Made by a program: the position numbers and the translations under genes. The notes beneath the pieces were generated by a model that did not search any database, had not been told where the DNA came from, and saw nothing but the letters and a program-made list of their open reading frames with translations. This document shows, in pieces, positions 1 through 64,000 of a stretch of 64,000 bases of DNA (position 1 is the first letter of the stretch; every line of letters starts with the position of its first letter). The stretch is from Tilletia caries (Eukaryota; Basidiomycota; Exobasidiomycetes; Tilletiales; Tilletiaceae), in contig JALUTQ010000037.1 in assembly GCA_032718865.1 (NCBI GenBank), positions 124,001 through 188,000 of the forward strand, given 5' to 3'.

Positions 1-512
1 GATCTGTCCTTGAGCCAAAGTTTGGGTTTTCCTTACATAAGCACAGAGTGCAGAAATCTTGCATACGTAATCAGTTCATTTCGACACTCGACAGACGACA
101 ACCAACACCGCCAGCCTTTCTTCACGCTTCCATCGAAGCCCGACAAGCATCATGCGAATTGAACAATCCCCTTCGATTTCTTTTTAACCGCTCTCTGCTC
201 ACCAAGGTTCAAGTTAATGATGCTCACCGCTGTTTTTGCTCTTTTTCTTGCTTAACCTGATGGCTGATACCACTTACCCATACCAGTCTCTGCTTTGTTC
301 CCATTCTGAGTCCGGCCCAGCAGTCAGCACTCCCGAATTGTCATCCAAGGTGAGCCTCGTGTTTATACGCGCATCTGCATCAGGTGCTCCGGGTTAGGTC
401 CTTACTCACCCATTCGTTTTTCAGCTCTCTGCTCTTATGAATCCGGTCGACGTCGTCAAGATGAGTAGACTGACTTTCCTCACTCACCATGCCCCATCGG
501 ACAGCTCTCTCC
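1..512. other. No recognisable gene at window start
   Basis: No open frame in this stretch has a protein-like composition or a family resemblance that I can recognise. It lies directly upstream of the malate dehydrogenase fragment and may contain its lost 5' part, but no upstream MDH motif, such as the GxxGxxG nucleotide-binding loop, is visible. Confidence 0.4.
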
Positions 513-880
513 CTCGACAAAGCCGCTGCCAAGGTTGCTCCCAAAGCACACCACCTCGTCATCTCCAACCCCGTCAACTCCACCGTGCCCATCGTCGCCG
601 AGGTCTTCAAGTCTTTACGACCCCAAGCGGTGGGTTTTCCCCCCGACCCCCCTCTCCTTCTTCTAACGGCTCTGACGCTTCATGAGTTAAAATGGTGCTC
701 ATCACTGCATATCTTCGTACAGTCTGTTCTGTGTCACGGGTCACCACCTTTGACATCACACGCGCCTCCACCTTCCACTTCGACATTGCCAACGTCAAGC
801 CCGCCGAGGTCAATGTGTCCGTCGTCGGTGGCCACCTTCGGCGTCACCATTGTGCTTCTCCTCTCTCAAGTCGCCCAGGG
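513..880 (+). pseudogene. Malate dehydrogenase fragment (internal part only)
   Basis: Two exon-like blocks encode the middle of an NAD-dependent malate dehydrogenase. The first (about 513-632) carries the family signature LVISNPVNSTVPIVAEVFK, a substrate-pocket and subunit-interface segment. The second (about 722-880) carries VTTFDITRASTF, which corresponds to VTTLDVVRASTF, then the segment leading to VVGGH and GVTIVLLLSQ. An intron-like gap (gtgggt to tacag) separates them at a position plausible for a real MDH intron. The frame must change near AAGTCTTTACGACC and again between VVGGH and GVTI, so no single protein can be read. The N-terminal Rossmann nucleotide loop and the C-terminal third, including the catalytic histidine region, are absent. 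I infer a truncated genomic copy, not a working gene. Family identity is secure. Whether it is a decayed paralogue or a captured fragment is open. Confidence 0.8.
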
Positions 881-910
881 TTCCATACTCCAATAGTATG
901 TTCAACACTG

Positions 911-946
911 GACCTGACCTGACCTGACCTGACCTGACCTGATCTG
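911..946. repeat. ACCTG pentanucleotide microsatellite
   Basis: About seven tandem copies of the 5-mer ACCTG/CCTGA, the last one altered to GATCTGA. It lies just downstream of the MDH fragment. Confidence 0.9.
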
Positions 947-3900
947 ACTTTCTTTCTGCTGTGCTCTTGCCTCTTCTATATTCCCTTACCTTCGCATCAA
1001 GCTCTGTTGGCATTCCTTTGCCCATTCGTCTCCGGTCTCAGCCTTCACCCGTCTTCTACGTCCCTTCCGTCTGCTTCCCCGGCCGCTTATGTTTCCTATC
1101 CCCTAACCTCTCCTTCTGCATTAGCCTCACGCTTTTTTCTCCTCAGTCTTTTTAATCTTATCTTCATTGCGCTCGCAGCTATTCTCCGTCTTGTTTGTCA
1201 ATTGTCTCTCTCTGCGCGAAGCCATCATATGACATATCATTCTTTGCTTTCTGCTTCCTTGGTAGATACAGCCGTGCGGGATGATTACGTGTGTGAAGTT
1301 CCTCAATCCCTTTTTCACGCAAGTTTGATCAACATTCAAAATGTTACATGGACAATGATACAGATGCTCGTAGCTACGATCGCAAGTCGCAGCCGTGCTG
1401 GGCTGAGATTTGGTGACCTTTCTGATACAAAAGATTCGCGAAAAGGGGAGGGGGAGAGGACGCCCCCAGTCACGTCTTCGCACATCTCTACCAGGTCATA
1501 AGGGTCTGAGGTTCACATCGAGTCTGAGGGACACCCTGGCCTCTGGGCTTCAGCCGACAGCCAGGTCACTATGGTTTCAAGGCGTAAGTTGCTGCTACAT
1601 AACTTTGTTGACTAAGTCTGTATTTAAATCCCACTCCCAGCCCCCAGCGACCTGTTATTCAACAAGGCGAAAAAGTTAGGGGAACACTCTGGTAAGGTAT
1701 GCACCCAGGTCAGGAATGAATACTATTACAGAAAGATAGATGAGCGTGTGGTAGACTAGGGCGTGCAGTTTGAAGCTCGGAAACAGCGTCGTTGTCGAGT
1801 TCTGACTGAATACGTGCGTCGCGCGCAGGGGTACTAAGGAGCCGCCGAGTTTGCTCTTATCGATCTCGCTCAATTCTTCCTCAATCTCTCCCAAACCTTC
1901 ACACCCGTGATCAGGAAGACTGTATCTATCATTTCCATTGATTGTAAATAAAAAATGACATAGTCTCCCCCTGTCATCGGACATCATGGTCGTGGTCGGG
2001 CAGAGGAAGTGATCAGACCTGTCCGAGTCTACTAGGTAAGGAAGATTGCATTTCTCACAAATGAATGCTATCACAGAAAGATACATGGGAAGGTTCGAGA
2101 CCGATCATCGCTACGCGGAAGCTCAGGGTAGCTCCGCTACCCTTCGTCCGCTTCGCAATGAGTTGCAGACCGGAAGCAGCCAGAAACTCACAGAACTCTC
2201 CTCAGACCTCAATGGAGAGCATTCCAAATACAATGTGAGTGTCGTTAATTTAGCACCTGCATGGCTGTAGATTACTGACGGAGTGAGTCAGTGAGGCAGA
2301 GATTAGTATCAGACAGGCAGTCCGATGGACGGAAGCGCGCAATCGAGGAGGGATTGAAGGAATAGGAGGCGGGAAGGGGTTGGCCAAAGGGATGGGGAAT
2401 TTGCGACTCACAGACACTATCGATCTACACCTGACTGCAGCCCAAAAGGCAATGTGCTGAGCTACGGGAGAAGGAAAAAGGAGAGGAAGAGAGCGGAGAG
2501 GTCAAGGAAGGGGAAGATGAAAGTGTCCTGCATAAGCACAAAGAACATCACTAGAGGAGAGAGAGAGAGAGTGAGACCGAGAGTATGTGTCAACCAGGCA
2601 TCAGCAGAGTGATCAGTATAACAACAGAAGAGAGAGATGGAAATCGGATAGGCGGGGCTGCTGAGACGGAGCGAGGCTAGAAGAACAGTAAGCATCAGGT
2701 ACCAGCAAGGCGGGGAGCGGTCAGAAAACTGTACGGCGAAAGAGAGAAAGAAGCAATGAGGTCAATAATGAGACACTGCGGACGGAGAGGAAGTCGGTCA
2801 GCGGTGGGAGCGGGTGATAGAGATTGTCAGCTTGTATACTCTCGAGTTTCGACTGCTCTGCTTAGCGACCGGGGTTCGGAATCTGTGAGAGAGTGTGTAG
2901 ATGGAGGCGATAGGTCAGTTGATAGATGGCTGATGGCTCAATAGATGCGCCAAAGATAGTCTGGCTACCAACGCACCTTGGTTTGAACTGTGAGCAGGTT
3001 GATTAACTGTCTGCATGCAAGCATGGAAGAAGAAGGGCACGAGAACGTCAGTGGAGCAGACAAACAATTCTCACCTTGACGCATTTAATCGGGCTGTATG
3101 GGGTGGAAAACGGAGACGAGTGAGCGGGAGACGAGAATCCAGAAGGGGAGGAGAACGTCAGTGAGAAGGAGACATAGGCTGTAAATGAGAGAGGTTTGTG
3201 GAGTAATCAGTATAAGAGAGAAGCTTCGAAAGTCAGTCATCAAAGAAGGGATACCGGATGGGTGGATAAGTCAGTTAGTACATCGGCGCGCGCTGCTACG
3301 CTGCTGCCTCCTGTGAGTTATGGACTTATGGATGACGAGCGGAAAAAAAGCTGAAAAGGTTGGGGCGGAGAAGAAAGCTGAGAAAGAAAGTAGTCATTTA
3401 TGTAGGGACGCGAGATGGGTGTGACGGACCTGCAAGAGATGTGTTCCAGAATTATGTGATGCATAGGATCCTGTGAACTGTGATGCGTAGGATCCTGTGA
3501 TGTTTTGTTAGGATCCTAAGTATGATACGTAGGATCCCAACTCAGACACACAAAATTATGGCGACGGAAATCACGGCGTCGTCCGAAACCTGTAACCAAA
3601 GCTTGAACGACTCCGGCCGTAAAGAATCGCGCACTCGCTATATATAGAGGTCCATCATCCCTGATCCCGCAGACCTCGACGCTGCGACTGAAAGATCTTG
3701 ATTCGTTCAAGGCAGGTTGGGTAGAAATTTCAGTCCATGCTGTTCTGACAGTTTTCGAGCTCAATAAGAGACGAGCATGAATAAACGTTAATTTCCTTAC
3801 GGCCGGAAGGCGTCCTGGGCCCTATAAACCCCATCCGTTCTTCAGAGAATGGTCACGGACATTAGAGTGAGGTCACGTTACCGGACACAGCGGTCACCAG

Positions 3901-4154
3901 CTAGAAATACCCGATTTCTTTGAACCTAGGACAGTTATCCTGCGGGGCTCCTATAGGATGTACATGTATCGGCCGAAAGCCTTGAGCTAGTAGAGCGCAG
4001 CGCGTGAGCGCGTCTTCCTTCCTGCCAACCAGCGCGTCTTTCCTCCTGTACATCCATCTCTTCTCTTCTCTCCTTGCAACACACACACCCAAGTTCCCGA
4101 CTCCCCGACTGGTCTGCTTCATTCAAGTGACGGCTCCCCTCCCTCCCTCCGCCG
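947..4154. other. 3.2 kb without a recognisable gene
   Basis: Only short open frames without family resemblance are present. Two features stand out. An imperfect direct repeat of about 25 bp (core acagaaagata) occurs near 1715-1742 and 2061-2087, about 345 bp apart. The stretch 2460-2960 is strongly purine-biased on the plus strand. The last few hundred bases upstream of 4155 presumably hold the promoter of the recombinase gene. Confidence 0.5.
3464..3537. repeat. Cluster of TAGGATCC-containing short repeats
   Basis: Four copies of tAGGATCC lie within about 75 bp, two of them in the longer unit taggatcctgtga. This is irregular spacing rather than a strict tandem array. Function unknown. Confidence 0.7.
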
Positions 4155-7100
4155 TGATGGACGTGGATGCACCGTCCACCGCGCCCTCGGCGGATACGCA
4201 GCCTCCGGTTGTCCCGGTTGTCGCGTCTCCTCCGCTTGGCAGTCTCATCTCAGCGCCATCAACGGCAGTGGGTGGACGAGGTATCAAGAGGAGACGAGAT
4301 GGAGTCATATATACCGACAGTAGAAAGCGATTGGCGGTTTTCTGGTGTTTTTGGACAGGAGAAGGGAGGAACTGTGGCCTCCAGGGCGAAGCAGCTTGGC
4401 GTAGGTGTGCCTACACTGTACTCCTGGAAGCAGACGCACGATCAAGGCATCAAGTGAGTTTGGATCACAGCTTGATTCAGTCCCTGGGCACACAGTCTGA
4501 TACAGCGTCTTTTTCTCACACTCGATGCAGCCTTGGATGCACTCCAGCTCCTGACTCAGCTCTGGCTGAAGAGCTTACATCAAATCGATCACGTTCTTCT
4601 GCCTCTAATCTCGCGATATTTTTGAAGCCACAGGATGCAAACTCTCTCGCCCGGGAACCAGGAGGTAGTCGTAACGTCAGCGGTGTCCGAAGCAATACAC
4701 AGGTCGAGCAAGAGAGACAATCCTCGACGGCGTTCGAACGAGCGGACGGACTTGGTCCACAGGTGGAGAGCGAGGAGACATTCGGGGCGGCTGGTCCTGG
4801 TGTGTTGCCGCCCGAGCTAGTTGAGCAGCTGCGGATTAGTGGTGCACTGGCTACCGATGCGGAGATTGCGGGGGCGATGGCGATCCAGCTGGACGCCGAC
4901 ACAAGACCGGGGGCGCAAACGTTCGTGAACGAGACGATCGATCTTGCGCTCCACCTCAAGCAGAGTACTCTCGCTCCTGGAACCAAAGCAAACTGGGACC
5001 GGTGTAAGAGCAGCTTTCTCGTAAGTCGATGTGTTGAGCGAGTCCAGTCCCCTTGGCTTGACACTGGCATCTCAGACTACTGACTTCTTTGTTCAACTCA
5101 CTTCTACCCCGGCATCTCTCTCTCTCTCTCTCTCAGACGTTTTGGCGCTGTCTCAACCGCATTCGCTCGCAGCAACCAGCGCTTGGAGCGTCGTTTGCAG
5201 CCGAGGTCCCTTCTCCGCTATCGATGCAAGCACCAGCAAGAGTGATCTCGAGCCCGAGCGCAAGCGCAGCACCAGCAGCCAACGAAAATGCTCCAGCCAC
5301 AGCGAACGCCCACGCCTGTGATGCGATGGAGGTGCACACCGAAGAGAGCAGCGCGGAGAGTGAGGCGCGGGAGCAGAGCAACGTCGACAAGGTTCTGGTG
5401 TCTGAGCAAAAGCTCGTCGCATACTTGAAGTGAGTGCTGGTTGTTGTCTGTTGTGCGAGCGAGCTGGTATGGTGAGGGCAGATGCATCCTGCTGTCAATA
5501 TATCACATTGTTGTGTTGTGCTCGAGTGGCTGACTTGGTATTGTGTCTTTGGGCTTGCATCGTCACCACAGCTGCTTTGTGTTGCACCGAAACCCACAGA
5601 TCGGCGACGAGGGCCTGGAGACCCATGTCAAAGCTATCGTCAACCTTTGGGAGACGCAGGTCCTGAAGGGCGCCAACACCTTTCCTCACCCGCGCAATGG
5701 CGCCCTGCTGAAAGCCTTCAGGAAAGCAGTCCGGCGACACAAGGTTCAGCACTCAGAACTGCTCGGAGAGGACACTTGGAAGCACTCGCTCAACGACGGG
5801 TACACGGAGGATCAGCATCTCGAGATCAGTCAATGGTACCTCAGGCAAATGTCCCAGCAGCCCAGCACCTCCCAGCAGCACAGCACCATCGCCTACCCCG
5901 CCTCAGCTTCCGACGCCTGCGACACCTCCACTTGGAGAGCTCGATTCGACTTCCTGATGCAGCATGCCATCATGGGAAGGTCGGAAGACTTACGGAAGGC
6001 CAAGCTATCGCGACTCTACACGCGCACAGTGAGTCATTTCCCTCTTCCCTCGTCCTCCCCTTCTCCTCCCCCCTTGATGTCATCGGATAGATGATAGATC
6101 AGGGGTGGACAACGACATGTGGGTATTGGCCCACGGCAGTCGGGGGAGCGTCAGCTGAAACCAGGGCAAAGATGGTGCGGGGTCGCGGGGTGCACCTGTA
6201 GTCTGCACTGTGTGTGTCTGACGGTGACTACTGTGTGCGCCTCGGTTTGGTTGTACTGGGATATGGGTCTGGCGTGGCATTGGTGTTGTCAGGTGTCGCC
6301 ATTGCTCTGAATGCTTGATGATTGATCGATGATCTGACTTGGTTTTGTTTTGCCTTCCTCGTTCGTCCATCATAGTTGCCTCAATCACAGCCTCAAGCAT
6401 GTCCAGCGTTTGTGGTGACCATTCCCCGCAGCAAAGTCAACACAGAAGGTCGGAAAGAGGTCGGTATTGCGGCTCGGCATAAGAACGTAGAGGCCTGCCC
6501 GGTGGGAGCGCTTGCTCTCTTCTTCTATGAGCGCTGGCACACGCGAAAGGAGCCGTTTCCCAACTTCTCCAGTCGTGCTTCCTGGTACCACCTCATGCTG
6601 TTGACGGACTGCGAGGACGACGCGGTCGAGGGCAGCGGCGTTACATGGGATGATCAAGCTCAGGTACTCAAGAAGGCATTCAGCGACCTCGGCATTGCGA
6701 CTTCGAATGTCACGCACGCGATGCGAGGAGGAGGAGCCAGAATGGCATTCGAGCGTGGTTGCTCGGAAGACAGCATCCGGAAGCATGGGCGTTGGACTGC
6801 TGGAGGTGATCAGCTGATAGAGCAATATTTGACAGGTGTGGCGCTTCAGCCTGTGCGAGCGTTGGCGGGCTTCAGCGCAGGAGGAGGCGACTATTGGCTG
6901 CCGCGCACATTGGTGGAACCACCACTGGCGCTTCAGCAGCAGCTCTGGCCAGAGATCGAGGAGGCGGAGACGACCATCAAGGAGCGACATCGGACGGGCG
7001 GAGAGACCGACCAGGCCGCGCTGAACTTCCTGGCCTTGTTGAAGTGGCTACGGACCGTAATGTTACAAGACGCAGCGTGCCTCAGACATCAATACGAAGG

Positions 7101-8231
7101 CCTCCCTATTTGGTCGATGCCACCTTTCGACACTACCGCATTCGGGACCTTCGCCTCCGCTCTCACAGCAGCTATGTCCGCAGCAGTCAGCCCTATTGAG
7201 GTCACCATCACACAACCTGTCCCTGCGGTGGGTCATGCACTGGCTGAGCTTCGCGTCAAGCAGGAGGAGACCTCGGCGATGGTCAAGGCGGCGGTCACCG
7301 AGGCGCGCATCGAGCGCGAAGAATCACGGGCCTTCCTTTCGGATATGTTCCGTCTCGTTGTGTCGGCGCTTCAGCAGAACAACAACAGTGCAGAGCAGCA
7401 GCGCAGCAACACTCGTCGGGCACTTGCTACGAGTGCTCGCGCGCTTCTCGAAGCTGAGGAGGTAATTGGATCATTGATGTGGTTTGTTCTCTCTCCTGAT
7501 GTTCGATGCTCTGACATTACATGCCTCCTTTCTTTGGTCTTCAGTTCGTTGGTAGCTCCGGTCCTTCCTCCGATGCTGATGCAGCACTTTTTCGACTACA
7601 GCAGCACTTGGACACTGGACAGCCGCCTACAGCGCCCTTCACTCTTGTCAGCAGCTCCGTTCCAACCGTTCCTATCATCAACGATGTCAGTGCTCGGTCG
7701 GTAGCAGCCTTCTCAAACGCGTCTGTCCCTCAAGCCCCCGGTCCTCCTGCTTCTCCCGCTCTCCTACCCTCCTCTCAATCTCCCTCTCGAACCCCTGCTC
7801 CCCCCTCTGCTGCTTCGACACCCCTCTCCTTGCTGCAGCTGGCGAAGCGCGTTGGATCGGTGCGTCAGCTTGTGCAGGTATGGCATGTAGGGGATGGGCT
7901 GATCAGGTCTCTGAAAGACCGATTGGAGGGGAAAGATGCTGGCCTGGATGCGGGAGCGGTAGCTGCGCGCAAGCTTCTCAGTCGCTGGCGCAGGGTGATC
8001 GAGTTGGTCGAGGATCTGAGCAGCGGTACGGACCGGGACAAGGTCGCTGTTGAGGTGGATCGAAAGCTCAAGTCCTTGGGGAAGATGGGACTGCGAGCTC
8101 TTTCGGACAACGTTCTCGCCAAGAAGGACGTACGCGCTACATTCGTAGCCGACATCAAGCTCGACCTCGAGCTTGACTCTCCCCGCTCTGCGCTTTCAGC
8201 AACTGTTTCAGCAACTGCTACGATACCATGA
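4155..8231 (+). CDS. Crypton-type tyrosine recombinase (HTH, YR core, GCR1_C-like tail)
   Basis: An intron-rich gene for a DNA strand-exchange protein of the fungal Crypton/Ndc10-like group. Exons read by eye: 4155-4453, 4531-5020, 5137-5429, 5572-6028, 6376-7461 and 7545-8231. Exon 1 encodes a helix-turn-helix (AKQLGVGVPTLYSWK). Exon 2 ends in a core-binding-like segment (APGTKANWDRCKSSF). The catalytic core shows the first arginine in MGRSEDLRKAKL (about 5980), HAMRGGGARMAF (HxxR), the following HGRW, and the nucleophile candidate in IEQYL, so the R-HxxR-Y set is complete. The last exon has a GCR1_C-like region (SVRQLVQVWHVG to SRWRRVIELV). In exon 1 the HTH lies in a different frame from the start. 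A 41-bp intron (4280-4320) would join them, otherwise there is a frameshift. Cryptons lack TIRs and make no long TSD, so ends cannot be fixed. A domesticated single-copy gene is the alternative. Confidence 0.75.
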
Positions 8232-10205
8232 GAAGGTGAGTAGTATTCCTAATTTCCTATTCATTATTGCTGCTGGGATCTGCGCTATACTGACTACTGT
8301 ACTGACGCCAACTCCTTTCGAAGCGTCCAGAAAATCGTCCCCTCTCTCCCTCTCTCATTATGCATCCACTCAGACAGCTGAGTTATCTATCCAGGTCCCA
8401 TCTCCCAGACGTAGTCGATACCCCAGGTGGTCGAGGCGATACGACACGTTCGCAGACCTGCGCCATCCAAGTCTGCCAAATCCATCATCCGGCCTTGTTT
8501 TTTTCTCGCCTCGCAAGCTCTTCTCCTTCGCCCGTCGTCACCGCTTTGATTTGGTCCGCTCGCACTTTTTCGTCCTCTCGCACTTGCGTCTCCCGAGTCT
8601 CCGACTGTTTCATGTAATCTGGCCTTCGTACTCATTCCCGCATTTCCATCGCTTTTTGTCTTGACTCTTCCCGTGGCTGTGTGTTCGTTTAGGCCTGCAC
8701 CGACCTTTGGGCTGTCCCTCCTTACGCGCACTGTCGCTGATTGCCAGAAGATGTGTTGGGCAACTTTGTGCAGAGTCTTTCCTTTCTTGCGTCGCGCGGG
8801 GTGATTGACTTGAAGAACAATTATTGGGATTGTATTGCATCGAAGTCTAAGACGAAAGTGCCTGTATAGTGAATAGGATATCGGTGGAGGAAACAGTAGC
8901 TTCATGAGTGAAGGAAAAGCATATCAGCTGAGGTCTCTTTAAAGGTTTTGGGATTATGGCATTACTCACTTCGAATCTTCGATTATTCATCCCCCGTATA
9001 TTTCTGAATCCTAACTCGTTCTGAAGCCTCCAGTGTCGATTGATGAATAGCTGCGCAAAGAAAGACGAGAGAAGTGTCAGTTATCGACTATCAGTTATCG
9101 ACTATCGTGAGACTACCTCGCCTCGACATCCCATTTCCAAACTGACATACGTTCCCCCTATTTTCGCCATGTTGTCCGCGGCAGAGGATGCGCTGCGCCA
9201 CTGGCAACATCCCCTGCCGACGAGACTCTCCTATCCCCTTTTTCTCCTCAAGCACCGCAAACCGGAATTGAATGATTAGCAGAAAATCTGAATGGGAAAG
9301 AATCCAACAAGCAAGAAGAAAAGAAGTAAGAACGCGTATCAGCACATTGCGCGTAAACTCGTTGATGTCTCTGATGGATGCGGCTCACCCTCCTCCAGAA
9401 AATCCAACTTCATTGCCGACACAACACTGAGAAAGAGAGAAGGCGTCAGCATAAGTAATTTGCCCTTGGAAGCGACGCGCATGAATGGGAAATAGGGGAC
9501 TCACTGTCCGAACTCCGAGGAGCGGCAACAAACAGCGGCCGGCGACGGCAGACGCGCAACAGCGCGCGCGGAGCAGAGTCGAGGGCGCAAGACGGGAGCT
9601 GCGAGCAGCGATGTAGACTGTGAGTGCTGAGAAGATGGGAGCGAAGCGAAGAAGAAATAGGGAGAAACGATCAGCAAGTGCGAGGGGCGGAGGAGAGAGC
9701 AATATGAGAAGGAAATCAACAGCGTCAGTACAAGTGTCTGATTACTTATACTCAGTGCTCGGTAGTGGTGTTCTGTGAAGTACTTACTCTGTCCGTTGGG
9801 TTGGGTTCGGGCTGGTTGCTCAAAGGAGGATGCTTGTGGAGTTGGTGACCGTTCTGCGACAACTTGTGTCCGCTTCGTGACCCCATCGGAGAAATTCTGT
9901 GACCGTGCGTGTCCGCGGAGAAACACCCCCAAAACTCTAAAGAGTTCGGGGAATCGGGCTTGCGCCATTTGTCTGGGCCGCCTAATCACACGTGCCTCTC
10001 ATCTCAAATCAGATTCATTCTCGGCCGAAAAACAGCATTTTACGTAACGCTCGGAGGATTCACCACCACTGGCTGTGAGACACAGCCTGAGCTACTGAGG
10101 CCAACACGAGTAACGTCTCGCGGTCACCTCCATTTTGGATCCCTATTCCCTCACGCTCTCTAACCCACACACCTTCCCTTCTCACCTTCCTACTTCTCTT
10201 TTGCC
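8232..10205. other. About 2 kb intergenic, no gene recognised
   Basis: Pyrimidine-rich stretches (8340-8660) and short open frames on both strands resemble no family. An open frame of 172 codons on the minus strand (8387-8905) is low in complexity and rich in Arg, Lys and Ser. I do not call it. The last part contains the syntaxin promoter. No TATA box is obvious there. Confidence 0.5.
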
Positions 10206-11760
10206 ATGTCTCGCGATAGATTGGCCGCGATGCGGGTGAGTTTACTGCTCTGGAAAGGGCACCCAGGACCGATGCCATGGTGGACGAGGATGGTCAGGGG
10301 TTCGCTATCGTCCACTTTGGCATCCTCTGTGTCTCCTTCCGACAGCCAAACTGACTCCTTTCCGCTTCTCTCATACTCAGACTCAACAACAGCAGCAGCC
10401 GTACCCTCCCCAGCAGCAGGGTGGATACGAACAACAGGGCGGATATCAACAGCAGGGCGGATACGGTGGTTATGCGTCTGTCGGAGACGGCGGGTACGGC
10501 GGATATCCTGCAGCCGCTCCTGCTGGGCCCGAGTCCTACGAGATGCAGCAGCCCACGTATGCAACTGGCGGTGACGCCGATGACATGCGCTCTTTCTTCA
10601 ACGACGTCCTCGCAGTCCAAGATGCCATCAAGGAGATCGAGGGCTCCATCGGTACGTTGGGCGACCTTCACTCTCGCGCTCTGAACAACATCGACGAGAC
10701 ATCCTCCCAGCGCGCCCACGCCGAGCTCGAGTCTCTCGCTGCCCAGACGAATGCGAACATCAAGGGCGTTAAATCCACTCTCCAGCGTCTCGCCCAGCAG
10801 GCTCACCGCACCCAAAACACCGCTCCACAGGACTACAACACCCGCATGACCCAGCTCAATGCGGCCAAGAACCGCTTCAAGGGCGTCATTCAGTCCTACC
10901 AGGCCATGGAACAGTCGTACCGTCAAAAGTACAGAGCCCGCGCTGAGCGCCAGTACAAGACGATCAAGCCTGAGGCCACCGATGCTGAGGTCCAAGCCGC
11001 CGTCGGCGACATGGAGTCCGGCGGTCAGCAGCAAATCTTCGCCAACGCGCTCATGAACTCGAACCGACACGGCGAGGCACGCGGTGCTCTCCGAGAGGTA
11101 CAGGAGCGCCAAGAGGACCTCCGCCAGATCATGCGCACCATGGGAGAATTGGCCGAGCTCTTCAACCAAGTCGACTTCTTGCTTGTCCAACAGGACGAAC
11201 AGGTCACTCAGATCAACCAGAGGGCCGAGGTCGTCAAGACGGACATGGAAGCTGGGTGAGTTTCGTCCTTCTTTCTTCCAAGCAGAAACATCACTCATCC
11301 CCATTTCTTCCGGTGCTCATCTTTTAACAGCCTGGTCGAGACCAACAAGGCGAAAGTCTCCGCGGCGAAAGCGCGCAAGAACAGGAAGCGATGTGCCATC
11401 CTCATAGGTCAGTCTCATCAGTGGGGTTCCCTCGGACACATAGTTCGCCCTTGCCTGACTTGCTTTGATTACTCTTGTGCATGTAGTCATCCTCCTCGTT
11501 GTCGCTGCTGCGGTCGCCGCTGCCGTGATTTGCACTCAGCCCGGGAATTGTGGGCGAGCCAAGAAGGACCCTGCTGCTGCGAGGTATGTAGACTTCATGC
11601 TTTCCTGTCCGCCAATAAGCCTGTGCCCAGACTTCTTGCTAACGCGTCGTTCCCAACTCATTGCAGACGCTCGCTCATCGAGTTCTCCGACACATGGTCA
11701 CGGTCGAGCATGGAGCGCGCTTTCACTGGCATGGACCTCCTCATCGAGCCAGTCGATTGA
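10206..11760 (+). CDS. Plasma-membrane syntaxin (Qa-SNARE, Sso1/2-like)
   Basis: Encodes a Qa-SNARE that pairs with SNAP-25-like and synaptobrevin proteins to fuse secretory vesicles with the plasma membrane. Exons: 10206-10235, 10380-11256, 11331-11406, about 11488-11583 and about 11668-11760. The protein opens with a Gln/Gly/Tyr-rich tail (about residues 11-60), then the Habc bundle (from MRSFFNDVLAVQDAIKEIE), the linker, and a SNARE motif from about REVQERQEDLRQIMRTMGEL through LFNQVDFLLVQQDEQ to the basic KARKNRKRC. The membrane anchor ILLVVAAAVAAAVIC follows. The start was chosen because it gives a short in-frame first exon and matches fungal homologues in layout. Oddity: after the anchor, splicing of the last intron adds about 45 residues, whereas syntaxins normally end just after the membrane. 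If that intron is retained the tail differs but is still long. Confidence 0.9.
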
Positions 11761-12374
11761 AAAGCACCATGCCCACATCCTTCGGCCCGACAAACTATCT
11801 TACTCCAATCCGGCCCACCGCTTACGACGCTGTCCTTTCAATCCTTCATTTCTCTGCTGGTGGTCGAAACTTTCGTTCTGTCCGTTCATCTTCTTTCTAG
11901 GTGATCTTATATCCACGCCTTCTGTTCTCTCCATCTCTATCTGGTCTGTCTGTGTTGTTCCCCTTGCTTCAGCAGGAAGAAATATGGTGCCCCGGCACAT
12001 GAACAATTGACAGAGCTTCTCCATGGACAGTCTGGGCGATGAGTGCGGGCGAGGTGTGCGCGAGAAGGGCCACAGGGCTGAGTCGCTTTCCATTCCTTCG
12101 CCGCGATCGACAACGCACTTGTGCAAGGTGCTGGCTAAGATGTCTCCGTACCGAGTGAAGGGTTTGTGCTCGTCCAGAGTCCAGTCATCCGCGTCGGGAA
12201 TGAGCGATTTTGCTTAAAGAAGCATCCATAGTCAGCTCAGGGGCGGCGATCTTTCTGGTGCAGACTGAGAGGCAAAGTGTAGGTTGAAGCAAAGTGAGGA
12301 TTGCGTGGGGACGTAAAAGTACATGACCGAGTTACATGGGGGCGTAGAAAAGAGGGGGGTGCGAGGGAGCGCGT
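11761..12374. other. Intergenic between convergent syntaxin and H4 genes
   Basis: Holds the 3' ends of the convergent syntaxin and histone H4 transcripts. No further gene recognised. Confidence 0.6.
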
Positions 12375-12847
12375 CTAGGCCCCGAAACCGTCTGTGAGAA
12401 AGCGAGAGTAGGAACGAGTGTGTGTCAGTGAAGAGTCTGGAGCACCGAAGATGAGAGGGTGAAGAAGGTACTCACAAAGGGTGCGACCCTGGCGCTTGAG
12501 TGCGTAGACGACGTCAAGGGATGTGACAGTCTTGCGCTTGGCGTGCTCGGTGTAGGTGACTGAGTCACGGATGACGGACTCGAGGAAGAGCTTGAGGACA
12601 CCGCGGGTCTCGTCGTAGATGAGGCCAGAGATACGCTTGACACCACCACGACGTGCGAGACGGCGGATTGCGGGCTTGGTGATACCTTGGATGTTGTCAC
12701 GAAGAATCTGTGAGATGCGAGAGATGGATGTCAGTGGATGGGAGCAAGGCATCGGAGCGAAGGTGGGAAGGAGGTGAGACTGACCTTGCGGTGACGCTTG
12801 GCTCCACCCTTGCCGAGACCCTTTCCACCCTTTCCGCGACCGGACAT
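12375..12847 (-). CDS. Histone H4
   Basis: Core histone H4, which pairs with H3 in the nucleosome. Three exons on the minus strand: 12847-12785 (N-terminal tail [20 protein letters not shown]), 12707-12476 (histone fold) and 12391-12375 (last residues YGFGA). The acetylatable lysines of the tail are all present, as is the fold core [18 protein letters not shown]. The protein is 103 residues, the standard length. Deviations from the usual fungal sequence are modest: [20 protein letters not shown] and the final alanine instead of glycine. The tiny 17-bp last exon was assigned because the spliced frame restores the conserved C terminus. The gene is divergent from H3, and both share the 1.3-kb interval with the ACGCGT cluster. 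Confidence 0.97.
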
Positions 12848-12985
12848 GTTGTGTGAGTTGTTGTTGGGGGGGGTTGGTGGGGAAGTTGAGAGAAGGCTGG
12901 TGGTGTGGAAGGTGGCAAGTGCTGCGGAATGCTTGTGAGCTGGTGAGGGAGAAAAGATGTTGTGGACGAGGGCGAGAGCGTCCAG

Positions 12986-12993
12986 CTCTTATA
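12986..12993 (-). promoter_or_regulatory. Possible TATA box of histone H4
   Basis: On the minus strand the sequence reads GGTATAAGAGC about 140 bp upstream of the H4 start codon, a reasonable distance for a TATA element in a filamentous fungus. Confidence 0.4.
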
Positions 12994-13061
12994 CCATTTT
13001 GCTTCGGGGGCTCGGCGTGTTCTCGAGCCAACCGAAAACCGCATGTGTCACACGAAATGCA

Positions 13062-13998
13062 ACGCGTCGTGAGGGGCACTGCAGCAGCACATCCACCAGC
13101 AGGCCGGGTCGCACTCTAAATTTCTCATCGGTCCTTTGTCCCCCTCCCGCGCGTCATCCCGATCCGGGCATCAGAGCAGTGTTCAGCGCGTGCATTACGC
13201 CACTGAAAACTCAAACCAACCAACGCGTCGGAGCACTTTGAGTTGTTCTGTCGCGTGGCCTTTCCTCTTCGGAGCGTTTTCCCAAGAGGGTGACGCGACG
13301 CGAAAGTGGGTGACACACTGAGTCATTGACTGGAACACTCATCACGTGACTGCTGTCACCCTTTTGTCATCCACTTCATGTCACCCATGTCATCCTTGTC
13401 ACCACCTTCCACAGTGAAGCACCAGAGGCCTTTGTACACGATGGGAAGCTTTCTTTGCATCGATAAGATGTGAGTCGTACTTCGTCATGACTACCGAGAG
13501 GCTCTGTTGGTGGGCTTGGAGGAGAACACTGCTGAAGGGTGGGTGATTGTCAGGAAAGGAGGGAAGTGTTGCTGTCAAGAGGTGTGCTGCTCCAAAAGGC
13601 CACGTCAGCGCTCATGTGGTCTGCAACGCGTTGCTTTGCCACGTGGTCTTTCTCTCGAACCGATGCGAGACGCGTCTTGCGGGGAAAAGTCCACGTGGTC
13701 GTTTCATGTCGCGTCGACCCAACACCTTTCTCGCGTGGCAAGAATCGACGCGTCTGCAGATCGACGCGTCGAGACCAACACTTTAGAATCCAATCTAGTA
13801 GGCGCGTCCACTGCCCAGCTGCGTCATTCAAGCACTACAGCAGAGCCCCAGCAGAAGCTTTCGCACTCAAAGCCACTTCGGGGCGCGTGTTCCGGGCAGT
13901 GCGCCAGTGTGTCTTGTCACTACCTGACGCGTCTGCCGTCGGACCAAAATTTTGTGTTTGGAGACGCGTCTTTCATGTGCCCCAGGAAGGAGACGCGT
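13062..13998. promoter_or_regulatory. Nine ACGCGT (MCB) boxes between divergent H4 and H3
   Basis: ACGCGT occurs at 13062, 13223, 13626, 13670, 13748, 13764, 13927, 13964 and 13993 (first base of each). Most are in the longer form GACGCGTC or AGACGCGT. ACGCGT is the MluI cell-cycle box, bound in ascomycete yeasts by the Mbp1/Swi6-type MBF complex that drives late-G1/S transcription. Histone genes are classic S-phase genes. Position and density suggest a bidirectional S-phase promoter. Seven of nine boxes lie within 540 bp of the H3 start. Function is inferred, the motif count is direct. Confidence 0.75.
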
Positions 13999-14162
13999 TC
14001 TGCCCGTCTGCCCACTGCACCTCGATCCGTACATAAGGCGAGCGAATTCAGCACCAACCCCATCCAGCTCTCTCCATCACATCTTCTCCATCTCACCCAC
14101 ACTCCACCTCAACACTCCTCCTCCACCACCACCAACACCTCGTCTGCTACAACCTCAACACA

Positions 14163-14737
<575 letters not shown>

Positions 14738-15622
14738 ATCTTCCGCGCCATCTTGGTGAGTCACACCTCTCTCTGTTTCCTTCCATCCTCTGCGCCTGTC
14801 GCTGACCACTCGGTCCTTTCCTCCCCTCCCCCTCAGATCCGCGCCCGGATACTCCACTCAGTTTCGACTCGCTCACCCACTGCCGGGCGATGACCCCAAC
14901 AGCAGGCTACTTCCACCTGCTTGTACTCCCTTATGAATCGCCTATGCTTTTCACCTCTCATGTACTACTAGTCCACAGCAACACACCTTTGTTTCTCACA
15001 CATCTACTCCACGCCTGATGACTGCTTGGCTCCGAACTGTCTTGATAGCATTGTCCTCAGCAGCATCACTATCGCGCGCGCGTCTTCAAGCTTCAAGTGC
15101 AAAGAGCTATCGAGCAAGTACTACACCTTCGCGACTCGGCCCTGATCGACTTGTTCAAGAGCACGGGACAGCGCGATGGAAGACATCGAGCAAGGACTCC
15201 AGGCCCTGGCGACGCGGCCATTATTGGTTTGCTGAGCAGCACGGAAGGGAACAACGGCCGAGGTGTGGTGGGTGATGGATTCATACCGATTGCTGCCGCC
15301 CCGGTCTCTGTACCTCCTGGCGAGAATTTCAGCTCGAGCAAAGCCAAGACGACCGCCTGGACGGACGTGAGCGACGCGCGACGAGCGACGAACGCGCAAC
15401 GGAGCGGTCCTCAAGCAGGTCTGCATCGAGCCCGAGCGGCGACTTCGAAGCGCCAGGTGGGACGATTGCTCTTTTCCAGACGAAAGCGATTTTTGGGCGA
15501 CTTTGCCAACTGAAAGCTGCCACTTTGGTTCCCGAAAACGGCGCCACGGGCAGACGCCGTCCCAAACAACGACGCGGAGGACCTCACGCAGCAGCAGGAC
15601 CATCATCCATCCGGCTCCCACC
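14738..15622. other. Intergenic between H3 and the Ran-binding gene
   Basis: Contains the H3 3' region with a gtgagt/cag intron-like segment just after the stop (about 14755-14836), suggesting a spliced 3' UTR. Open frames at 15097-15513 (plus) and 15121-15804 (minus) overlap each other and resemble nothing known, so neither is called. Confidence 0.5.
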
Positions 15623-16765
15623 ATGACAAGCCCGCCCTCACCAACCACGTCCGGCGACGACCACGACCGCAAGGCCTTCAAGCGCGATCGCGAGTCAGAT
15701 CCAATATCGCAGCAGGTGAGCGCGCTCCCGAAACGGCGGTCGTTGCGATTCCATGCTGATCTCTTTCTCTTACATCCGCTTTCCTCGTCCTTCACAGCCG
15801 ACAACGCCGTCAGAAACGATCCCGGCTAAGAAGAATCGCGTCGAGCTACCACGGACACAGGCGTTCGGCTTCAGCTCATTTGCTAAAGGATCTGCCTTCG
15901 GCACAGCCGCTGCAGGCGCATCTGCGCTTTCGTCCACGACATTGGCATCGGGTTCCAAATCCGCCTTTGACGCCGGGTCCACAGACGCACCTTCCTCGTC
16001 CAAGTCCGCAGAACCTTTCGGCTCGTCGCTATCCGCGCAAAGTTCGTCAGCTGCTACATCAGGGACGTCTTCAGGTTCGAAATCACCTGCGCAAGCCGAT
16101 GTCGTCCGCTCGTCTGTAGGTATCACCGGCGAGGAGGCGGAACGGACAATCTTCTCTGCTCGCGGTCGACTGTTCGAGATGGAACCTGCCAGTCAGAATT
16201 GGAAGGAACGAGGGACTGGCACAATCAAGTGTAACGTCCCAAACGAAAGAGTGGGCGGTCTGTTTGGTGCGACCAGAGGGTCCTCAACACCAGGAACGGG
16301 GAAGGCACGGTCGCCTCCGCGATTAGGTGAGTTGCTAGACAATCGAGATCCAGGCGTCCTTCTGTGCCTCGACAAGCTGACCCCCTTTCCATGGCTCTTA
16401 TCTGCTCTCCACAGTCATGCGCACAGAGGGTGTGCTTCGACTGATATTGAACGTCATTCTCTTCCCTGGGATGTCCGTCGAGCTGGCTCAGGAAAAGTTC
16501 GTGCGCTTTGTGGCATTTGAAGACAACAAGCTCGTACATTTCGCCGTCAGGGTACGTCGTTCAACGTAGTTCAGAATCGTTCGGAACTGACGATACTGAT
16601 CCCTTGCTGTGAACTCATTTACAGATGCCTCAACCAAAAGTCGCTGAAGAGCTTTTTGACACGATCAAGAGCCGAATTCCCGCTTCCTCAAATCTGCCCC
16701 CGGCTCAGTCCAGTACAGAGCAACCTGCCAAACAAGAGAAGAACGATAAGGCGGACAAACAATGA
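15623..16765 (+). CDS. Ran-binding protein of the Yrb2/RanBP3 type
   Basis: Nuclear Ran-GTP-binding cofactor for CRM1/exportin-dependent export (role known for Yrb2/Hba1/RanBP3, inferred here). Exons: 15623-15715, 15799-16326, about 16414-16551 and 16625-16765. The N-terminal half is Ser/Ala/Gly-rich with FG-like pieces ([20 protein letters not shown]) as in Yrb2. The C-terminal half is a RanBD1 domain: [39 protein letters not shown], and [18 protein letters not shown]. The end is a charged [10 protein letters not shown] tail. The in-frame ATG at 15503 would add 40 residues. I prefer 15623 because of its better start context. It lies head to tail with H3 and converges on the thiolase gene. 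Confidence 0.88.
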
Positions 16766-17313
16766 TCGAGCTGCTTCAACCGGCTCGAGCTGCATCGACG
16801 AATCAAAAGGCGCATCCGACGCTCTGTGCATACATTCAAATCAAGATACATATTCCCAATCGTGGCACAGTCAATTTGTGCGCCGCCAGGCGCCAGTGGC
16901 CCAAACACAGATACAGACACCCAAGGCCTCATCTACAACCTAGAATGACCGATAAGCTTGTTCTTCTTACGGGCACGCTTCTCAAGCATGAATCATGCGG
17001 ACTGTGCATCAAGAATCCTTTCACAACATTTCATCGCCGTCGCGCTCTGGATCTCAGAGAAATTGCTTCGATTCGTCCAGGTAAACACGTGAAAAGGAAA
17101 GAGAAGTGTAGACTAGAATGAAGAGACCGTAAGAAGAGGGAATGACGCTTGCCAAGTCCAGCCAATAAGCATGCGATGGATTCCTTGAAAATATGATCGC
17201 CGCTACATGGATGGCGAAGCTCCTTTTTGAAGAAGGAGGCGAGCTCGTTGGATGCCCGCTCGTCCCAGTTGAAGAATCGAAGTGATCGATCTCGACACGA
17301 GGCGTTTGAGCGC
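16766..17313. other. Intergenic between convergent genes
   Basis: The 3' regions of the Ran-binding and thiolase genes. No other feature seen. Confidence 0.6.
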
Positions 17314-19168
17314 TTACTGCTCGCTCACAATGACGGAAGCCTGGAAAGCAGGGAAAGGTCAGTCGAAGATCGGGATTTGCCGTCTCAATAAGCAAAGAAG
17401 AGACTCACCATGCCCACTGGAGCGCGGGAAAGAGGTTCGAGTGAAGAAAGAGAGAATAAAGAGACAAAAGATGATCAGTTGGCATGCCGACGTCCAGTAC
17501 ATGGGCGTTTTCGGTATACTCACTTCCGGTACCTACAAACGCGTACGTAAGGGAAAGGGAGAGGGAAAACATTGTGCTCAGTACGATAAATCATCAGAAT
17601 GTTGACGTGACACTTCTGGAGACTCACCGATGCACATGGAAGTCACAATGAACTTCTTGTTCTCACGCTTTGCCTCAGCCAAACCAGTGGCGATCTGGCG
17701 GGCACCAGTGCAGCCGAGAGGGTGGCCCATGGCAATGGCACCACCGACGGGGTTAACCTTCTTGGGGTCAATACCGGCCTTCTGCACGGAGTAGACGGCC
17801 TGGGACGCGAAAGCCTCGTTGATCTCGAAGATGTCAATGTCATCGTTGGTGAGACCGGTGAGCTCGAGAACGCGGGGGATGGCGAATGCTGGCCCGACGC
17901 CCATGACGCGCGGGGGAACCTGTAAAAAAGTTTAACAGTCGGATCAGTACTTCCGTCGCGAGGATTCTGGTTATATGATGAGGCGCGCTGGCGTGGCACA
18001 AGCCAAGGAGCGGCTGTGGCAAGAAGGGTCACTTTGATACGTACACCAACAACGGCAGCCTGGACCCACTTTCCGATGATTGGTAGGCCGAGCTTCTTGG
18101 CGACACTGCGGCGGGCAAGGAGAACAGCGGCGGCACCGTCGGAAACCTGGGACGCGTTACCGGCAGTGGTGGTACCGGTCTTGGAGAAGGCGGGCTTCAG
18201 CTTGCCCAGGCTCTCCTTGGTGACACCCTCTCGGATGCCGTCGTCGGAGTCAATGGTGCGCTCGTTACCCTCCTCGTCCTCGTACTTGATGGTAACAATC
18301 TCGGACTTGAACTTGCCAGCCTTTTGGGCGGCGGCGGCCTTCTGGTAGGACTCAGCGGCGAAGGTGTCCTGGGCGTCCCGGGAGATGTCGTTCTCTGCGG
18401 CAACGTTCTCGGAGGTGATGCCCATGGGGGCGAGGCAGTCGGTAGCCTCCTCGTTCTCCATGACAGCGTCGGACATCTTCTCGGGCATGACACCGGCACC
18501 GTAGTTCTGGGTCATGGACTCAACACCAGCACCTGTGAGAAAGCATTTTCAGGACGCGTTTTGAGGAAATCGCGTCAGAACTACGCAATAAAAGGGTATA
18601 ACTATTGCATATGCTCACCGATACCAATGTCGATTTGGCCACACAGAATCTCGTTGGCGATCTGGTTGGTAGCGGCAAGGCCGGACGAGCATTGACGGTT
18701 GATGGAGTTGACAGCGGTGGTGTTGGGGAAACCGGCCCAGAGGACGGCCATACGGGCAACGGTTGCACCACCGCCGGGGGGGAGAACGTTACCGACGGCA
18801 ATGTCCTCGACAAGCTTGGGGTCAATCTTGGATTGCGCGATGACACCCTTGAGGACCTGGCCGAGGATCTCCTCAGGGCAAGCCTGAGAGAGACCGCCCT
18901 TCTTGCCGCGGGTCATGGGCGATCGGAGAGCAGTGACGATGACGACTGGCAGCCATCAACAGGAAGAATGCAGAAGCGTCAGAAAATCGTCACCGAAATG
19001 CTTATCGCTGGCGGGCAGAAGAAAGTGGGGGATGGAAGATCTGCCCCGCGCCGCGTTCCCTCATCCCACGGCCGGCCTCACTTTCTTCTGCCCCGCACTC
19101 GTTGGATACTCACCATCGTCGTCGTGCTTCTGGAGGATGGCGGACTTTCCCTTGGGTTGAGCGACCAT
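17314..19168 (-). CDS. 3-ketoacyl-CoA thiolase (acetyl-CoA acyltransferase)
   Basis: Cleaves 3-ketoacyl-CoA with CoA to acetyl-CoA and a shortened acyl-CoA in fatty-acid beta-oxidation. Exons on the minus strand: about 19168-19116, 18945-18620, 18531-18045, 17920-17627, then two exons of 8-9 bp (near 17535 and 17427) and the last one ending at 17314. The nucleophile is in SINRQCSSGLAA (about residue 92). Also present are the family motifs EINEAFASQ and GGAIAMGHPLGCTGAR (catalytic His), and the second cysteine in MCIGTGMGMA. That last motif is only restored by splicing through the two micro-exons, which supports them. The C terminus is IVSEQ, not a PTS1, and no clear N-terminal PTS2 is visible. 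Location (peroxisome, cytosol or mitochondrion) is therefore uncertain. The thiolase fold and full length of about 415 residues are clear. Confidence 0.93.
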
Positions 19169-20115
19169 GGTTGGCAGTGTTGATTAGAATGGAGCGGGGA
19201 AGGAGGGAGAAGTATTAGCAGAAGAAGTGGTGGTGGTTTTCTTCAGGGGACGTGAGCCGGGTGTGCGTGTCGCTTTTTATACGAGTACGCCCCCCCCGCT
19301 TTGGATCCAGGCAGCTCGGCGCGAGTGTTGTTCGCCGTGAAAGCTTCTTGGACATGGAAGCCGATCGATCACTCGCCGCGTGGTCTTCCTTGATCCGGTT
19401 ACTCCGGTCCATCAAATCCGCCGAAACACCACGACCTGTCAACGGTGAATCCGTGATGAAGGTCGCGCTCCGGCTGGCCCTGGCGCCTGGACGCCTGGAC
19501 GCCTGCATGCTCAGCGGCGGCCAGCGCTGAGCGCTCGACGGACCGTTGACGGCTCCTGACTAGCTTTCGCTGCCGGTGGTGCGAGAGCAAACGGCCGTAC
19601 GGGGGGTTCAGATGGCCGACAGCTCGAGGTCCAGGCAGCGCATTTTACCCAGTCTCCCAGCGACCAGACATGGGTAACTACATACAGACCCGCGGAGAAG
19701 GTGCGCGACATTAACAAAGATATTTACTGACTGGAATTTGATGTGTAGAGAAATGTCCCTGCGGCTTGTGCCCGTAACTTATGTATGTACATGATGCGCA
19801 GACGGCTTGTCCCCAATCCAGGGAAAGTGTCGCTTCGAACCGCTTGCGGATCTTTGGGAGGGAGAATTGCAGATCGTGAAAGGCGTCAAAGGTTGGAGAG
19901 GTGCCTTGAGAGAGTGAGAGAGAACGACTTTGGTTCTTGCATTCCAGGGATCGAGCGAGCTTGCGATGCCGGCGAGGGAGATCTGAACGTCCGTTGTTGG
20001 TGAAAAAGAGAGAGAGAGAGCCTGCGTGTATTTTTGAAGGGTGCAAGAGCGCGGCGGCAGGCCATGCGTCGCCAAATGACGAAAATAACACAGAGCGACC
20101 GCAGTCGAGAATCCT
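19169..20115. other. Intergenic upstream of the thiolase
   Basis: Thiolase promoter region, followed by the 3' flank of the metalloprotease gene. No additional gene recognised. Confidence 0.6.
19272..19281 (-). promoter_or_regulatory. Probable TATA box of the thiolase gene
   Basis: On the minus strand the sequence reads TATAAAAAGC about 105 bp upstream of the thiolase start codon. Confidence 0.5.
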
Positions 20116-23100
20116 TCAATGGCGAGCTGGGGGTGGTGGTGGGCCTGGTGGCGGCGCGTAGCCCATCTGCGGTCCTTGATAAGGATTGCTGGCTGCGTAC
20201 CCGTTGTGGCCGTTCATGTTTCCATTCGTTCCGTTCCACGCGGAGGGGTCGACCCAGCCACTTGGGGGTCGGCTGCTTCCACCAGAACGGATACGGCCTT
20301 GTTGGTACGAAGTCGACGGCGCGGTTCGATTATGCCCTCTTCTGAAGCAACGATTGAAAATGCACTTCAGGATGCTCCATAGCAGCAAAAGTATCAAAAG
20401 CCTGTGGGAGGTGTGGGTGAAGACATTACATTCAGTTTCGCATTCCTCCACAGAAGAACGTCACGATTTCTACCGGACAGAACTCACCCTACGACGATGG
20501 TGACAGGGATCGATATGCGCTGGTTGTCACGGAACCAGCCCTTGAAGACGTCTTGCCAAGAGCCTCTCTGCAAGTTCGTGTGCATGTCAGCGTCAGCTGA
20601 TGGGTGTCGGAAGCACAGCGAGGAAGAGAGGGGGGAAACTCACCCGACAGTCTCCGTTGTCACACCGCCCACCCCATCGACAAGGCGTACCATCGATAAA
20701 GGTCTGCTGCAGTACCAAGCACGACGCGAAATTGTCCGGGTCACGGCAAGCTATCGAACAGCCAGTGTCGAAGCTCGTTGAGCAAGCTTGGCTCAGGCCC
20801 AGACTCGAGCCTGCCTGTTGGCACTGTTGATCACGACTGGTGCAGACGCCACGAGCACACTGCAGCCCAGAGGCACAGCTCTCACCGTCGGGCTTCGTGA
20901 CATCCGTAGGGCACTCTGCACTCGTTCCGGAGCAGGTCTCAGCAACGTCGCATCGTCCGTCCACTGCAGGGCGGCAAACCGTCGAGTTGGAGGAGAAGCT
21001 GCATGAGGAGCTGCAGCATGCGCTCGATGTCGGATCGCAGACAGCACCAGAGGCGAAGCGGCACTGCGATGTGCAGCATCGGGATCCGTTCGGACCTGCA
21101 TCGCACTCTTCACCGGGTTCCAGAATGCTGAGAGTAGCAAGGAAATGTCAGCAAAATCAACATCTTCGCCATGAGACACGCGCCTTGACTTACCCGTTGC
21201 CACACTGCTGTGTACTCAGTGTCGCACGCTGCCCTGGCGCTACAACGCATGATGTGTTCAATCCTCGTCCGAGGAGAGAGCAGATGTTGCCGATGGAACA
21301 GGGACTGAAGGCAGTCGCACTTCCACTGGAGGACGGGTTCATGACGAAGCCACCACCGGCGTCGCAGCTCGAAGTCGAACGAGGACAGCAAGTCGCACCG
21401 CCAAACTGGGCGCCTTGACGGGCTGAATTGCTGGTCAATGAGCACGAGGTCGTGCAGTCATGCACGGCACCGAAGTTGTGCCCAATCTGTAACAAGGAAA
21501 ATAATGTTCAGCTTTGCAAGCGCATTATACTTAAGACTCAGAACAACTCACCTCGTGCGCAATGATCTGAGATTCTATAGTGGTGCTAGCTGTGACACCA
21601 GTACCGCTCACGCTGTCACTGCTGCTTGACGAGACTCCAGTCCTGCAAACGGTGCCAAGCCTGAAAGAATGGACATCGGTCAAAGACGTCAGGACTTTGT
21701 CCGCAGACGATCAAGGCGCCCAAAGGGAAATACTCACCAAGCGACGCCGACTTCGGTACCTGTAGCGCATGCAGTGAGAAGGTGCCAAAGACCCGTGCTG
21801 CCATCCTGGGTACCACGCCACCGACTGAAAGCGCTCAGTCGCTCATCGAGCGTGAAGCTGTTCGAGCACGGAGCATTCCACTCCTCGCTGCTGGACGGGG
21901 TGGACGGACAAGACGCGCTGCGCACTTCCAACGCGGTGACACCCAGGCTGACGTTGAAGGTCGACCGATAGAGTGCGCTTACGCTGTTCATGTTGGTGAG
22001 CAGGCGGCGGCGGACTGCATTTTCGTCGCCACCGAAGCGGCCCGAGTAGGAGCAGTCGGCTGCAAGGCCGATGTAGACCACGCGGGCGGAGGCCGGGCAG
22101 CCTGTGGTCGAGCCAATTTCGGAGATGTAGGAAGTGTTGGCGCCGCTTCCAGCGATATCGTTGCCTGACTGCCGACGGATGGGGGCTTCGTATGAGAAGC
22201 GGGTGGAAGAATCGCGTGCTTCCAAAGGCTCGCCTTCCACATCGACCGCCCGGCGACGGTCGGCCAGTGGCAGAAGATCTGTAAAGAGAGAGCGGCTGAA
22301 GAGCGAAGAGGGCGATGCGGTTTTGGCAACGAAGAAGCTGAGTGGCGAGCGCGAAAATTCGTCATTGTTCTTTTCGGTCAAGAAGAGGGGATTGTTGACG
22401 TTGAAGTCATGCGAGTCGGCGCTGCAGCCTGCACCGGCCGGGTTGAGACCAGACTGTCGGGTCTCGGTGCGGCGAACGGAGCGGAGCTCCGCTTCTTCAT
22501 CCTCGTTGACCATGTCGCTCATGCGGTGGATGATGATGGAATCTTCTTCGAGGTCGCGTCGAGAGCGGGTGAGGATTGGGTCGAGAGGCGAGCGCACAGC
22601 GGCGTATGTCGAAGCGGTGCTGATGAAGTGGACATTGTCGTTCCAGTCAAACGTGCCCTCGAAGGATGGCGATCGGCCTTGCAAAGAGCCGTCATCATGG
22701 ACGATGCTAAAAGGAAATGTGAAGGGAGGGTAAAGAGGCATTAGACCACAAGCGATCAAGCCAAGTCAACAAGGCAGGACGACTCACATGGCTGCTCTTC
22801 CTACAACCCCTTCTTCGCTGTCGTCATCAATGGAGCGAGAATGATACAGTTCGCGCTTAACCCCAGCTGCCTCGCGTACCGCCCTGCGGCCACTGTGCGT
22901 GGACTGCACAACTACTCCGTGGTAGGCCTTGACGTCGGATGGAGAGATGCGGTGCTGGGAAGCCGAGCCGGAGTTGACGAGAATGCCGTCCGGGTGGACG
23001 AGGTCGGCGTTGGGCTCGAGATGCAGATGGAAGCGCTGACCAAAGGCGCGGAAGGTGAGGCGGAGCGAGTCTTGGGGCAGCACTGCTTCGGAACGCTCCA

Positions 23101-23407
23101 GCTTTCGGGGCAGGTAGACTTCGCGATCTGGGATTGAGGAATCGCGGGCTTGGTTGAAAACTAGCTTGCGGGTGGAGCTGGTCGAGCCAGAAGTGTCGTC
23201 GCTGCGGCGAGACAGTTGCTGCTGATCGCGCTCCGACGGCTGCCGACTGATGAGGTCGATGGAGATGTCGGAGGCGTGACTCAGCCGCTTGAAGGGCCGT
23301 GGGGGCGAGCTGGAAGCGAGTATCGAATGCGCGGTGGCGAGCCAAAGGAGTGAGATGAGCAGAAGGCAGCGCGAGGCCGGTGATCTGGAGAAGGACCGGC
23401 ACTGCAT
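20116..23407 (-). CDS. ADAM-type membrane metalloprotease (fungal ADM-B-like)
   Basis: A zinc metalloprotease of the reprolysin/ADAM family, type I membrane protein, probably shedding cell-surface proteins. Exon 1 (23407-22788) has a signal peptide (SRCLLLISLLWLATAHS). Exon 2 (22713-21736) holds the rest of the prodomain and the start of the catalytic domain (VVYIGLAADCSYSGRFGG). The next exons carry the zinc site HEIGHNFGAVHD (HExxHNxGxxHD, complete, formed across an intron near 21490-21550), the Cys-rich ATCCPRSTSSCD region, a disintegrin domain with CDVAETCSGTSAECP, a membrane segment (LLILLLLWSILKCIF) and a short cytoplasmic tail rich in Gly, Asn and Pro that ends PPPGPPPPPARH. All catalytic residues are intact, so it should be active. 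Disintegrin plus transmembrane order matches animal and fungal ADAMs. Exon borders in the Cys-rich part are approximate. Confidence 0.9.
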
Positions 23408-24176
23408 CCTGGTGGCAAGGCAAGGCGAGGAGGGCGGATGTTCCGATCGGTGTCGTCCGACGATAGCGCGCGATTACCGAACAGGGAGCGAATAGATATC
23501 GAGACCGGTGCAAAAGCTCACGTCGTCTTCGCTCTATATATAAGGAGAGTGGTGGGTTGAGACTGCAGGAGGAGGAGAGGCAACGAGAGAGCGAGAGAGA
23601 CTGCCAAGCCGAGTCCTTGTCTCGTGTCGGCCGGGTTAGAGTCTTCACTTGGCGGGGGCGAAGAAGAAGACGACGGCGAATGAGTGGGAAACCCGCACGC
23701 GTGATGACCGATGGCAGCGATCCAAGTGAGTGTCGGTGCTGTGGTGCGTGTCAGATACTCAGATACTCAGATGTTGGAGGGGGAAGACATCGCACGACTG
23801 AGGAGAGGCAGCGAAGGGGGAGAGAGCAATTCAGGCACGCCTCCATGTCTTGGCACGACAAATCAAAATATTACATACACACACAACATAAAGCGGTGCA
23901 CACAGCAGTCAGCACGATGCGCTCATGCTGCGAAAGTTGACGTTCACCAAAAGCAGCTCGCCCGTCGCCACCAAGGACCTTATCGCGGTCGTCATTTACT
24001 CACGTGACGCGGAGACTTATTTCGCGTGATCATAGCTGCTTCATGTTCGCGCCTGAACGCGTTCCGCCCGCGCGCTCTCACTGCTCACACCTTTGCAGAC
24101 GCGTTCCATCTTCCACAGTCGACACCGTAAAGTATCCAACTGTCAAGTATCCAAGTGTCGACTATCTCGTCAAATC
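23408..24176. other. Shared upstream region of two divergent genes
   Basis: Lies between the metalloprotease start and the MULE-like gene start. It holds the TATA candidate above and two ACGCGT boxes near 24058 and 24100. Terminal inverted repeats of a MULE were sought here and near 27.9-28.1 kb and not found by eye. Confidence 0.5.
23535..23542 (-). promoter_or_regulatory. Possible TATA box of the metalloprotease gene
   Basis: TATATATA lies 128 bp upstream of the metalloprotease start codon on the minus strand. Confidence 0.45.
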
Positions 24177-27100
24177 ATGGTCGGGGAAGGTCCGAGTATC
24201 TTTCGCAACCTGGAGCGGCGCGTGTTTCAGTCTCATCCTGAGCGCTTCGAGATGCTCGAATCCGAATTGGACAACTTTCTTCGTCAGGAGAACGGCTACG
24301 CTGTTTTCAACAAGCCCACCAACAAAAACGCAAGTCGTAATGTCAACATCAAATCTAGTAAGTTGCTGAATGACTGGTCTTGTAGATGCTGCAGCACTTG
24401 GCATCCGCCTGTGGCCTGCGCCGAGCGCGTCTGCTGTGTGCGTACGAGTCGCGACTTGCTGTTCTCGTTAACCTGTGGGCTGCGCAATCTTTGGGGTCAA
24501 TGGTAGGATGATGCAGATGATTGGAGCTTGGAGGATGGCCATTCTTGCTTCTGGTCATTTCACTAATCATTTTTCTTCGTTCTGTCTAGATAATCTTCGT
24601 AGGGACTACAGAGCGACATTCACCGCCCGCTGCAGCTGCTCTGGCACATATTCCGACAGAAGGAACCCAGATCTGTCTCCCCAGAAGCGTCGGATCACAG
24701 GAGCGGCCACCAGCTCCTACAAAGTACGTATCGCATACGCGCGTCATGATTGGCCGCTTCAGGCTTGGTCGCGTTGCTGACCACTTGATGTTTAACGCTC
24801 CATAATGGCTTAAAGGTGGAGTGTCCAGCCAAGATCAAGATAGAGATCGCTGCTCCGCTCAGGCGGACCGTAGCCGCGAGCACCTCCTCTTCCGTCGGCA
24901 CCTCGGTGACCGCCCTTGGTTCTGCTTCTCCTTCGTCGCTCCCAGGTCCCTCTCGCGACGACAGCATCGTTAAGGTGGAATACTATTGGAAGCACGAAGG
25001 ACACGAGCCTGGATCTCTCGCCGACATGGCCAAACAACGAAACTGTCAGCCGGTTCGTGATTGGATCGAAACACAAGTAAAAGCGGGCCGCACCGTCAAT
25101 CAGATAATGGGGGCGGCACGTTTGAGCTTGGAGCAATTGCGATCGGTGAGCTTGTGACACAATTCACAACAACAGTGTGATGTTTGAACCTAGTCTCAAT
25201 GTCTCATGCCCTAGTCTCACGATACTTACTCCACTTGTATCCTTACTTCAGATCATGCAAAACACTACCACCACAATCGATGCCAGTATAAGGGTACGCT
25301 ACAACGACGTTTACAACATCACGCGCCGCCTCAAAGTCGAACGTGCTCAGAAAAGCGCAGACGGCAGGCAATCGTGTGATAGATGGGCTCAAGAGCTGTC
25401 AGGCGAAGGCTGGTGTGCTTCGTTCGTAGATTCGTTGCAACTCAGTGCCACGAATGAGAAGGTATGGGCGATGTTTCTCATGTCTCCAGTCGGTAAAGAG
25501 GTGAGCTGATTCGTTGACGAAGACCTGTTCTTTGTCTTTTGCCTGTATGCGAATGCTTGACATATGACTGACGTAAAGGTGGTTGGCAGGTTCTGTGCAA
25601 ACCAGGATCAGCGGTGTGGTGCTTGGACTCTACTCATAACACAGGATACGGAATGTCTCGCAACGAGAAGATGTTTCTAACTACCATCATCGTCCGAAGC
25701 CAAGACACGGGAACTGGATTTCCAGCCGCGTTCATGCTCACACCTTCGGAAACCCAGTGAGTCGATACTTCCAGTCTCTTCATCCTTCCTTTTGCTTCTT
25801 TCGTCTCTCGAATCACGGTTGGGAGGGTGTCCCTTCTCTCATTTTTCGTTGGTCAACGCGCTTCTTCCACTCTCCAGTGGGGCGATATGCTGCTCGGACC
25901 TGGCACCGGCATGGCGCACAGATGTGCTATCCTTGACCGTTCTCGACGATGTTAACGCTTAGCGTTGACTCTTTACTGATTGTACCTTTTGTTACCTCCC
26001 TTGCGTGTGCGATGTGGCTCTCAGGATCCCTTTGACGCATTTTCTCCATTGGTTGCGTGCGCGAGTTCCAGCCCCGAGTGACATCATGGTGGACTGTTTA
26101 GCAACCGAAAAAGCGGTCATCGACAGCGCATTCAGCTCTCACGCAAGTCCACCACGCATTCTTCTGTGCCAGTGGCACGTCCTCCGAGCTTGGGAGGAGA
26201 ACATCAAGGACAAGATAAAGTTACGACGTGAGTTGTTACCTGGGGTTCCTGGTCCTGGTTCCCTTCCTCTATCCCACATCATCGAACATCCTAGCCCGGT
26301 CCCACCTCTGTCCACACCACCCATTGACCCATTGACCTCTTATTTGCTGGTGAAATTCTGGTTGTGGCCCTTTAACTTTTGCCGTGGGGCATCGTCTCCA
26401 TTCTCAAGCCATTGTGGCTATCTCTGCTAGACGCGCTGATCCATTCTCTTTGATTTCAATCCATCAGGCTTGGACGACATTGGCTGTGCCCAGTCTCGCG
26501 AGCTGCAGACTACCTGTCGCGCTCTGCTACGCAATTTGGTCTACGCTCGCTCGCCCGAAACATTTCAGCAGCTGCTAGCGGAGTTTCAGAGAGAGTGGGG
26601 CATGTTCTTTCCCGACTTCCTTGCTTACTTCCGTCGGGAATGGCAGGTCAAGCGTCCGCCTTCATCATGGTCCATGGCGTTCAGGAAGGTGAGCACACCC
26701 TCATTTCGGACTTTGTCAGATGCGCGTGCCATCAGGTGGTCACGATGCTGACGGGCCTATGATCTCTCTGATCTTCACTTGTTAGCATGCCCACTTTGGT
26801 ATAGACACGAACAACTATGTGGAGAGCTGGCACGGGACGTTAAAGGTGTAGTATGATGGTGGTAATAATGATGTGGTAGGCTTTGATTGCTGTTGTGCTG
26901 ATTGGGTTCTTGTATAATCCTTTCCGTCACGCTTCCCTTCGATTACAGATGAATTACCTTGGACTTATCAGAAAGCAGCGCGTGGATCGTGTGATTCTTG
27001 TCCTGGCACGAGAGGTCGTCCCGGACTATGCGCGACGCCTGACGCAATGCATGAAGGGTGAGCCAGATTCTGAAGTCACGATGGTCCTCATGCCCGCGGG

Positions 27101-27865
27101 CTGCGGGCCCAGGGAATACATGGCTGAATTGCTCTTCCCCATCACCAGGAATTGCTCAAAGGAGTTTTTGCGCACAAGAAAAGGAGGCGCGCAAGGTACC
27201 GTACGGTCTGCAGTGGACTCAGGTTGCTGAAATGGTTGAAGGGGACGTCGAGGGTTCTGTGAGTTATCAGAGGAAAGGGACGGACAACGTCGCGTGAGGG
27301 AGCTGCGGGTTCTGTTGGTACTTGGTAGACGTCAAGCTTCCATTATTTGCTCATGTACCTTTCTTCGCATTTGCAGCTTTCGATCGTCGCAAGTAGTGGT
27401 TCTCACTCCTACAAGGTCGACTTTAACCTCACAAAATGCACTTGCCCTCACTACGCCGCTACGCACCTGGCATGTAAGCACATGTTCATAGCCAGCCGCT
27501 TCCTAGGACAGCCTCTCTCGGGCATTCCACCAGTGCCAGCAACTCAGCTTCCGCAGCACCCGACCTCGCCATGCCCGGTAGTAGCACCGTCCTCTACTAC
27601 GACCGCCTCAGCAGCGGTATCAGCACTCCCGACGACAATTGTAGGAAGTGTTGTTGCCGAGGCTGTCTTAGCGGAGGACAAATGCATTCAAGAGAAGAAG
27701 GATCTCCTAGAGCAGGCATTAAAGGAGATTCGAAGGACCGAGGCAGCTTTGCAGACACTTCTTAGGATCGACTCTGCCAAAGTACATGCTCGAACCAGTC
27801 GCTCACAGCTACAGCAGATGGTTGCAGAGCTGACTGGGGCTCGACGCTCTGTGGAATCAATGTAG
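24177..27865 (+). CDS. MULE/FAR1-like transposase with SWIM zinc finger
   Basis: Encodes a Mutator-superfamily DDE transposase, or a FAR1-like transcription factor derived from one. About ten exons: 24177-24357, 24590-24723, 24816-25146, 25252-25500, 25591-25758, 26025-26230, 26468-26688, 26788-26846, 26949-27057, 27165-27258 and 27377-27865, each joined in frame. The N-terminal FAR1-type zinc region is split over exons 2-3 (RCSCSGTYSDRR, then VECPAKIKIEI). The DDE core shows WCLDSTHNT, then IMVDCLATEKAV with LLCQWHVLRAW (MULE CxxxH signature), then TNNYVESWHGTLK, giving D, D and E candidates. The C-terminal SWIM finger is CTCPHYAATHLACKH. All motifs are intact, so the product could be functional. 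A coiled-coil-like Glu/Lys-rich tail follows. No TIR or 9-bp duplication was found, so domestication is possible. Confidence 0.82.
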
Positions 27866-29684
27866 GCAACCTAATGCTTTTTTTGGAACTCTCGTACATG
27901 TTTGTGGCCTCTTTATCCGCACTTGTTCAACAAACTATCTTACTACTGCACGAATTGAGATGGGAACAGCTCTGAGTGAAAGAACTGTGGGAGATGTGAA
28001 CGACTGAACGTACGGCAATCTGCAATGGGCACGATGGCAAGCGCGAAAGGGGTGGTACTGACTCGGACGTTGACTGATGATACTGTACATTCTCACTGTC
28101 CATCACACCTGCAACGTCTTTCTCAATCGTTATTTGCGTGTATTGCCAGCGTGCTTCAGCACGGAATGTCCGAATTGATGCTGAGAGAGCTGAACTAAGA
28201 GATGTGAAAAGACAAGAAAGAAAAGAGAGCAGAAGAGGAAAGTGAAAAAGTCGTGGAGATGCGTGTCCTCGTCAGCTCCTTTGCTTCTGTAAATCCAATG
28301 ATCATCGCTCTCAACAATGTCAGTAAGTCTTGTTCGTCTATCATCCACCGACTGTTAAGGGAAAAGATATGAGTTATGGATGAGACTGTGGGCAGTGAGA
28401 GCAAGTCAGCAAAACGCGAGCAATGAGAAATTGAGAATTGAGCTTGAGCTGCGAACGGGTTTTTCCACATTCCTTTTTGCCAGAGATCTCCGTCTCCTTT
28501 TTCCGTTAGCCTCGTCGAAGCCACGAAGAGCAGCGCCGTATCCATGTATATCATCTGTGAGAGCGACAGTATGGATGACAGAAGAGGGAGGGTCCTGATG
28601 CATCACAAGTGGGTATCAGATAACTGCAGAGAACAACAGAAGGTGACATCCAACAACGAAAGGCAATCAGCACTCAGCAGGATCTGGTATGCCAACATAC
28701 GGTACGCACGCACAGTCGCACACGGTCTGGAAGATGAAAGGAAAGAAGAGTGAACATAGAATGGGGTATGACGAACAATCAGTCAATTTTCGGTGCGTCT
28801 GTTTCTGCGGAAAGGACATGAGGCTTGAGGGAGAGATATCAGCGACAAACAAGAGATACAGCACGAAGAACCTTTCGCCCAACAATAGCGTGATCATAGT
28901 CAGTGATTCAGAAAACAATTAAAAGCCATGTCCGCCGCCAGGAAGTGCTGCGTCCGATAAAGGTAAGCACGCGAGGGGATGGTGCAAACCCATGTGCAGA
29001 AGGGGTGGGACTGTGGGAGGGCAATAAGGGAAATCAGGATCTCGAACCTGTGGCCTGAAGGATCAGGGATGGACCTTCACCGCTTGACTGATAACAGACA
29101 TTGCGAGAGTCTCTTTGCGATCCTTTTATGGCTAAGTGCGTGGAATGTGGACGTCCTGGATTGACGCACTGGGTCAGGAAGGATTCTAGTAACAGCGCAG
29201 AAGTCATAGACGGAAAATGACGACCGCGATAAAGGTGTCCGTCGCCACCGACGAATAAGCATGAACGAAGTTGAATGCGTTCCCTGATGCCTCAGCTCAT
29301 ATGTAACCAACCCCCCGCCCCCCTCCTCACATCCGTTGAGATTTGAGAAACTGACATCACTGCTACCATGGGGGTTGTTTTAAAGGGGTCTGAAACGCTT
29401 CTGGAACGCACGTGTTTACCCCGTGTCAAAATTTTGTACAGTGTGTGTGACCAGAAAGTCTCGCAAAAGTTACCAGAAAATCAAAACATCATATGTACAC
29501 GAGGTTTATCACAGAATGGTACGGTAATTTGATTTTATCCCAGGATGGTACGAAAAGCAAAAATATCACAGGATGGTATGTACGCTGTGAAAATTATTTT
29601 TACATATCCTCATTGCCTGCCGAAAGTGTCCCTCAACTCTCAAGGTATGCAAAATTACTGACTCTGTGCTGGTACGCTGCTCTC
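27866..29684. other. 1.8 kb without a recognisable gene
   Basis: Short open frames only. A tRNA-like B-box sequence on the minus strand near 29040 (GGTTCGAGATCC) has no matching acceptor stem and is not called as a tRNA. Confidence 0.5.
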
Positions 29685-29750
29685 CACGTGGTCTCCACAT
29701 GGCGCCTCCACATGGTCTCCACATGGCGCCTCCACATGGTCTCCACATAA
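29685..29750. repeat. 24-bp minisatellite
   Basis: About three tandem copies of a unit built from ctccacatggt and ctccacatggcgc, ending at ccacataac. It reads as GDHVEAPC-like repeats in one frame, but that frame has no other support. Confidence 0.85.
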
Positions 29751-29924
29751 CTCTTTCCGACTTATCCCTCTCTTCCTTTTCATTCCGCTTTGCTCCGTTC
29801 TCGCTGTCTCGGCCGAGTTCTTTCTCACTCCTGCTTCCTCATCGTTGCGCAATGGTTCGCCCTCCCTCATGGTCGGCCTCATTCCCTCTCCTCTCTTCCT
29901 CGCAAACCACTCCTAACAAGCACT

Positions 29925-31123
29925 CAGAGGTCGGCATGAGTATGGGTAAACCTTGGGTATACCCAGTACTGTACCCAAGTCCTTGGGTACAGTCTTGGGT
30001 ATGAGCTGTCAGATACCCAAGTTTCAATACTTGAGTATTACCTGGGTAATACTCACCGTACCCAAGATCAGGCCTCGGCAACTTCCTTCACTTCGTATAC
30101 TTTGTAACTTGGAAGTGAGAACTAGTAGTGAAACTTTCACTATACTTTGGCCTCCGAGCCGTCGAAAAAAAGATAGTGAACTTTCACTTTGGTGGGGCCG
30201 GGAAAGTGAAGAAAGTATGGAGATAGTGAGTTCGTCTTCATGTTGAACTTGAAGTCACTTGCTATCACTAGTAGTGCGGCCAAGTTAAGGTAGTCGCTAG
30301 TAAGTATAAAGTAACTATCCAGTCAGGAAAGTAACTAATAGTTTACTACCCCAGTTGATATCAACACTTTATGATATTATTAGACACTCCTCATTTCACA
30401 TCACTTTGTAAAACTCTTGCAACTATCTTCACTACCTAGTGACTTGGTACTTGGTAGAGCTTTGATGAGACAAAACCAGGGACCACCGCGGTCTTCTATG
30501 TGGCCGCAACGGTCGCAAAAAGCGCTCAAACTAGTAGTCACTATCTCAACTTTTCATAACTAAACTATACTTTGTCGGCCGGCTGAGACCTTCACTTTCA
30601 CTTTCACTATACTTTGTCCGAAAAATTGCTCACTATCTTCACTTGCCGAGCTCTGCCCAAGATGTACCCAAGAATGTACCCACTTTTTACGCAACAAAAG
30701 TTGGCATTCACATCCTCTTTTGTGCATTCGAATACACATAACTGATAACACAATAGTGACCAGCCTTTCAGAAAACCCAGTTATGGCTTTATTTCACATG
30801 CTCACATACGTCAATACGTGATACGATCCCTCAGGAGTCAGGACACACAGTGGATCTACCGATTGATTACCACTGATAGTGACATAGTGACAACTTCAGC
30901 AACTATAGTGATGAACGTAGTGACTATAGTGACAGCTGCAGCAACTATAGTGACAGATGTTGTGACTATAGTGATTATGGCTGTCACTATAGTAGCTGTC
31001 ACTATAGTGATACCTGACTAACCAAAATACTCGCGAGTATCGATCTCGTCGGAGAAAATACTTGTACCCAAGAGTACAGTATCGTTGGTCGAATACCCAA
31101 GACTGTACCCATGCCGACCTCTG
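29925..31123. mobile_element. hAT-like non-autonomous element, TACCCAAG family
   Basis: Perfect 8-bp target duplication CAAGCACT (29917-29924 and 31124-31131). The terminal inverted repeat is CAGAGGTCGGCAT at both ends, followed by imperfect TGGGTA-rich sequence. The ends fit the hAT consensus YARNG and the duplication length fits hAT. Near both ends the interior is made of TACCCAAG and its complement in both orientations. The region 30885-31015 is a different array of ACTATAGTG/AGTGAC motifs. No transposase is encoded. A second element (30069-30655) is inserted inside it. Without that, the element is about 600 bp long. Confidence 0.88.
30069..30655. mobile_element. hAT-like non-autonomous element nested in the previous one, AGTGA family
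   Basis: Target duplication CCCAAGAT (30061-30068 and 30656-30663). Terminal inverted repeats are CAGGCCTCGGCAA (left) and CAGAGCTCGGCAA (right, read inwards), one or two mismatches. The interior consists of AGTGAAA, CACTTTCAC, ACTATACTTTG and AACTAGTAGTG motifs in both orientations. The target was itself a TACCCAAG-type microrepeat of the host element. Confidence 0.88.
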
Positions 31124-31131
31124 CAAGCACT

Positions 31132-32999
31132 CTTCCTCTTTATATATCGCACTCTTCCTTTGTAGCTATTTTCCTCTTCGATCATCAATCATCATATCCT
31201 CTCTCTCTTCTCACTCGGGTCTGCGTTGCAGCCTTTCTTCCTAACCGCAGGTTAGTACATTCTTTTACCATGACAGACTCCCTCCCCTCTCCCCGCTGAC
31301 CCGCTCAGAATGTAATCTTCTATAGGACAGTTCAGCTCTTAGAGCCCGTACAGTCGGCAATGTGATTCTTGGAAATAGATTTTGGCATGATTCTCAACTT
31401 GAATGGTTTCGACCACATGATTCTACACAGCGGTTCAACGCCAAAAACACGCTTGCAAAAGCACAGTGTGTACAGCTACAGATGGTCATCGGCCCAGGAT
31501 TGATCCAACTCTCTGCCACGTTTTCTTGTGATAATCATCTTCTCACATCGTCGTCTTTGTCACAGATCACTAATCACAGCACCTGCTACATACTCGCACC
31601 ACCGTTTCTTGCACATCAAACAGTGAGTCTCTCTTGCATATCTCCTTTCACTTCCGCGCTGCTGTTAACCCTTTCCTTTGCGCGCAGCTCAGAGTCTTCG
31701 GTCACGCGTTCCCGCACCTCGAGCCACCATCCCCGCGTACGGTAGACGGCTACCATTCCGTGAGCATGACACCCTCCGAGTCCCGAGATACTTCCTGTGC
31801 TTGTGCTGACGTGGACACCTTTCGCCTTTCCCACCTAGTCTCTACAGCACACTGCACAGGAGTGTCTCATTGCCTCTAATCTTCGTCGATCAAGGTCTCA
31901 AGGATCTGCTCGCTGCGCGTGAGGGCGTCCCATCATCGTGAGTAGCGAGTCAACCCACGAGTCTGCGCACGCACAGACCACAGTGAATACCTTGACTGAC
32001 TCATTCGGCTCTTCTATTCCTATCTGCTACCTTCTACTTCTACAGAACATTCATTCGAATCTCAGGCGCGCTTTCCTGCTGGTGAGACTGCAGCATCAAG
32101 TTCATGCCGGTGTGCTTCATCGATCATGCTAACTCTCGAAACTCTTTCCTTATATTCAGATCATCAAATTTACTGCGGCCCGCAGCGGCATTGGGCGTGT
32201 TCTGCTGCCGTTCTGCTGTGTTCTTGCCTCTCGTCCGTCGAGTGAGTATTTGGTTCCCCATGCGTTTTGCTCGTGCAGACAAACGCGCATGTTTTGACTG
32301 TGTCTCTTTCCATCATTTTTTTACAGACGACATTAATCAATCAATTGTAGGCTTCTCTCACCCGCGTTGCTCGATATCGACCACTTTACTGTTCCAATGT
32401 TTATGTCGCTCTAGCAGTTCACACTTCACGAGTCACGTTGAGAATATCTGTCCAGTGCACGTGTCTGGTGAGATTCTTGACTCTCCACTTATACCATTTG
32501 TTCCCAACTTTCACAATAAAGTATTGACACTCTTCCATGAAGCCCGCCCATAGACCTTGTTCACAGGCGATCAAGGCTCGGAGCGGCGTGCACGGTTTGT
32601 GAGTGGCGTTTTCTGTTTTGACCTTGCGTTGGCCGCATGCTGCATGGCTCACATTTTGTATTCCTTGGACACAGCATATTCTCAAACCTATTCAAATACA
32701 GCCCTTTTTCCTCGTCTTTCCTGCGTGTTCCGAGCGTTTTCAACTGTCTGTTCCTGTCAATCTCTTGGATAACCAGTGAGTGTATTTCAGACAGATCGTT
32801 CTCAGGATTTTCATGGTGATATTTACTATTGAGTGATCTTTCATCTTATTACCTTACAACTTCAGATATGGCCCCATCGACATCAAACCGTCGGTCATAA
32901 TTGCACAAGGCCGTCGTTTTCGTGGGAGTGGCGGTAGCTTTACACGCTTCTCGATATTTGGTCAAAGAGCGGGGTCATAGCCGATCGGACCTAGGACAG
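31132..32999. other. Upstream region of the interrupted Harbinger-like gene; unassigned
   Basis: Several segments look like exons of a plus-strand gene. Examples are about 31840-31935, where the frame reads SLPLIFVDQGLKDLLAAR up to a gtgagt donor, and 32160-32240, which starts after a cag and ends at a gtgagt donor. I cannot name a family. They may be upstream exons of the gene whose next recognisable exon is at 33000. A 26-bp sequence at 31341-31366 recurs inverted at 58938-58963. Confidence 0.35.
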
Positions 33000-33054
33000 A
33001 TGAAAGTTGCGCAGTGGTTGAGAGTCCGTGGTACTACAGGCCGGGACATCCTGG
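33000..33054 (+). pseudogene. PIF/Harbinger-like transposase, first half of an interrupted exon
   Basis: After a cag acceptor the frame reads MKVAQWLRVRGTTGRDIL and stops being coding exactly where a hAT-like element begins. The same frame resumes at 56800 with LGMSASTFITLERMLK, giving the N-terminal pattern typical of PIF/Harbinger (DDE_Tnp_4) transposases. The exon is thus cut by the element whose halves are at 33055-33249 and 56327-56799, and by everything between them. The 8 bp next to the break are CATCCTGG here and CATGCTGG on the far side, a target duplication with one change. Confidence 0.6.
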
Positions 33055-33249
33055 TAAGGTTGTCCCCGGAGTAACGCGGAGGGTTCCGCCTCCGCACTTC
33101 CAAATTCCGCCGGAATTTTGACTTTTTGAGGCGAGCTCCGCCTCCGCAGACTAAGACAGAGCTGAAAAAACCCAGCTCCACGTTCCGACGGAATTATGCA
33201 AAAGTTGAAATCCCAGCTCCGCGCTCCACGTTTTTCCTGTGCATTTTCA
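33055..33249 (-). mobile_element. Right-end half of a hAT-like CGGAG element
   Basis: Starts TAAGGTTGTCCCCGGAGT and runs closely parallel to the right end of the complete element at 54870-55654, in reverse orientation, as far as GCATTTTCA. There it stops abruptly. The complementary half, starting with the same nine bases, is at 56327-56799. In the complete copy the bases at this point are GCGTTTTCA, so the A is private to these two halves. That supports their being one element split by an insertion. Confidence 0.85.
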
Positions 33250-33529
33250 CCTGTGGCATGCATCATTTATTGCCCGCAGGGCATTAGAACAGGACTAATT
33301 GAATTAAGGACAGAGGGCTATAAGTTAGAGTTTCCCCCCCAACTACCCCAACTACACTCACGTGTGGGTTAACTGCTGCTCCGTCTGAACCTGACCGCCT
33401 GCACGCTTGACGTGGCAGCTGCATAGCAACTGACCAGGCCTGCCCAGCTCACGCGCTCACGCGCCAGACTGCCTGAGGTCGCGACGGCACGTCGCATCTT
33501 GCAAGGTCTTCACTTCCACCCGCTCCTCG

Positions 33530-34970
33530 ATGCAATGTGTCGACGTCGTCTGTGCCCTTTTACCCTTCTCCCGCACTTCCTTCCATCCTCTAACCTATTT
33601 CTTCCTTAGCGGCCGATTTCCGCTGCGGGTGTCCTCCGGCCTCCCTGCCCCGCAAATCAACCACGCATACATCTTCAGCAACCCAGGTTCGACAACAGTC
33701 TTTCGGTCACGTCCTCATTGGACGAGGCATGATTCATAACCCTTTCATCCGACATGCGCAACACTCAGAGCCACCAGATCAGGAACAGGTGCGTTGCTTT
33801 GCTGATGCCTGGGAAGCTTGGTCCTCACATTACGCATACTCACTGAGACACCGATACGGGATACCTTCATTCCTCTGCAGCATCGCCATCGACCGCATGT
33901 CCCTCATACGCATAGCAACATCATATGATCCTCGTTCCGGCGGACCTATTACCCACTCCGCGGAACGCAGCGTCCCCTCAACTATGTGGTACGTGGATTT
34001 GACTTCGTACCCCCTTCAGATGAAAGAGGTTAGAGGCTGACCGTCCCCTCGTCATCGTTTGCCCTGAAGACCTACGCCACGACACCTCAACCAGCCTTTC
34101 CGACTCCGGAGCCAGTCTGATCGTCAATCGATCACGCTCCATGAGGAACATGGTAGATTCATTCGCGTCGCTGCAGGCCATTCTTGGGCCACACCCACAT
34201 CCAGTCGGTATGCTCATGGACGCAGAACCAGTGATGCGGGCAGCGGGCCCAACAACATCCCCAAGGCTCCCGACGAATACTCGGGCATTAACGTCGAAGA
34301 CGGACTAAGCTCACCGTCCCCGACGCCGTACAACTTCTTCGCCCAGCAGAAGACCGCCGCCATCAACTTCCTGATCGGCGGGAACTTCCCCGCAAACCCA
34401 GACGCCATCAAGCAGGCACAGTTCCTATACGGCGCCGACCTCGGCTTCCACGCCTGGTACCACACGGTTCAGACCCCCCTCTCCAACGAAGACATTGTCG
34501 TCGAGCTCGGATGGACCATACAGATCACTACAATCTCAGCGGCGGCATCACCGCCGACTGGCGTCGTCCCCCGCAGGATGACGCCAACGCCCGTGTATTT
34601 TTAGTGGCCGGGGACTTTCTCGGACTCACTGCCATCATTTGAGATGCGGCAGGTCCATTGCCTCCGTCCACAAGGTCATCGACGACGCCGTCAAGCTGCC
34701 CAAACCCCAAGTTACCCGGTGTGAACCCGCTCTAGGACGATGTTACCACCTACTCCTTCAAGGCCTTTGTGGAGCACATCTGGGTCGCCATCAAGACCAA
34801 GGGATGGATCGCACAGCCTATCATAACCCCCCCCCCCCTCCCGGCCGCCAATGCGACCAAATCTACCTCACCCGTCACCTCCCAGACCAGCATGCTCAAG
34901 AGAGGCCGGATAACCATCTCTGGTACCGCCGGCCGGCGGTTCTGGCTCGGGATCATCGACAACCACTAGG
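33530..34970 (+). pseudogene. Decayed unidentified gene(s)
   Basis: Consecutive stretches read as plausible protein, but in changing frames and with stops between them. 33729-34040 reads from MIHNPFIRHAQHSEPPDQEQ. About 34040-34240 includes PLVIVCPEDLRHDTS. About 34236-34520 includes NNIPKAPDEYSGINVEDG and FLIGGNFPANPDAIKQAQF. About 34769-34968 ends with ISGTAGRRFWLGIIDNH. No standard intron signals join them. I recognise no family. The pattern suggests an old gene broken by indels. An alternative is several small exons that I have failed to splice. Confidence 0.4.
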
Positions 34971-35241
34971 GGCTCTAACTTGCGGCAGTACATCGACTAC
35001 CACCGGCAGTTCGTCAAGCAACCTCCGTGGCTCGGACACCTCCACGCTCCACCAGTGCCGCTTTGTCCCACAGAGTCAGGGACAGGATGGGGCGTCATTG
35101 TGCCGGTCCATTGTTACAACAGATCACCTCCCCTTACTCCCTTGCCTCACGTATGTATTTTCTTTCCCCCTTGTACCTATTACATCGACAGCCAGGAAAA
35201 AGAAAAAGCTAGCAGTTCAAAAATAGGAATGTGAAGAAAGA
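34971..35241. other. No feature recognised
   Basis: Short interval between the decayed plus-strand region and the minus-strand zinc-finger gene. The frame from about 34977 may be a further remnant of the same decayed gene. Confidence 0.3.
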
Positions 35242-36397
35242 TCAATTTGCCCCTCGGCGATGCCGACTGGTGGCTCCTAGCCTGACAATGTTGCCGTCAT
35301 CATCTACCTCTGGACGAGGAACCGCCTCTACTGAATGATTTAGGTTGTCTGAAAAGCAACCTGCACGACGCGGGTCGCCGTAGAGATGGACTCCTAGGTT
35401 CGACAATTGTTGTGAGGGTACGTATAGTTGAGTATGGCATATACGGCATTGCCATCGCTCTCGCGGGGTTACCGCACGCTTGGGTCCTGGCTTGGGTCCC
35501 CTTCGAACATCTCGCGTATCGAGACTCTCCCAGCCGAGGAAATGATAGTACTGCAAATATCCTAGGCAGGCACCGGTAAGGGCGTGACGAGCGTGGGCAC
35601 TCGGTGCGGTTTCGAGCATCTTCAAGACAGATTTGGGCGATAGGGGACCCCGGTAGTTTTGCGCCTGGCCGCCTCTTAGTTCTTCCTTGAGATCCCAGGT
35701 CGTTCCGCCCTTCCCGGTGTTGCCATCCCAAGGCTCGGCAACTATCTTCACTATGTAACTATGATAACTATATAGTTATAACTAATAGTGATAACTTGAC
35801 TATACTTTGGGCGGCGAAGCCGGCTAGAAAAAATAGTAGCTATAACTTTTTCAGATCGGCGCGGAGTAACTAATAGTTGAAATAGTTACAAAAAATTGCA
35901 CTTGGCTGATATAGCCACTAGATAGTCACTATGTAGTAGCTCCAGCTACTCCTAGTCACATATAGTCGCTATTTCAGTTACTCATAGCCACATATAGTGA
36001 CTATTTCACCCAAATATAACTTTTTGTGTTGGACAGGGGCTGGCTGAGACAGCTGCTGGATAGTTACTATATAGTAGCTTCAGTCACTTATAGCCACATA
36101 TAGTGACTATGTCGATCTCATTTTGTGCTGAACTAGTCACAGGTAGCTACTGGAAGTGACTATAGTGGCTATTTCAGCGAAAAAGACAACGAAAATTTTG
36201 CATGGCTGAAATAGTAACTATTAGTTTTTATAGTAGCTATATCTCACTTGACTATACTATTTCCCGCCGAGGTGACCACTCACTATAACTTGACTATACT
36301 ATTTCGCAGAAAAGTGGTAACTCTAGTAGCTTGCCGAGCCTTGTGCCATCCTCAGCGGTTTTGCTGTTCTGATCCGAGTACAAGATGGCACCGCGCC
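35242..36397 (-). pseudogene. Gene with BED-like zinc finger, interrupted by a hAT-like element
   Basis: The minus-strand frame from about 36397 reads WRGAILYSDQNSKTAEDG up to an element insertion, then continues after it (35728 downwards) with NTGKGGTTWDLKEEL, through APSAHARHALTGACL, to the stop at 35242. Skipping the element plus one copy of its 8-bp duplication keeps the frame, so the gene was open when hit. Near the C terminus WQCRICHTQLYVPSQQLSN and the following GVHLYGDPRRAGC have the spacing of a degenerate BED finger, a DNA-binding module common in hAT transposases and their relatives. No other domain is recognised. The start is not found. It may lie in or beyond the duplicated 503-bp block to the right. 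Confidence 0.5.
35729..36343. mobile_element. hAT-like non-autonomous element, TAGTTAC family
   Basis: Target duplication TGCCATCC (35721-35728 and 36344-36351). Terminal inverted repeat CAAGGCTCGGCAA at both ends, perfect over 13 bp and starting with YARNG. The interior is dominated by AACTATAGTT, TAGTCACTA, ATAGTAGC and similar motifs in both orientations. No coding capacity. Its TIR is close to that of the element at 43543-44130, so both probably used the same transposase. Confidence 0.92.
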
Positions 36398-36398
36398 A

Positions 36399-37400
36399 TT
36401 CCCCAGACTTTAGTATGGGGTTATATCTGCCCCTTAGATCTTACGGCCGAGACGAATGTTGCAACATCGCTCGAATAAAATCTTTCAAAACTTCTTGAAA
36501 TCTTCTCAAACTTCGCCTGGGTGTCCGTGTTCTAAGCATCCATCGACGCTCTCGATTTCTCCCAGTTTTATTTATGAAGATAGCAATTTGCTGTTCACAT
36601 GCCGTCCTTCCGCCGTTCCTTGCCCGTTTCTGTCTCTCTTTCACCTCCACTTTTCCCACGCCTTCGATAGCCGTAGTCAAAAGTCAAAACCCTCCGAGGA
36701 AATTCATAGCCATAGTCAAAACTCAAAACCCTCCGAGAATGTTGAAAGGTCTTCAACTTTTTGACGAACGCATTACGCAGCTACCAAGTACCAACTGCAC
36801 AACTTACTCCAGCGTTCACTAACCTTCAATCCTGACCTGCCTACAACTTACAAGTCGTGCCAGTGGTAAGTTGCTTGAGATACACGCAAACATCTACCAG
36901 GTTCCCCAGACTTTAGTATGGGGTTATATCTGCCCCTTAGATTTTTACGGCCGAGAAAAAGTGTTGCAACATCCCTCGAATGAAATTCTTCAAAACTCCT
37001 TTAAATCCTCTCAAACTTCGCCTGGGTGTCCGTGTTCTAAGCATCCATCGACGCTCTCGATTTCTCCCAGTTTTCTTTATGAAGACAGCAATTTGCTGTT
37101 CACATGCCGTCCTTCCGCCGTTCCTTGCCCGTTTCTGTCTCTCTTTCACCTCCACTTTTCTCACGCCTTCGATAGCCGTAGTCAAAAGTCAAAACCCTCC
37201 GAGGAAGTTCAAAGCCATAGTCAAAACTCAAAACCCTCCGAGAAAGTTGAAAGGTCTTCAACTTTTTGACGAACGCAGCTTACCAGCTACCAGCTGCCAA
37301 ACGTACTCCAGCGTTCATCAACCTTCAACCCTGACCTGCCTACAACTTACAAGTCGTGCCAGTCGTAAGTTGCTTGAGGTACACGCCTACATCGACCAGG
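36399..37400 (+). repeat. 503-bp tandem duplication (two units)
   Basis: Unit 1 is 36399-36901 and unit 2 is 36902-37400. Both start ttccccagactttagtatg and end with ctaccagg/cgaccagg, with about 5-10% differences and small indels. Each unit contains two short internal repeats of a gtcaaaa(g/c)tcaaaaccctccga motif (near 36675 and 36714, again near 37179 and 37218). Each unit has an open frame ending AERSSTF-like, but it is too short and low in complexity to call. Confidence 0.9.
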
Positions 37401-37420
37401 TGATGGTGCCCCAACATGCT

Positions 37421-37505
37421 ACTGACTACTGAGTACTGACTAGTGACTACTGACTACTGACTACTGAGTACTGACTACTGAGTACTGACTACTGACTAGG
37501 AGTAC
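37421..37505. repeat. CTACTGA heptamer minisatellite
   Basis: About eleven tandem 7-mers of tgactac/tgagtac type (tactgactactgagtactga), imperfect. Confidence 0.9.
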
Positions 37506-37756
37506 TGAGGTCTGACTGTCTGAGTGCTGACTGCTGACATTCCTACGTTCTTTTCTATTCCGATTTTATTCTTGCTGCTGGTAGATGGTAGTCCGGGGTC
37601 CTGAGCAGCTTCATTGCTTCTATTTTAATCTCCTACGTTCTACCGGACTTGGTCTTAGTTCTTACAATATTGACCCATTGTCATATGCATTCATGCTGTA
37701 TGCTGATTGCTGCATGCATCATCGCGGGCAGCCCGCAGCATTTGCTTATTTTCTGA

Positions 37757-38320
37757 CTAAGTGTTAGTCTCGAATCTTGATTGAGCAGGAGAGCTGCAAC
37801 TGACCTGGGCCATCGCAACAAGGTTCTGTCCTTGCGGAGTAGTCAGTCGTTGAGACTGTTGAATGCTGTGGGCTTGTGGCAATTGCTGGTTATGCAATCT
37901 CGTATGCTGGGGTGCATGTTGTCCTTGTTGCGCCTGTTGACGTGCCGGTTGCGCCTCGTAGTTGCGATACTGCTGCAATGGCTGCTGCTCTGCTTGCCGC
38001 CGGCTGGCTTGTGCGTGTTCCCAATCCCTCTCGCGTTGCTGGCGGCGATCGTCGTCCTGCCGCTGACGCTCCAACTGACGTCGAAAAGCAACCTGGCGTA
38101 TCTCTTCGTTTCGGCGAGCCACCTCTTCCTGTGCCCTGACTGCTTGTCCCTGCTGGAACAAATGCAGACGCTGTTGATCTTCGTGTTGCTGAGCTACGAG
38201 CGATTGCTGGTGCGCGTCGTGTTGTTGACGTTCCCAAAACGCATGGGCTGCTGCGAGAGCCTGATGTTGGGACAGTTCCCTCGATTCGCCGTTGTTATGA
38301 TGGATAATTTCTTCGCTCAT
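37757..38320 (-). CDS. Gln-rich coiled-coil protein, unidentified
   Basis: An uninterrupted minus-strand frame of 188 codons from MSEEIIHHNNGES (start chosen at 38320; an upstream in-frame ATG at 38374 is less convincing). Composition is extreme: Gln, Arg, Glu, Ala and His dominate, with heptad-like RRNEEIRQVAFRRQLERQRQ indicating a long amphipathic helix or coiled coil, followed by a Gln/His-rich tail. No catalytic or DNA-binding motif. In an interval otherwise made of mobile DNA it could be an accessory protein of an element or a fragment of a larger gene. It could also be low-complexity open frame without function. The consistent codon pattern makes coding more likely than not. Confidence 0.4.
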   Translation of the reverse strand: MSEEIIHHNNGESRELSQHQALAAAHAFWERQQHDAHQQSLVAQQHEDQQRLHLFQQGQAVRAQEEVARRNEEIRQVAFRRQLERQRQDDDRRQQRERDWEHAQASRRQAEQQPLQQYRNYEAQPARQQAQQGQHAPQHTRLHNQQLPQAHSIQQSQRLTTPQGQNLVAMAQVSCSSPAQSRFETNT

Positions 38321-38847
38321 CTTGGTGAGTCGAAAGGAAGGCGTTGGCGGCACAGCGGTGGCACAGATCTGCACAGGAGCGAGGAGATGCGTGCGTGGTA
38401 GATTGGGAGAACCGAGAATGAGAAGAGGTCCGGAGGTGCTGGGCGAGATGGAGGTGCTGGGCGAGCGAGAAGGTAGAATGTGCAGAGAAGAGATGCAGAT
38501 TCAACGCGTCTCGTCGACACGCGTCTCGCGCTGTTCCATGGGAAGCAGACTCTCGCATGCTGGTGTTCTCCTGCGTGATAGCAGAAGGAGACTTCCGCAT
38601 GTTGCTGGCATCTTGTTGGTCATATGAGGAGTTTTAGGCTTCGGAGTGATCCAGATTACGAATAAGGCGTTTCGCATGTTGTTCGCGGGTTGTTCGCAAG
38701 TTGTTCGCAAGTTGTTCGAGTGTGGGCCTCGAGCAGTCCTATCATGCTACTGCTGCCTCCTTCCACAATCCGTCTATAAAGATGCCGCCTTCAGCATTCC
38801 AACACCCTTGTTTGTGATGGCCAATGGTCATTGCTTGTGAACCTCCT
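38321..38847. other. Former 5' region of the acidic protein gene
   Basis: Apart from the minisatellite no feature is seen. This DNA was contiguous with 46674 before the Ty3 insertion, so it probably carries the promoter or 5' leader of the gene at 46701. Confidence 0.45.
38680..38720. repeat. TTGTTCGCAAG minisatellite
   Basis: Three to four tandem copies of the 11-mer gttgttcgcaa, the first and last diverged. Confidence 0.85.
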
Positions 38848-38982
38848 TGTAACAAGCTCTCCATGACCACGCGACGGTCACCCTCCACATAGTTCCCACG
38901 CTTCTCATGCACATGTAAACGCACCCATGCCCCTGTTACTTCTGGAATAGAACCACAGACTTCATTCGCGTTAATCCTTACA
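38848..38982 (+). repeat. 5' LTR of the Ty3 element
   Basis: 135 bp, very short for an LTR. It starts TGTAACAAGCTC and ends AATCCTTACA, with TGTAA/TTACA terminal inverted repeats. One mismatch to the 3' copy. Confidence 0.97.
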
Positions 38983-38984
38983 AT

Positions 38985-38998
38985 TGGTAGCTCCGCTC
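38985..38998 (+). promoter_or_regulatory. Primer-binding site of the Ty3 element
   Basis: Two bases after the LTR the sequence reads TGGTAGCTCCGCTC. It complements the 3' end of initiator methionine tRNA (yeast-type PBS TGGTAGCGCCGCTC) with one mismatch, which may reflect this species' own tRNA. Confidence 0.65.
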
Positions 38999-39151
38999 TC
39001 AAGATCCCCTCCACGGTATACCTGGAACCCAACCTCTGACAGTGAGTTGGCTTCAGCCTTGATAGGCTCCTGAGGGAAGGCCATTCCTCAGGCTATCTGG
39101 CCTTGTCAAAGCAGTGCTGATCACACCGCTTGCTTTCTACTCGCAATAGAT

Positions 39152-42052
39152 ATGTCACAGCCATCCAAGGGGACCGCGAACCCCAACCCCAGGCCCGGTC
39201 GCACCGGAACGCGCAGCGTCAGCGCTACAGCAAGGCTCCCATCTGAAGGCGTCCCGCCCTCGAGTCTGGCTGTCCCTCGCGCGCCCATTCCAGCCACCGA
39301 GACCTCATCATCCCCGCCCGATCAGCGGGGGCACCAGAGGACCATCTCTGAGGAGCTTGTCGACACATCCATTGCTGTCGACCAGCCTCCACCACGATCG
39401 TCTCTCCGTCCGACCGCCGAGGATGAAGAGGACGAACCTCAGCAGTCGGGGTCCGAAGACTCCTCTCTGAGTGTGGGCCAAGTCCAGAGCATGCTGCGCA
39501 TCTCTGAAGCACGCGCATCGACCGACTTGCGCAAGGCCCTACAAGATGCCGACCGTCGACACCAGCAGCTCGCAGCCGACATCGAACGGCGGCACGACGA
39601 CAAGATGGATCGGATCATGACGCTGCTTGGCCAGTTGCAGCAAGCCCCGACAGTGCCATCCAGGACACCCAGTACTCCCACTGCTGGCGACCATCGTCGA
39701 GCACCTCGCGTCTCTGCCGCTTCGCACATGGTCTTTGGCGCAGAAGACACCCCGCGTGGTCCGATCCCGCCGCATCTCCGTTTCGCTGAGCCGGCCCCGC
39801 CAGCAGATCGAGCTCCTGCCGTAGGCGCAGCGATTCGCATGGAGGACGAGGAGGAAGAAGCAGAGCCGCGTCACAGCTCGCGCAGCTTCTTCCGCGCCAA
39901 GTCCAAAGACATCGGCACCTTCAACCCGGAGCAAGGCGACGACATCTACAGCTGGTGGTCCGGACTCGTCACCTACATGGAGTGCTCCCGGTACACGGAA
40001 GCAGAGATGTTCGCCGGCCTGCCCGGATGCTTCGAGGGCTCGTCAAGACACTGGTTCAACACGCTCAAGCCGCGCCCGAGGACTCTCGAGGAGCTCCGAG
40101 TTCGAGCTTTCTCGGCTTACGTTCGGAACGAGTCGCAGGTCTGGGAAGAGCTCGATGATCGCCGCTTCAAGCCGGAGAGCGAGCGACTCGACGTGTACCT
40201 TGCGGACAAGCTCAAGCTCATCTCCGAGCTGTACGTCTCTCGAGCTGTGAACCGTGGGAGCCTCAGCCTCGAACCTTTCTCTCTCGACTCGATAATGACC
40301 ACACAGACGGTCTCCGACGCCATCCAGACCGCTCATCAAGGTCTCCCTCCGGATTGGGCCATTCTTTTGGACTCGTCGCGGGAAGCAGCTCAGGACTGGA
40401 CGGACTACCGCACCAGACTCCTCGGCAAGGAGCGCGGAACAAGGACAGCAATTGCACTCCTCCAGCGTCCAGCTTCCTCCTCGGTTCCCTCCATCAACCC
40501 CCCTCGAGCTCGGCCTGCGAGAACTCACGCGGCAGCGCCGAGAGAGTTCGAAAACACTCAGTCGGCACGACCGCGTGCTCCTTCTATGAGCCCGGTTGAT
40601 GAGGAGACCCGTAGGCTGGATCGGGAGCAAGGACGGTGCTTTGCTTGTCACACGGCCGGGCACGCTAAGAGCAACTGTCCCAGTCGCGCTTCAACGGTTC
40701 GTGTCATCAAGCGCATCCTCGCCCGCCTGGAAGACGACAACGACGAGGAGGACGAACACTTCTCTATGGTGGTCCGACAGGTAGCCGTACTTCATGCTCG
40801 ACAACGGCACACCGATGCAGATTCGGCGTCGGAAACCGATCCAGAGGACAACGTCGCCCGAGTACGATACGCCCGCAGCGTGTCTGTACTCGCCGACGAG
40901 CCCTCGCCGCCCAGTTTCGGCATTTCTCCTCCCACAGAGCGCGACGTGGATCTCAAGGGGCACCGACATCGAGACGTTGTTGCCCACAAAGCAGCGGTGT
41001 ATCTGGGAAACGAAAACGAACGTCTCGAGCTACACGTTGATGGTGGATCCCCTCTGAGTATGATCACGCCGAGGGCCCTAAGGACCATTGCACCAGACGC
41101 TAAGATCTTACCACCGGAGCCTTTGAAAATACGAGGCTACAGAGGAGATGACTTTCAAAGGCCGTCCGGTGTTACTCTTCTCCCCGTCTCGTTTCCCACA
41201 GCCAACGGTGCCCCAGCCGTGACACATCACTTCGAGTTTCACGTGGTCGAAGAGTGTACAGGCGGTTGGATCCTCGGCGTGGACAACATGAAGGCCGACG
41301 GGATCGATGCCCTGTCCAAACGGGAGCTGCTCGTATTCGAGAGCCGGCCCGACGCAGAGGTTCGTCTCCTCCAGACCTCCTCCGAAGCCCGCCACGTCGG
41401 ATCGCCCAGCCGCCTCGTCTGCGCGAAGAAGGTGCGGATCGAACCACATACGGTTCGCGTCGTGGAGATCGACCCCGTGGCGAGCGACCTAGTGGTCCGC
41501 CCATGGTGGTTCTCCCATGAGGAGTCTCCAACAGGCTTCGTGAAGGTGCCATGCTGCCTCGTCGGTGTCGACACCCGGGGCGTCGAGGTCACCAACACGT
41601 CGGAAGCAGCTGTGGATCTGGAGGAAGGCGACGTATTGGGTGAGGTCGAGCCTCTTCTTCAGCAGCTGTGCGACTTCAGTGAGCTCGAAGATGAGGTCAA
41701 CAACCGACCGAAAGGAAGACTCGGTCATCAAAAGCGGGACCTCTCTCGCTCGCTCAAGAGCTGGCGTCGGTCAACTGTGGCCTCCCCTCCCTCGGAACTC
41801 AAAACGTCGCGACGTGTCACGTTCACTCGCACGGAGGACGACGGGAACGAAGTACTGCCCGAGATCGACATATCCACGCCTGAGGATCGCCAGCAGACCG
41901 TTCTCTGCTCCGCAGGGCTGACAGTCGATCAACGTTCCCGTTTGATGAAGGTGCTGGAATCCCACGCTGTCTGGCCAACACCGCTTCGTCCTCTCGGCCT
42001 ATACGAATATGGAGAGGTTTCGCTGCGTCTGCGCGAGGGACAAGATCATTGA
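39152..42052 (+). CDS. Gag and protease of the Ty3 element
   Basis: One 966-codon frame. The first third is low complexity (Pro, Ser, Arg, acidic runs), then a retrotransposon Gag domain (from DIGTFNPEQGDDIYSWWSGL through GCFEGSSRHWFNTLKP to about residue 430). A CCHC zinc knuckle CFACHTAGHAKSNC sits near residue 500. The aspartic protease follows: LHVDGGSPLSMITP (about residue 630). The triad reads Asp-Gly-Gly, not the usual Asp-Thr/Ser-Gly, which may weaken activity or be an alignment-level peculiarity. The frame ends in a single TGA (42050-42052). The same frame stays open beyond it into reverse transcriptase, so Gag-Pro and Pol are separated only by this codon. The start is the first ATG after the LTR leader giving this frame. 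Confidence 0.9.
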   Translation: MSQPSKGTANPNPRPGRTGTRSVSATARLPSEGVPPSSLAVPRAPIPATETSSSPPDQRGHQRTISEELVDTSIAVDQPPPRSSLRPTAEDEEDEPQQSGSEDSSLSVGQVQSMLRISEARASTDLRKALQDADRRHQQLAADIERRHDDKMDRIMTLLGQLQQAPTVPSRTPSTPTAGDHRRAPRVSAASHMVFGAEDTPRGPIPPHLRFAEPAPPADRAPAVGAAIRMEDEEEEAEPRHSSRSFFRAKSKDIGTFNPEQGDDIYSWWSGLVTYMECSRYTEAEMFAGLPGCFEGSSRHWFNTLKPRPRTLEELRVRAFSAYVRNESQVWEELDDRRFKPESERLDVYLADKLKLISELYVSRAVNRGSLSLEPFSLDSIMTTQTVSDAIQTAHQGLPPDWAILLDSSREAAQDWTDYRTRLLGKERGTRTAIALLQRPASSSVPSINPPRARPARTHAAAPREFENTQSARPRAPSMSPVDEETRRLDREQGRCFACHTAGHAKSNCPSRASTVRVIKRILARLEDDNDEEDEHFSMVVRQVAVLHARQRHTDADSASETDPEDNVARVRYARSVSVLADEPSPPSFGISPPTERDVDLKGHRHRDVVAHKAAVYLGNENERLELHVDGGSPLSMITPRALRTIAPDAKILPPEPLKIRGYRGDDFQRPSGVTLLPVSFPTANGAPAVTHHFEFHVVEECTGGWILGVDNMKADGIDALSKRELLVFESRPDAEVRLLQTSSEARHVGSPSRLVCAKKVRIEPHTVRVVEIDPVASDLVVRPWWFSHEESPTGFVKVPCCLVGVDTRGVEVTNTSEAAVDLEEGDVLGEVEPLLQQLCDFSELEDEVNNRPKGRLGHQKRDLSRSLKSWRRSTVASPPSELKTSRRVTFTRTEDDGNEVLPEIDISTPEDRQQTVLCSAGLTVDQRSRLMKVLESHAVWPTPLRPLGLYEYGEVSLRLREGQDH

Positions 42053-42659
42053 ACACACACGGAACCACCGCGCCGTACATCCCCCGCGCAGAAGGATGTC
42101 ATCGACGACACCTTGAGGGAGCACGACGACCTTGGCATATCAGAGCCATCTCAAGGTTCCTATGCTTCGGGCGTGGTGTTGGTGCAACAGAGGGACAAGA
42201 TCAGATTCTGCAACGACTATCGACCGCTCAACAAAGTTACTGTTGACGATTACTATGCCATGCCAACGGTTGACGCGATATTTGATCAGCTGGGCCAATC
42301 GAAAGTGTTCACAGTCGTCGACGCCAACAAGGGGTATTACCAGTTCCTGCTCAGTAAGGACTCGAGAGATCTGACGGGCTTCATCACTTTCAGAGGTCTA
42401 CGTCGATACCGCCGCATGCCTTTTGGACTCAAGCAAGCCCCGAGTTGGTTCCAGCGAGCAATGGACAGGATTCTGGGTGCAGCTCGGTGGCAGTTTGCTT
42501 TGGCATATTTGGACGACGTAGTGGTGTACTCGAACACCTTTGAGGAACACCTGATCCATCTCGATACAGTGTTGGCCGCTCTGGAACGCGCAGGACTCAC
42601 CATCTCGCCTTCTAAATGTCGCTTCGCGTTCGAGTCGGTTGCGCTTCTGGGATACAAGG

Positions 42660-43356
42660 TAAGGATCTTCCCGGAGTAGGCCCCGGAGTAGGATTCCCCG
42701 GAGCTCCGCGGACTCCGGGGGACGCTCTGCACGGGTACGGAGCACGGAGCGAGATTTGAGCATTTTTTACTAGCTTTAGATTTGCGGAGTTACTCCGCGA
42801 AGGTAAGCCTGCAACTCCCCGGAGGACGGAGTGAGTTTGCCTGCATTGTCAAGGAAGCCCCGGAGTACGGAGCAGACCTCGGAGTCCGACGGAGCTCCGG
42901 GGATGGCAAAGTGGGTCACGTGATGGCCAAAACTAAGTCACGTGACCGGTTTTTGAGGGATTTCTCCGCCGAATCAGGTCGAAATACTGTGTATTTCAGC
43001 TTTTTTGGGGCAGTAAACCCTTGGAAAGAAATGATATAGACTTCTAAAGCTGCGATTGAACTGTTTCGATGAGATTTGAACTTCTCCTGAGCCCATATTG
43101 GACTCATTTCATGACACCCCGGAGTACCCCGGAGTCCGCGGAGCTATTTTGCGGAGCACGGAGTCCGCCTGTGAAAAATATACGGAGCACGGAGTAGATT
43201 CTTGCGCGCAACCGCAACTTCGACGGAGCACGGAGTGCTCGCCAGCTGATCACCAGAAATTTTGCGGAGCGCGGAGCTGGCTAGAGCTCAGACGGAGCTG
43301 AGCGGAGCGTCGCCCCGGAGTCCGGGCTCCGGGGATCTACTCCGGGAAGATCCTTA
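42660..43356. mobile_element. hAT-like CGGAG element in the RT gene (TAAGGATCTTCC subfamily)
   Basis: Target duplication ATACAAGG (42652-42659 and 43357-43364). Perfect 19-bp terminal inverted repeat TAAGGATCTTCCCGGAGTA, a YARNG start. The 697-bp interior is packed with GGAGTACGGAGC, CGGAGTCCG and similar. A unique central part (about 42920-43090) includes two GTCACGTGA-like palindromes. No transposase. A second copy starts at 63554. Confidence 0.95.
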
Positions 43357-43542
43357 ATACAAGGTACACTCTCTCGGCTTGATGACCGACGAGGACAAGA
43401 CGCGAGCCGTGCTGGACTTCCCAGAACTCACGAACGCGGCCGAGGCTCGACGTTTCTTCGCGATGTCAGCCTGGTATCGTCGCTTCATCAAGGACTTTGC
43501 GGCGAGGACACAGCCCATTAACAAGTCCTTTGTCGGCCCAAC

Positions 43543-44130
43543 CAAGGCTCGGACAGTTACTTACAGTTGTCCATTTTGGGTATACAGTACAGTACAGTTA
43601 CAGTTATAACTTACCGCCAGCGCCTACAGTACAGTTACAGTTACAATTAAGTGACTTTAAGTTACTACAGTTACTGTATTTTTTTCGTCGCGCACGGACC
43701 TCCAATCCCAGTTTAAGTCACTGTAACAGTTACTAACAGTTACTGTAGAAAAAGTCTCAAAGTAACTGTAACTTAAAAAGTATTGTAAGTCACAGTTTTG
43801 CCTTTCAACTGTAAGTAACTGTACGTCAACTGTAAGTAACTGTACGTGGCTGTCAGTGGCGGTAAGTGTTTTTCTCAAACTGAAAGTGACTGCCAGTAGT
43901 TTTTTTCCAACTTAAACAGTGCTGTATAGTCATAGTAAGTTTGAACAGTTTGGGGCCCGAAAAAAATCCAACTTAATCAACTATTAAGTTGACTATACCC
44001 GGGCCCTACAGTTACAGTCAACTTAATTATTTTTCCGGCTCCGCCGCCTACAGTACAGTTACAGTTATGACTTATTAAGTCAACTTACCTACAGTTACAG
44101 TGGGCACAGTTATACAGTCGCCGGGCCTTG
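43543..44130. mobile_element. hAT-like element in the RT gene, ACAGTTAC family
   Basis: Target duplication GGCCCAAC (43535-43542 and 44131-44138). Imperfect terminal inverted repeats CAAGGCTCGG (left) and CAAGGCCCGG (right, read inwards), again YARNG. The 588-bp interior is almost entirely ACAGTTAC, GTAAGTGAC, AACTTAA and their complements in both orientations. The frame of pol is continuous across the site when the element is ignored. Confidence 0.92.
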
Positions 44131-44768
44131 GGCCCAACGTTCGTGTGGCACGCGGCGGAGCGAGCGGCTTTCGAGGATCTCAAGACCGCCATTACCACCG
44201 CTCCTGTCCTCGCCCGTCCAGACTTCCGTCGACCGTATGTCTTGGCTGTCGATGCTTCGAAGCAAGGTCTCGGCGGCGTCCTTCTCCAGACCGATGCCAA
44301 CGAGGAGGAGCGCCCCCTTTTGTACATCTCTCGGCAGACCACAGACGGCGAGAAGCGATATGCCCCAACGCATCTGGAACTTGCTGCGGTCTGGTGGTGC
44401 GTCAAAAAGTTGCATCGTTACATCGACGGGTCGTCCTTGGAGGTCCGCACGGATCACAACGCCCTCAAGTGGCTGTGGGACCTCAAACCCAGCGAGATGC
44501 ACGAAACGCGCGTCCAGAAGTTCAAAATGGCGTTGGCTCCGCTGGAGAACAAGGTCAAGATCTCATACCATCGAGGAAGAGATAATGTCGTTGCTGATGC
44601 ACTCTCCCGAGCTCCCATTCCCGACCAATCTCACGCCGACAAGGAGGCCACGCTTAGCTTCACCGCTCGCGAGTACCAACGGCTTCCCGAAATCGACATG
44701 GCGGCTGCAGCGGATAAGATCATAAGGTCAATTTCAGTGCTGAGGTTTGGAGCAGAGGAGCTAGGTTT

Positions 44769-46538
44769 GTGGGCGGCGGCATATGCGGCAGATCCGCACT
44801 GGCGGCGCATCTGAGGCGGTCCGAGACTAGAGGGACGGCAGTCGCGGCTCTCCCGGCGGACATCGAAGATGAAGAGCTCGGAGAGGTAGAGGATCGAGGC
44901 GTCGAGGTCATAGCGGACAATGACAAACCCTCGACAGCCGTCGACCTCGAAGGTGCAGACCCGCCCGCGAGGCCAACAGCTCCTCCCCGTCGCGAGCTTC
45001 GACCGCGTCGCATCTTGGCCGTCCACCGCGCAGAAGAGAACTCCATCTTTTTCATCAAGGATGGCCTGCTCTATGTGCAGACGGATGAGACGGTACGCTT
45101 GTGCGTTCCCAAAGCGAGACTTGACTTATTGATTCATGAGTACCACAGATCGATCCGTGCAGCCCACCCCTCAGCTGAACGGACCCACGGCATGATGAAG
45201 GACCATATCTTTGCCCATGGACTCGCCCAGCATATCGCCACACACGTTCGAACATGTTACGAGTGTCAGGCCAACAAGGTGCCGCGGCACAAGCCCTATG
45301 GAGAATTACAGCCCATTGTTACACAGAACGAAGTGTTCCACACTCTGGGCATGGACTTCATCACCGGTGTACCCAAAACCGAACTGGGCCATGATTCCAT
45401 ACTCAACGTTGTGTGCAAGTATTCGCGATACGCCTTTTTTATCCCCGGCTGCACCACAGATACCGCCGAGCAGGTCGCCACTCGCTTCCTCAACCACGTC
45501 TATCCGGTCAGCGGTGTCCCAAAAGCGTTCATCAGCGATCGCGACACGCGTTTCACCTCCGCGTTCTGGTCACGACTTTTGGCTAGTCTAGACATCAAGA
45601 TGGCTATGTCCACGGCGTTTCATCCTCAGACGGACGGCTTGGTCGAACGCATCAACGGTCAGTTGGAAACGATGCTTCGCCATTACGTGGCAATCGACCA
45701 GCACGACTGGGACACCAAATTGCCTTCCCTCGCCATGGCCTACAACTCTCAACGGTCCACCAGCACAACGTTTTCGCCATACCGTCTGGTGTTCAACCGC
45801 GAGCCGTCTGTCTTCCCGCTGCGCGATCTGGTTGAAGCCACAGACACCACCTCTGCCAAGGTGAACGACATCTTCGCCGTCCATGCAGACGCTCAAGCAG
45901 CCATGGACATCGCGAGGGAACGTCAACGGTCGGCATACAACTCGCGCCACCAGCCCCAAGAGTTCGCCGTCGGAGATGCAGTAATGATCAGCCTCAAAAA
46001 CTACAAGTTTGATCTGGATCCAACGGAGAACGCTCGGGCTAAACTGGCGGCACGCCAGGGCGGCCCGTACAAAGTCAAGCGTCGCATCGGTCGCCTTGCG
46101 TACGAACTCGACGTTCCGGAATGGTTCCGAGCTCACCCAGTGCTTCCCATATCCGCGCTCGAGCCCTTCCACGGAGACCCAGAAGAATTTCACCCTCGGG
46201 CACAAGCAGGTGTGGCAGGCGGTGATGGAGGAGATGAGCTGAGAGTCAGGCATTTTCCGGGTCGGCGGCCAACGCAACTGCTGGAGGGAATTACGTTCGA
46301 CTATCTAGTCAAGTGGGCCGGCCCAAAGCCAACCTGGCAATGCGACAGTCGCCTTCCGGTGCTCGCGTGGGCCACGAAGAAATTCGAACGTTTGGCACGC
46401 GAGCAACTTCATCTCACCAGGTTGTCTCGTCACGCAACGATCATTTTGCCGGAGGCACAAGAGCGAGCTGATGCTCTGGCTGCGGAGAACAACGACGACG
46501 CCGCGAGGACGCTGGGCTCTTCGTTGGGGCGAATGTAA
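44769..46538 (+). CDS. Integrase of the Ty3 element, with chromodomain-like tail
   Basis: Open frame one base out of register with RNase H (true join near 44800). It has a zinc-binding HHCC region (HEYHRSIRAAHPSAERTHG then CYECQ). The core D,D,E catalytic set is seen in GMDFITGVPKTELGHD, FISDRDTRFTSAFW and HPQTDGLVERINGQLE. After the GPY/F-like region (RQGGPYKVKRRIG), the segment FDYLVKWAGPKPTWQCDSRL resembles the core of a chromodomain, as in chromoviruses that target marked chromatin. The conserved aromatic cage is incomplete by eye. The stop codon TAA (46536-46538) lies inside the 3' LTR, immediately after its first TG. Integrase itself appears intact. Confidence 0.9.
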   Translation: MGGGICGRSALAAHLRRSETRGTAVAALPADIEDEELGEVEDRGVEVIADNDKPSTAVDLEGADPPARPTAPPRRELRPRRILAVHRAEENSIFFIKDGLLYVQTDETVRLCVPKARLDLLIHEYHRSIRAAHPSAERTHGMMKDHIFAHGLAQHIATHVRTCYECQANKVPRHKPYGELQPIVTQNEVFHTLGMDFITGVPKTELGHDSILNVVCKYSRYAFFIPGCTTDTAEQVATRFLNHVYPVSGVPKAFISDRDTRFTSAFWSRLLASLDIKMAMSTAFHPQTDGLVERINGQLETMLRHYVAIDQHDWDTKLPSLAMAYNSQRSTSTTFSPYRLVFNREPSVFPLRDLVEATDTTSAKVNDIFAVHADAQAAMDIARERQRSAYNSRHQPQEFAVGDAVMISLKNYKFDLDPTENARAKLAARQGGPYKVKRRIGRLAYELDVPEWFRAHPVLPISALEPFHGDPEEFHPRAQAGVAGGDGGDELRVRHFPGRRPTQLLEGITFDYLVKWAGPKPTWQCDSRLPVLAWATKKFERLAREQLHLTRLSRHATIILPEAQERADALAAENNDDAARTLGSSLGRM

Positions 46539-46668
46539 CAAGCTCTCCATGACCACGCGACGGTCACCCTCCACATAGTTCCCACGCTTTTCATGCACAT
46601 GTAAACGCACCCATGCCCCTGTTACTTCTGGAATAGAACCACAGACTTCATTCGCGTTAATCCTTACA
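46534..46668 (+). repeat. 3' LTR of the Ty3 element
   Basis: 135 bp, identical to the 5' LTR except one C-to-T difference. Its third to fifth bases supply the stop codon of pol. Confidence 0.97.
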
Positions 46669-46700
46669 CTCCTCCCATTTCCTCCATTGCGCTTCTCGTC

Positions 46701-48286
46701 ATGAACTCTGCTCACTCCTCCCCATCTGAGTCCGACCTGTCCTACCCCTCTCCTCCATCTTCGCCCACGTTACACATCCTCGCTCCGCGTTTCCGCCCTC
46801 TCGCCCGTCCGTTACGCTTTATCGACCAGGCATCGGTTCCGACTCCGATCGGCTTCGTAGACAATGCGGGGGCTATGTTTGCCACAATCTCGGTCGAGGA
46901 AGCTGAGGAAGGCGAAGTGTATTCCGATGATTCCTCCAACTCCACCCTCACCCGTGATAGCGACGTCGAAGGCGATGGTTGCGCTCAGCCTGAGGACGCA
47001 TCCTCCGATGGCACGGATTCCGGTGCCTCGATCGCATCTTTCTTCAACGACGCGACGACTTCGGAGGGAACGGATGAACAGCCCAACACTGACGAATCGG
47101 AAATGGAGTCTGGGTCGGAGGACGGCGGTGACACCGTAGACGCCAAAGCTGAGCTTCGGAGAGCTTTCGACGATCCTACCGGCCCCTTTGTCCCCGATCA
47201 GGATGCTGATCTCGATGAGGAGGGCGATCCTCAGACGGAAGGTGTCGATAGCGTGGCAAGTGACGTGGATAATGGCCCTACGTCCTCGCAGCGTTCCACC
47301 ATCACCATCGAGACCAATCCCGAGACCGACGACTCGGACTACTCCGATGACGACCTTTCCTCTGAGCTCAGCGACGTTCCCCCTGAGCTTCCTTCACCGT
47401 TGAAGAGCCATGAACCAGCGTCCGCCATTGATGAGGACGAGGAGGACGAATTGCTGGATGACGATGAGCCGACTGATCATCCAGCGGGCGGGAAAGCGGT
47501 CGTAGCTGAGCCAGTGGAGCATGTGGAGCTGCAGCATGCGTCGCAGCGCGAGCACGGGACACCAAACAGCCATATTCTCCGCGGTGCCGAGGTGGCCGCA
47601 TTCCTGCCACGAACGCCGAGTCCAAAGCACGTGTTTCGTCGTGCCTCCGATGTTTCGCCGCACTGCAACCCACTCGCGCGGCTCCTGGTCCCATCGCAAC
47701 GGGCTCATGATAGCAACGCAGCATCAGTGCCGTGGGCAATGCCTATTGGATCATCCTCGTCGGAGCAAGCGACCTCCGGTTTGTCTCCAGCAGACCCAAC
47801 CAGTACCTTGGTGGCCGGACCGACGACAAGCCTTCATGATCCAGCCGCTGACACAGGCCCGAAGAGTTTGACCTCGGCCTGTTCCGCCTCCGCTGCGCCG
47901 TCGTCCAGGGTCGACGAGGATTCGACAAGGGCTGGAGAACGTCTCTCAACCGTACCCTCGACAAGTGTTACGTCGTCTCCAGGTTTTGACGTCGTTGGCC
48001 AGCATGTCGCCGCTGATGACCCGGAGCCTGCCAGCAAGAAGCGACGTATCGACAAAGTGATTTGCTATGTGAGCAACTTATATGCAAGGATTTGCTTTGA
48101 TATGCTTGCTTAGCTCTCTCTTCTGCCCAGTGGATCCAAGACGGGGTCAAGGTTCGCATGTATGAGTCCGGGGACTTCGAAGGATTCTTTCCTTTACACG
48201 GCTGGATCAGACCGCCTATCTTCAAGCCCAAGACACCGTTGAGTCCTCCGATTGGCGCTCTGGCATCTGGCAGGGGCGGCGTATGA
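46701..48286 (+). CDS. Acidic low-complexity protein, unidentified
   Basis: Exons 46701-48056 and 48131-48286 (74-bp intron, gtgatt to cccag), about 504 residues. The first 100 residues are Ser/Pro-rich. Residues about 70-270 are strongly acidic with Asp/Glu/Ser runs (DIDLSSELSDVPPELPSP-like composition, EDEEDELLDDDEPTDHP). A basic KKRRID sits just before the intron, a possible nuclear signal. Exon 2 adds an unusually ordered-looking end (WIQDGVKVRMYESGDFEGFF, then HGWIRPPIFKPKTPLSPP). No known domain. Acidic nuclear proteins of this kind often bind histones or act as regulators, but nothing proves that. The Ty3 element sits only 32 bp upstream of the start codon, so normal transcription is probably disturbed. 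It converges on the KDZ transposase and could be its accessory gene. Confidence 0.6.
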
Positions 48287-49077
48287 CACCAGAGCAGGAT
48301 CGCAAGGTATGCGTCATGCGACGAGCCAATTCCGAAGACCCGAACAGCCTGTACGGTTCTATGACAAGAAAGAATATAATGCATCAGCTTGAGACCTCAT
48401 GCGAGCACGCGATCGTCGAAGGGCCTCACTACGAACCCGACAGCAGTATCACCATCGCCGCTCATCAATTGTAGTTGTTGGTTTTGGGAGAAGATAATGG
48501 ATGGTGGAGCAGGTGCGGGATGAATGCCTTCGGTGTACGGGATTAGACGAAGGAGCTTGGCAAGACCGCGCACAGAAGGGATAACGAGGACAGCGTCACG
48601 GCGATGCTGAGGGAAGACTGCGACGATGCGGAACGTCACCAGGCGTCAAATGAAGTTGTAGACGGGTTACCTGGGTGCATGCGCATGTAGATGAGACGCC
48701 GGACAAACGAGGTTGGTTGGGGTCGTGGCTTGAACGAAGTGCGACTGAGAAACGAAGATGGTAGGTGATTAGATGAGGCCCTGAGGACTTGAAGGCTGTT
48801 TAGATTGGAGAAGAAGGAAAGCGATGTGATATGAACGGAAGAGGTCAATGAACTGTAACGCCAAAGGAAAGTGATATCGCCGCCACAAGGAAGAAACAGT
48901 ACATACTGTAGGCTGTACGCCGTTCAGCAGCTGGCGTGTGGCGGCGAGATGAATTCGTCATTCGTATGAGACAGAAGGCGGGATATGAGAACGGAAGATG
49001 AGAGTCTAGGGAGCAGTGTATTTCGTCGTCAACAGCTCGACCTTCGCCGGTTTTGGGTAAAAGGAACAAAGTGCGGC
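48287..49077. other. Intergenic, no gene recognised
   Basis: 3' flanks of the convergent acidic protein and KDZ genes. The frame downstream of the acidic gene's stop (48299-48474) reads DSSITIAAHQL-like sequence without homology. Confidence 0.5.
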
Positions 49078-51922
49078 TCAAGTGGCAAGCCTCGCCACTT
49101 GAGCCTCCAGTTCGACGTCGATGTCTACTTCGACCTCGTCAGCTTGGTCGCTTGACAATGTGTTGTGGTCGATGGGAACGCCAGAAGGGAAAAGGATGTC
49201 TTCTGCCGGTGCGCTCCCGAGCCAGTAGTTCTTGAGAGCTGTGGCGCGGGTATGCTCGTCGCGATACACAGAATGTGTGTGTCGCAGCTCTCCTGTGCGC
49301 ATGATTCGATTGTCAATCCATGCCAACGCTGAGGAGCGCTCGTGTTCCAGGCGTTCGTTCTCTTCCACTGCCCGAAGAAGCTCTTCGAAGGCATTGATAG
49401 CCTTGGCCGTGGATGGATTGGTCCACCAAGGCAAGTCGTCCAGGGAAGGGTTGTCCGCACAGGCCCAATGCTCCACCAGTTTGAACTGTTCTCCTTTGAG
49501 AAGAGTATCCCATTCCAACACCGGAGGATACCGTCCGAGAGCTTGAAAGTGCGTGGAGAGTGCAGTGTTGAGCCGTTTCATGAGTTTTCTGGCGCTGACT
49601 GATTCGGTTTTGAGCGAGAGTTGCAGTCTTACCGTGGTCTTGGTGCCGCGGGAGGTGTTTGCGGGTCGATCGCGCACAAGAGCTGAAAGCAGCCGAATCT
49701 CAGACATGACGCGAAGCAGGCTTTGGGAGATTAGACTGACTACGGTGATGGTTGAGTTGGCTCCGTCCGTCGAAGTGTTTGCGCTGGGAAGTGGAAGCTG
49801 AATGAGTCAAAAGCGCTCGATGGACATGTGTCTGACGACGGAGAGCGTCTCGACAGGGATGCTGGGGAAGAGAGAGGGGGGACGCCAGTTGGCAATGTTG
49901 TCGTTGGCCTGTGGTGGATGTAATCCGTCGTAACCCGGTCGGAATTGACGAGGAACGCAAGAAACATCGAACTTTATATGTGAGAATCACGCGGGCTTCC
50001 TCGATCACTTGGTTGATTTTGGAACGCTTTGATCGAATGAACTTGAAGAGATTCATGCGTCGCTCGGTCGCAAGATGAAGACAGCGCTCTTCAAGGCTGA
50101 AGCGGCGATCCCCGGCGCGCATGCTACGGGTGGAGGTGATGAGATTGCGCAAGCCCGACCATACACCTTCCATACCCTCCCCGTCAGTGAGTCCATAGCC
50201 CAGCACGTTTCTTGGGCTGTATCGGACCTGCCACGAATAGGTATGTCCATAAACATGGAATAGTGGAACCGTCCATGTAATCTTCAGGGAGGGCCCAATC
50301 AGATTGCGAACACGTGTGCTTGGGTCGAAGCGGCAGCCAAGATCATACACGACCCCTAGATGGCGAAGTTGGGGTATTGCCTCCGCCAAGGCTCCTATCA
50401 GCGCGGTGGCGTAAAAGTGTCTCTCTCCGGGAGTGGTTATGTCGCAGAGGACAAGAGGAATGTCGTTCCTGCAGCACACTCCCATGACCCCGTTGACGTC
50501 GAAAGGGGTTCGGGCGTTGTGTGCCGAAGCGTGGTCGATGGCCCTAATACTGGCAACGCATGACTCCTTGTCGGGATCGTTCCCTAGGGCGTTTTGCCAT
50601 GCCCTCTCTGCGGCAATGGACTGTCGAGCGGAAAGGAAGCGCCGCGGTGGCATGGGCTGAGCATTTATGACGTCTGCGCGCCGTCGCCGCTTCTGTGTGA
50701 AGTTGCCGTCGATAGCGACGATCACCTGAGGAGAGTCGCGATCGAGTCCGAATGTGGGAGCGGGCCAAGTGCCTACGCGAGGATGGATGAGATCGGCTGC
50801 ATCGTGAGGAAGCTGAGATCGCAAGGTTTGGCTGTCAAGGCGCGTTGGGGTGGCAAACGCCTGAAAACAGGCAGGGCAACTCTCGATGAGATCGTACAAG
50901 GTAAGGTGCAGATCGTCATCCACCAACGATGGACGCGAGGGCGTCCATCGAGCGACCTCCGTAGCCATTTGCTGTGCATATCGTTCGACAACGGTCATCC
51001 ACGTCACTGCGCTGCTCAACTGCCTTCGCAGGACGTCACCCGTCGTCAGGGCGCTGTACGATCGTTGAAATGTGGGTTCGAGGCGCATCAGAGTCTGCAC
51101 CGTCGCAGCCATGTTGTTGGCTGGCATGCCGACCTGATTAAGTAGAGTTTGGTATAGTCGGAGCAACCGAATGGTGAAAGCAACCCTCGGCGCAGAGGGA
51201 GAGGACGGAAAAAAACCAATGCTGATGAGGCTCTTGATCAGCGAGCATGTTCGGCCAGCAACGACCATGGGTTTGCCGATGTCGTACACATGAATGATGC
51301 TCAAGCTATGCCTTGGCGCATCAAGAGGGCAGTCGCAGCTGATGACAGGCAGTGCTGGGAACCGGGGCGTCGGATCGGTATCGTACGCGGTTTTGAAGAT
51401 GACGTTACTCGCTTGATGCCACGCGGCAAAACGGCGACGGGTGGTCTCTTTGTTCGAGCGCGGGAGAGGGCAACGACGTGGATTGAAGTTTTGGACGAGT
51501 ATTGGGTTCCCATGGATATCGACGGCGCCTTCGTCGCTGTCGTATTCATCACTTGGATCAGACTGAGGGTATCGTGATCCTGATCCATCATTGCCGTAGT
51601 CCTCCACAAAGCCAAATCCAGGGCCGTCACCGTAATCATCGTTGTTGCCATCGTATAGGTCCATGAACTCTTGGACCTGATGGCTGGCGCGTTGAAGAGC
51701 GTATGGATCGGAGAAGGTGGGGAGATCATTATGCGCCATGTTCATCGCTGGCTCGGAAATGGTAGAGCCGTAGAGCTGCTCACTGTCGGCAGTGTAGCAG
51801 TCGGCGCCGTCTGCGTCAAGCTCATCGCGTCGGCGGCGTCGTGTGAGGCGGCGCGGCTTGCGAGCTGGAATCATGTGGGAAGTGGGCTGTGGGACTGTGT
51901 AGGAGGAAGGAAGAACCGGCAA
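49078..51922 (-). CDS. KDZ-superfamily (Kyakuja-Dileera-Zisupton) transposase
   Basis: A large DNA transposase of the KDZ class known in basidiomycetes. Exon 1 (about 51922-50000) starts with a basic region (ARKPRRLTRRRRRD, about residues 19-32) and an acidic linker. A Cys/His-containing region follows (VISCDCPLDAPRHSL to CSLIKSL and GFFPSSPSAPRVAF), equivalent to the CxC module. The catalytic part has VIVAIDGNFTQKRRRR (about residue 399), HNARTPFDVNGVMGVCCRND, GVVYDLGCRFD (about 524) and FHVYGHTYSWQVRYSP, then GYGLTDGEGMEGVWSGLRN (about 585). These acidic residues in DGNF, YDLGCRFD and DGEGME are the family's characteristic positions. A long intron (about 50000-49727) leads to a 210-residue C-terminal exon ending at 49078. 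No stop interrupts exon 1, so an active enzyme is possible. The start is the first in-frame ATG, and an extra upstream exon near 52045 cannot be excluded. Confidence 0.82.
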
Positions 51923-52679
51923 CCTATCAGAAATCAGATCTGGGTGCCGAGTCGTAGATGGAGAGACCGGATGCGTCTTACGGAGGTGCAGACGTACTCA
52001 CGTACACTTTGTAGTCTGGAGAGGCGCTGGGAGTGGGACTGAAATGGCATGGTGGTGCTGAAAGAGGACTGGCCGATGTGGAAAGATGGCAAATGGCGAT
52101 CGACGTCATGAGGGAGACAGTCGCAGGTCACGTGTGCGACACATGATTCATAGTGGGTCAACGGTCAACGGTCAAAGCCGAAGGTAAGACGATAACTCGA
52201 AATATTCATGGACGGATGCTATAAATAATGTATAGCGGGCGTTGACTCAACCTCTGCGTCCCATTGGAGAAAGAGAGCCGAGAGGTCGTGTAGCGGAGGA
52301 GAGGGGCCATCACCACCAACCGCTCGGAGTACGGCTTAACGAATGCAGCGTTGTTTGGTGGCCTCGGCGAGGTTGAGAATGACGTTCGCGTCGTAGAGGT
52401 TGGCCATAGGGGTTGGATGAAGACACGATGGCCAGATAGGCAGGCAAAGGGTTCCGGGGGGGATAGCTTGACGTAAAGAGAGCAAGACAGCAGCCCGTCT
52501 GGCCGGTGAGAGTGCATCATTGGGAACTCGGTGGTGCGATGACGTGGGTGGTGGGGTGGAGCAGTGTCGCCGAGATGGCGGAAGAAGGCACCAGAGGACG
52601 TGGATTGTTGCCGACCAGAGCCGGTGATGGCGGAACCGAAGTGCCAAAGCAGACTACCGAGCGGATAAGCGCGTGGCCC
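51923..52679. other. Upstream of the KDZ gene; no gene recognised
   Basis: Probably the KDZ promoter. A 24-codon minus-strand frame (52410-52336, MANLYDANVILNLAEATKQR) has good codon character and may be the start of a lost gene, but it is too short to call. A ggtcaac direct repeat occurs at 52155-52172. Confidence 0.4.
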
Positions 52680-52999
52680 TCATCCCACTCGCCTGCCGCG
52701 CCAGTATATCAGCGCTAACATCCGCGAACAACTGATTATTCTGAGCACCCTACTGTCCCTGCTGGCCTCCCGCCCCGGATCCGCCGTCGTCGCCTCTGCC
52801 CCCGGACGATGATGGAATTCGAGGCGGCGTGCTGGTGGGCTAGGTGGAAGAGCCACTCCGTATCGAGTCGGGCGGGGGAGAGGACGTACTCCCACCTGGC
52901 GGCCATACTACTCCTCGATATCGATGCACTCCCTTGTCCCCCACCGCCACTGCCACCTATGATATTCTGCATCATGCCATCCACAAGACCATCCATGCC

Positions 53000-53995
53000 T
53001 TGCTCGTCCGCAGAGGACGAGGATGACGAGGCTGAGATGACGCCCGATGACGTCTAGGAGGAATAGCATGTGTGTTGCGAGGTTCTTGCGGATGTGGGGA
53101 TGTAGGGCGGAGAGGGTTGAGTTGAGGAAGCCGAGGGAGGGTGCGAGGGCACGGGCGAAGGTGTTGCGGAGGTAGGCTGCGAGTGTGGCTGATACTTCGG
53201 AGTGATGATTTTGGGAGCTGCCGTATTGGTTGCTTGAGGCGTCCAGGACAGAGGTCAGGAAGTGGTATTCGACCTATTCCGCAATCAAGGGACAGGAGGT
53301 CATGCGTCAGCCTTTCGTCACAGCATGTATGGTGGGTGATCTGACTGACCTCTGCCATCTCCAGCCAGGCTCCGAGCCAATTTGCAACGCCAGCGCTACC
53401 GCGCTCATAGATAGCTTTATCGGTCCGATTGGACATCCCTCCAAACATGGCCGACCCGCTGACAACAGTGGCGCCCGAGCCGATCCCAGAGCCCATCATT
53501 CTACCGCCCATACTCAACAATCTTCCCAACCGCATACTCGCGCACGCGGGAGCCCAAGAACTTGGCCGAGCCGAGCAGATACTCCGCCCTGACTTCTGCG
53601 AGCTGGGCGATGGCGTATGCGAGGTGTGACGTGTTCGGGTTGGCCGGGTGCGCGGGTAAGGAGGCGAGGAAGATGAGCAAGCGTCGGATCTGCGCTGCTG
53701 TGTGGTGGTTCGGCGTGGGGAGGGGGATGCCGAGGGGTATGGAGTCCGCCGGGTCGATGCGGTGGGACTGGTCGCGGAGGAGGGGGAGGGTCTCGAGGTG
53801 TGCGAAGCCGAGGGTGTCCTCGATGTGGTGGGTGCCATGGTTGTCCGCGCCCCCTGCTGATGCGCCCCCCAGCGAGCAGCAGACTCTTGTCGGTGCTGTC
53901 CGTCGTGTTGTCGCTGCCATTGGCCGTGCTTCCGTCCAGCTCTCGTCTGAAGGTGGTGCTCGGGTTCGGAGAGTTTCGAGCCGAGTTCCGAACGT
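53000..53995 (-). pseudogene. Gene fragment of unknown family (third part of a chimera)
   Basis: Reads well in one frame from about 53830 (HHIEDTLGFAHLETLPLLRD) through PTPNHHTAAQIRRLLIFLAS and AIAQLAEVRAEYLLGSAKFL to a Gly-rich segment and an intron-like gtcagt donor near 53350. It continues near 53280-53000 with AAYLRNTFARALAPSLGFLN and HPHIRKNLATHMLFLLDVIG. The sequence looks like a conserved helical protein, but I cannot name it. It starts immediately after the dynamin-like piece without its own ATG, so I treat it as a captured or rearranged fragment. Confidence 0.5.
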
Positions 53996-54009
53996 CTCGT
54001 GAACGTGGC

Positions 54010-54395
54010 TGTGCAGATCGTGGCGATATCTACATTGGCGGGGTTCACAGCGAAGATGATGCTGCAGAGGAGAGCAAAAAGGGTGAGGCAGGGTTCAGGA
54101 ACAAGATGTGCGTGATGCGTGGCGAGCAGAACGTACCAATCTGGCTTGGAGATGTAGTCCGTGACAAGACTGCGAATCTGGCGCTCGATGTCCGATGGCT
54201 GACAGGACGATCACCGAATGGGATCTGGAGGGCAGATACATGGAGTCAGCTCGGGTTTGATTTGACAGCTTGAAAGGGAGGATGATATGGTGCTGACCTT
54301 GGTGATACCCGGCAGATCGACGAGGGCGGGATTGAGGACATTGGGGCTGTAGACCTTGAGATGGATGGGCAACTTGGAGACGCCCTTGTTCTCGC
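54010..54395 (-). pseudogene. Dynamin/Vps1-like GTPase fragment (second part of a chimera)
   Basis: Three intron-separated pieces of the GTPase domain of a dynamin-related protein of the Vps1 type. They are [20 protein letters not shown] with LPGITK (the G3 motif DLPGITK), then SDIERQIRSLVTDYISKPD, then IIFAVNPANVDIAT. The introns (about 54296-54190 and 54133-54046) have normal signals. The P-loop, the G4 TKxD motif and everything after are missing, and the coding sense is lost within a few codons of VDIAT. Family identity is certain from the motif order. Confidence 0.82.
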
Positions 54396-54399
54396 GACG

Positions 54400-54733
54400 T
54401 GAGGTGGGATAGGACGGCGGGGTTGGAGAAGTCGAGGAGGTAGAGGGAGTCATTGGCCGACGGGGTGGAGACGAGACTGTCCTGTCTGCCGAAGAGGGCG
54501 AGACCGTTCCGGGAAAAAGAGGCGAGGGTAAGGAAGAACGCTGTGGCTGGGCTGGCGAGGGACTGCCATGGCGGGGCCGAGAGTGGGATGGGGGTGGTCA
54601 GGTTGAGGAAGAGGAGGTCGGAAGAGTCTGTGGCGAACGGGTATGTGTATCCTGCGCTTGCGCTTGCGGTCGCCTTGCCGCCGTGGAGGAGGAGGACGCC
54701 GTCAAGTATCTGGATGCTTTGCCCATCGCCCAT
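54400..54733 (-). pseudogene. Kelch-like N-terminal fragment (first part of a chimera)
   Basis: From an ATG at 54733 the frame reads MGDGQSIQILDGVLLLHGGK, then [20 protein letters not shown] and [20 protein letters not shown] before YLLDFSNP. The spacing of the hydrophobic [16 protein letters not shown] and LYLLD strands resembles a beta-propeller (Kelch) blade pair. It runs into the dynamin-like piece near 54395 in another frame, with no intron to explain the change. I infer a joined fragment. Confidence 0.5.
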
Positions 54734-54869
54734 CGCTGTGTGTTGTACTGGTTGAGTGGGTGAGTGAATGAGTGAGCGCTGAGTGAGTGAGTGGCTGCAA
54801 ATTTTCAAACCAAAATTGATTTTCTCACATGGGTGAAAATTTTCTCCACATGAATTTCGGGTCGCTTTA

Positions 54870-55654
54870 TAAGGTTGTCCCCGGAGTTGACGCGGAGCTG
54901 GGGTTTTGCGGACTCCGCACTCCTCCGACGGAGGGCTCCGCCGGAGGCGGAGCGCGGAGCTCACTTTGGGGGAATTTTTAATCATAAAAAAGCACGGACT
55001 CCGCCTGGAGGACTCCGCCGGAATTTACGCGGAGCGCGGAGCCCAATCCTGGGCCCACTGTCCAAAAAGTGCGGAGCGCGGAGTCGTCAAAATAGCGTGA
55101 AAATTCCGGCGGAACTTCCGCGGAATTCCGACGGAGCTGTGAGGTCACGTGATAGCCGAAAATAAGGGTCACGTGACCTCATTTTGGGTGCGCTCCGCCG
55201 GAATTCCGTCCAAGTTCCGCGGAAATGTGCGGAATTCCGAGAAAATAGGCATCGTCGAGACACGCGCAGGAAATAAAACAGGCATCATCATCCGTTGAGA
55301 ACCTCAAAATAGCACTGGAGTCAATACCGCAACAATGTCGGATGCTAAATGTATAGCTCCGATTGTACTAGAGTCATTGAAAGCAACTTATACCACCACT
55401 GCGCTCCGACGGAATTCTGCGGAATTCCGAGCTCCGCGCACACGGAGCACGGAGGAGCATTATGAAAACGCACAGAAAAAACGCGGAGCGCGGAGCTGGG
55501 ATTTCAACTTTTGTATAATTCCGTCGGAACGCGGAGCTGGTTTTTTTCAGCTCTGTCTTCTGCGGAGGCGGAGCTCGCCTCAAAAAGTCAAAATTCCGGC
55601 GGAATTTGGAAGTGCGGAGGCGGAGCCCTCCGCGTTACTCCGGGGACAACCTTA
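54870..55654 (+). mobile_element. Complete hAT-like CGGAG element (TAAGGTTGTCCC subfamily)
   Basis: Target duplication TCGCTTTA (54862-54869 and 55655-55662). Perfect 18-bp terminal inverted repeat TAAGGTTGTCCCCGGAGT. Length 785 bp. The interior is dense in GCGGAGC, CGGAATTCCG and GGACTCCG, with a unique central part around 55280-55380 that is conserved in the other copies. Also contains GTCACGTGA near 55144 and 55170. No coding capacity. It is the reference copy for the halves at 33055 and 56327 and for 60108-61050. Confidence 0.96.
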
Positions 55655-55740
55655 TCGCTTTATACGGAGGCAAGCATTTCTCAATCCAACCATTGTTTTG
55701 AGCTCCTCACGATGATCTGGACAAAAAAGTCACACCCTGG

Positions 55741-55915
55741 GAGTAGGAAGGTGTTGTGGTCGAAAGGAAAGACGGCCGAAGCCGTCTAAAAGGATGGGCC
55801 GGAGCCCTTGGGTGAGCCGAAGCTCATGGTTGGGCCGAAGCCCGTGCACGTTAAACGTGCACTGACCACAACACTCCTACCCCCTCCCCCTACCCTATCC
55901 TCGAAAGGATCAATG
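55741..55915 (-). ncRNA. Array of UUCG-loop hairpins in a long stem, candidate structured RNA
   Basis: On the minus strand, in order: ATCCT-TTCG-AGGAT (about 55900-55913), a long arm GTGTTGTGGTC (complement of 55864-55874), GTGCACG-TTTAA-CGTGCAC, GGGC-TTCG-GCCC, GAGC-TTCG-GCTC, GGGC-TCCG-GCCC and GACGGC-TTCG-GCCGTC (55771-55786), then the other long arm GACCACAACAC (55751-55761). Four loops have the exceptionally stable cUUCGg form. The outer arms extend with gggagtagga/tcctaccccc. The array lies directly downstream of the tRNA-like sequence on the same strand. Structure is read from the sequence. Transcription is inferred. Confidence 0.55.
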
Positions 55916-55988
55916 CCTGGAGCGCGGATCGAACCCGCGACGTATCAAACAGAGAGCAGTTGATCAGACCGCTCAACTATGTGACACG
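55915..55988 (-). other. tRNA-like sequence with Pol III A and B boxes
   Basis: On the minus strand an A-box-like TAGTTGAGCGG (55969-55979) and a B box GGTTCGATCC (55926-55935, within the perfect T stem CGCGG/CCGCG) lie at tRNA spacing. The D stem also pairs. The acceptor ends do not pair and the anticodon stem is broken, so it is not a functional tRNA. It may be the Pol III promoter head of a SINE-like element whose body is the hairpin array. Confidence 0.55.
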
Positions 55989-56326
55989 ATTTGTTGTATT
56001 TTCGTTCCAGTGCTTGATGTTGACTGAGGCGCTCAATCGCAAGCAAGCAAGCAAGGAGCGTGCGCTCCGCGCCTACGCGGACCGCGGCGTGTCGCGCGTC
56101 GCGCACTGCCACGTGGTTCGGCCAGTGGCATGGCGGATTGCGGTCACGTGCCATGTGGCTGTTTGGACTTCTGGGAGATGGGACTTGGGAGGGGGACTCT
56201 CCGCCGTCCCTGTTGGAGGTTGCTTGGGCCCCGTAGTTAGAGTTTTAAGCCCAACAAGGCCAGCAAGGCTAAATCCAATTGATCTATCTGTAGCCTATCA
56301 GGTGAAACTTGCCGTAACCAAGGTTG
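55989..56326. other. Right end of the 23-kb interval, no gene
   Basis: Contains CACGTGGC/GCCACGTG-like palindromes (56110-56155), and an 11-bp AGTTAGAGTTT that also occurs near the left end of the interval (about 33326). Otherwise nothing recognised. Confidence 0.4.
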
Positions 56327-56799
56327 GCATTTTCATAATGCTCCTCAGTCCTCCGTGCTCCGTGTGTGCGGAGCTCGGAATTCCGCGGAATTCCGTCGGA
56401 GCGCAGTGATGGTATAAACTATAAGTTGCTCTCAGAATCACTCTAACACAATCAGAGCTATACGTTCACCGTCCGACATTGTTGCGGTATTGACTCCAGT
56501 CCTATTTTGAAGTTGTCAACGGATGATGATGCCTGTTTTGTCTCCTGCGCGTGTCTCGACGATGCCTATTTTCTCGGAATTCCGCACATTTCCGCGGAAC
56601 TTTTGCGGAATTCCGGCGGAGCGCACCCACAGTGAGGTCACGTGACCCCTCGCGTAAATTCCGGCGGAGTCCTCCAGGCGGACTCCGTGCTTTTTTAAGA
56701 TCGAAAAAATCTCAAAAGTGAGCTCCGCGCTCCGCCTCCGTCGGAGGAGTACGGAGTCCGCAAAACCCCAGCTCCGCGTCAACTCCGGGGACAACCTTA
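56327..56799 (-). mobile_element. Left-end half of a hAT-like CGGAG element
   Basis: Runs from GCATTTTCATAATGC to the terminal ACTCCGGGGACAACCTTA, the inverse of the left two thirds of the reference copy. Its flank CATGCTGG (56800-56807) differs by one base from the flank CATCCTGG of the other half at 33047-33054. Together the halves make a full element. Confidence 0.85.
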
Positions 56800-57232
56800 C
56801 ATGCTGGGAATGAGCGCGTCGACCTTCATCACGCTCGAACGCATGCTCAAGCGGGAGGGGGGTCTGGTGGACGGCAAGCGCATCAAAGCTCGGGAACAAT
56901 CGGCCATTTTTCTTTACATAAACCGCTTCGCCGCATCAACTCGTCAGGCGGCAGACATGTTTGGACATAGCGCGACTTCTATCGGCACGTGAGTAGCCTC
57001 TGTTGCGGGCAACGGGTCATCAGTGCTGACGGCGCTTTCATCTTCCTCAATCTGAATCCACAGTGCTTTTAAATCCATTTTGAAGGCGCTGTTCAACGTG
57101 CAAGGCATCGGCGGCGTCAACGATGAGGACGCCGACGAGGTCATCTCAGCAACACAAACGGCTGAGGCAAAGGAGGCTACGAAAGTCCGAAACTGGATCG
57201 CGAAGCGTATGTGGAAAAAGTACAATTCCTGA
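56800..57232 (+). pseudogene. PIF/Harbinger-like transposase, continuation after the split
   Basis: Exon (to 56988) continuing the frame at 33000-33054: LGMSASTFITLERMLK, then IKAREQSAIFLYINRFAAST and RQAADMFGHSATSIGT. This is the N-terminal helical region of DDE_Tnp_4 nucleases (pattern: sxxTF..L, eqlaifLyi, rqvaerF.rS..Ti). An intron (gtgagt to cacag) leads to 57064-57232, FKSILKALFNVQGIGGVNDE, then RNWIAKRMWKKYNS and a stop. The DDE catalytic core is not present, so only the N-terminal part of a transposase survives, or this is a shortened accessory protein. Family call rests on pattern, not on catalytic residues. Confidence 0.55.
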
Positions 57233-57327
57233 TCCCATGTAGTCAGAAGCTAGACAGTCGACATGCAATCTCAAACGTCGTTGAGGAGGCTACTATTACT
57301 ACTATGCTAAGTTCAGACAATCAGATC

Positions 57328-57559
57328 GCAGAAAGTTGAATGTGAGGGAGAGAAGCTGCGTATTCATTTCGGCGGAGAGTTGCTGGAGAAAATAGATGAC
57401 AATCACAAGGCAAAGAATCCTACTCTGGGTTTCCGTGTTCAGTTGCCAGAACCTTTCGTCATGCCTTTCAACGCCAACGCAATGTCGCCCATTGCGTTCA
57501 CCGCCGACGGGAGCTTGCGTTTGCGTGAGGGGCTGGTCGTTTCCTATATCATGACATGA
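57328..57559 (+). CDS. Possible terminal exon, unidentified
   Basis: After a cag-like acceptor an open frame reads QKVECEGEKLRIHFGGELLE, then NPTLGFRVQLPEPFVMPFNA and LRLREGLVVSYIMT, ending at 57559. Composition is protein-like. No family recognised. It may belong to the Harbinger-like gene upstream through a further intron. Confidence 0.3.
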
Positions 57560-57597
57560 AATTTGAAATAAGCTTGATCTGAAATTCCACTACAGTC

Positions 57598-58607
57598 TCA
57601 AGTCTCAACCTCAAGACTCTGACTACTCACTTCATCGTCTGATGAATCATCAGAATCATCAGAATCATTGGCTTTGGCATCTTCATCCTTACGACCCGCA
57701 TCGCGTGCCAATGATCCGGTGGCAGTCGACTTGGCGCAGAGTTCGTCCAGACGCTCGTACAAAACAAAAGACTCGTTTTTCCACTTCTTGTACTCCGGAG
57801 AGCTCTGTGTTGGGAAACACGGGCAAACAGATCAAGCTGAAGTCTATGAGGATGAGGGCAACATCAACGCAGGAAGACTTCAAGGGCTCTGCATTGGAAC
57901 TGACCTCCAGAAGCTCGTCCCAAACACTATCATCGGCTGTAACTTGCTTTGCCTCCGCATCCCAGCCAAAGCCGCTCATGTTGACAAGTACTTTTACTTG
58001 CTTCCACTGTTTCTTCAGCTGAAGCAGCATGATGAGCATTCAAATTCGAAACAGTCAGTATACGTTTGTCACAGTACAATGCGCGAGCAGCAGCGGAGTG
58101 TCACATACATTGCGAAAGTGTGATTTGCACTCCTTTCCCCCTTTCTTTCCACCTCTCTTCCTCTGCTCCTCCAGCTTCTTGGACGCGTTGGACCAAACTT
58201 CCGACTGACAACAGGTAACAGAAGACCAAATGAAAGAAAGAAAAGGATGTATTTCAGCACGATTCGTAGACTGCAGGTATACGATTGCAGTGCCAGGGGA
58301 AGGTGCTGAGTACTGACCTTGAAACCGCCTCCGCTCTGAAAGTCTGAAGCTTCTGCTCCTTCCCTTTCTCGAGCAGATTAAGGAGGAGGTCATTGTCTTC
58401 TGAGCTCCAGTAACAATTGCCCTCTGCGGAAGACTGCGTCTGGGCGTTGGAAGTCGGGTCCGCGATGGAAGTCGGGTCCGGCGCGCTGCTGGCGCTCTGG
58501 ACGCTAGAAGACGCGGGAGCAGCGGCAGGGCTCTCGCTGGGGCGTCGATCACTGGTGGCATTTCCGAACGGATCAGGAGGCGGAGGCGGAGCGGACGGCA
58601 CAGACAT
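57598..58607 (-). pseudogene. Myb/SANT-like DNA-binding protein (transposon accessory type), frameshifted
   Basis: Minus-strand gene with a Myb/SANT-like domain of the kind paired with PIF/Harbinger transposases. Exon 1 (58607 to about 58318): Pro/Ser/Ala-rich N terminus, then CYWSSEDNDLLLNLLEKGKE. Exon 2 (about 58202-58125): SEVWSNASKKLEEQRKRGGK and KECKSHFRN. Exon 3 (about 58023-57880): LKKQWKQVKVLVNMSGFGWD and VTADDSVWDELLEVSS. Exon 4: SPEYKKWKNESFVLYERLDE and an acidic DDSDDSSDDE tail ending at 57598. The order (W..D..LL..L, FK..VW, C..HF..LK..Y/W, GFGWD, D..VWD, KPF..FP.Y) is that of the PF12776-like domain. Between LQT and the expected QSGGGFK in exon 1 one base is out of frame, so the copy is probably broken. 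Confidence 0.75.
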
Positions 58608-58854
58608 CTTGGGCACTCAGTAGATACTGAATAAGGATGATGGAGGGGAGTGAAAAGCCAGCTTTCAGAGTGCAGTCGTTCTCCCAAACCAATCGAGAGT
58701 CGAGACTGTGCATAATTCCATGACGATCGACGTCAGATGCGCTCGCGTGGCAGAATTGAACCACACAGAATCGAGCTCTGGAGGTGAATTCTGTGTTTTC
58801 CAATTGAAACCAGGATCATGACTCTGGTGTGATTCTCTGGCAAGAGTCACGGGG

Positions 58855-59107
58855 GCCGACTGTACGGGTCAGCCGAGACGCGATATTTGTGTGATTCTTG
58901 GTCGTTTAAAGAATCACTTTCAATTAGTAGAATCAAGATCACATTGCCGACTGTACGGGCTCTTAGGACCTGTACAGCAGGCAGTGATTTGTGATACACA
59001 CTGATTAAAAATAGAATCGCGATTCACCAACAAATCGCGATTCACGTGGCCTGTACAGCAGTCCCGATGCGATTCTGAAAATCGAATCACTTTTGGATCG
59101 CGATTCG
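58855..59107. repeat. GATTC/GAATC-rich element remnant
   Basis: A stretch of AATCGCGATTC, GAATCAC and TGTGATTC motifs in both orientations, with GCCGACTGTACGGG near the left edge (about 58867) and again inverted in the middle. 26 bp at 58938-58963 recur inverted at 31341-31366. The organisation resembles the other microrepeat-filled elements, but no target duplication or exact ends could be found. Confidence 0.5.
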
Positions 59108-59263
59108 AATTTCATTGGGAAAAGGTGAATCGACCTCCGGACCCCCAGAGGTCGATCGACTTTTCCTGATTCAGATCGATCGGAACAAAATCCGACTGCA
59201 ATGCAACCTCTCTTCCTCGTCTCTACCACCATATGCACTGACTATTCCTTTGACAAGACGACA

Positions 59264-59870
59264 ATGTCAGCAGCGACATCTTCTTTACACAAAACCGAAG
59301 CGCAGATCGTTGGAGGAATTCTTCCTCAGTCTGCTTCTACTGAAGCTCCTACGCAAGCACCGCAAAATGGGCAGACGAAGGACTCTGCTTCCGTCTTGCC
59401 TCTTGGCGGTGCGTGCGTGTGGCTGCCTGCCGACGACGAGAAGCTGATTGAAGTGCTCGAAGAAGGGCAGCGACTGAAAAAGCAGAGTGGTGGGGGATTC
59501 AAAGTGAGTACAGAGTTCCCTCTCCCCGCCGTTCTCTTCCTTCACTTCCCTTGTCGCTGTACTTTTTCTCTTCCTCAATCATCCTCCGCGCAATTGATTA
59601 AACGTTCCTTGCTTTTCTTCACGTCTGCTTTCTTCCAGCCTGAGGTCTGGCAGAAAGCAGTAACAGAGCTTGACCCCTTGGCTTCATATTCAGATTCCAG
59701 ACGAAACATTGATGATGAAGCAACATCAAGCCATGCATGTTTCTTGCGACTTCCTATTGCCTGCACCCTGTTCATGTTTCATAAAATCATTAGTCATAGA
59801 CTTAAAAAGTGTGGGGAGCCCTCTGGCTCAAAAGCCAGGCCGGTGGGATCAGGTAATCTTCTTATGTTCA
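59264..59870 (+). pseudogene. Second Myb/SANT-like gene, truncated
   Basis: From MSAATSSLHKTEAQIVGGIL the frame reaches WLPADDEKLIEVLEEGQRLK and KQSGGGFK, then an intron (gtgagt to ttccag, about 59505-59638) and PEVWQKAVTEL. This matches exon 1 and the start of exon 2 of the minus-strand Myb/SANT-like gene. Instead of the expected Cys-x2-His segment the next residues are DPLASYSDSRRNIDDE and the domain is lost. The opposite orientation and partial length suggest a second, decayed element of the same type. Confidence 0.6.
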
Positions 59871-60107
59871 CTCCGTACTCCCGCCCCCCCCCCCCGGGAT
59901 TGCGGGCTTTGATAACCGGGGCGCTCCAGCAAAGCCGCTACGGGCCTGACGCGACACCGTTGGTCGTATATACTCGAAGGCCTTCCGCGGCTCAAGGCCG
60001 CCAAATTTCCACAGTCATCGTCACTCGTAATAGATGCTCGATGTTCGCTTTGACTCTATTGAAGCTGTACGCAGTTTGAGGCCTGATTGAGCGGATACTG
60101 TGCATAT
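59871..60107. other. No gene recognised
   Basis: Includes a C12 run near 59886. The last 8 bp (GTGCATAT) matter for the inversion described under findings. Confidence 0.5.
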
Positions 60108-61050
60108 TAAGGTTGACCCCGGAGTTGACGCGGAGCTGGGGTTTTGTGCGAACACAGGCCGAGATAGTCTAATCACCTAGTTTGCACTAAGGACTGTGTT
60201 CAGGGAAGAACCGAAATGAATCAAGTATGCAGTGTCGGACTAATTACAAGAGGGAAGTGAGGAAGAGAAAAGAGGTGACTGGAAGAATGGCGTGGGAAAT
60301 GTGGAGGACGGAAGTGTTGCTATGCGGAGATGTGGGAAAAGGAAGAGAGGAAGATAATGATAATAGATAAGATAACTGGCCATGTGGCTTCGCCACGTGT
60401 TGCCAGCACAGGTTTTGCGGACTCCGGACTCCTCCGACGGAGCGCGGAGCTTACTTTTGAAAATTTTTCGATCTTAAAAAAGCACGGAGTCCGCCTGGAG
60501 GACTCCGCCGGAATCTACGCGGAGCGCGCAGCGCAATCCTGAGCCCACTAGCCAAAAGTACGGAGCGCGGAGTCGTCAAAATTGTGTGAAAATTCCGGCG
60601 GAATTTCCGGGGAATTCCGAGAAAATAGGCATCGTCGAGACACGTGCGGGGGATAAAACAGGCGTCATCATCCGTTGAGAGCTTCAGAATAGCACTGGAG
60701 TCAATACCGCAACAATGTCGGATGGTTAATGTACAGCTCTGATTATATTAGAATCGCCTGAGAGCAACTTAAGCCACCACTGCGCTGCGACGGAATTCTG
60801 CGGAATTACGAGCTCCGCATACACGGAGCACGGAGGAGTATCATGAAATCGCACAGAAAAAACGCGGAGCGTGGAGCTGGGATTTCAACTTTTGTAAAAT
60901 TCTGTCGGAACGTGGAGCTGATTTTTTTTTAGCTCTGTATAAGGTATTAATTAGTCTGCGGAGGCGGAGCTCGCCTCAAAAAGTCAAAATTCCGGCGGAA
61001 TTTGGAAGTGCGGAGGCGGAGCCCTCCGCGTTACTCCGGGGACAACCTTA
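60108..61050 (+). mobile_element. hAT-like CGGAG element containing a solo LTR, mismatched flanks
   Basis: Ends TAAGGTTGACCCCGGAGT and ACTCCGGGGACAACCTTA, same subfamily as 54870-55654. Flanks do not match each other: GTGCATAT on the left and GAAGAGAC on the right. Near the right end it carries the variant gtataaggtatta, otherwise seen only in the copy at 63324. A solo LTR is inserted at 60145-60410. Confidence 0.9.
60145..60410. repeat. Solo LTR (266 bp)
   Basis: Begins TGTGCGAACACAGG and ends TTGCCAGCACA (TGTGC/GCACA terminal inverted repeat). It has a 5-bp target duplication GGTTT (60140-60144 and 60411-60415), and interrupts ggggttttgcgg, which is continuous in the sister copies. Unrelated to the LTR at 38848. 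A full partner element is not in the window. Confidence 0.9.
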
Positions 61051-61773
61051 GAAGAGACTGGCTCCTGGCTGAGGAGGTGGCCGACAAACGCCATGTAGGT
61101 GCCGTCATCCGCCCACGGAACGTTCTTGAATTGCTCGCGTCCGCGCCACAGAAAGAAGGTGGAATCGATTTTGTTTCCCGACTATTTGAAATGAGAAGTG
61201 TGACAGTCAGCTGTCGTCGTCTGGTATGGTTCAGATCGTGGAGAGTACTCACTTCTCGGTCGTATGCGCGCGCCTTGCATTTGTAGGACTTGAGCTTGAT
61301 GTCCTTGCTGATAACCTGCATAACTCCGTGAATGTTGAGAGGGTTGATGTCGACGTCGGCGTCGTCTCCGTTGGCGCGGAGCTGAGCGTCGTAAATGTAA
61401 AGGACTGGCTTGGCGTTGGAAATGATGCCAGCTGTACGTGAAAGGAGAAAGAGAGTGTGCTGGGCGAGTAAAGAAGCTGAGGCGTGCGGCACGACGAAGG
61501 TCGAAGGGAGAGGTCTTTACCGGTGACGTTGAGGATGGCAGGCATTTCGAGGGTCGCGAAGTTGATGTCTGTCGTGTTGTAGACCGTACCGCAGACGATG
61601 AGGTCTGCAACCTAAGAGATGGAAAGAAGGTATCGTTGAGAATGGAGGGTGGGAGGACGTAGGGGAGTTCTGGACGTACTCACAGCACCTTCAAACTTGA
61701 ACAGCTTCTTGTCGCGTGTGACGGAATTGATTTGGAGCGTACCGTCCAGTGCCGCGAAGAGAAGCCTGTCCAT
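61051..61773 (-). CDS. Helitron-associated protein, unidentified (possible OB-fold), C terminus cut off
   Basis: Four exons on the minus strand: 61773-61684 (MDRLLFAALDGTLQINSVTR), 61611 to about 61525 (VADLIVCGTVYNTTDINFAT, LEMPAILNVT), about 61434-61254 (NAKPVLYIYDAQLRANGDDA, NIHGVMQVISKDIKLKSYKC) and about 61181-61051 (KIDSTFFLWRGREQFKNVPW, FVGHLLSQEPVSS). Frame is continuous over all splices. The alternation of short beta-type strands and the position beside a Helitron helicase suggest a single-strand-binding-like accessory, but I cannot show an OB fold. It is cut at 61050 by the hAT-like element, after which about 19 codons of element sequence lead to a stop. The missing end should lie across the inversion breakpoint. 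Confidence 0.55.
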
Positions 61774-62071
61774 GATGGCTGTATCTTTAGAAGGAGTAGA
61801 GGAGTGAGTACAGAGGGGCAGGGGATGCAGAATGGAACGATCAGCACGACTGTTTATGTACGCATAATAGTTCAATGTGCACGGAGCAGTCAGCAGTGTC
61901 TGTTGGGATGCTGGCCCTCCGTACTGTGCTTCATGGGTGTTGAGATGCAGCGAGGACTGAGGTGCGTGCTGGGGCGGAGATGTGCTGTCTCTGTAGAACG
62001 GAAGAAGATTGAATGAAATCAGAGGAGAGGAAGATGCATGTGGACTGTGGTATTGCAGGAAGACACAGAGA

Positions 62072-62420
62072 CTATTCGATCTGCAGGGTAACAAATTCTT
62101 CGTACACGATGTTGTTTACTGTGGATGATGTGTCGGCGGGGAGGTATGTGCGGACGTCGTGACGACAGCGAGTTCGTGAAAGACATGCGTATCGTTGACC
62201 GTGCGCTAAGATAGGGACGGTGCAATCAATGACGGATTGGTCGAGCGTAAGGCCCTGGCAGCTGTGAAAGGTTGCCGCGTACGCGGCTCGAAGGGCAAAT
62301 TGGCGACGAAGGAGCTTGAAGGGACTCCCAATCGGCGTGAACTCGAAAACAATACGTGGAATAGCATGGGTGGCGCCGGTGGAGAGTCGTTGAATCCCGA
62401 TGCTGGCCGTGGATACGGTG
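62072..62420 (-). pseudogene. Helitron RepHel helicase, C-terminal fragment
   Basis: About 110 codons ending at 62072: IPRIVFEFTPIG, RRQFALRAAYAATFHSCQGL with TLDQSV, PILAHGQRYACLSRTRCRHD and VNNIVYEEF. These are the last helicase motifs (V and VI) of the Pif1-like helicase in fungal Helitrons, whose consensus reads F.LR.AYA.T.NSCQGLTL and FAHGQLY.ALSR. The catalytic Walker A and B motifs and the Rep nuclease are not in the window. Upstream (62421-62656) the frame is Ser/Pro/Leu-rich non-homologous sequence. A truncated, inactive remnant. Confidence 0.85.
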
Positions 62421-62779
62421 GTAGGTGGAGAGTGAAAGAGACCGTAGATGGGAAGAGAGAGAGACTGCGGTGACTGGTGAATGACCGAAGACGTCTCGCA
62501 CAGAGGGCGAGAGAGAGAGATCAAGAGGGTGTCGGTGAAAGAACTGCTGGAAAAAAAATCAGTATATGGGTGAAGAAGTGGAGTGGTCAGTGGTGGTGGA
62601 CGCCGTGGTGGTAAGTCAGTGGTGAGAGTCGAGGTGAACACTCCGGAGACTTTCAAAATTTGTCACCCCGATTCAGCGCACGGACCACCGCTGTCACAGC
62701 AGAGCAGCCGCACAAAGCAGGAGCAACATATGGATTTGAGATAACAATAACGTTTGCTCCTTATGAGGGACTGAAGCAA
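62421..62779. other. No gene recognised
   Basis: Upstream of the helicase fragment. The polypyrimidine minus strand near 62500-62560 could be intron. Confidence 0.4.
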
Positions 62780-63020
62780 AATGGGAGCCCGCGGGATGGA
62801 AGTGAGCCCTTCCGGAAATAAAAAAACGCCCAAAGGGCTCCCACCAATCCTCCCCGAACCCTCATGTTTCATGGTGGCCACCCACGGTTAAGCCGGCAAT
62901 CCCCATGCAATGCCATTTTTACAATCATTTTTGATTGCATCGGGGTTTGAACCCCGGACATTTATCTGTCCGTAGAAAAACAAGGAAGCATCCAACTCCA
63001 CTAAGCCACAGAACAGATCT
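62780..63020 (-). other. Second tRNA-like, possibly SINE-type sequence
   Basis: On the minus strand TGGCTTAGTGGAGTTGG (62992-63008, A box) and CCGGGGTTCAAACCCCG (62941-62957, B box and T stem) have tRNA spacing. The acceptor strands do not pair, so it is not a functional tRNA. Downstream on the same strand come GAGCCC...GGGCTC inverted repeats around a T7 run (62790-62845). Head-plus-body layout resembles the element at 55741-55988 but the sequences differ. Confidence 0.45.
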
Positions 63021-63323
63021 AATGTACACCTGTCGCTCCCACATTGCTGTTGTTATACACTGATGTACTACTGTAGTAGAAGAGCAAGCAATTGGCTGTT
63101 GCAACTGGCAACCGATGACGGGGTTCATTTTGATCAAGCAGCAACATTAAAAGCGCTGCTTGCTTTCCTGTCGGGCTCACCCGGACCGTACCCCGCCGCG
63201 ACCGACGCCGAAATGAAGAACATGAGATGAGATTGGCCGCGAAATAAGAAGAGAATTTGCATGAAAGAAATAAGGGACAGGTACACCCTCCTCAAGCCAT
63301 AACCAGCTCATCCATATATGCAC

Positions 63324-64000
63324 TAACGTTGTCCCCGGAGTGATGCGGAGGGCTCCGCCTCCGCACTTCCAAATTCCGCCGGAATTTTGACTTTTTGAGG
63401 CGAGCTCCGCCTCCGCAGACTAATACCTTATACAGAGCTGAAAAAATCAGCTCCACGTTCCGACAGAATTTTACAAAAGTTGAAATCCCAGCTCCACGCT
63501 CCGCGTTTTTTCTGTGCGATTTCATGATACTCCCCCGTGTTTCGTGTATGCGGTAAGGATCTTCCCGGAGTAGGCCCCGGAGTAGCATTCCCCGGAGCTC
63601 CGCGGACTCCGGGGAACGCTCTGCGCGGGTACGGAGCACGGAGCGAGATTTGAGCGTATTTTACTAGCTTTAGATTTGCGGAGCTACTCCGCAAAGATAT
63701 GGCTGCGACTCCCCGGAGCACGGAGTGAGTTTGCTTGCATTGTCAAAAAAGCCCCGGAGTACGGAGCAGACCCCGGAGTCCGTCGGACTCCGGGGATGGC
63801 AAAGTGGGTCACGTGATGGCCAAAAATGAGTCACGTGACCGGTTTTTGAGGGATTTCTCGGCCGAATCATGTCGAAATACTGTGTATTTCAGCTTTTTGG
63901 GGGCAGTAAGCTAAGGAAAGGCGTCACCTCCGCGCTCTCGGCGGAGTTCCGCGTCCTCCGCGCCTTCGTACCGCAAAACTCCGCCGATTTTCCTCCGCCG
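63324..64000 (-). mobile_element. hAT-like CGGAG element, reverse orientation, runs off the window
   Basis: Starts TAACGTTGTCCCCGGAGT (one change from the family end) after flank ATATGCAC (63316-63323). It matches the right end of 60108-61050 including the gtataaggtatta variant. It is interrupted at 63553 by another element and continues beyond the window. Confidence 0.85.
63554..64000 (+). mobile_element. Nested hAT-like element, TAAGGATCTTCC subfamily, partial
   Basis: Begins TAAGGATCTTCCCGGAGTA after flank GTATGCGG, and follows the copy at 42660-43356 closely to about 63910. There it departs at TAAGGAAAGGCGTCACC (63912), possibly the start of yet another nested element. The right end is outside the window. 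Confidence 0.85.

Follow-up and report, generated by a model that had tools for sequence, protein, structure and literature searches.

Introduction

The closest described counterparts of the element reported here are Kyakuja transposons, of which two families, Kyakuja-1_LB and Kyakuja-2_LB, have CA...TG ends, make 7-bp target duplications and possess no terminal inverted repeats (TIRs), according to the accessible text of one report (PMC12730594). In Cryptococcus neoformans, the accessible portion of a second report (PMC12810828) describes elements KDZ1 to KDZ3 of about 9-11 kb that carry KDZ and CxC1 domains, and possess TIRs of 139-241 bp; their target duplications measure 8 bp for KDZ1 and 4-8 bp for KDZ2 and KDZ3. 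We found no literature on KDZ elements in Tilletia, and the only case of capture by KDZ elements that we found involves TET/JBP genes, in a literature mostly accessible without full texts.

In plants, much work has been done on gene capture by cut-and-paste elements, among which those of the Pack-TYPE kind are bounded by TIRs. Helitrons make no target duplication and encode Rep/helicase, and the Starships of the Ascomycota are large cargo elements moved by a tyrosine recombinase captain. As described in the accessible parts of two further papers, the Pack-TYPE transposons of plants are non-autonomous and carry host gene fragments (PMC8903248), and Helitrons that capture gene fragments are present in fungi (Pleurotus; PMC4289320).

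Here we report on a 64,000-nucleotide stretch of the Tilletia caries genome (the window; C32:124001-188000, in a searched genome of 38.1 Mb and 40 contigs, each denoted by C and a number; positions without a contig are those of the window). The original prediction, made from the DNA letters, was of a giant cargo-carrying insertion within a hAT-like element. We read positions 33248-56326 (23,079 bp; minus strand, being that of its transposase gene) as one DNA transposon of the KDZ superfamily with Kyakuja-like ends, which inserted into a hAT-type MITE, later became swollen and carries host gene fragments. We give this reading a probability of roughly 0.78, on the basis of the border repeats, the MITE alignment, a second left end on contig C4 and the end type published in PMC12730594, as far as the accessible text of that source goes. 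Weighing against it are the unsuccessful searches for such ends at other KDZ loci, a changed core residue in the transposase and the single occurrence of the right end.

Results

The nine bases GCATTTTCA are found twice, at 33241-33249 and at 56327-56335, as had been claimed. Repeat comparison and alignment place the two halves of an interrupted hAT-type MITE on the minus strand at 33055-33249 and 56327-56799, and these halves, when joined in a script at GCATTTTCA, align end to end with a complete copy of the MITE at 54870-55654, apart from some small gaps and a larger one of about 130 bases; removal of 33248-56326 therefore restores the MITE. From a search in which 40 matches were scored, eight MITE loci were obtained, one being the window. 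In the complete copy at 54870-55654 and in all seven of the further copies read (L002-L008), GCGTTTTCA is followed by TAATGCTCC. In the window MITE an A replaces the G of the other copies at both borders, and this A is private among the copies read, in line with the earlier observation that it was missing elsewhere. The private A on both sides argues for a target duplication from one insertion, and the predicted single outermost insertion into the hAT-type MITE is well supported. Reading of the sequence also confirmed the outer 8-bp duplication of the MITE itself (CATCCTGG at 33047-33054, with its partner CATGCTGG at 56800-56807), the two matching at seven of eight positions as stated. The flanking frame, GRDIL-GMSASTF, does continue by eye across the block once one copy of this 8-bp repeat is left out; the Harbinger label given to it was not sustained, as the 62-aa flank frame had no Pfam match.

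Readings of a 7-, 8- or 9-bp duplication all fit the nine shared bases, and the DNA by itself calls for a chance CA as much under the 9-bp as under the 7-bp reading. We chose the 7-bp reading because the CA then belongs to the element, as it does on C4; between 7 and 9 bp it is the published end type (PMC12730594, in its accessible text) that decides. The proposed duplication of nine bases is thus upheld as a duplication, and is best read as 7 bp plus CA. The element then starts CACCTGTGG and ends CCAAGGTTG, and comparison of MITE copies places the duplication GCATTTT at 33241-33247 on the left and at 56327-56333 on the right. Under this reading the ends are 5'-CA...TG-3', the left CA having a second copy, and the match of CA...TG and 7 bp to the published Kyakuja ends is exact, based on one complete insertion. 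No TIR was detected, as foreseen: alignment of one end with the other, over 30, 100 or 300 bases, did not exceed that of shuffled sequence.

A second insertion, at C4:808804, begins at the same CA. It is 98% identical to the left block of the window element over 33248-33506 and 33691-34515 and 94% over 34527-35728, and shares 56 identical bases at 36344-36399. Its flank differs from that of the window, being the interior of a repeat that appears gag-like by eye and had no Pfam match. A search with this flank gave 14 matches, and in all 11 loci read other than C4:808804 the repeat continues past the break (two further C4 matches to the flank repeat lie outside that count). In one of the four copies compared in detail, similarity of the flank repeat extends about six bases into the start of the element, which we take as chance. 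A 7-mer search and a search for the continuing half of the interrupted repeat, both over the 40 kb read, found neither a right end nor that continuation on C4, so that the C4 copy is truncated or rearranged; for the right end of the window element, the 38.1-Mb genome held no second copy. The proposed check for other genomic copies sharing the ends was thus borne out for the left end (98% identical beside the CA) and not for the right. This second left-end copy had not been noticed in the original prediction.

Part of the block is of later origin. A 615-bp MITE at 35729-36343 has an 8-bp duplication, TGCCATCC, and the C4 copy represents its empty site. A Gypsy-type LTR retrotransposon of 7.8 kb occupies 38848-46668 on the plus strand, as identified by its repeats and Pfam; its duplication is CTCCT, its 135-bp LTRs are 99.3% identical, and it is itself broken by two small repeats. 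The complete hAT-type MITE at 54870-55654, on the plus strand, is the third such insertion and has the duplication TCGCTTTA by sequence reading. Without these three and their duplications, the 23,079 bp reduce to about 13.8 kb. The description of the insertion as giant accordingly applies to its present 23.1 kb, which is largely later growth.

Two further repeats may also be later additions. On the plus strand at 36399-37758, copy comparison revealed a high-copy repeat represented by two 5' parts, both truncated, with 5' ends at 36399 and 36902 that are Helitron-like by eye; an interpretation of this segment as a solo LTR was dropped after four copies were read. A minus-strand repeat at 55663-56000 shows tRNA-like boxes by eye and has a second copy at C35:639774-640114 (94%); no tRNA or Rfam feature reached threshold in the window, this repeat included. 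Separately, 54753-54868 is one arm of an inverted-repeat unit that occurs on C28 and C32 as inverted pairs about 2 kb apart.

Between the target duplications lies a KDZ transposase gene (49078-51997, minus strand). Pfam domains were sought in 10 ORFs of the window in the main scan and in further ORFs separately, small ORFs being only partly covered. The KDZ domain PF18758 was found with an E value of 9.7e-42 (143.5 bits versus a cut-off of 26.6), in agreement with the transposase named in the original prediction, and the N-terminal cysteine cluster PF18802 (CxC1) scored 26.4 bits, just below its cut-off of 26.9. The T. caries protein P0006 matches in two parts, 51874-49982 and 49800-49081, which implies one intron; it is 100% identical (rounded) over 82% of the KDZ query, and the T. 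laevis proteins P0007 and P0008 are 98% identical. Nine of the 11 protein relatives come from Tilletia and the others from Coprinopsis and Mycena, and a profile search yielded 9 proteins, 8 of them Tilletia sequences and the ninth from Mycena, none of them labelled as Kyakuja, Dileera or Zisupton.

Across ten aligned KDZ proteins, D430 and E607 do not vary, and D552 is conserved in almost all. Catalytic residues of DDE enzymes lie near strand ends and a helix start, and D430, D552 and E607 are so placed in an AlphaFold2 model built from 10 sequences, a model that at a mean pLDDT of 47.8 is too weak to count. Another core residue, identical in the 9 other aligned proteins, is changed in the window copy, which may thus be weak or inactive. 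KDZ copies without this change exist.

The left block carries, on the minus strand at 35245-36404, the C-terminal part of a zinc-finger-like accessory ORF, of which 35245-35727 and 36342-36404 are 99% and 86% identical to a longer ORF at C4:804790-805551. This ORF had no Pfam match, leaving the earlier BED-like label unsupported. After matches were merged by hand (25 into 21 loci for this ORF, 41 into 22 loci for the KDZ gene), 13 of its 21 genomic loci were found within 15 kb of one of the 22 KDZ loci, against 0.38 expected if placement were random. The window is one of these 13 pairs, in which orientation varies and spacing ranges from 1 to 13 kb. With their almost matching scores and spacing, the pairs on C20, C33 (two) and C7 may stem from recent copying, and the count of independent pairs is thus below 13; the excess is still very large. 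The remaining eight loci, C4:804790 among them, are not within 15 kb of a KDZ gene. We read this zinc-finger-like ORF as a putative partner gene of Tilletia KDZ elements and, since the left block bears an ORF that clusters with KDZ genes, the left end and the transposase probably belong together.

As for cargo, the predicted content was present in the form of a Gln-rich ORF and an acidic ORF; also between the ends are pieces of at least four host genes that match other contigs. The Gln-rich ORF (37757-38319, minus strand) had no Pfam match in the ORF scan. The acidic ORF (46701-48283, plus strand) has two exons and a single copy in the genome at both the DNA and protein levels. Its T. laevis homologue matches at 100% over 91%; T. 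controversa has one at 92% over 91% besides a partial protein at 100% over 56%, and the T. indica homologue reaches 45% over 48%. The ORF may be either an old gene of the element or a captured whole gene.

The host gene fragments are as follows: a chitin/polysaccharide deacetylase-like fragment by Pfam (34197-34923, plus strand; 71-74% to C13:261349-262086), and, all on the minus strand, an Exo70-like fragment (52673-53994; 91% and 85% to C30:1140606-1142379), two dynamin gene pieces (54143-54399; 85-95% to C1:991181-991360 and C3:1158899-1159062) and a fragment of a kelch-repeat gene (54422-54706; 79% to C5:1128837-1129115). The Exo70-like label comes from a Pfam match of the C30 source gene that was below cut-off, together with inspection by eye. 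This piece keeps one intron of its source, which indicates that it was taken at the DNA level. In T. laevis, each of the predicted proteins P0007 and P0008 aligns first with the Exo70-like fragment (53448-52959 and 53436-53028, respectively) and next with the KDZ gene, so the join between fragment and KDZ gene exists in other assemblies and is not one assembly's quirk. The original prediction had made no mention of the host gene fragments.

Three further KDZ loci were read for fragments. The first, C4:366916, has the best KDZ score after the window (53% identical). Towards a possible partner ORF (C4:356041), the 3.5 kb adjoining the gene form a patchwork from several loci: pieces match C22, C39 and two places on C3 at 91-98% identity and C36, C9 and C1 at 76-95%, and one short stretch has many matches. 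By Pfam the patchwork includes pieces of a DEAD-box helicase and of a lipase, below cut-off, and a BRO1 piece was identified beyond the gene's opposite end; some of the patchwork may be repeats and not single host genes. At C3:1293106, the space between partner ORF and KDZ gene holds, by Pfam, a Tfb2 N-terminal piece and a histone piece, the latter perhaps a normal gene. At C25:541328, two ORFs were tested and neither gave a convincing match. Fragments thus lie near the KDZ genes at C4:366916 and C3:1293106, not yet placed inside elements.

Searches for ends at other KDZ loci caution against extending the end type hastily to them. Pairs of CA...TG ends with a 7-bp duplication numbered 2, 2 and 8 at L038, L039 and L040 versus 3.7, 3.8 and 3.6 in shuffles, none resembling the ends of the window element. 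Past the partner ORF, the C33 and C20 copies are identical for 378 bases before they diverge, and the 4.5 kb left of the C20 gene held no CA...TG partner with a 7-bp duplication. The L040 count is somewhat above its shuffle control.

Discussion

How the fragments came to lie between the ends is where the strongest competing account arises, namely that nested Helitrons or small Pack-type elements brought them and the KDZ element itself captured nothing. The Helitron-like 5' ends at 36399 and 36902 and the inverted-repeat arm that borders the fragment block are in keeping with this, as is the ability of fungal Helitrons to capture gene fragments (PMC4289320, in its accessible part). Yet the window and C4 insertions, which begin with the same left end, both carry the deacetylase-like piece, and the best-scoring KDZ relative is also adjoined by pieces from several loci; we regard this account as possible, on balance doubtful.

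That another superfamily with 8-9-bp duplications, such as a TIR-less MULE, moved the block with the KDZ gene as a passenger appears unlikely. Nine-bp duplications are usual for MULEs and nine bases are shared here, the DNA by itself not forcing 7 over 9. Against this, the left block bears the ORF that travels with KDZ genes, and KDZ is the only DDE transposase besides the Gypsy integrase in the 10 ORFs scanned; CA...TG without TIR moreover fits Kyakuja (PMC12730594, accessible text). The KDZ enzyme is therefore the likely mover, as had been suggested. An assembly error joining unrelated pieces is very improbable, for in spite of the abundance of repeats in the region, a misjoin would not be expected to leave an exact duplication that bears a private base at each border, and T. 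laevis predicted proteins cross the join between fragment and KDZ gene.

Under the KDZ reading, a mechanism may be sketched. A DDE-type KDZ transposase, presumably the one encoded in the window, would cut at 5'-CA...TG-3' ends in cut-and-paste fashion, as we infer from its family and from the ends, perhaps with help from the zinc-finger-like protein. The element would have been pasted into the hAT-type MITE with duplication of 7 bp of target sequence. Events at the DNA level, preceding its jumps or falling between them, would have placed host gene fragments between the ends, by repair or end-skipping in earlier jumps, or through nested Helitron or inverted-repeat elements. After insertion, the Gypsy element, the MITE and the second hAT copy would have landed inside, taking about 13.8 kb to 23.1 kb.

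More tentatively, and somewhat short of even odds in our estimation, a whole Tilletia KDZ lineage comprising transposase and zinc-finger-like partner may repeatedly capture and move fragments of several unlinked host genes. The acidic gene, which has an open frame and no other copy in the genome, would in that case depend on the element. If this is true, such elements would shuffle genes in the Basidiomycota as autonomous, TIR-less equivalents of the Pack-TYPE elements known from plants. The annotation of bunt fungi would then contain chimeras, of which T. laevis P0007 and P0008 have the look, and a source of new fusion genes would become testable. The zinc-finger-like partner ORF, for its part, offers a concrete lead on how TIR-less KDZ ends are recognised.

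Set beside known systems, the whole block was rejected as a Helitron given its target duplication and the lack of Rep/helicase in the 10 ORFs scanned. The window element resembles Starships as a large fungal element with cargo and differs in the tyrosine recombinase, the same 10 ORFs containing no such captain, and a Starship reading was likewise set aside. With the Pack-TYPE elements and the Pleurotus Helitrons, as the accessible parts of their reports describe them, it shares the carriage of host gene fragments. Zisupton has TIRs, a feature absent from the window element; the 8-bp duplication of Zisupton and Dileera fits within the nine shared bases. KDZ1 to KDZ3 of C. neoformans, in the accessible account, are alike in the KDZ domain, CxC1 here scoring just below cut-off, and their 9-11 kb is not far from 13.8 kb; they have TIRs and the window element has none, its duplication being best read as 7 bp.

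The closest likeness is to Kyakuja, and the element may be Kyakuja proper. The KDZ-class transposase, CA...TG ends, absence of a TIR and, on the reading preferred here, 7-bp duplication are common to both in the accessible text of PMC12730594, and the suggestion of a type of element not yet described is consequently not retained, the end type being already known. The window ORFs scanned, with small ORFs and introns outside the scan, gave no match to a TET/JBP gene. What is new in this element is the cargo of deacetylase-like, Exo70-like, dynamin and kelch fragments, and host gene fragments are an unusual cargo. Kyakuja as there described comes from the Agaricomycotina; the element reported here comes from Tilletia (Ustilaginomycotina) and, unlike it, carries several host gene fragments and a zinc-finger-like partner ORF.

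Results and discussion

The second copy of the left end of the KDZ (Kyakuja-like) transposon, on contig C4, carries 1.5 kb (C4:807722-806224) that is absent from the window, and because the deacetylase-like match (window 34197-34923) runs uninterrupted through the corresponding point, this segment looks, from the sequence comparison, like a gain at C4. Inverted arms of 58 bp, with approximately 2 kb between them, were also seen just past the zinc-finger-like partner ORF of that copy (C4:804325-802352). A further pairing of KDZ and partner ORF is borne by C20, a contig of 11,598 bp, which is 100% identical to C33:1316928-1331220 across 378 bp beyond the partner ORF and diverges thereafter; C20 and this C33 region may represent two haplotypes, or C20 may have been copied recently.

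A unit of approximately 2 kb with inverted arms of more than 100 bp was found in two copies (C28:1262684-1264761 and C32:276738-278811; loci L045, L046 and L048). Between the arms at C28 we recognized by eye an aspartate aminotransferase-like fragment, and the unit is possibly a Pack-type element. One of its arms occurs again at window 54753-54868.

Two small repeats lie within the Gypsy element: one (window 42658-43357) recurs at window 63552-63909, and the other (window 43542-44133) is similar to an insert within L026, a copy of the gag-like repeat that the C4 insertion interrupts.

The repeat at window 36399-37758 is a high-copy one, present in at least 39 additional genomic places (further loci L055-L058). 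It begins with TCCCCAGACTTTAGTATGGGG; of four copies read, three have AT before this start, and by eye the 5' end of the repeat is Helitron-like.
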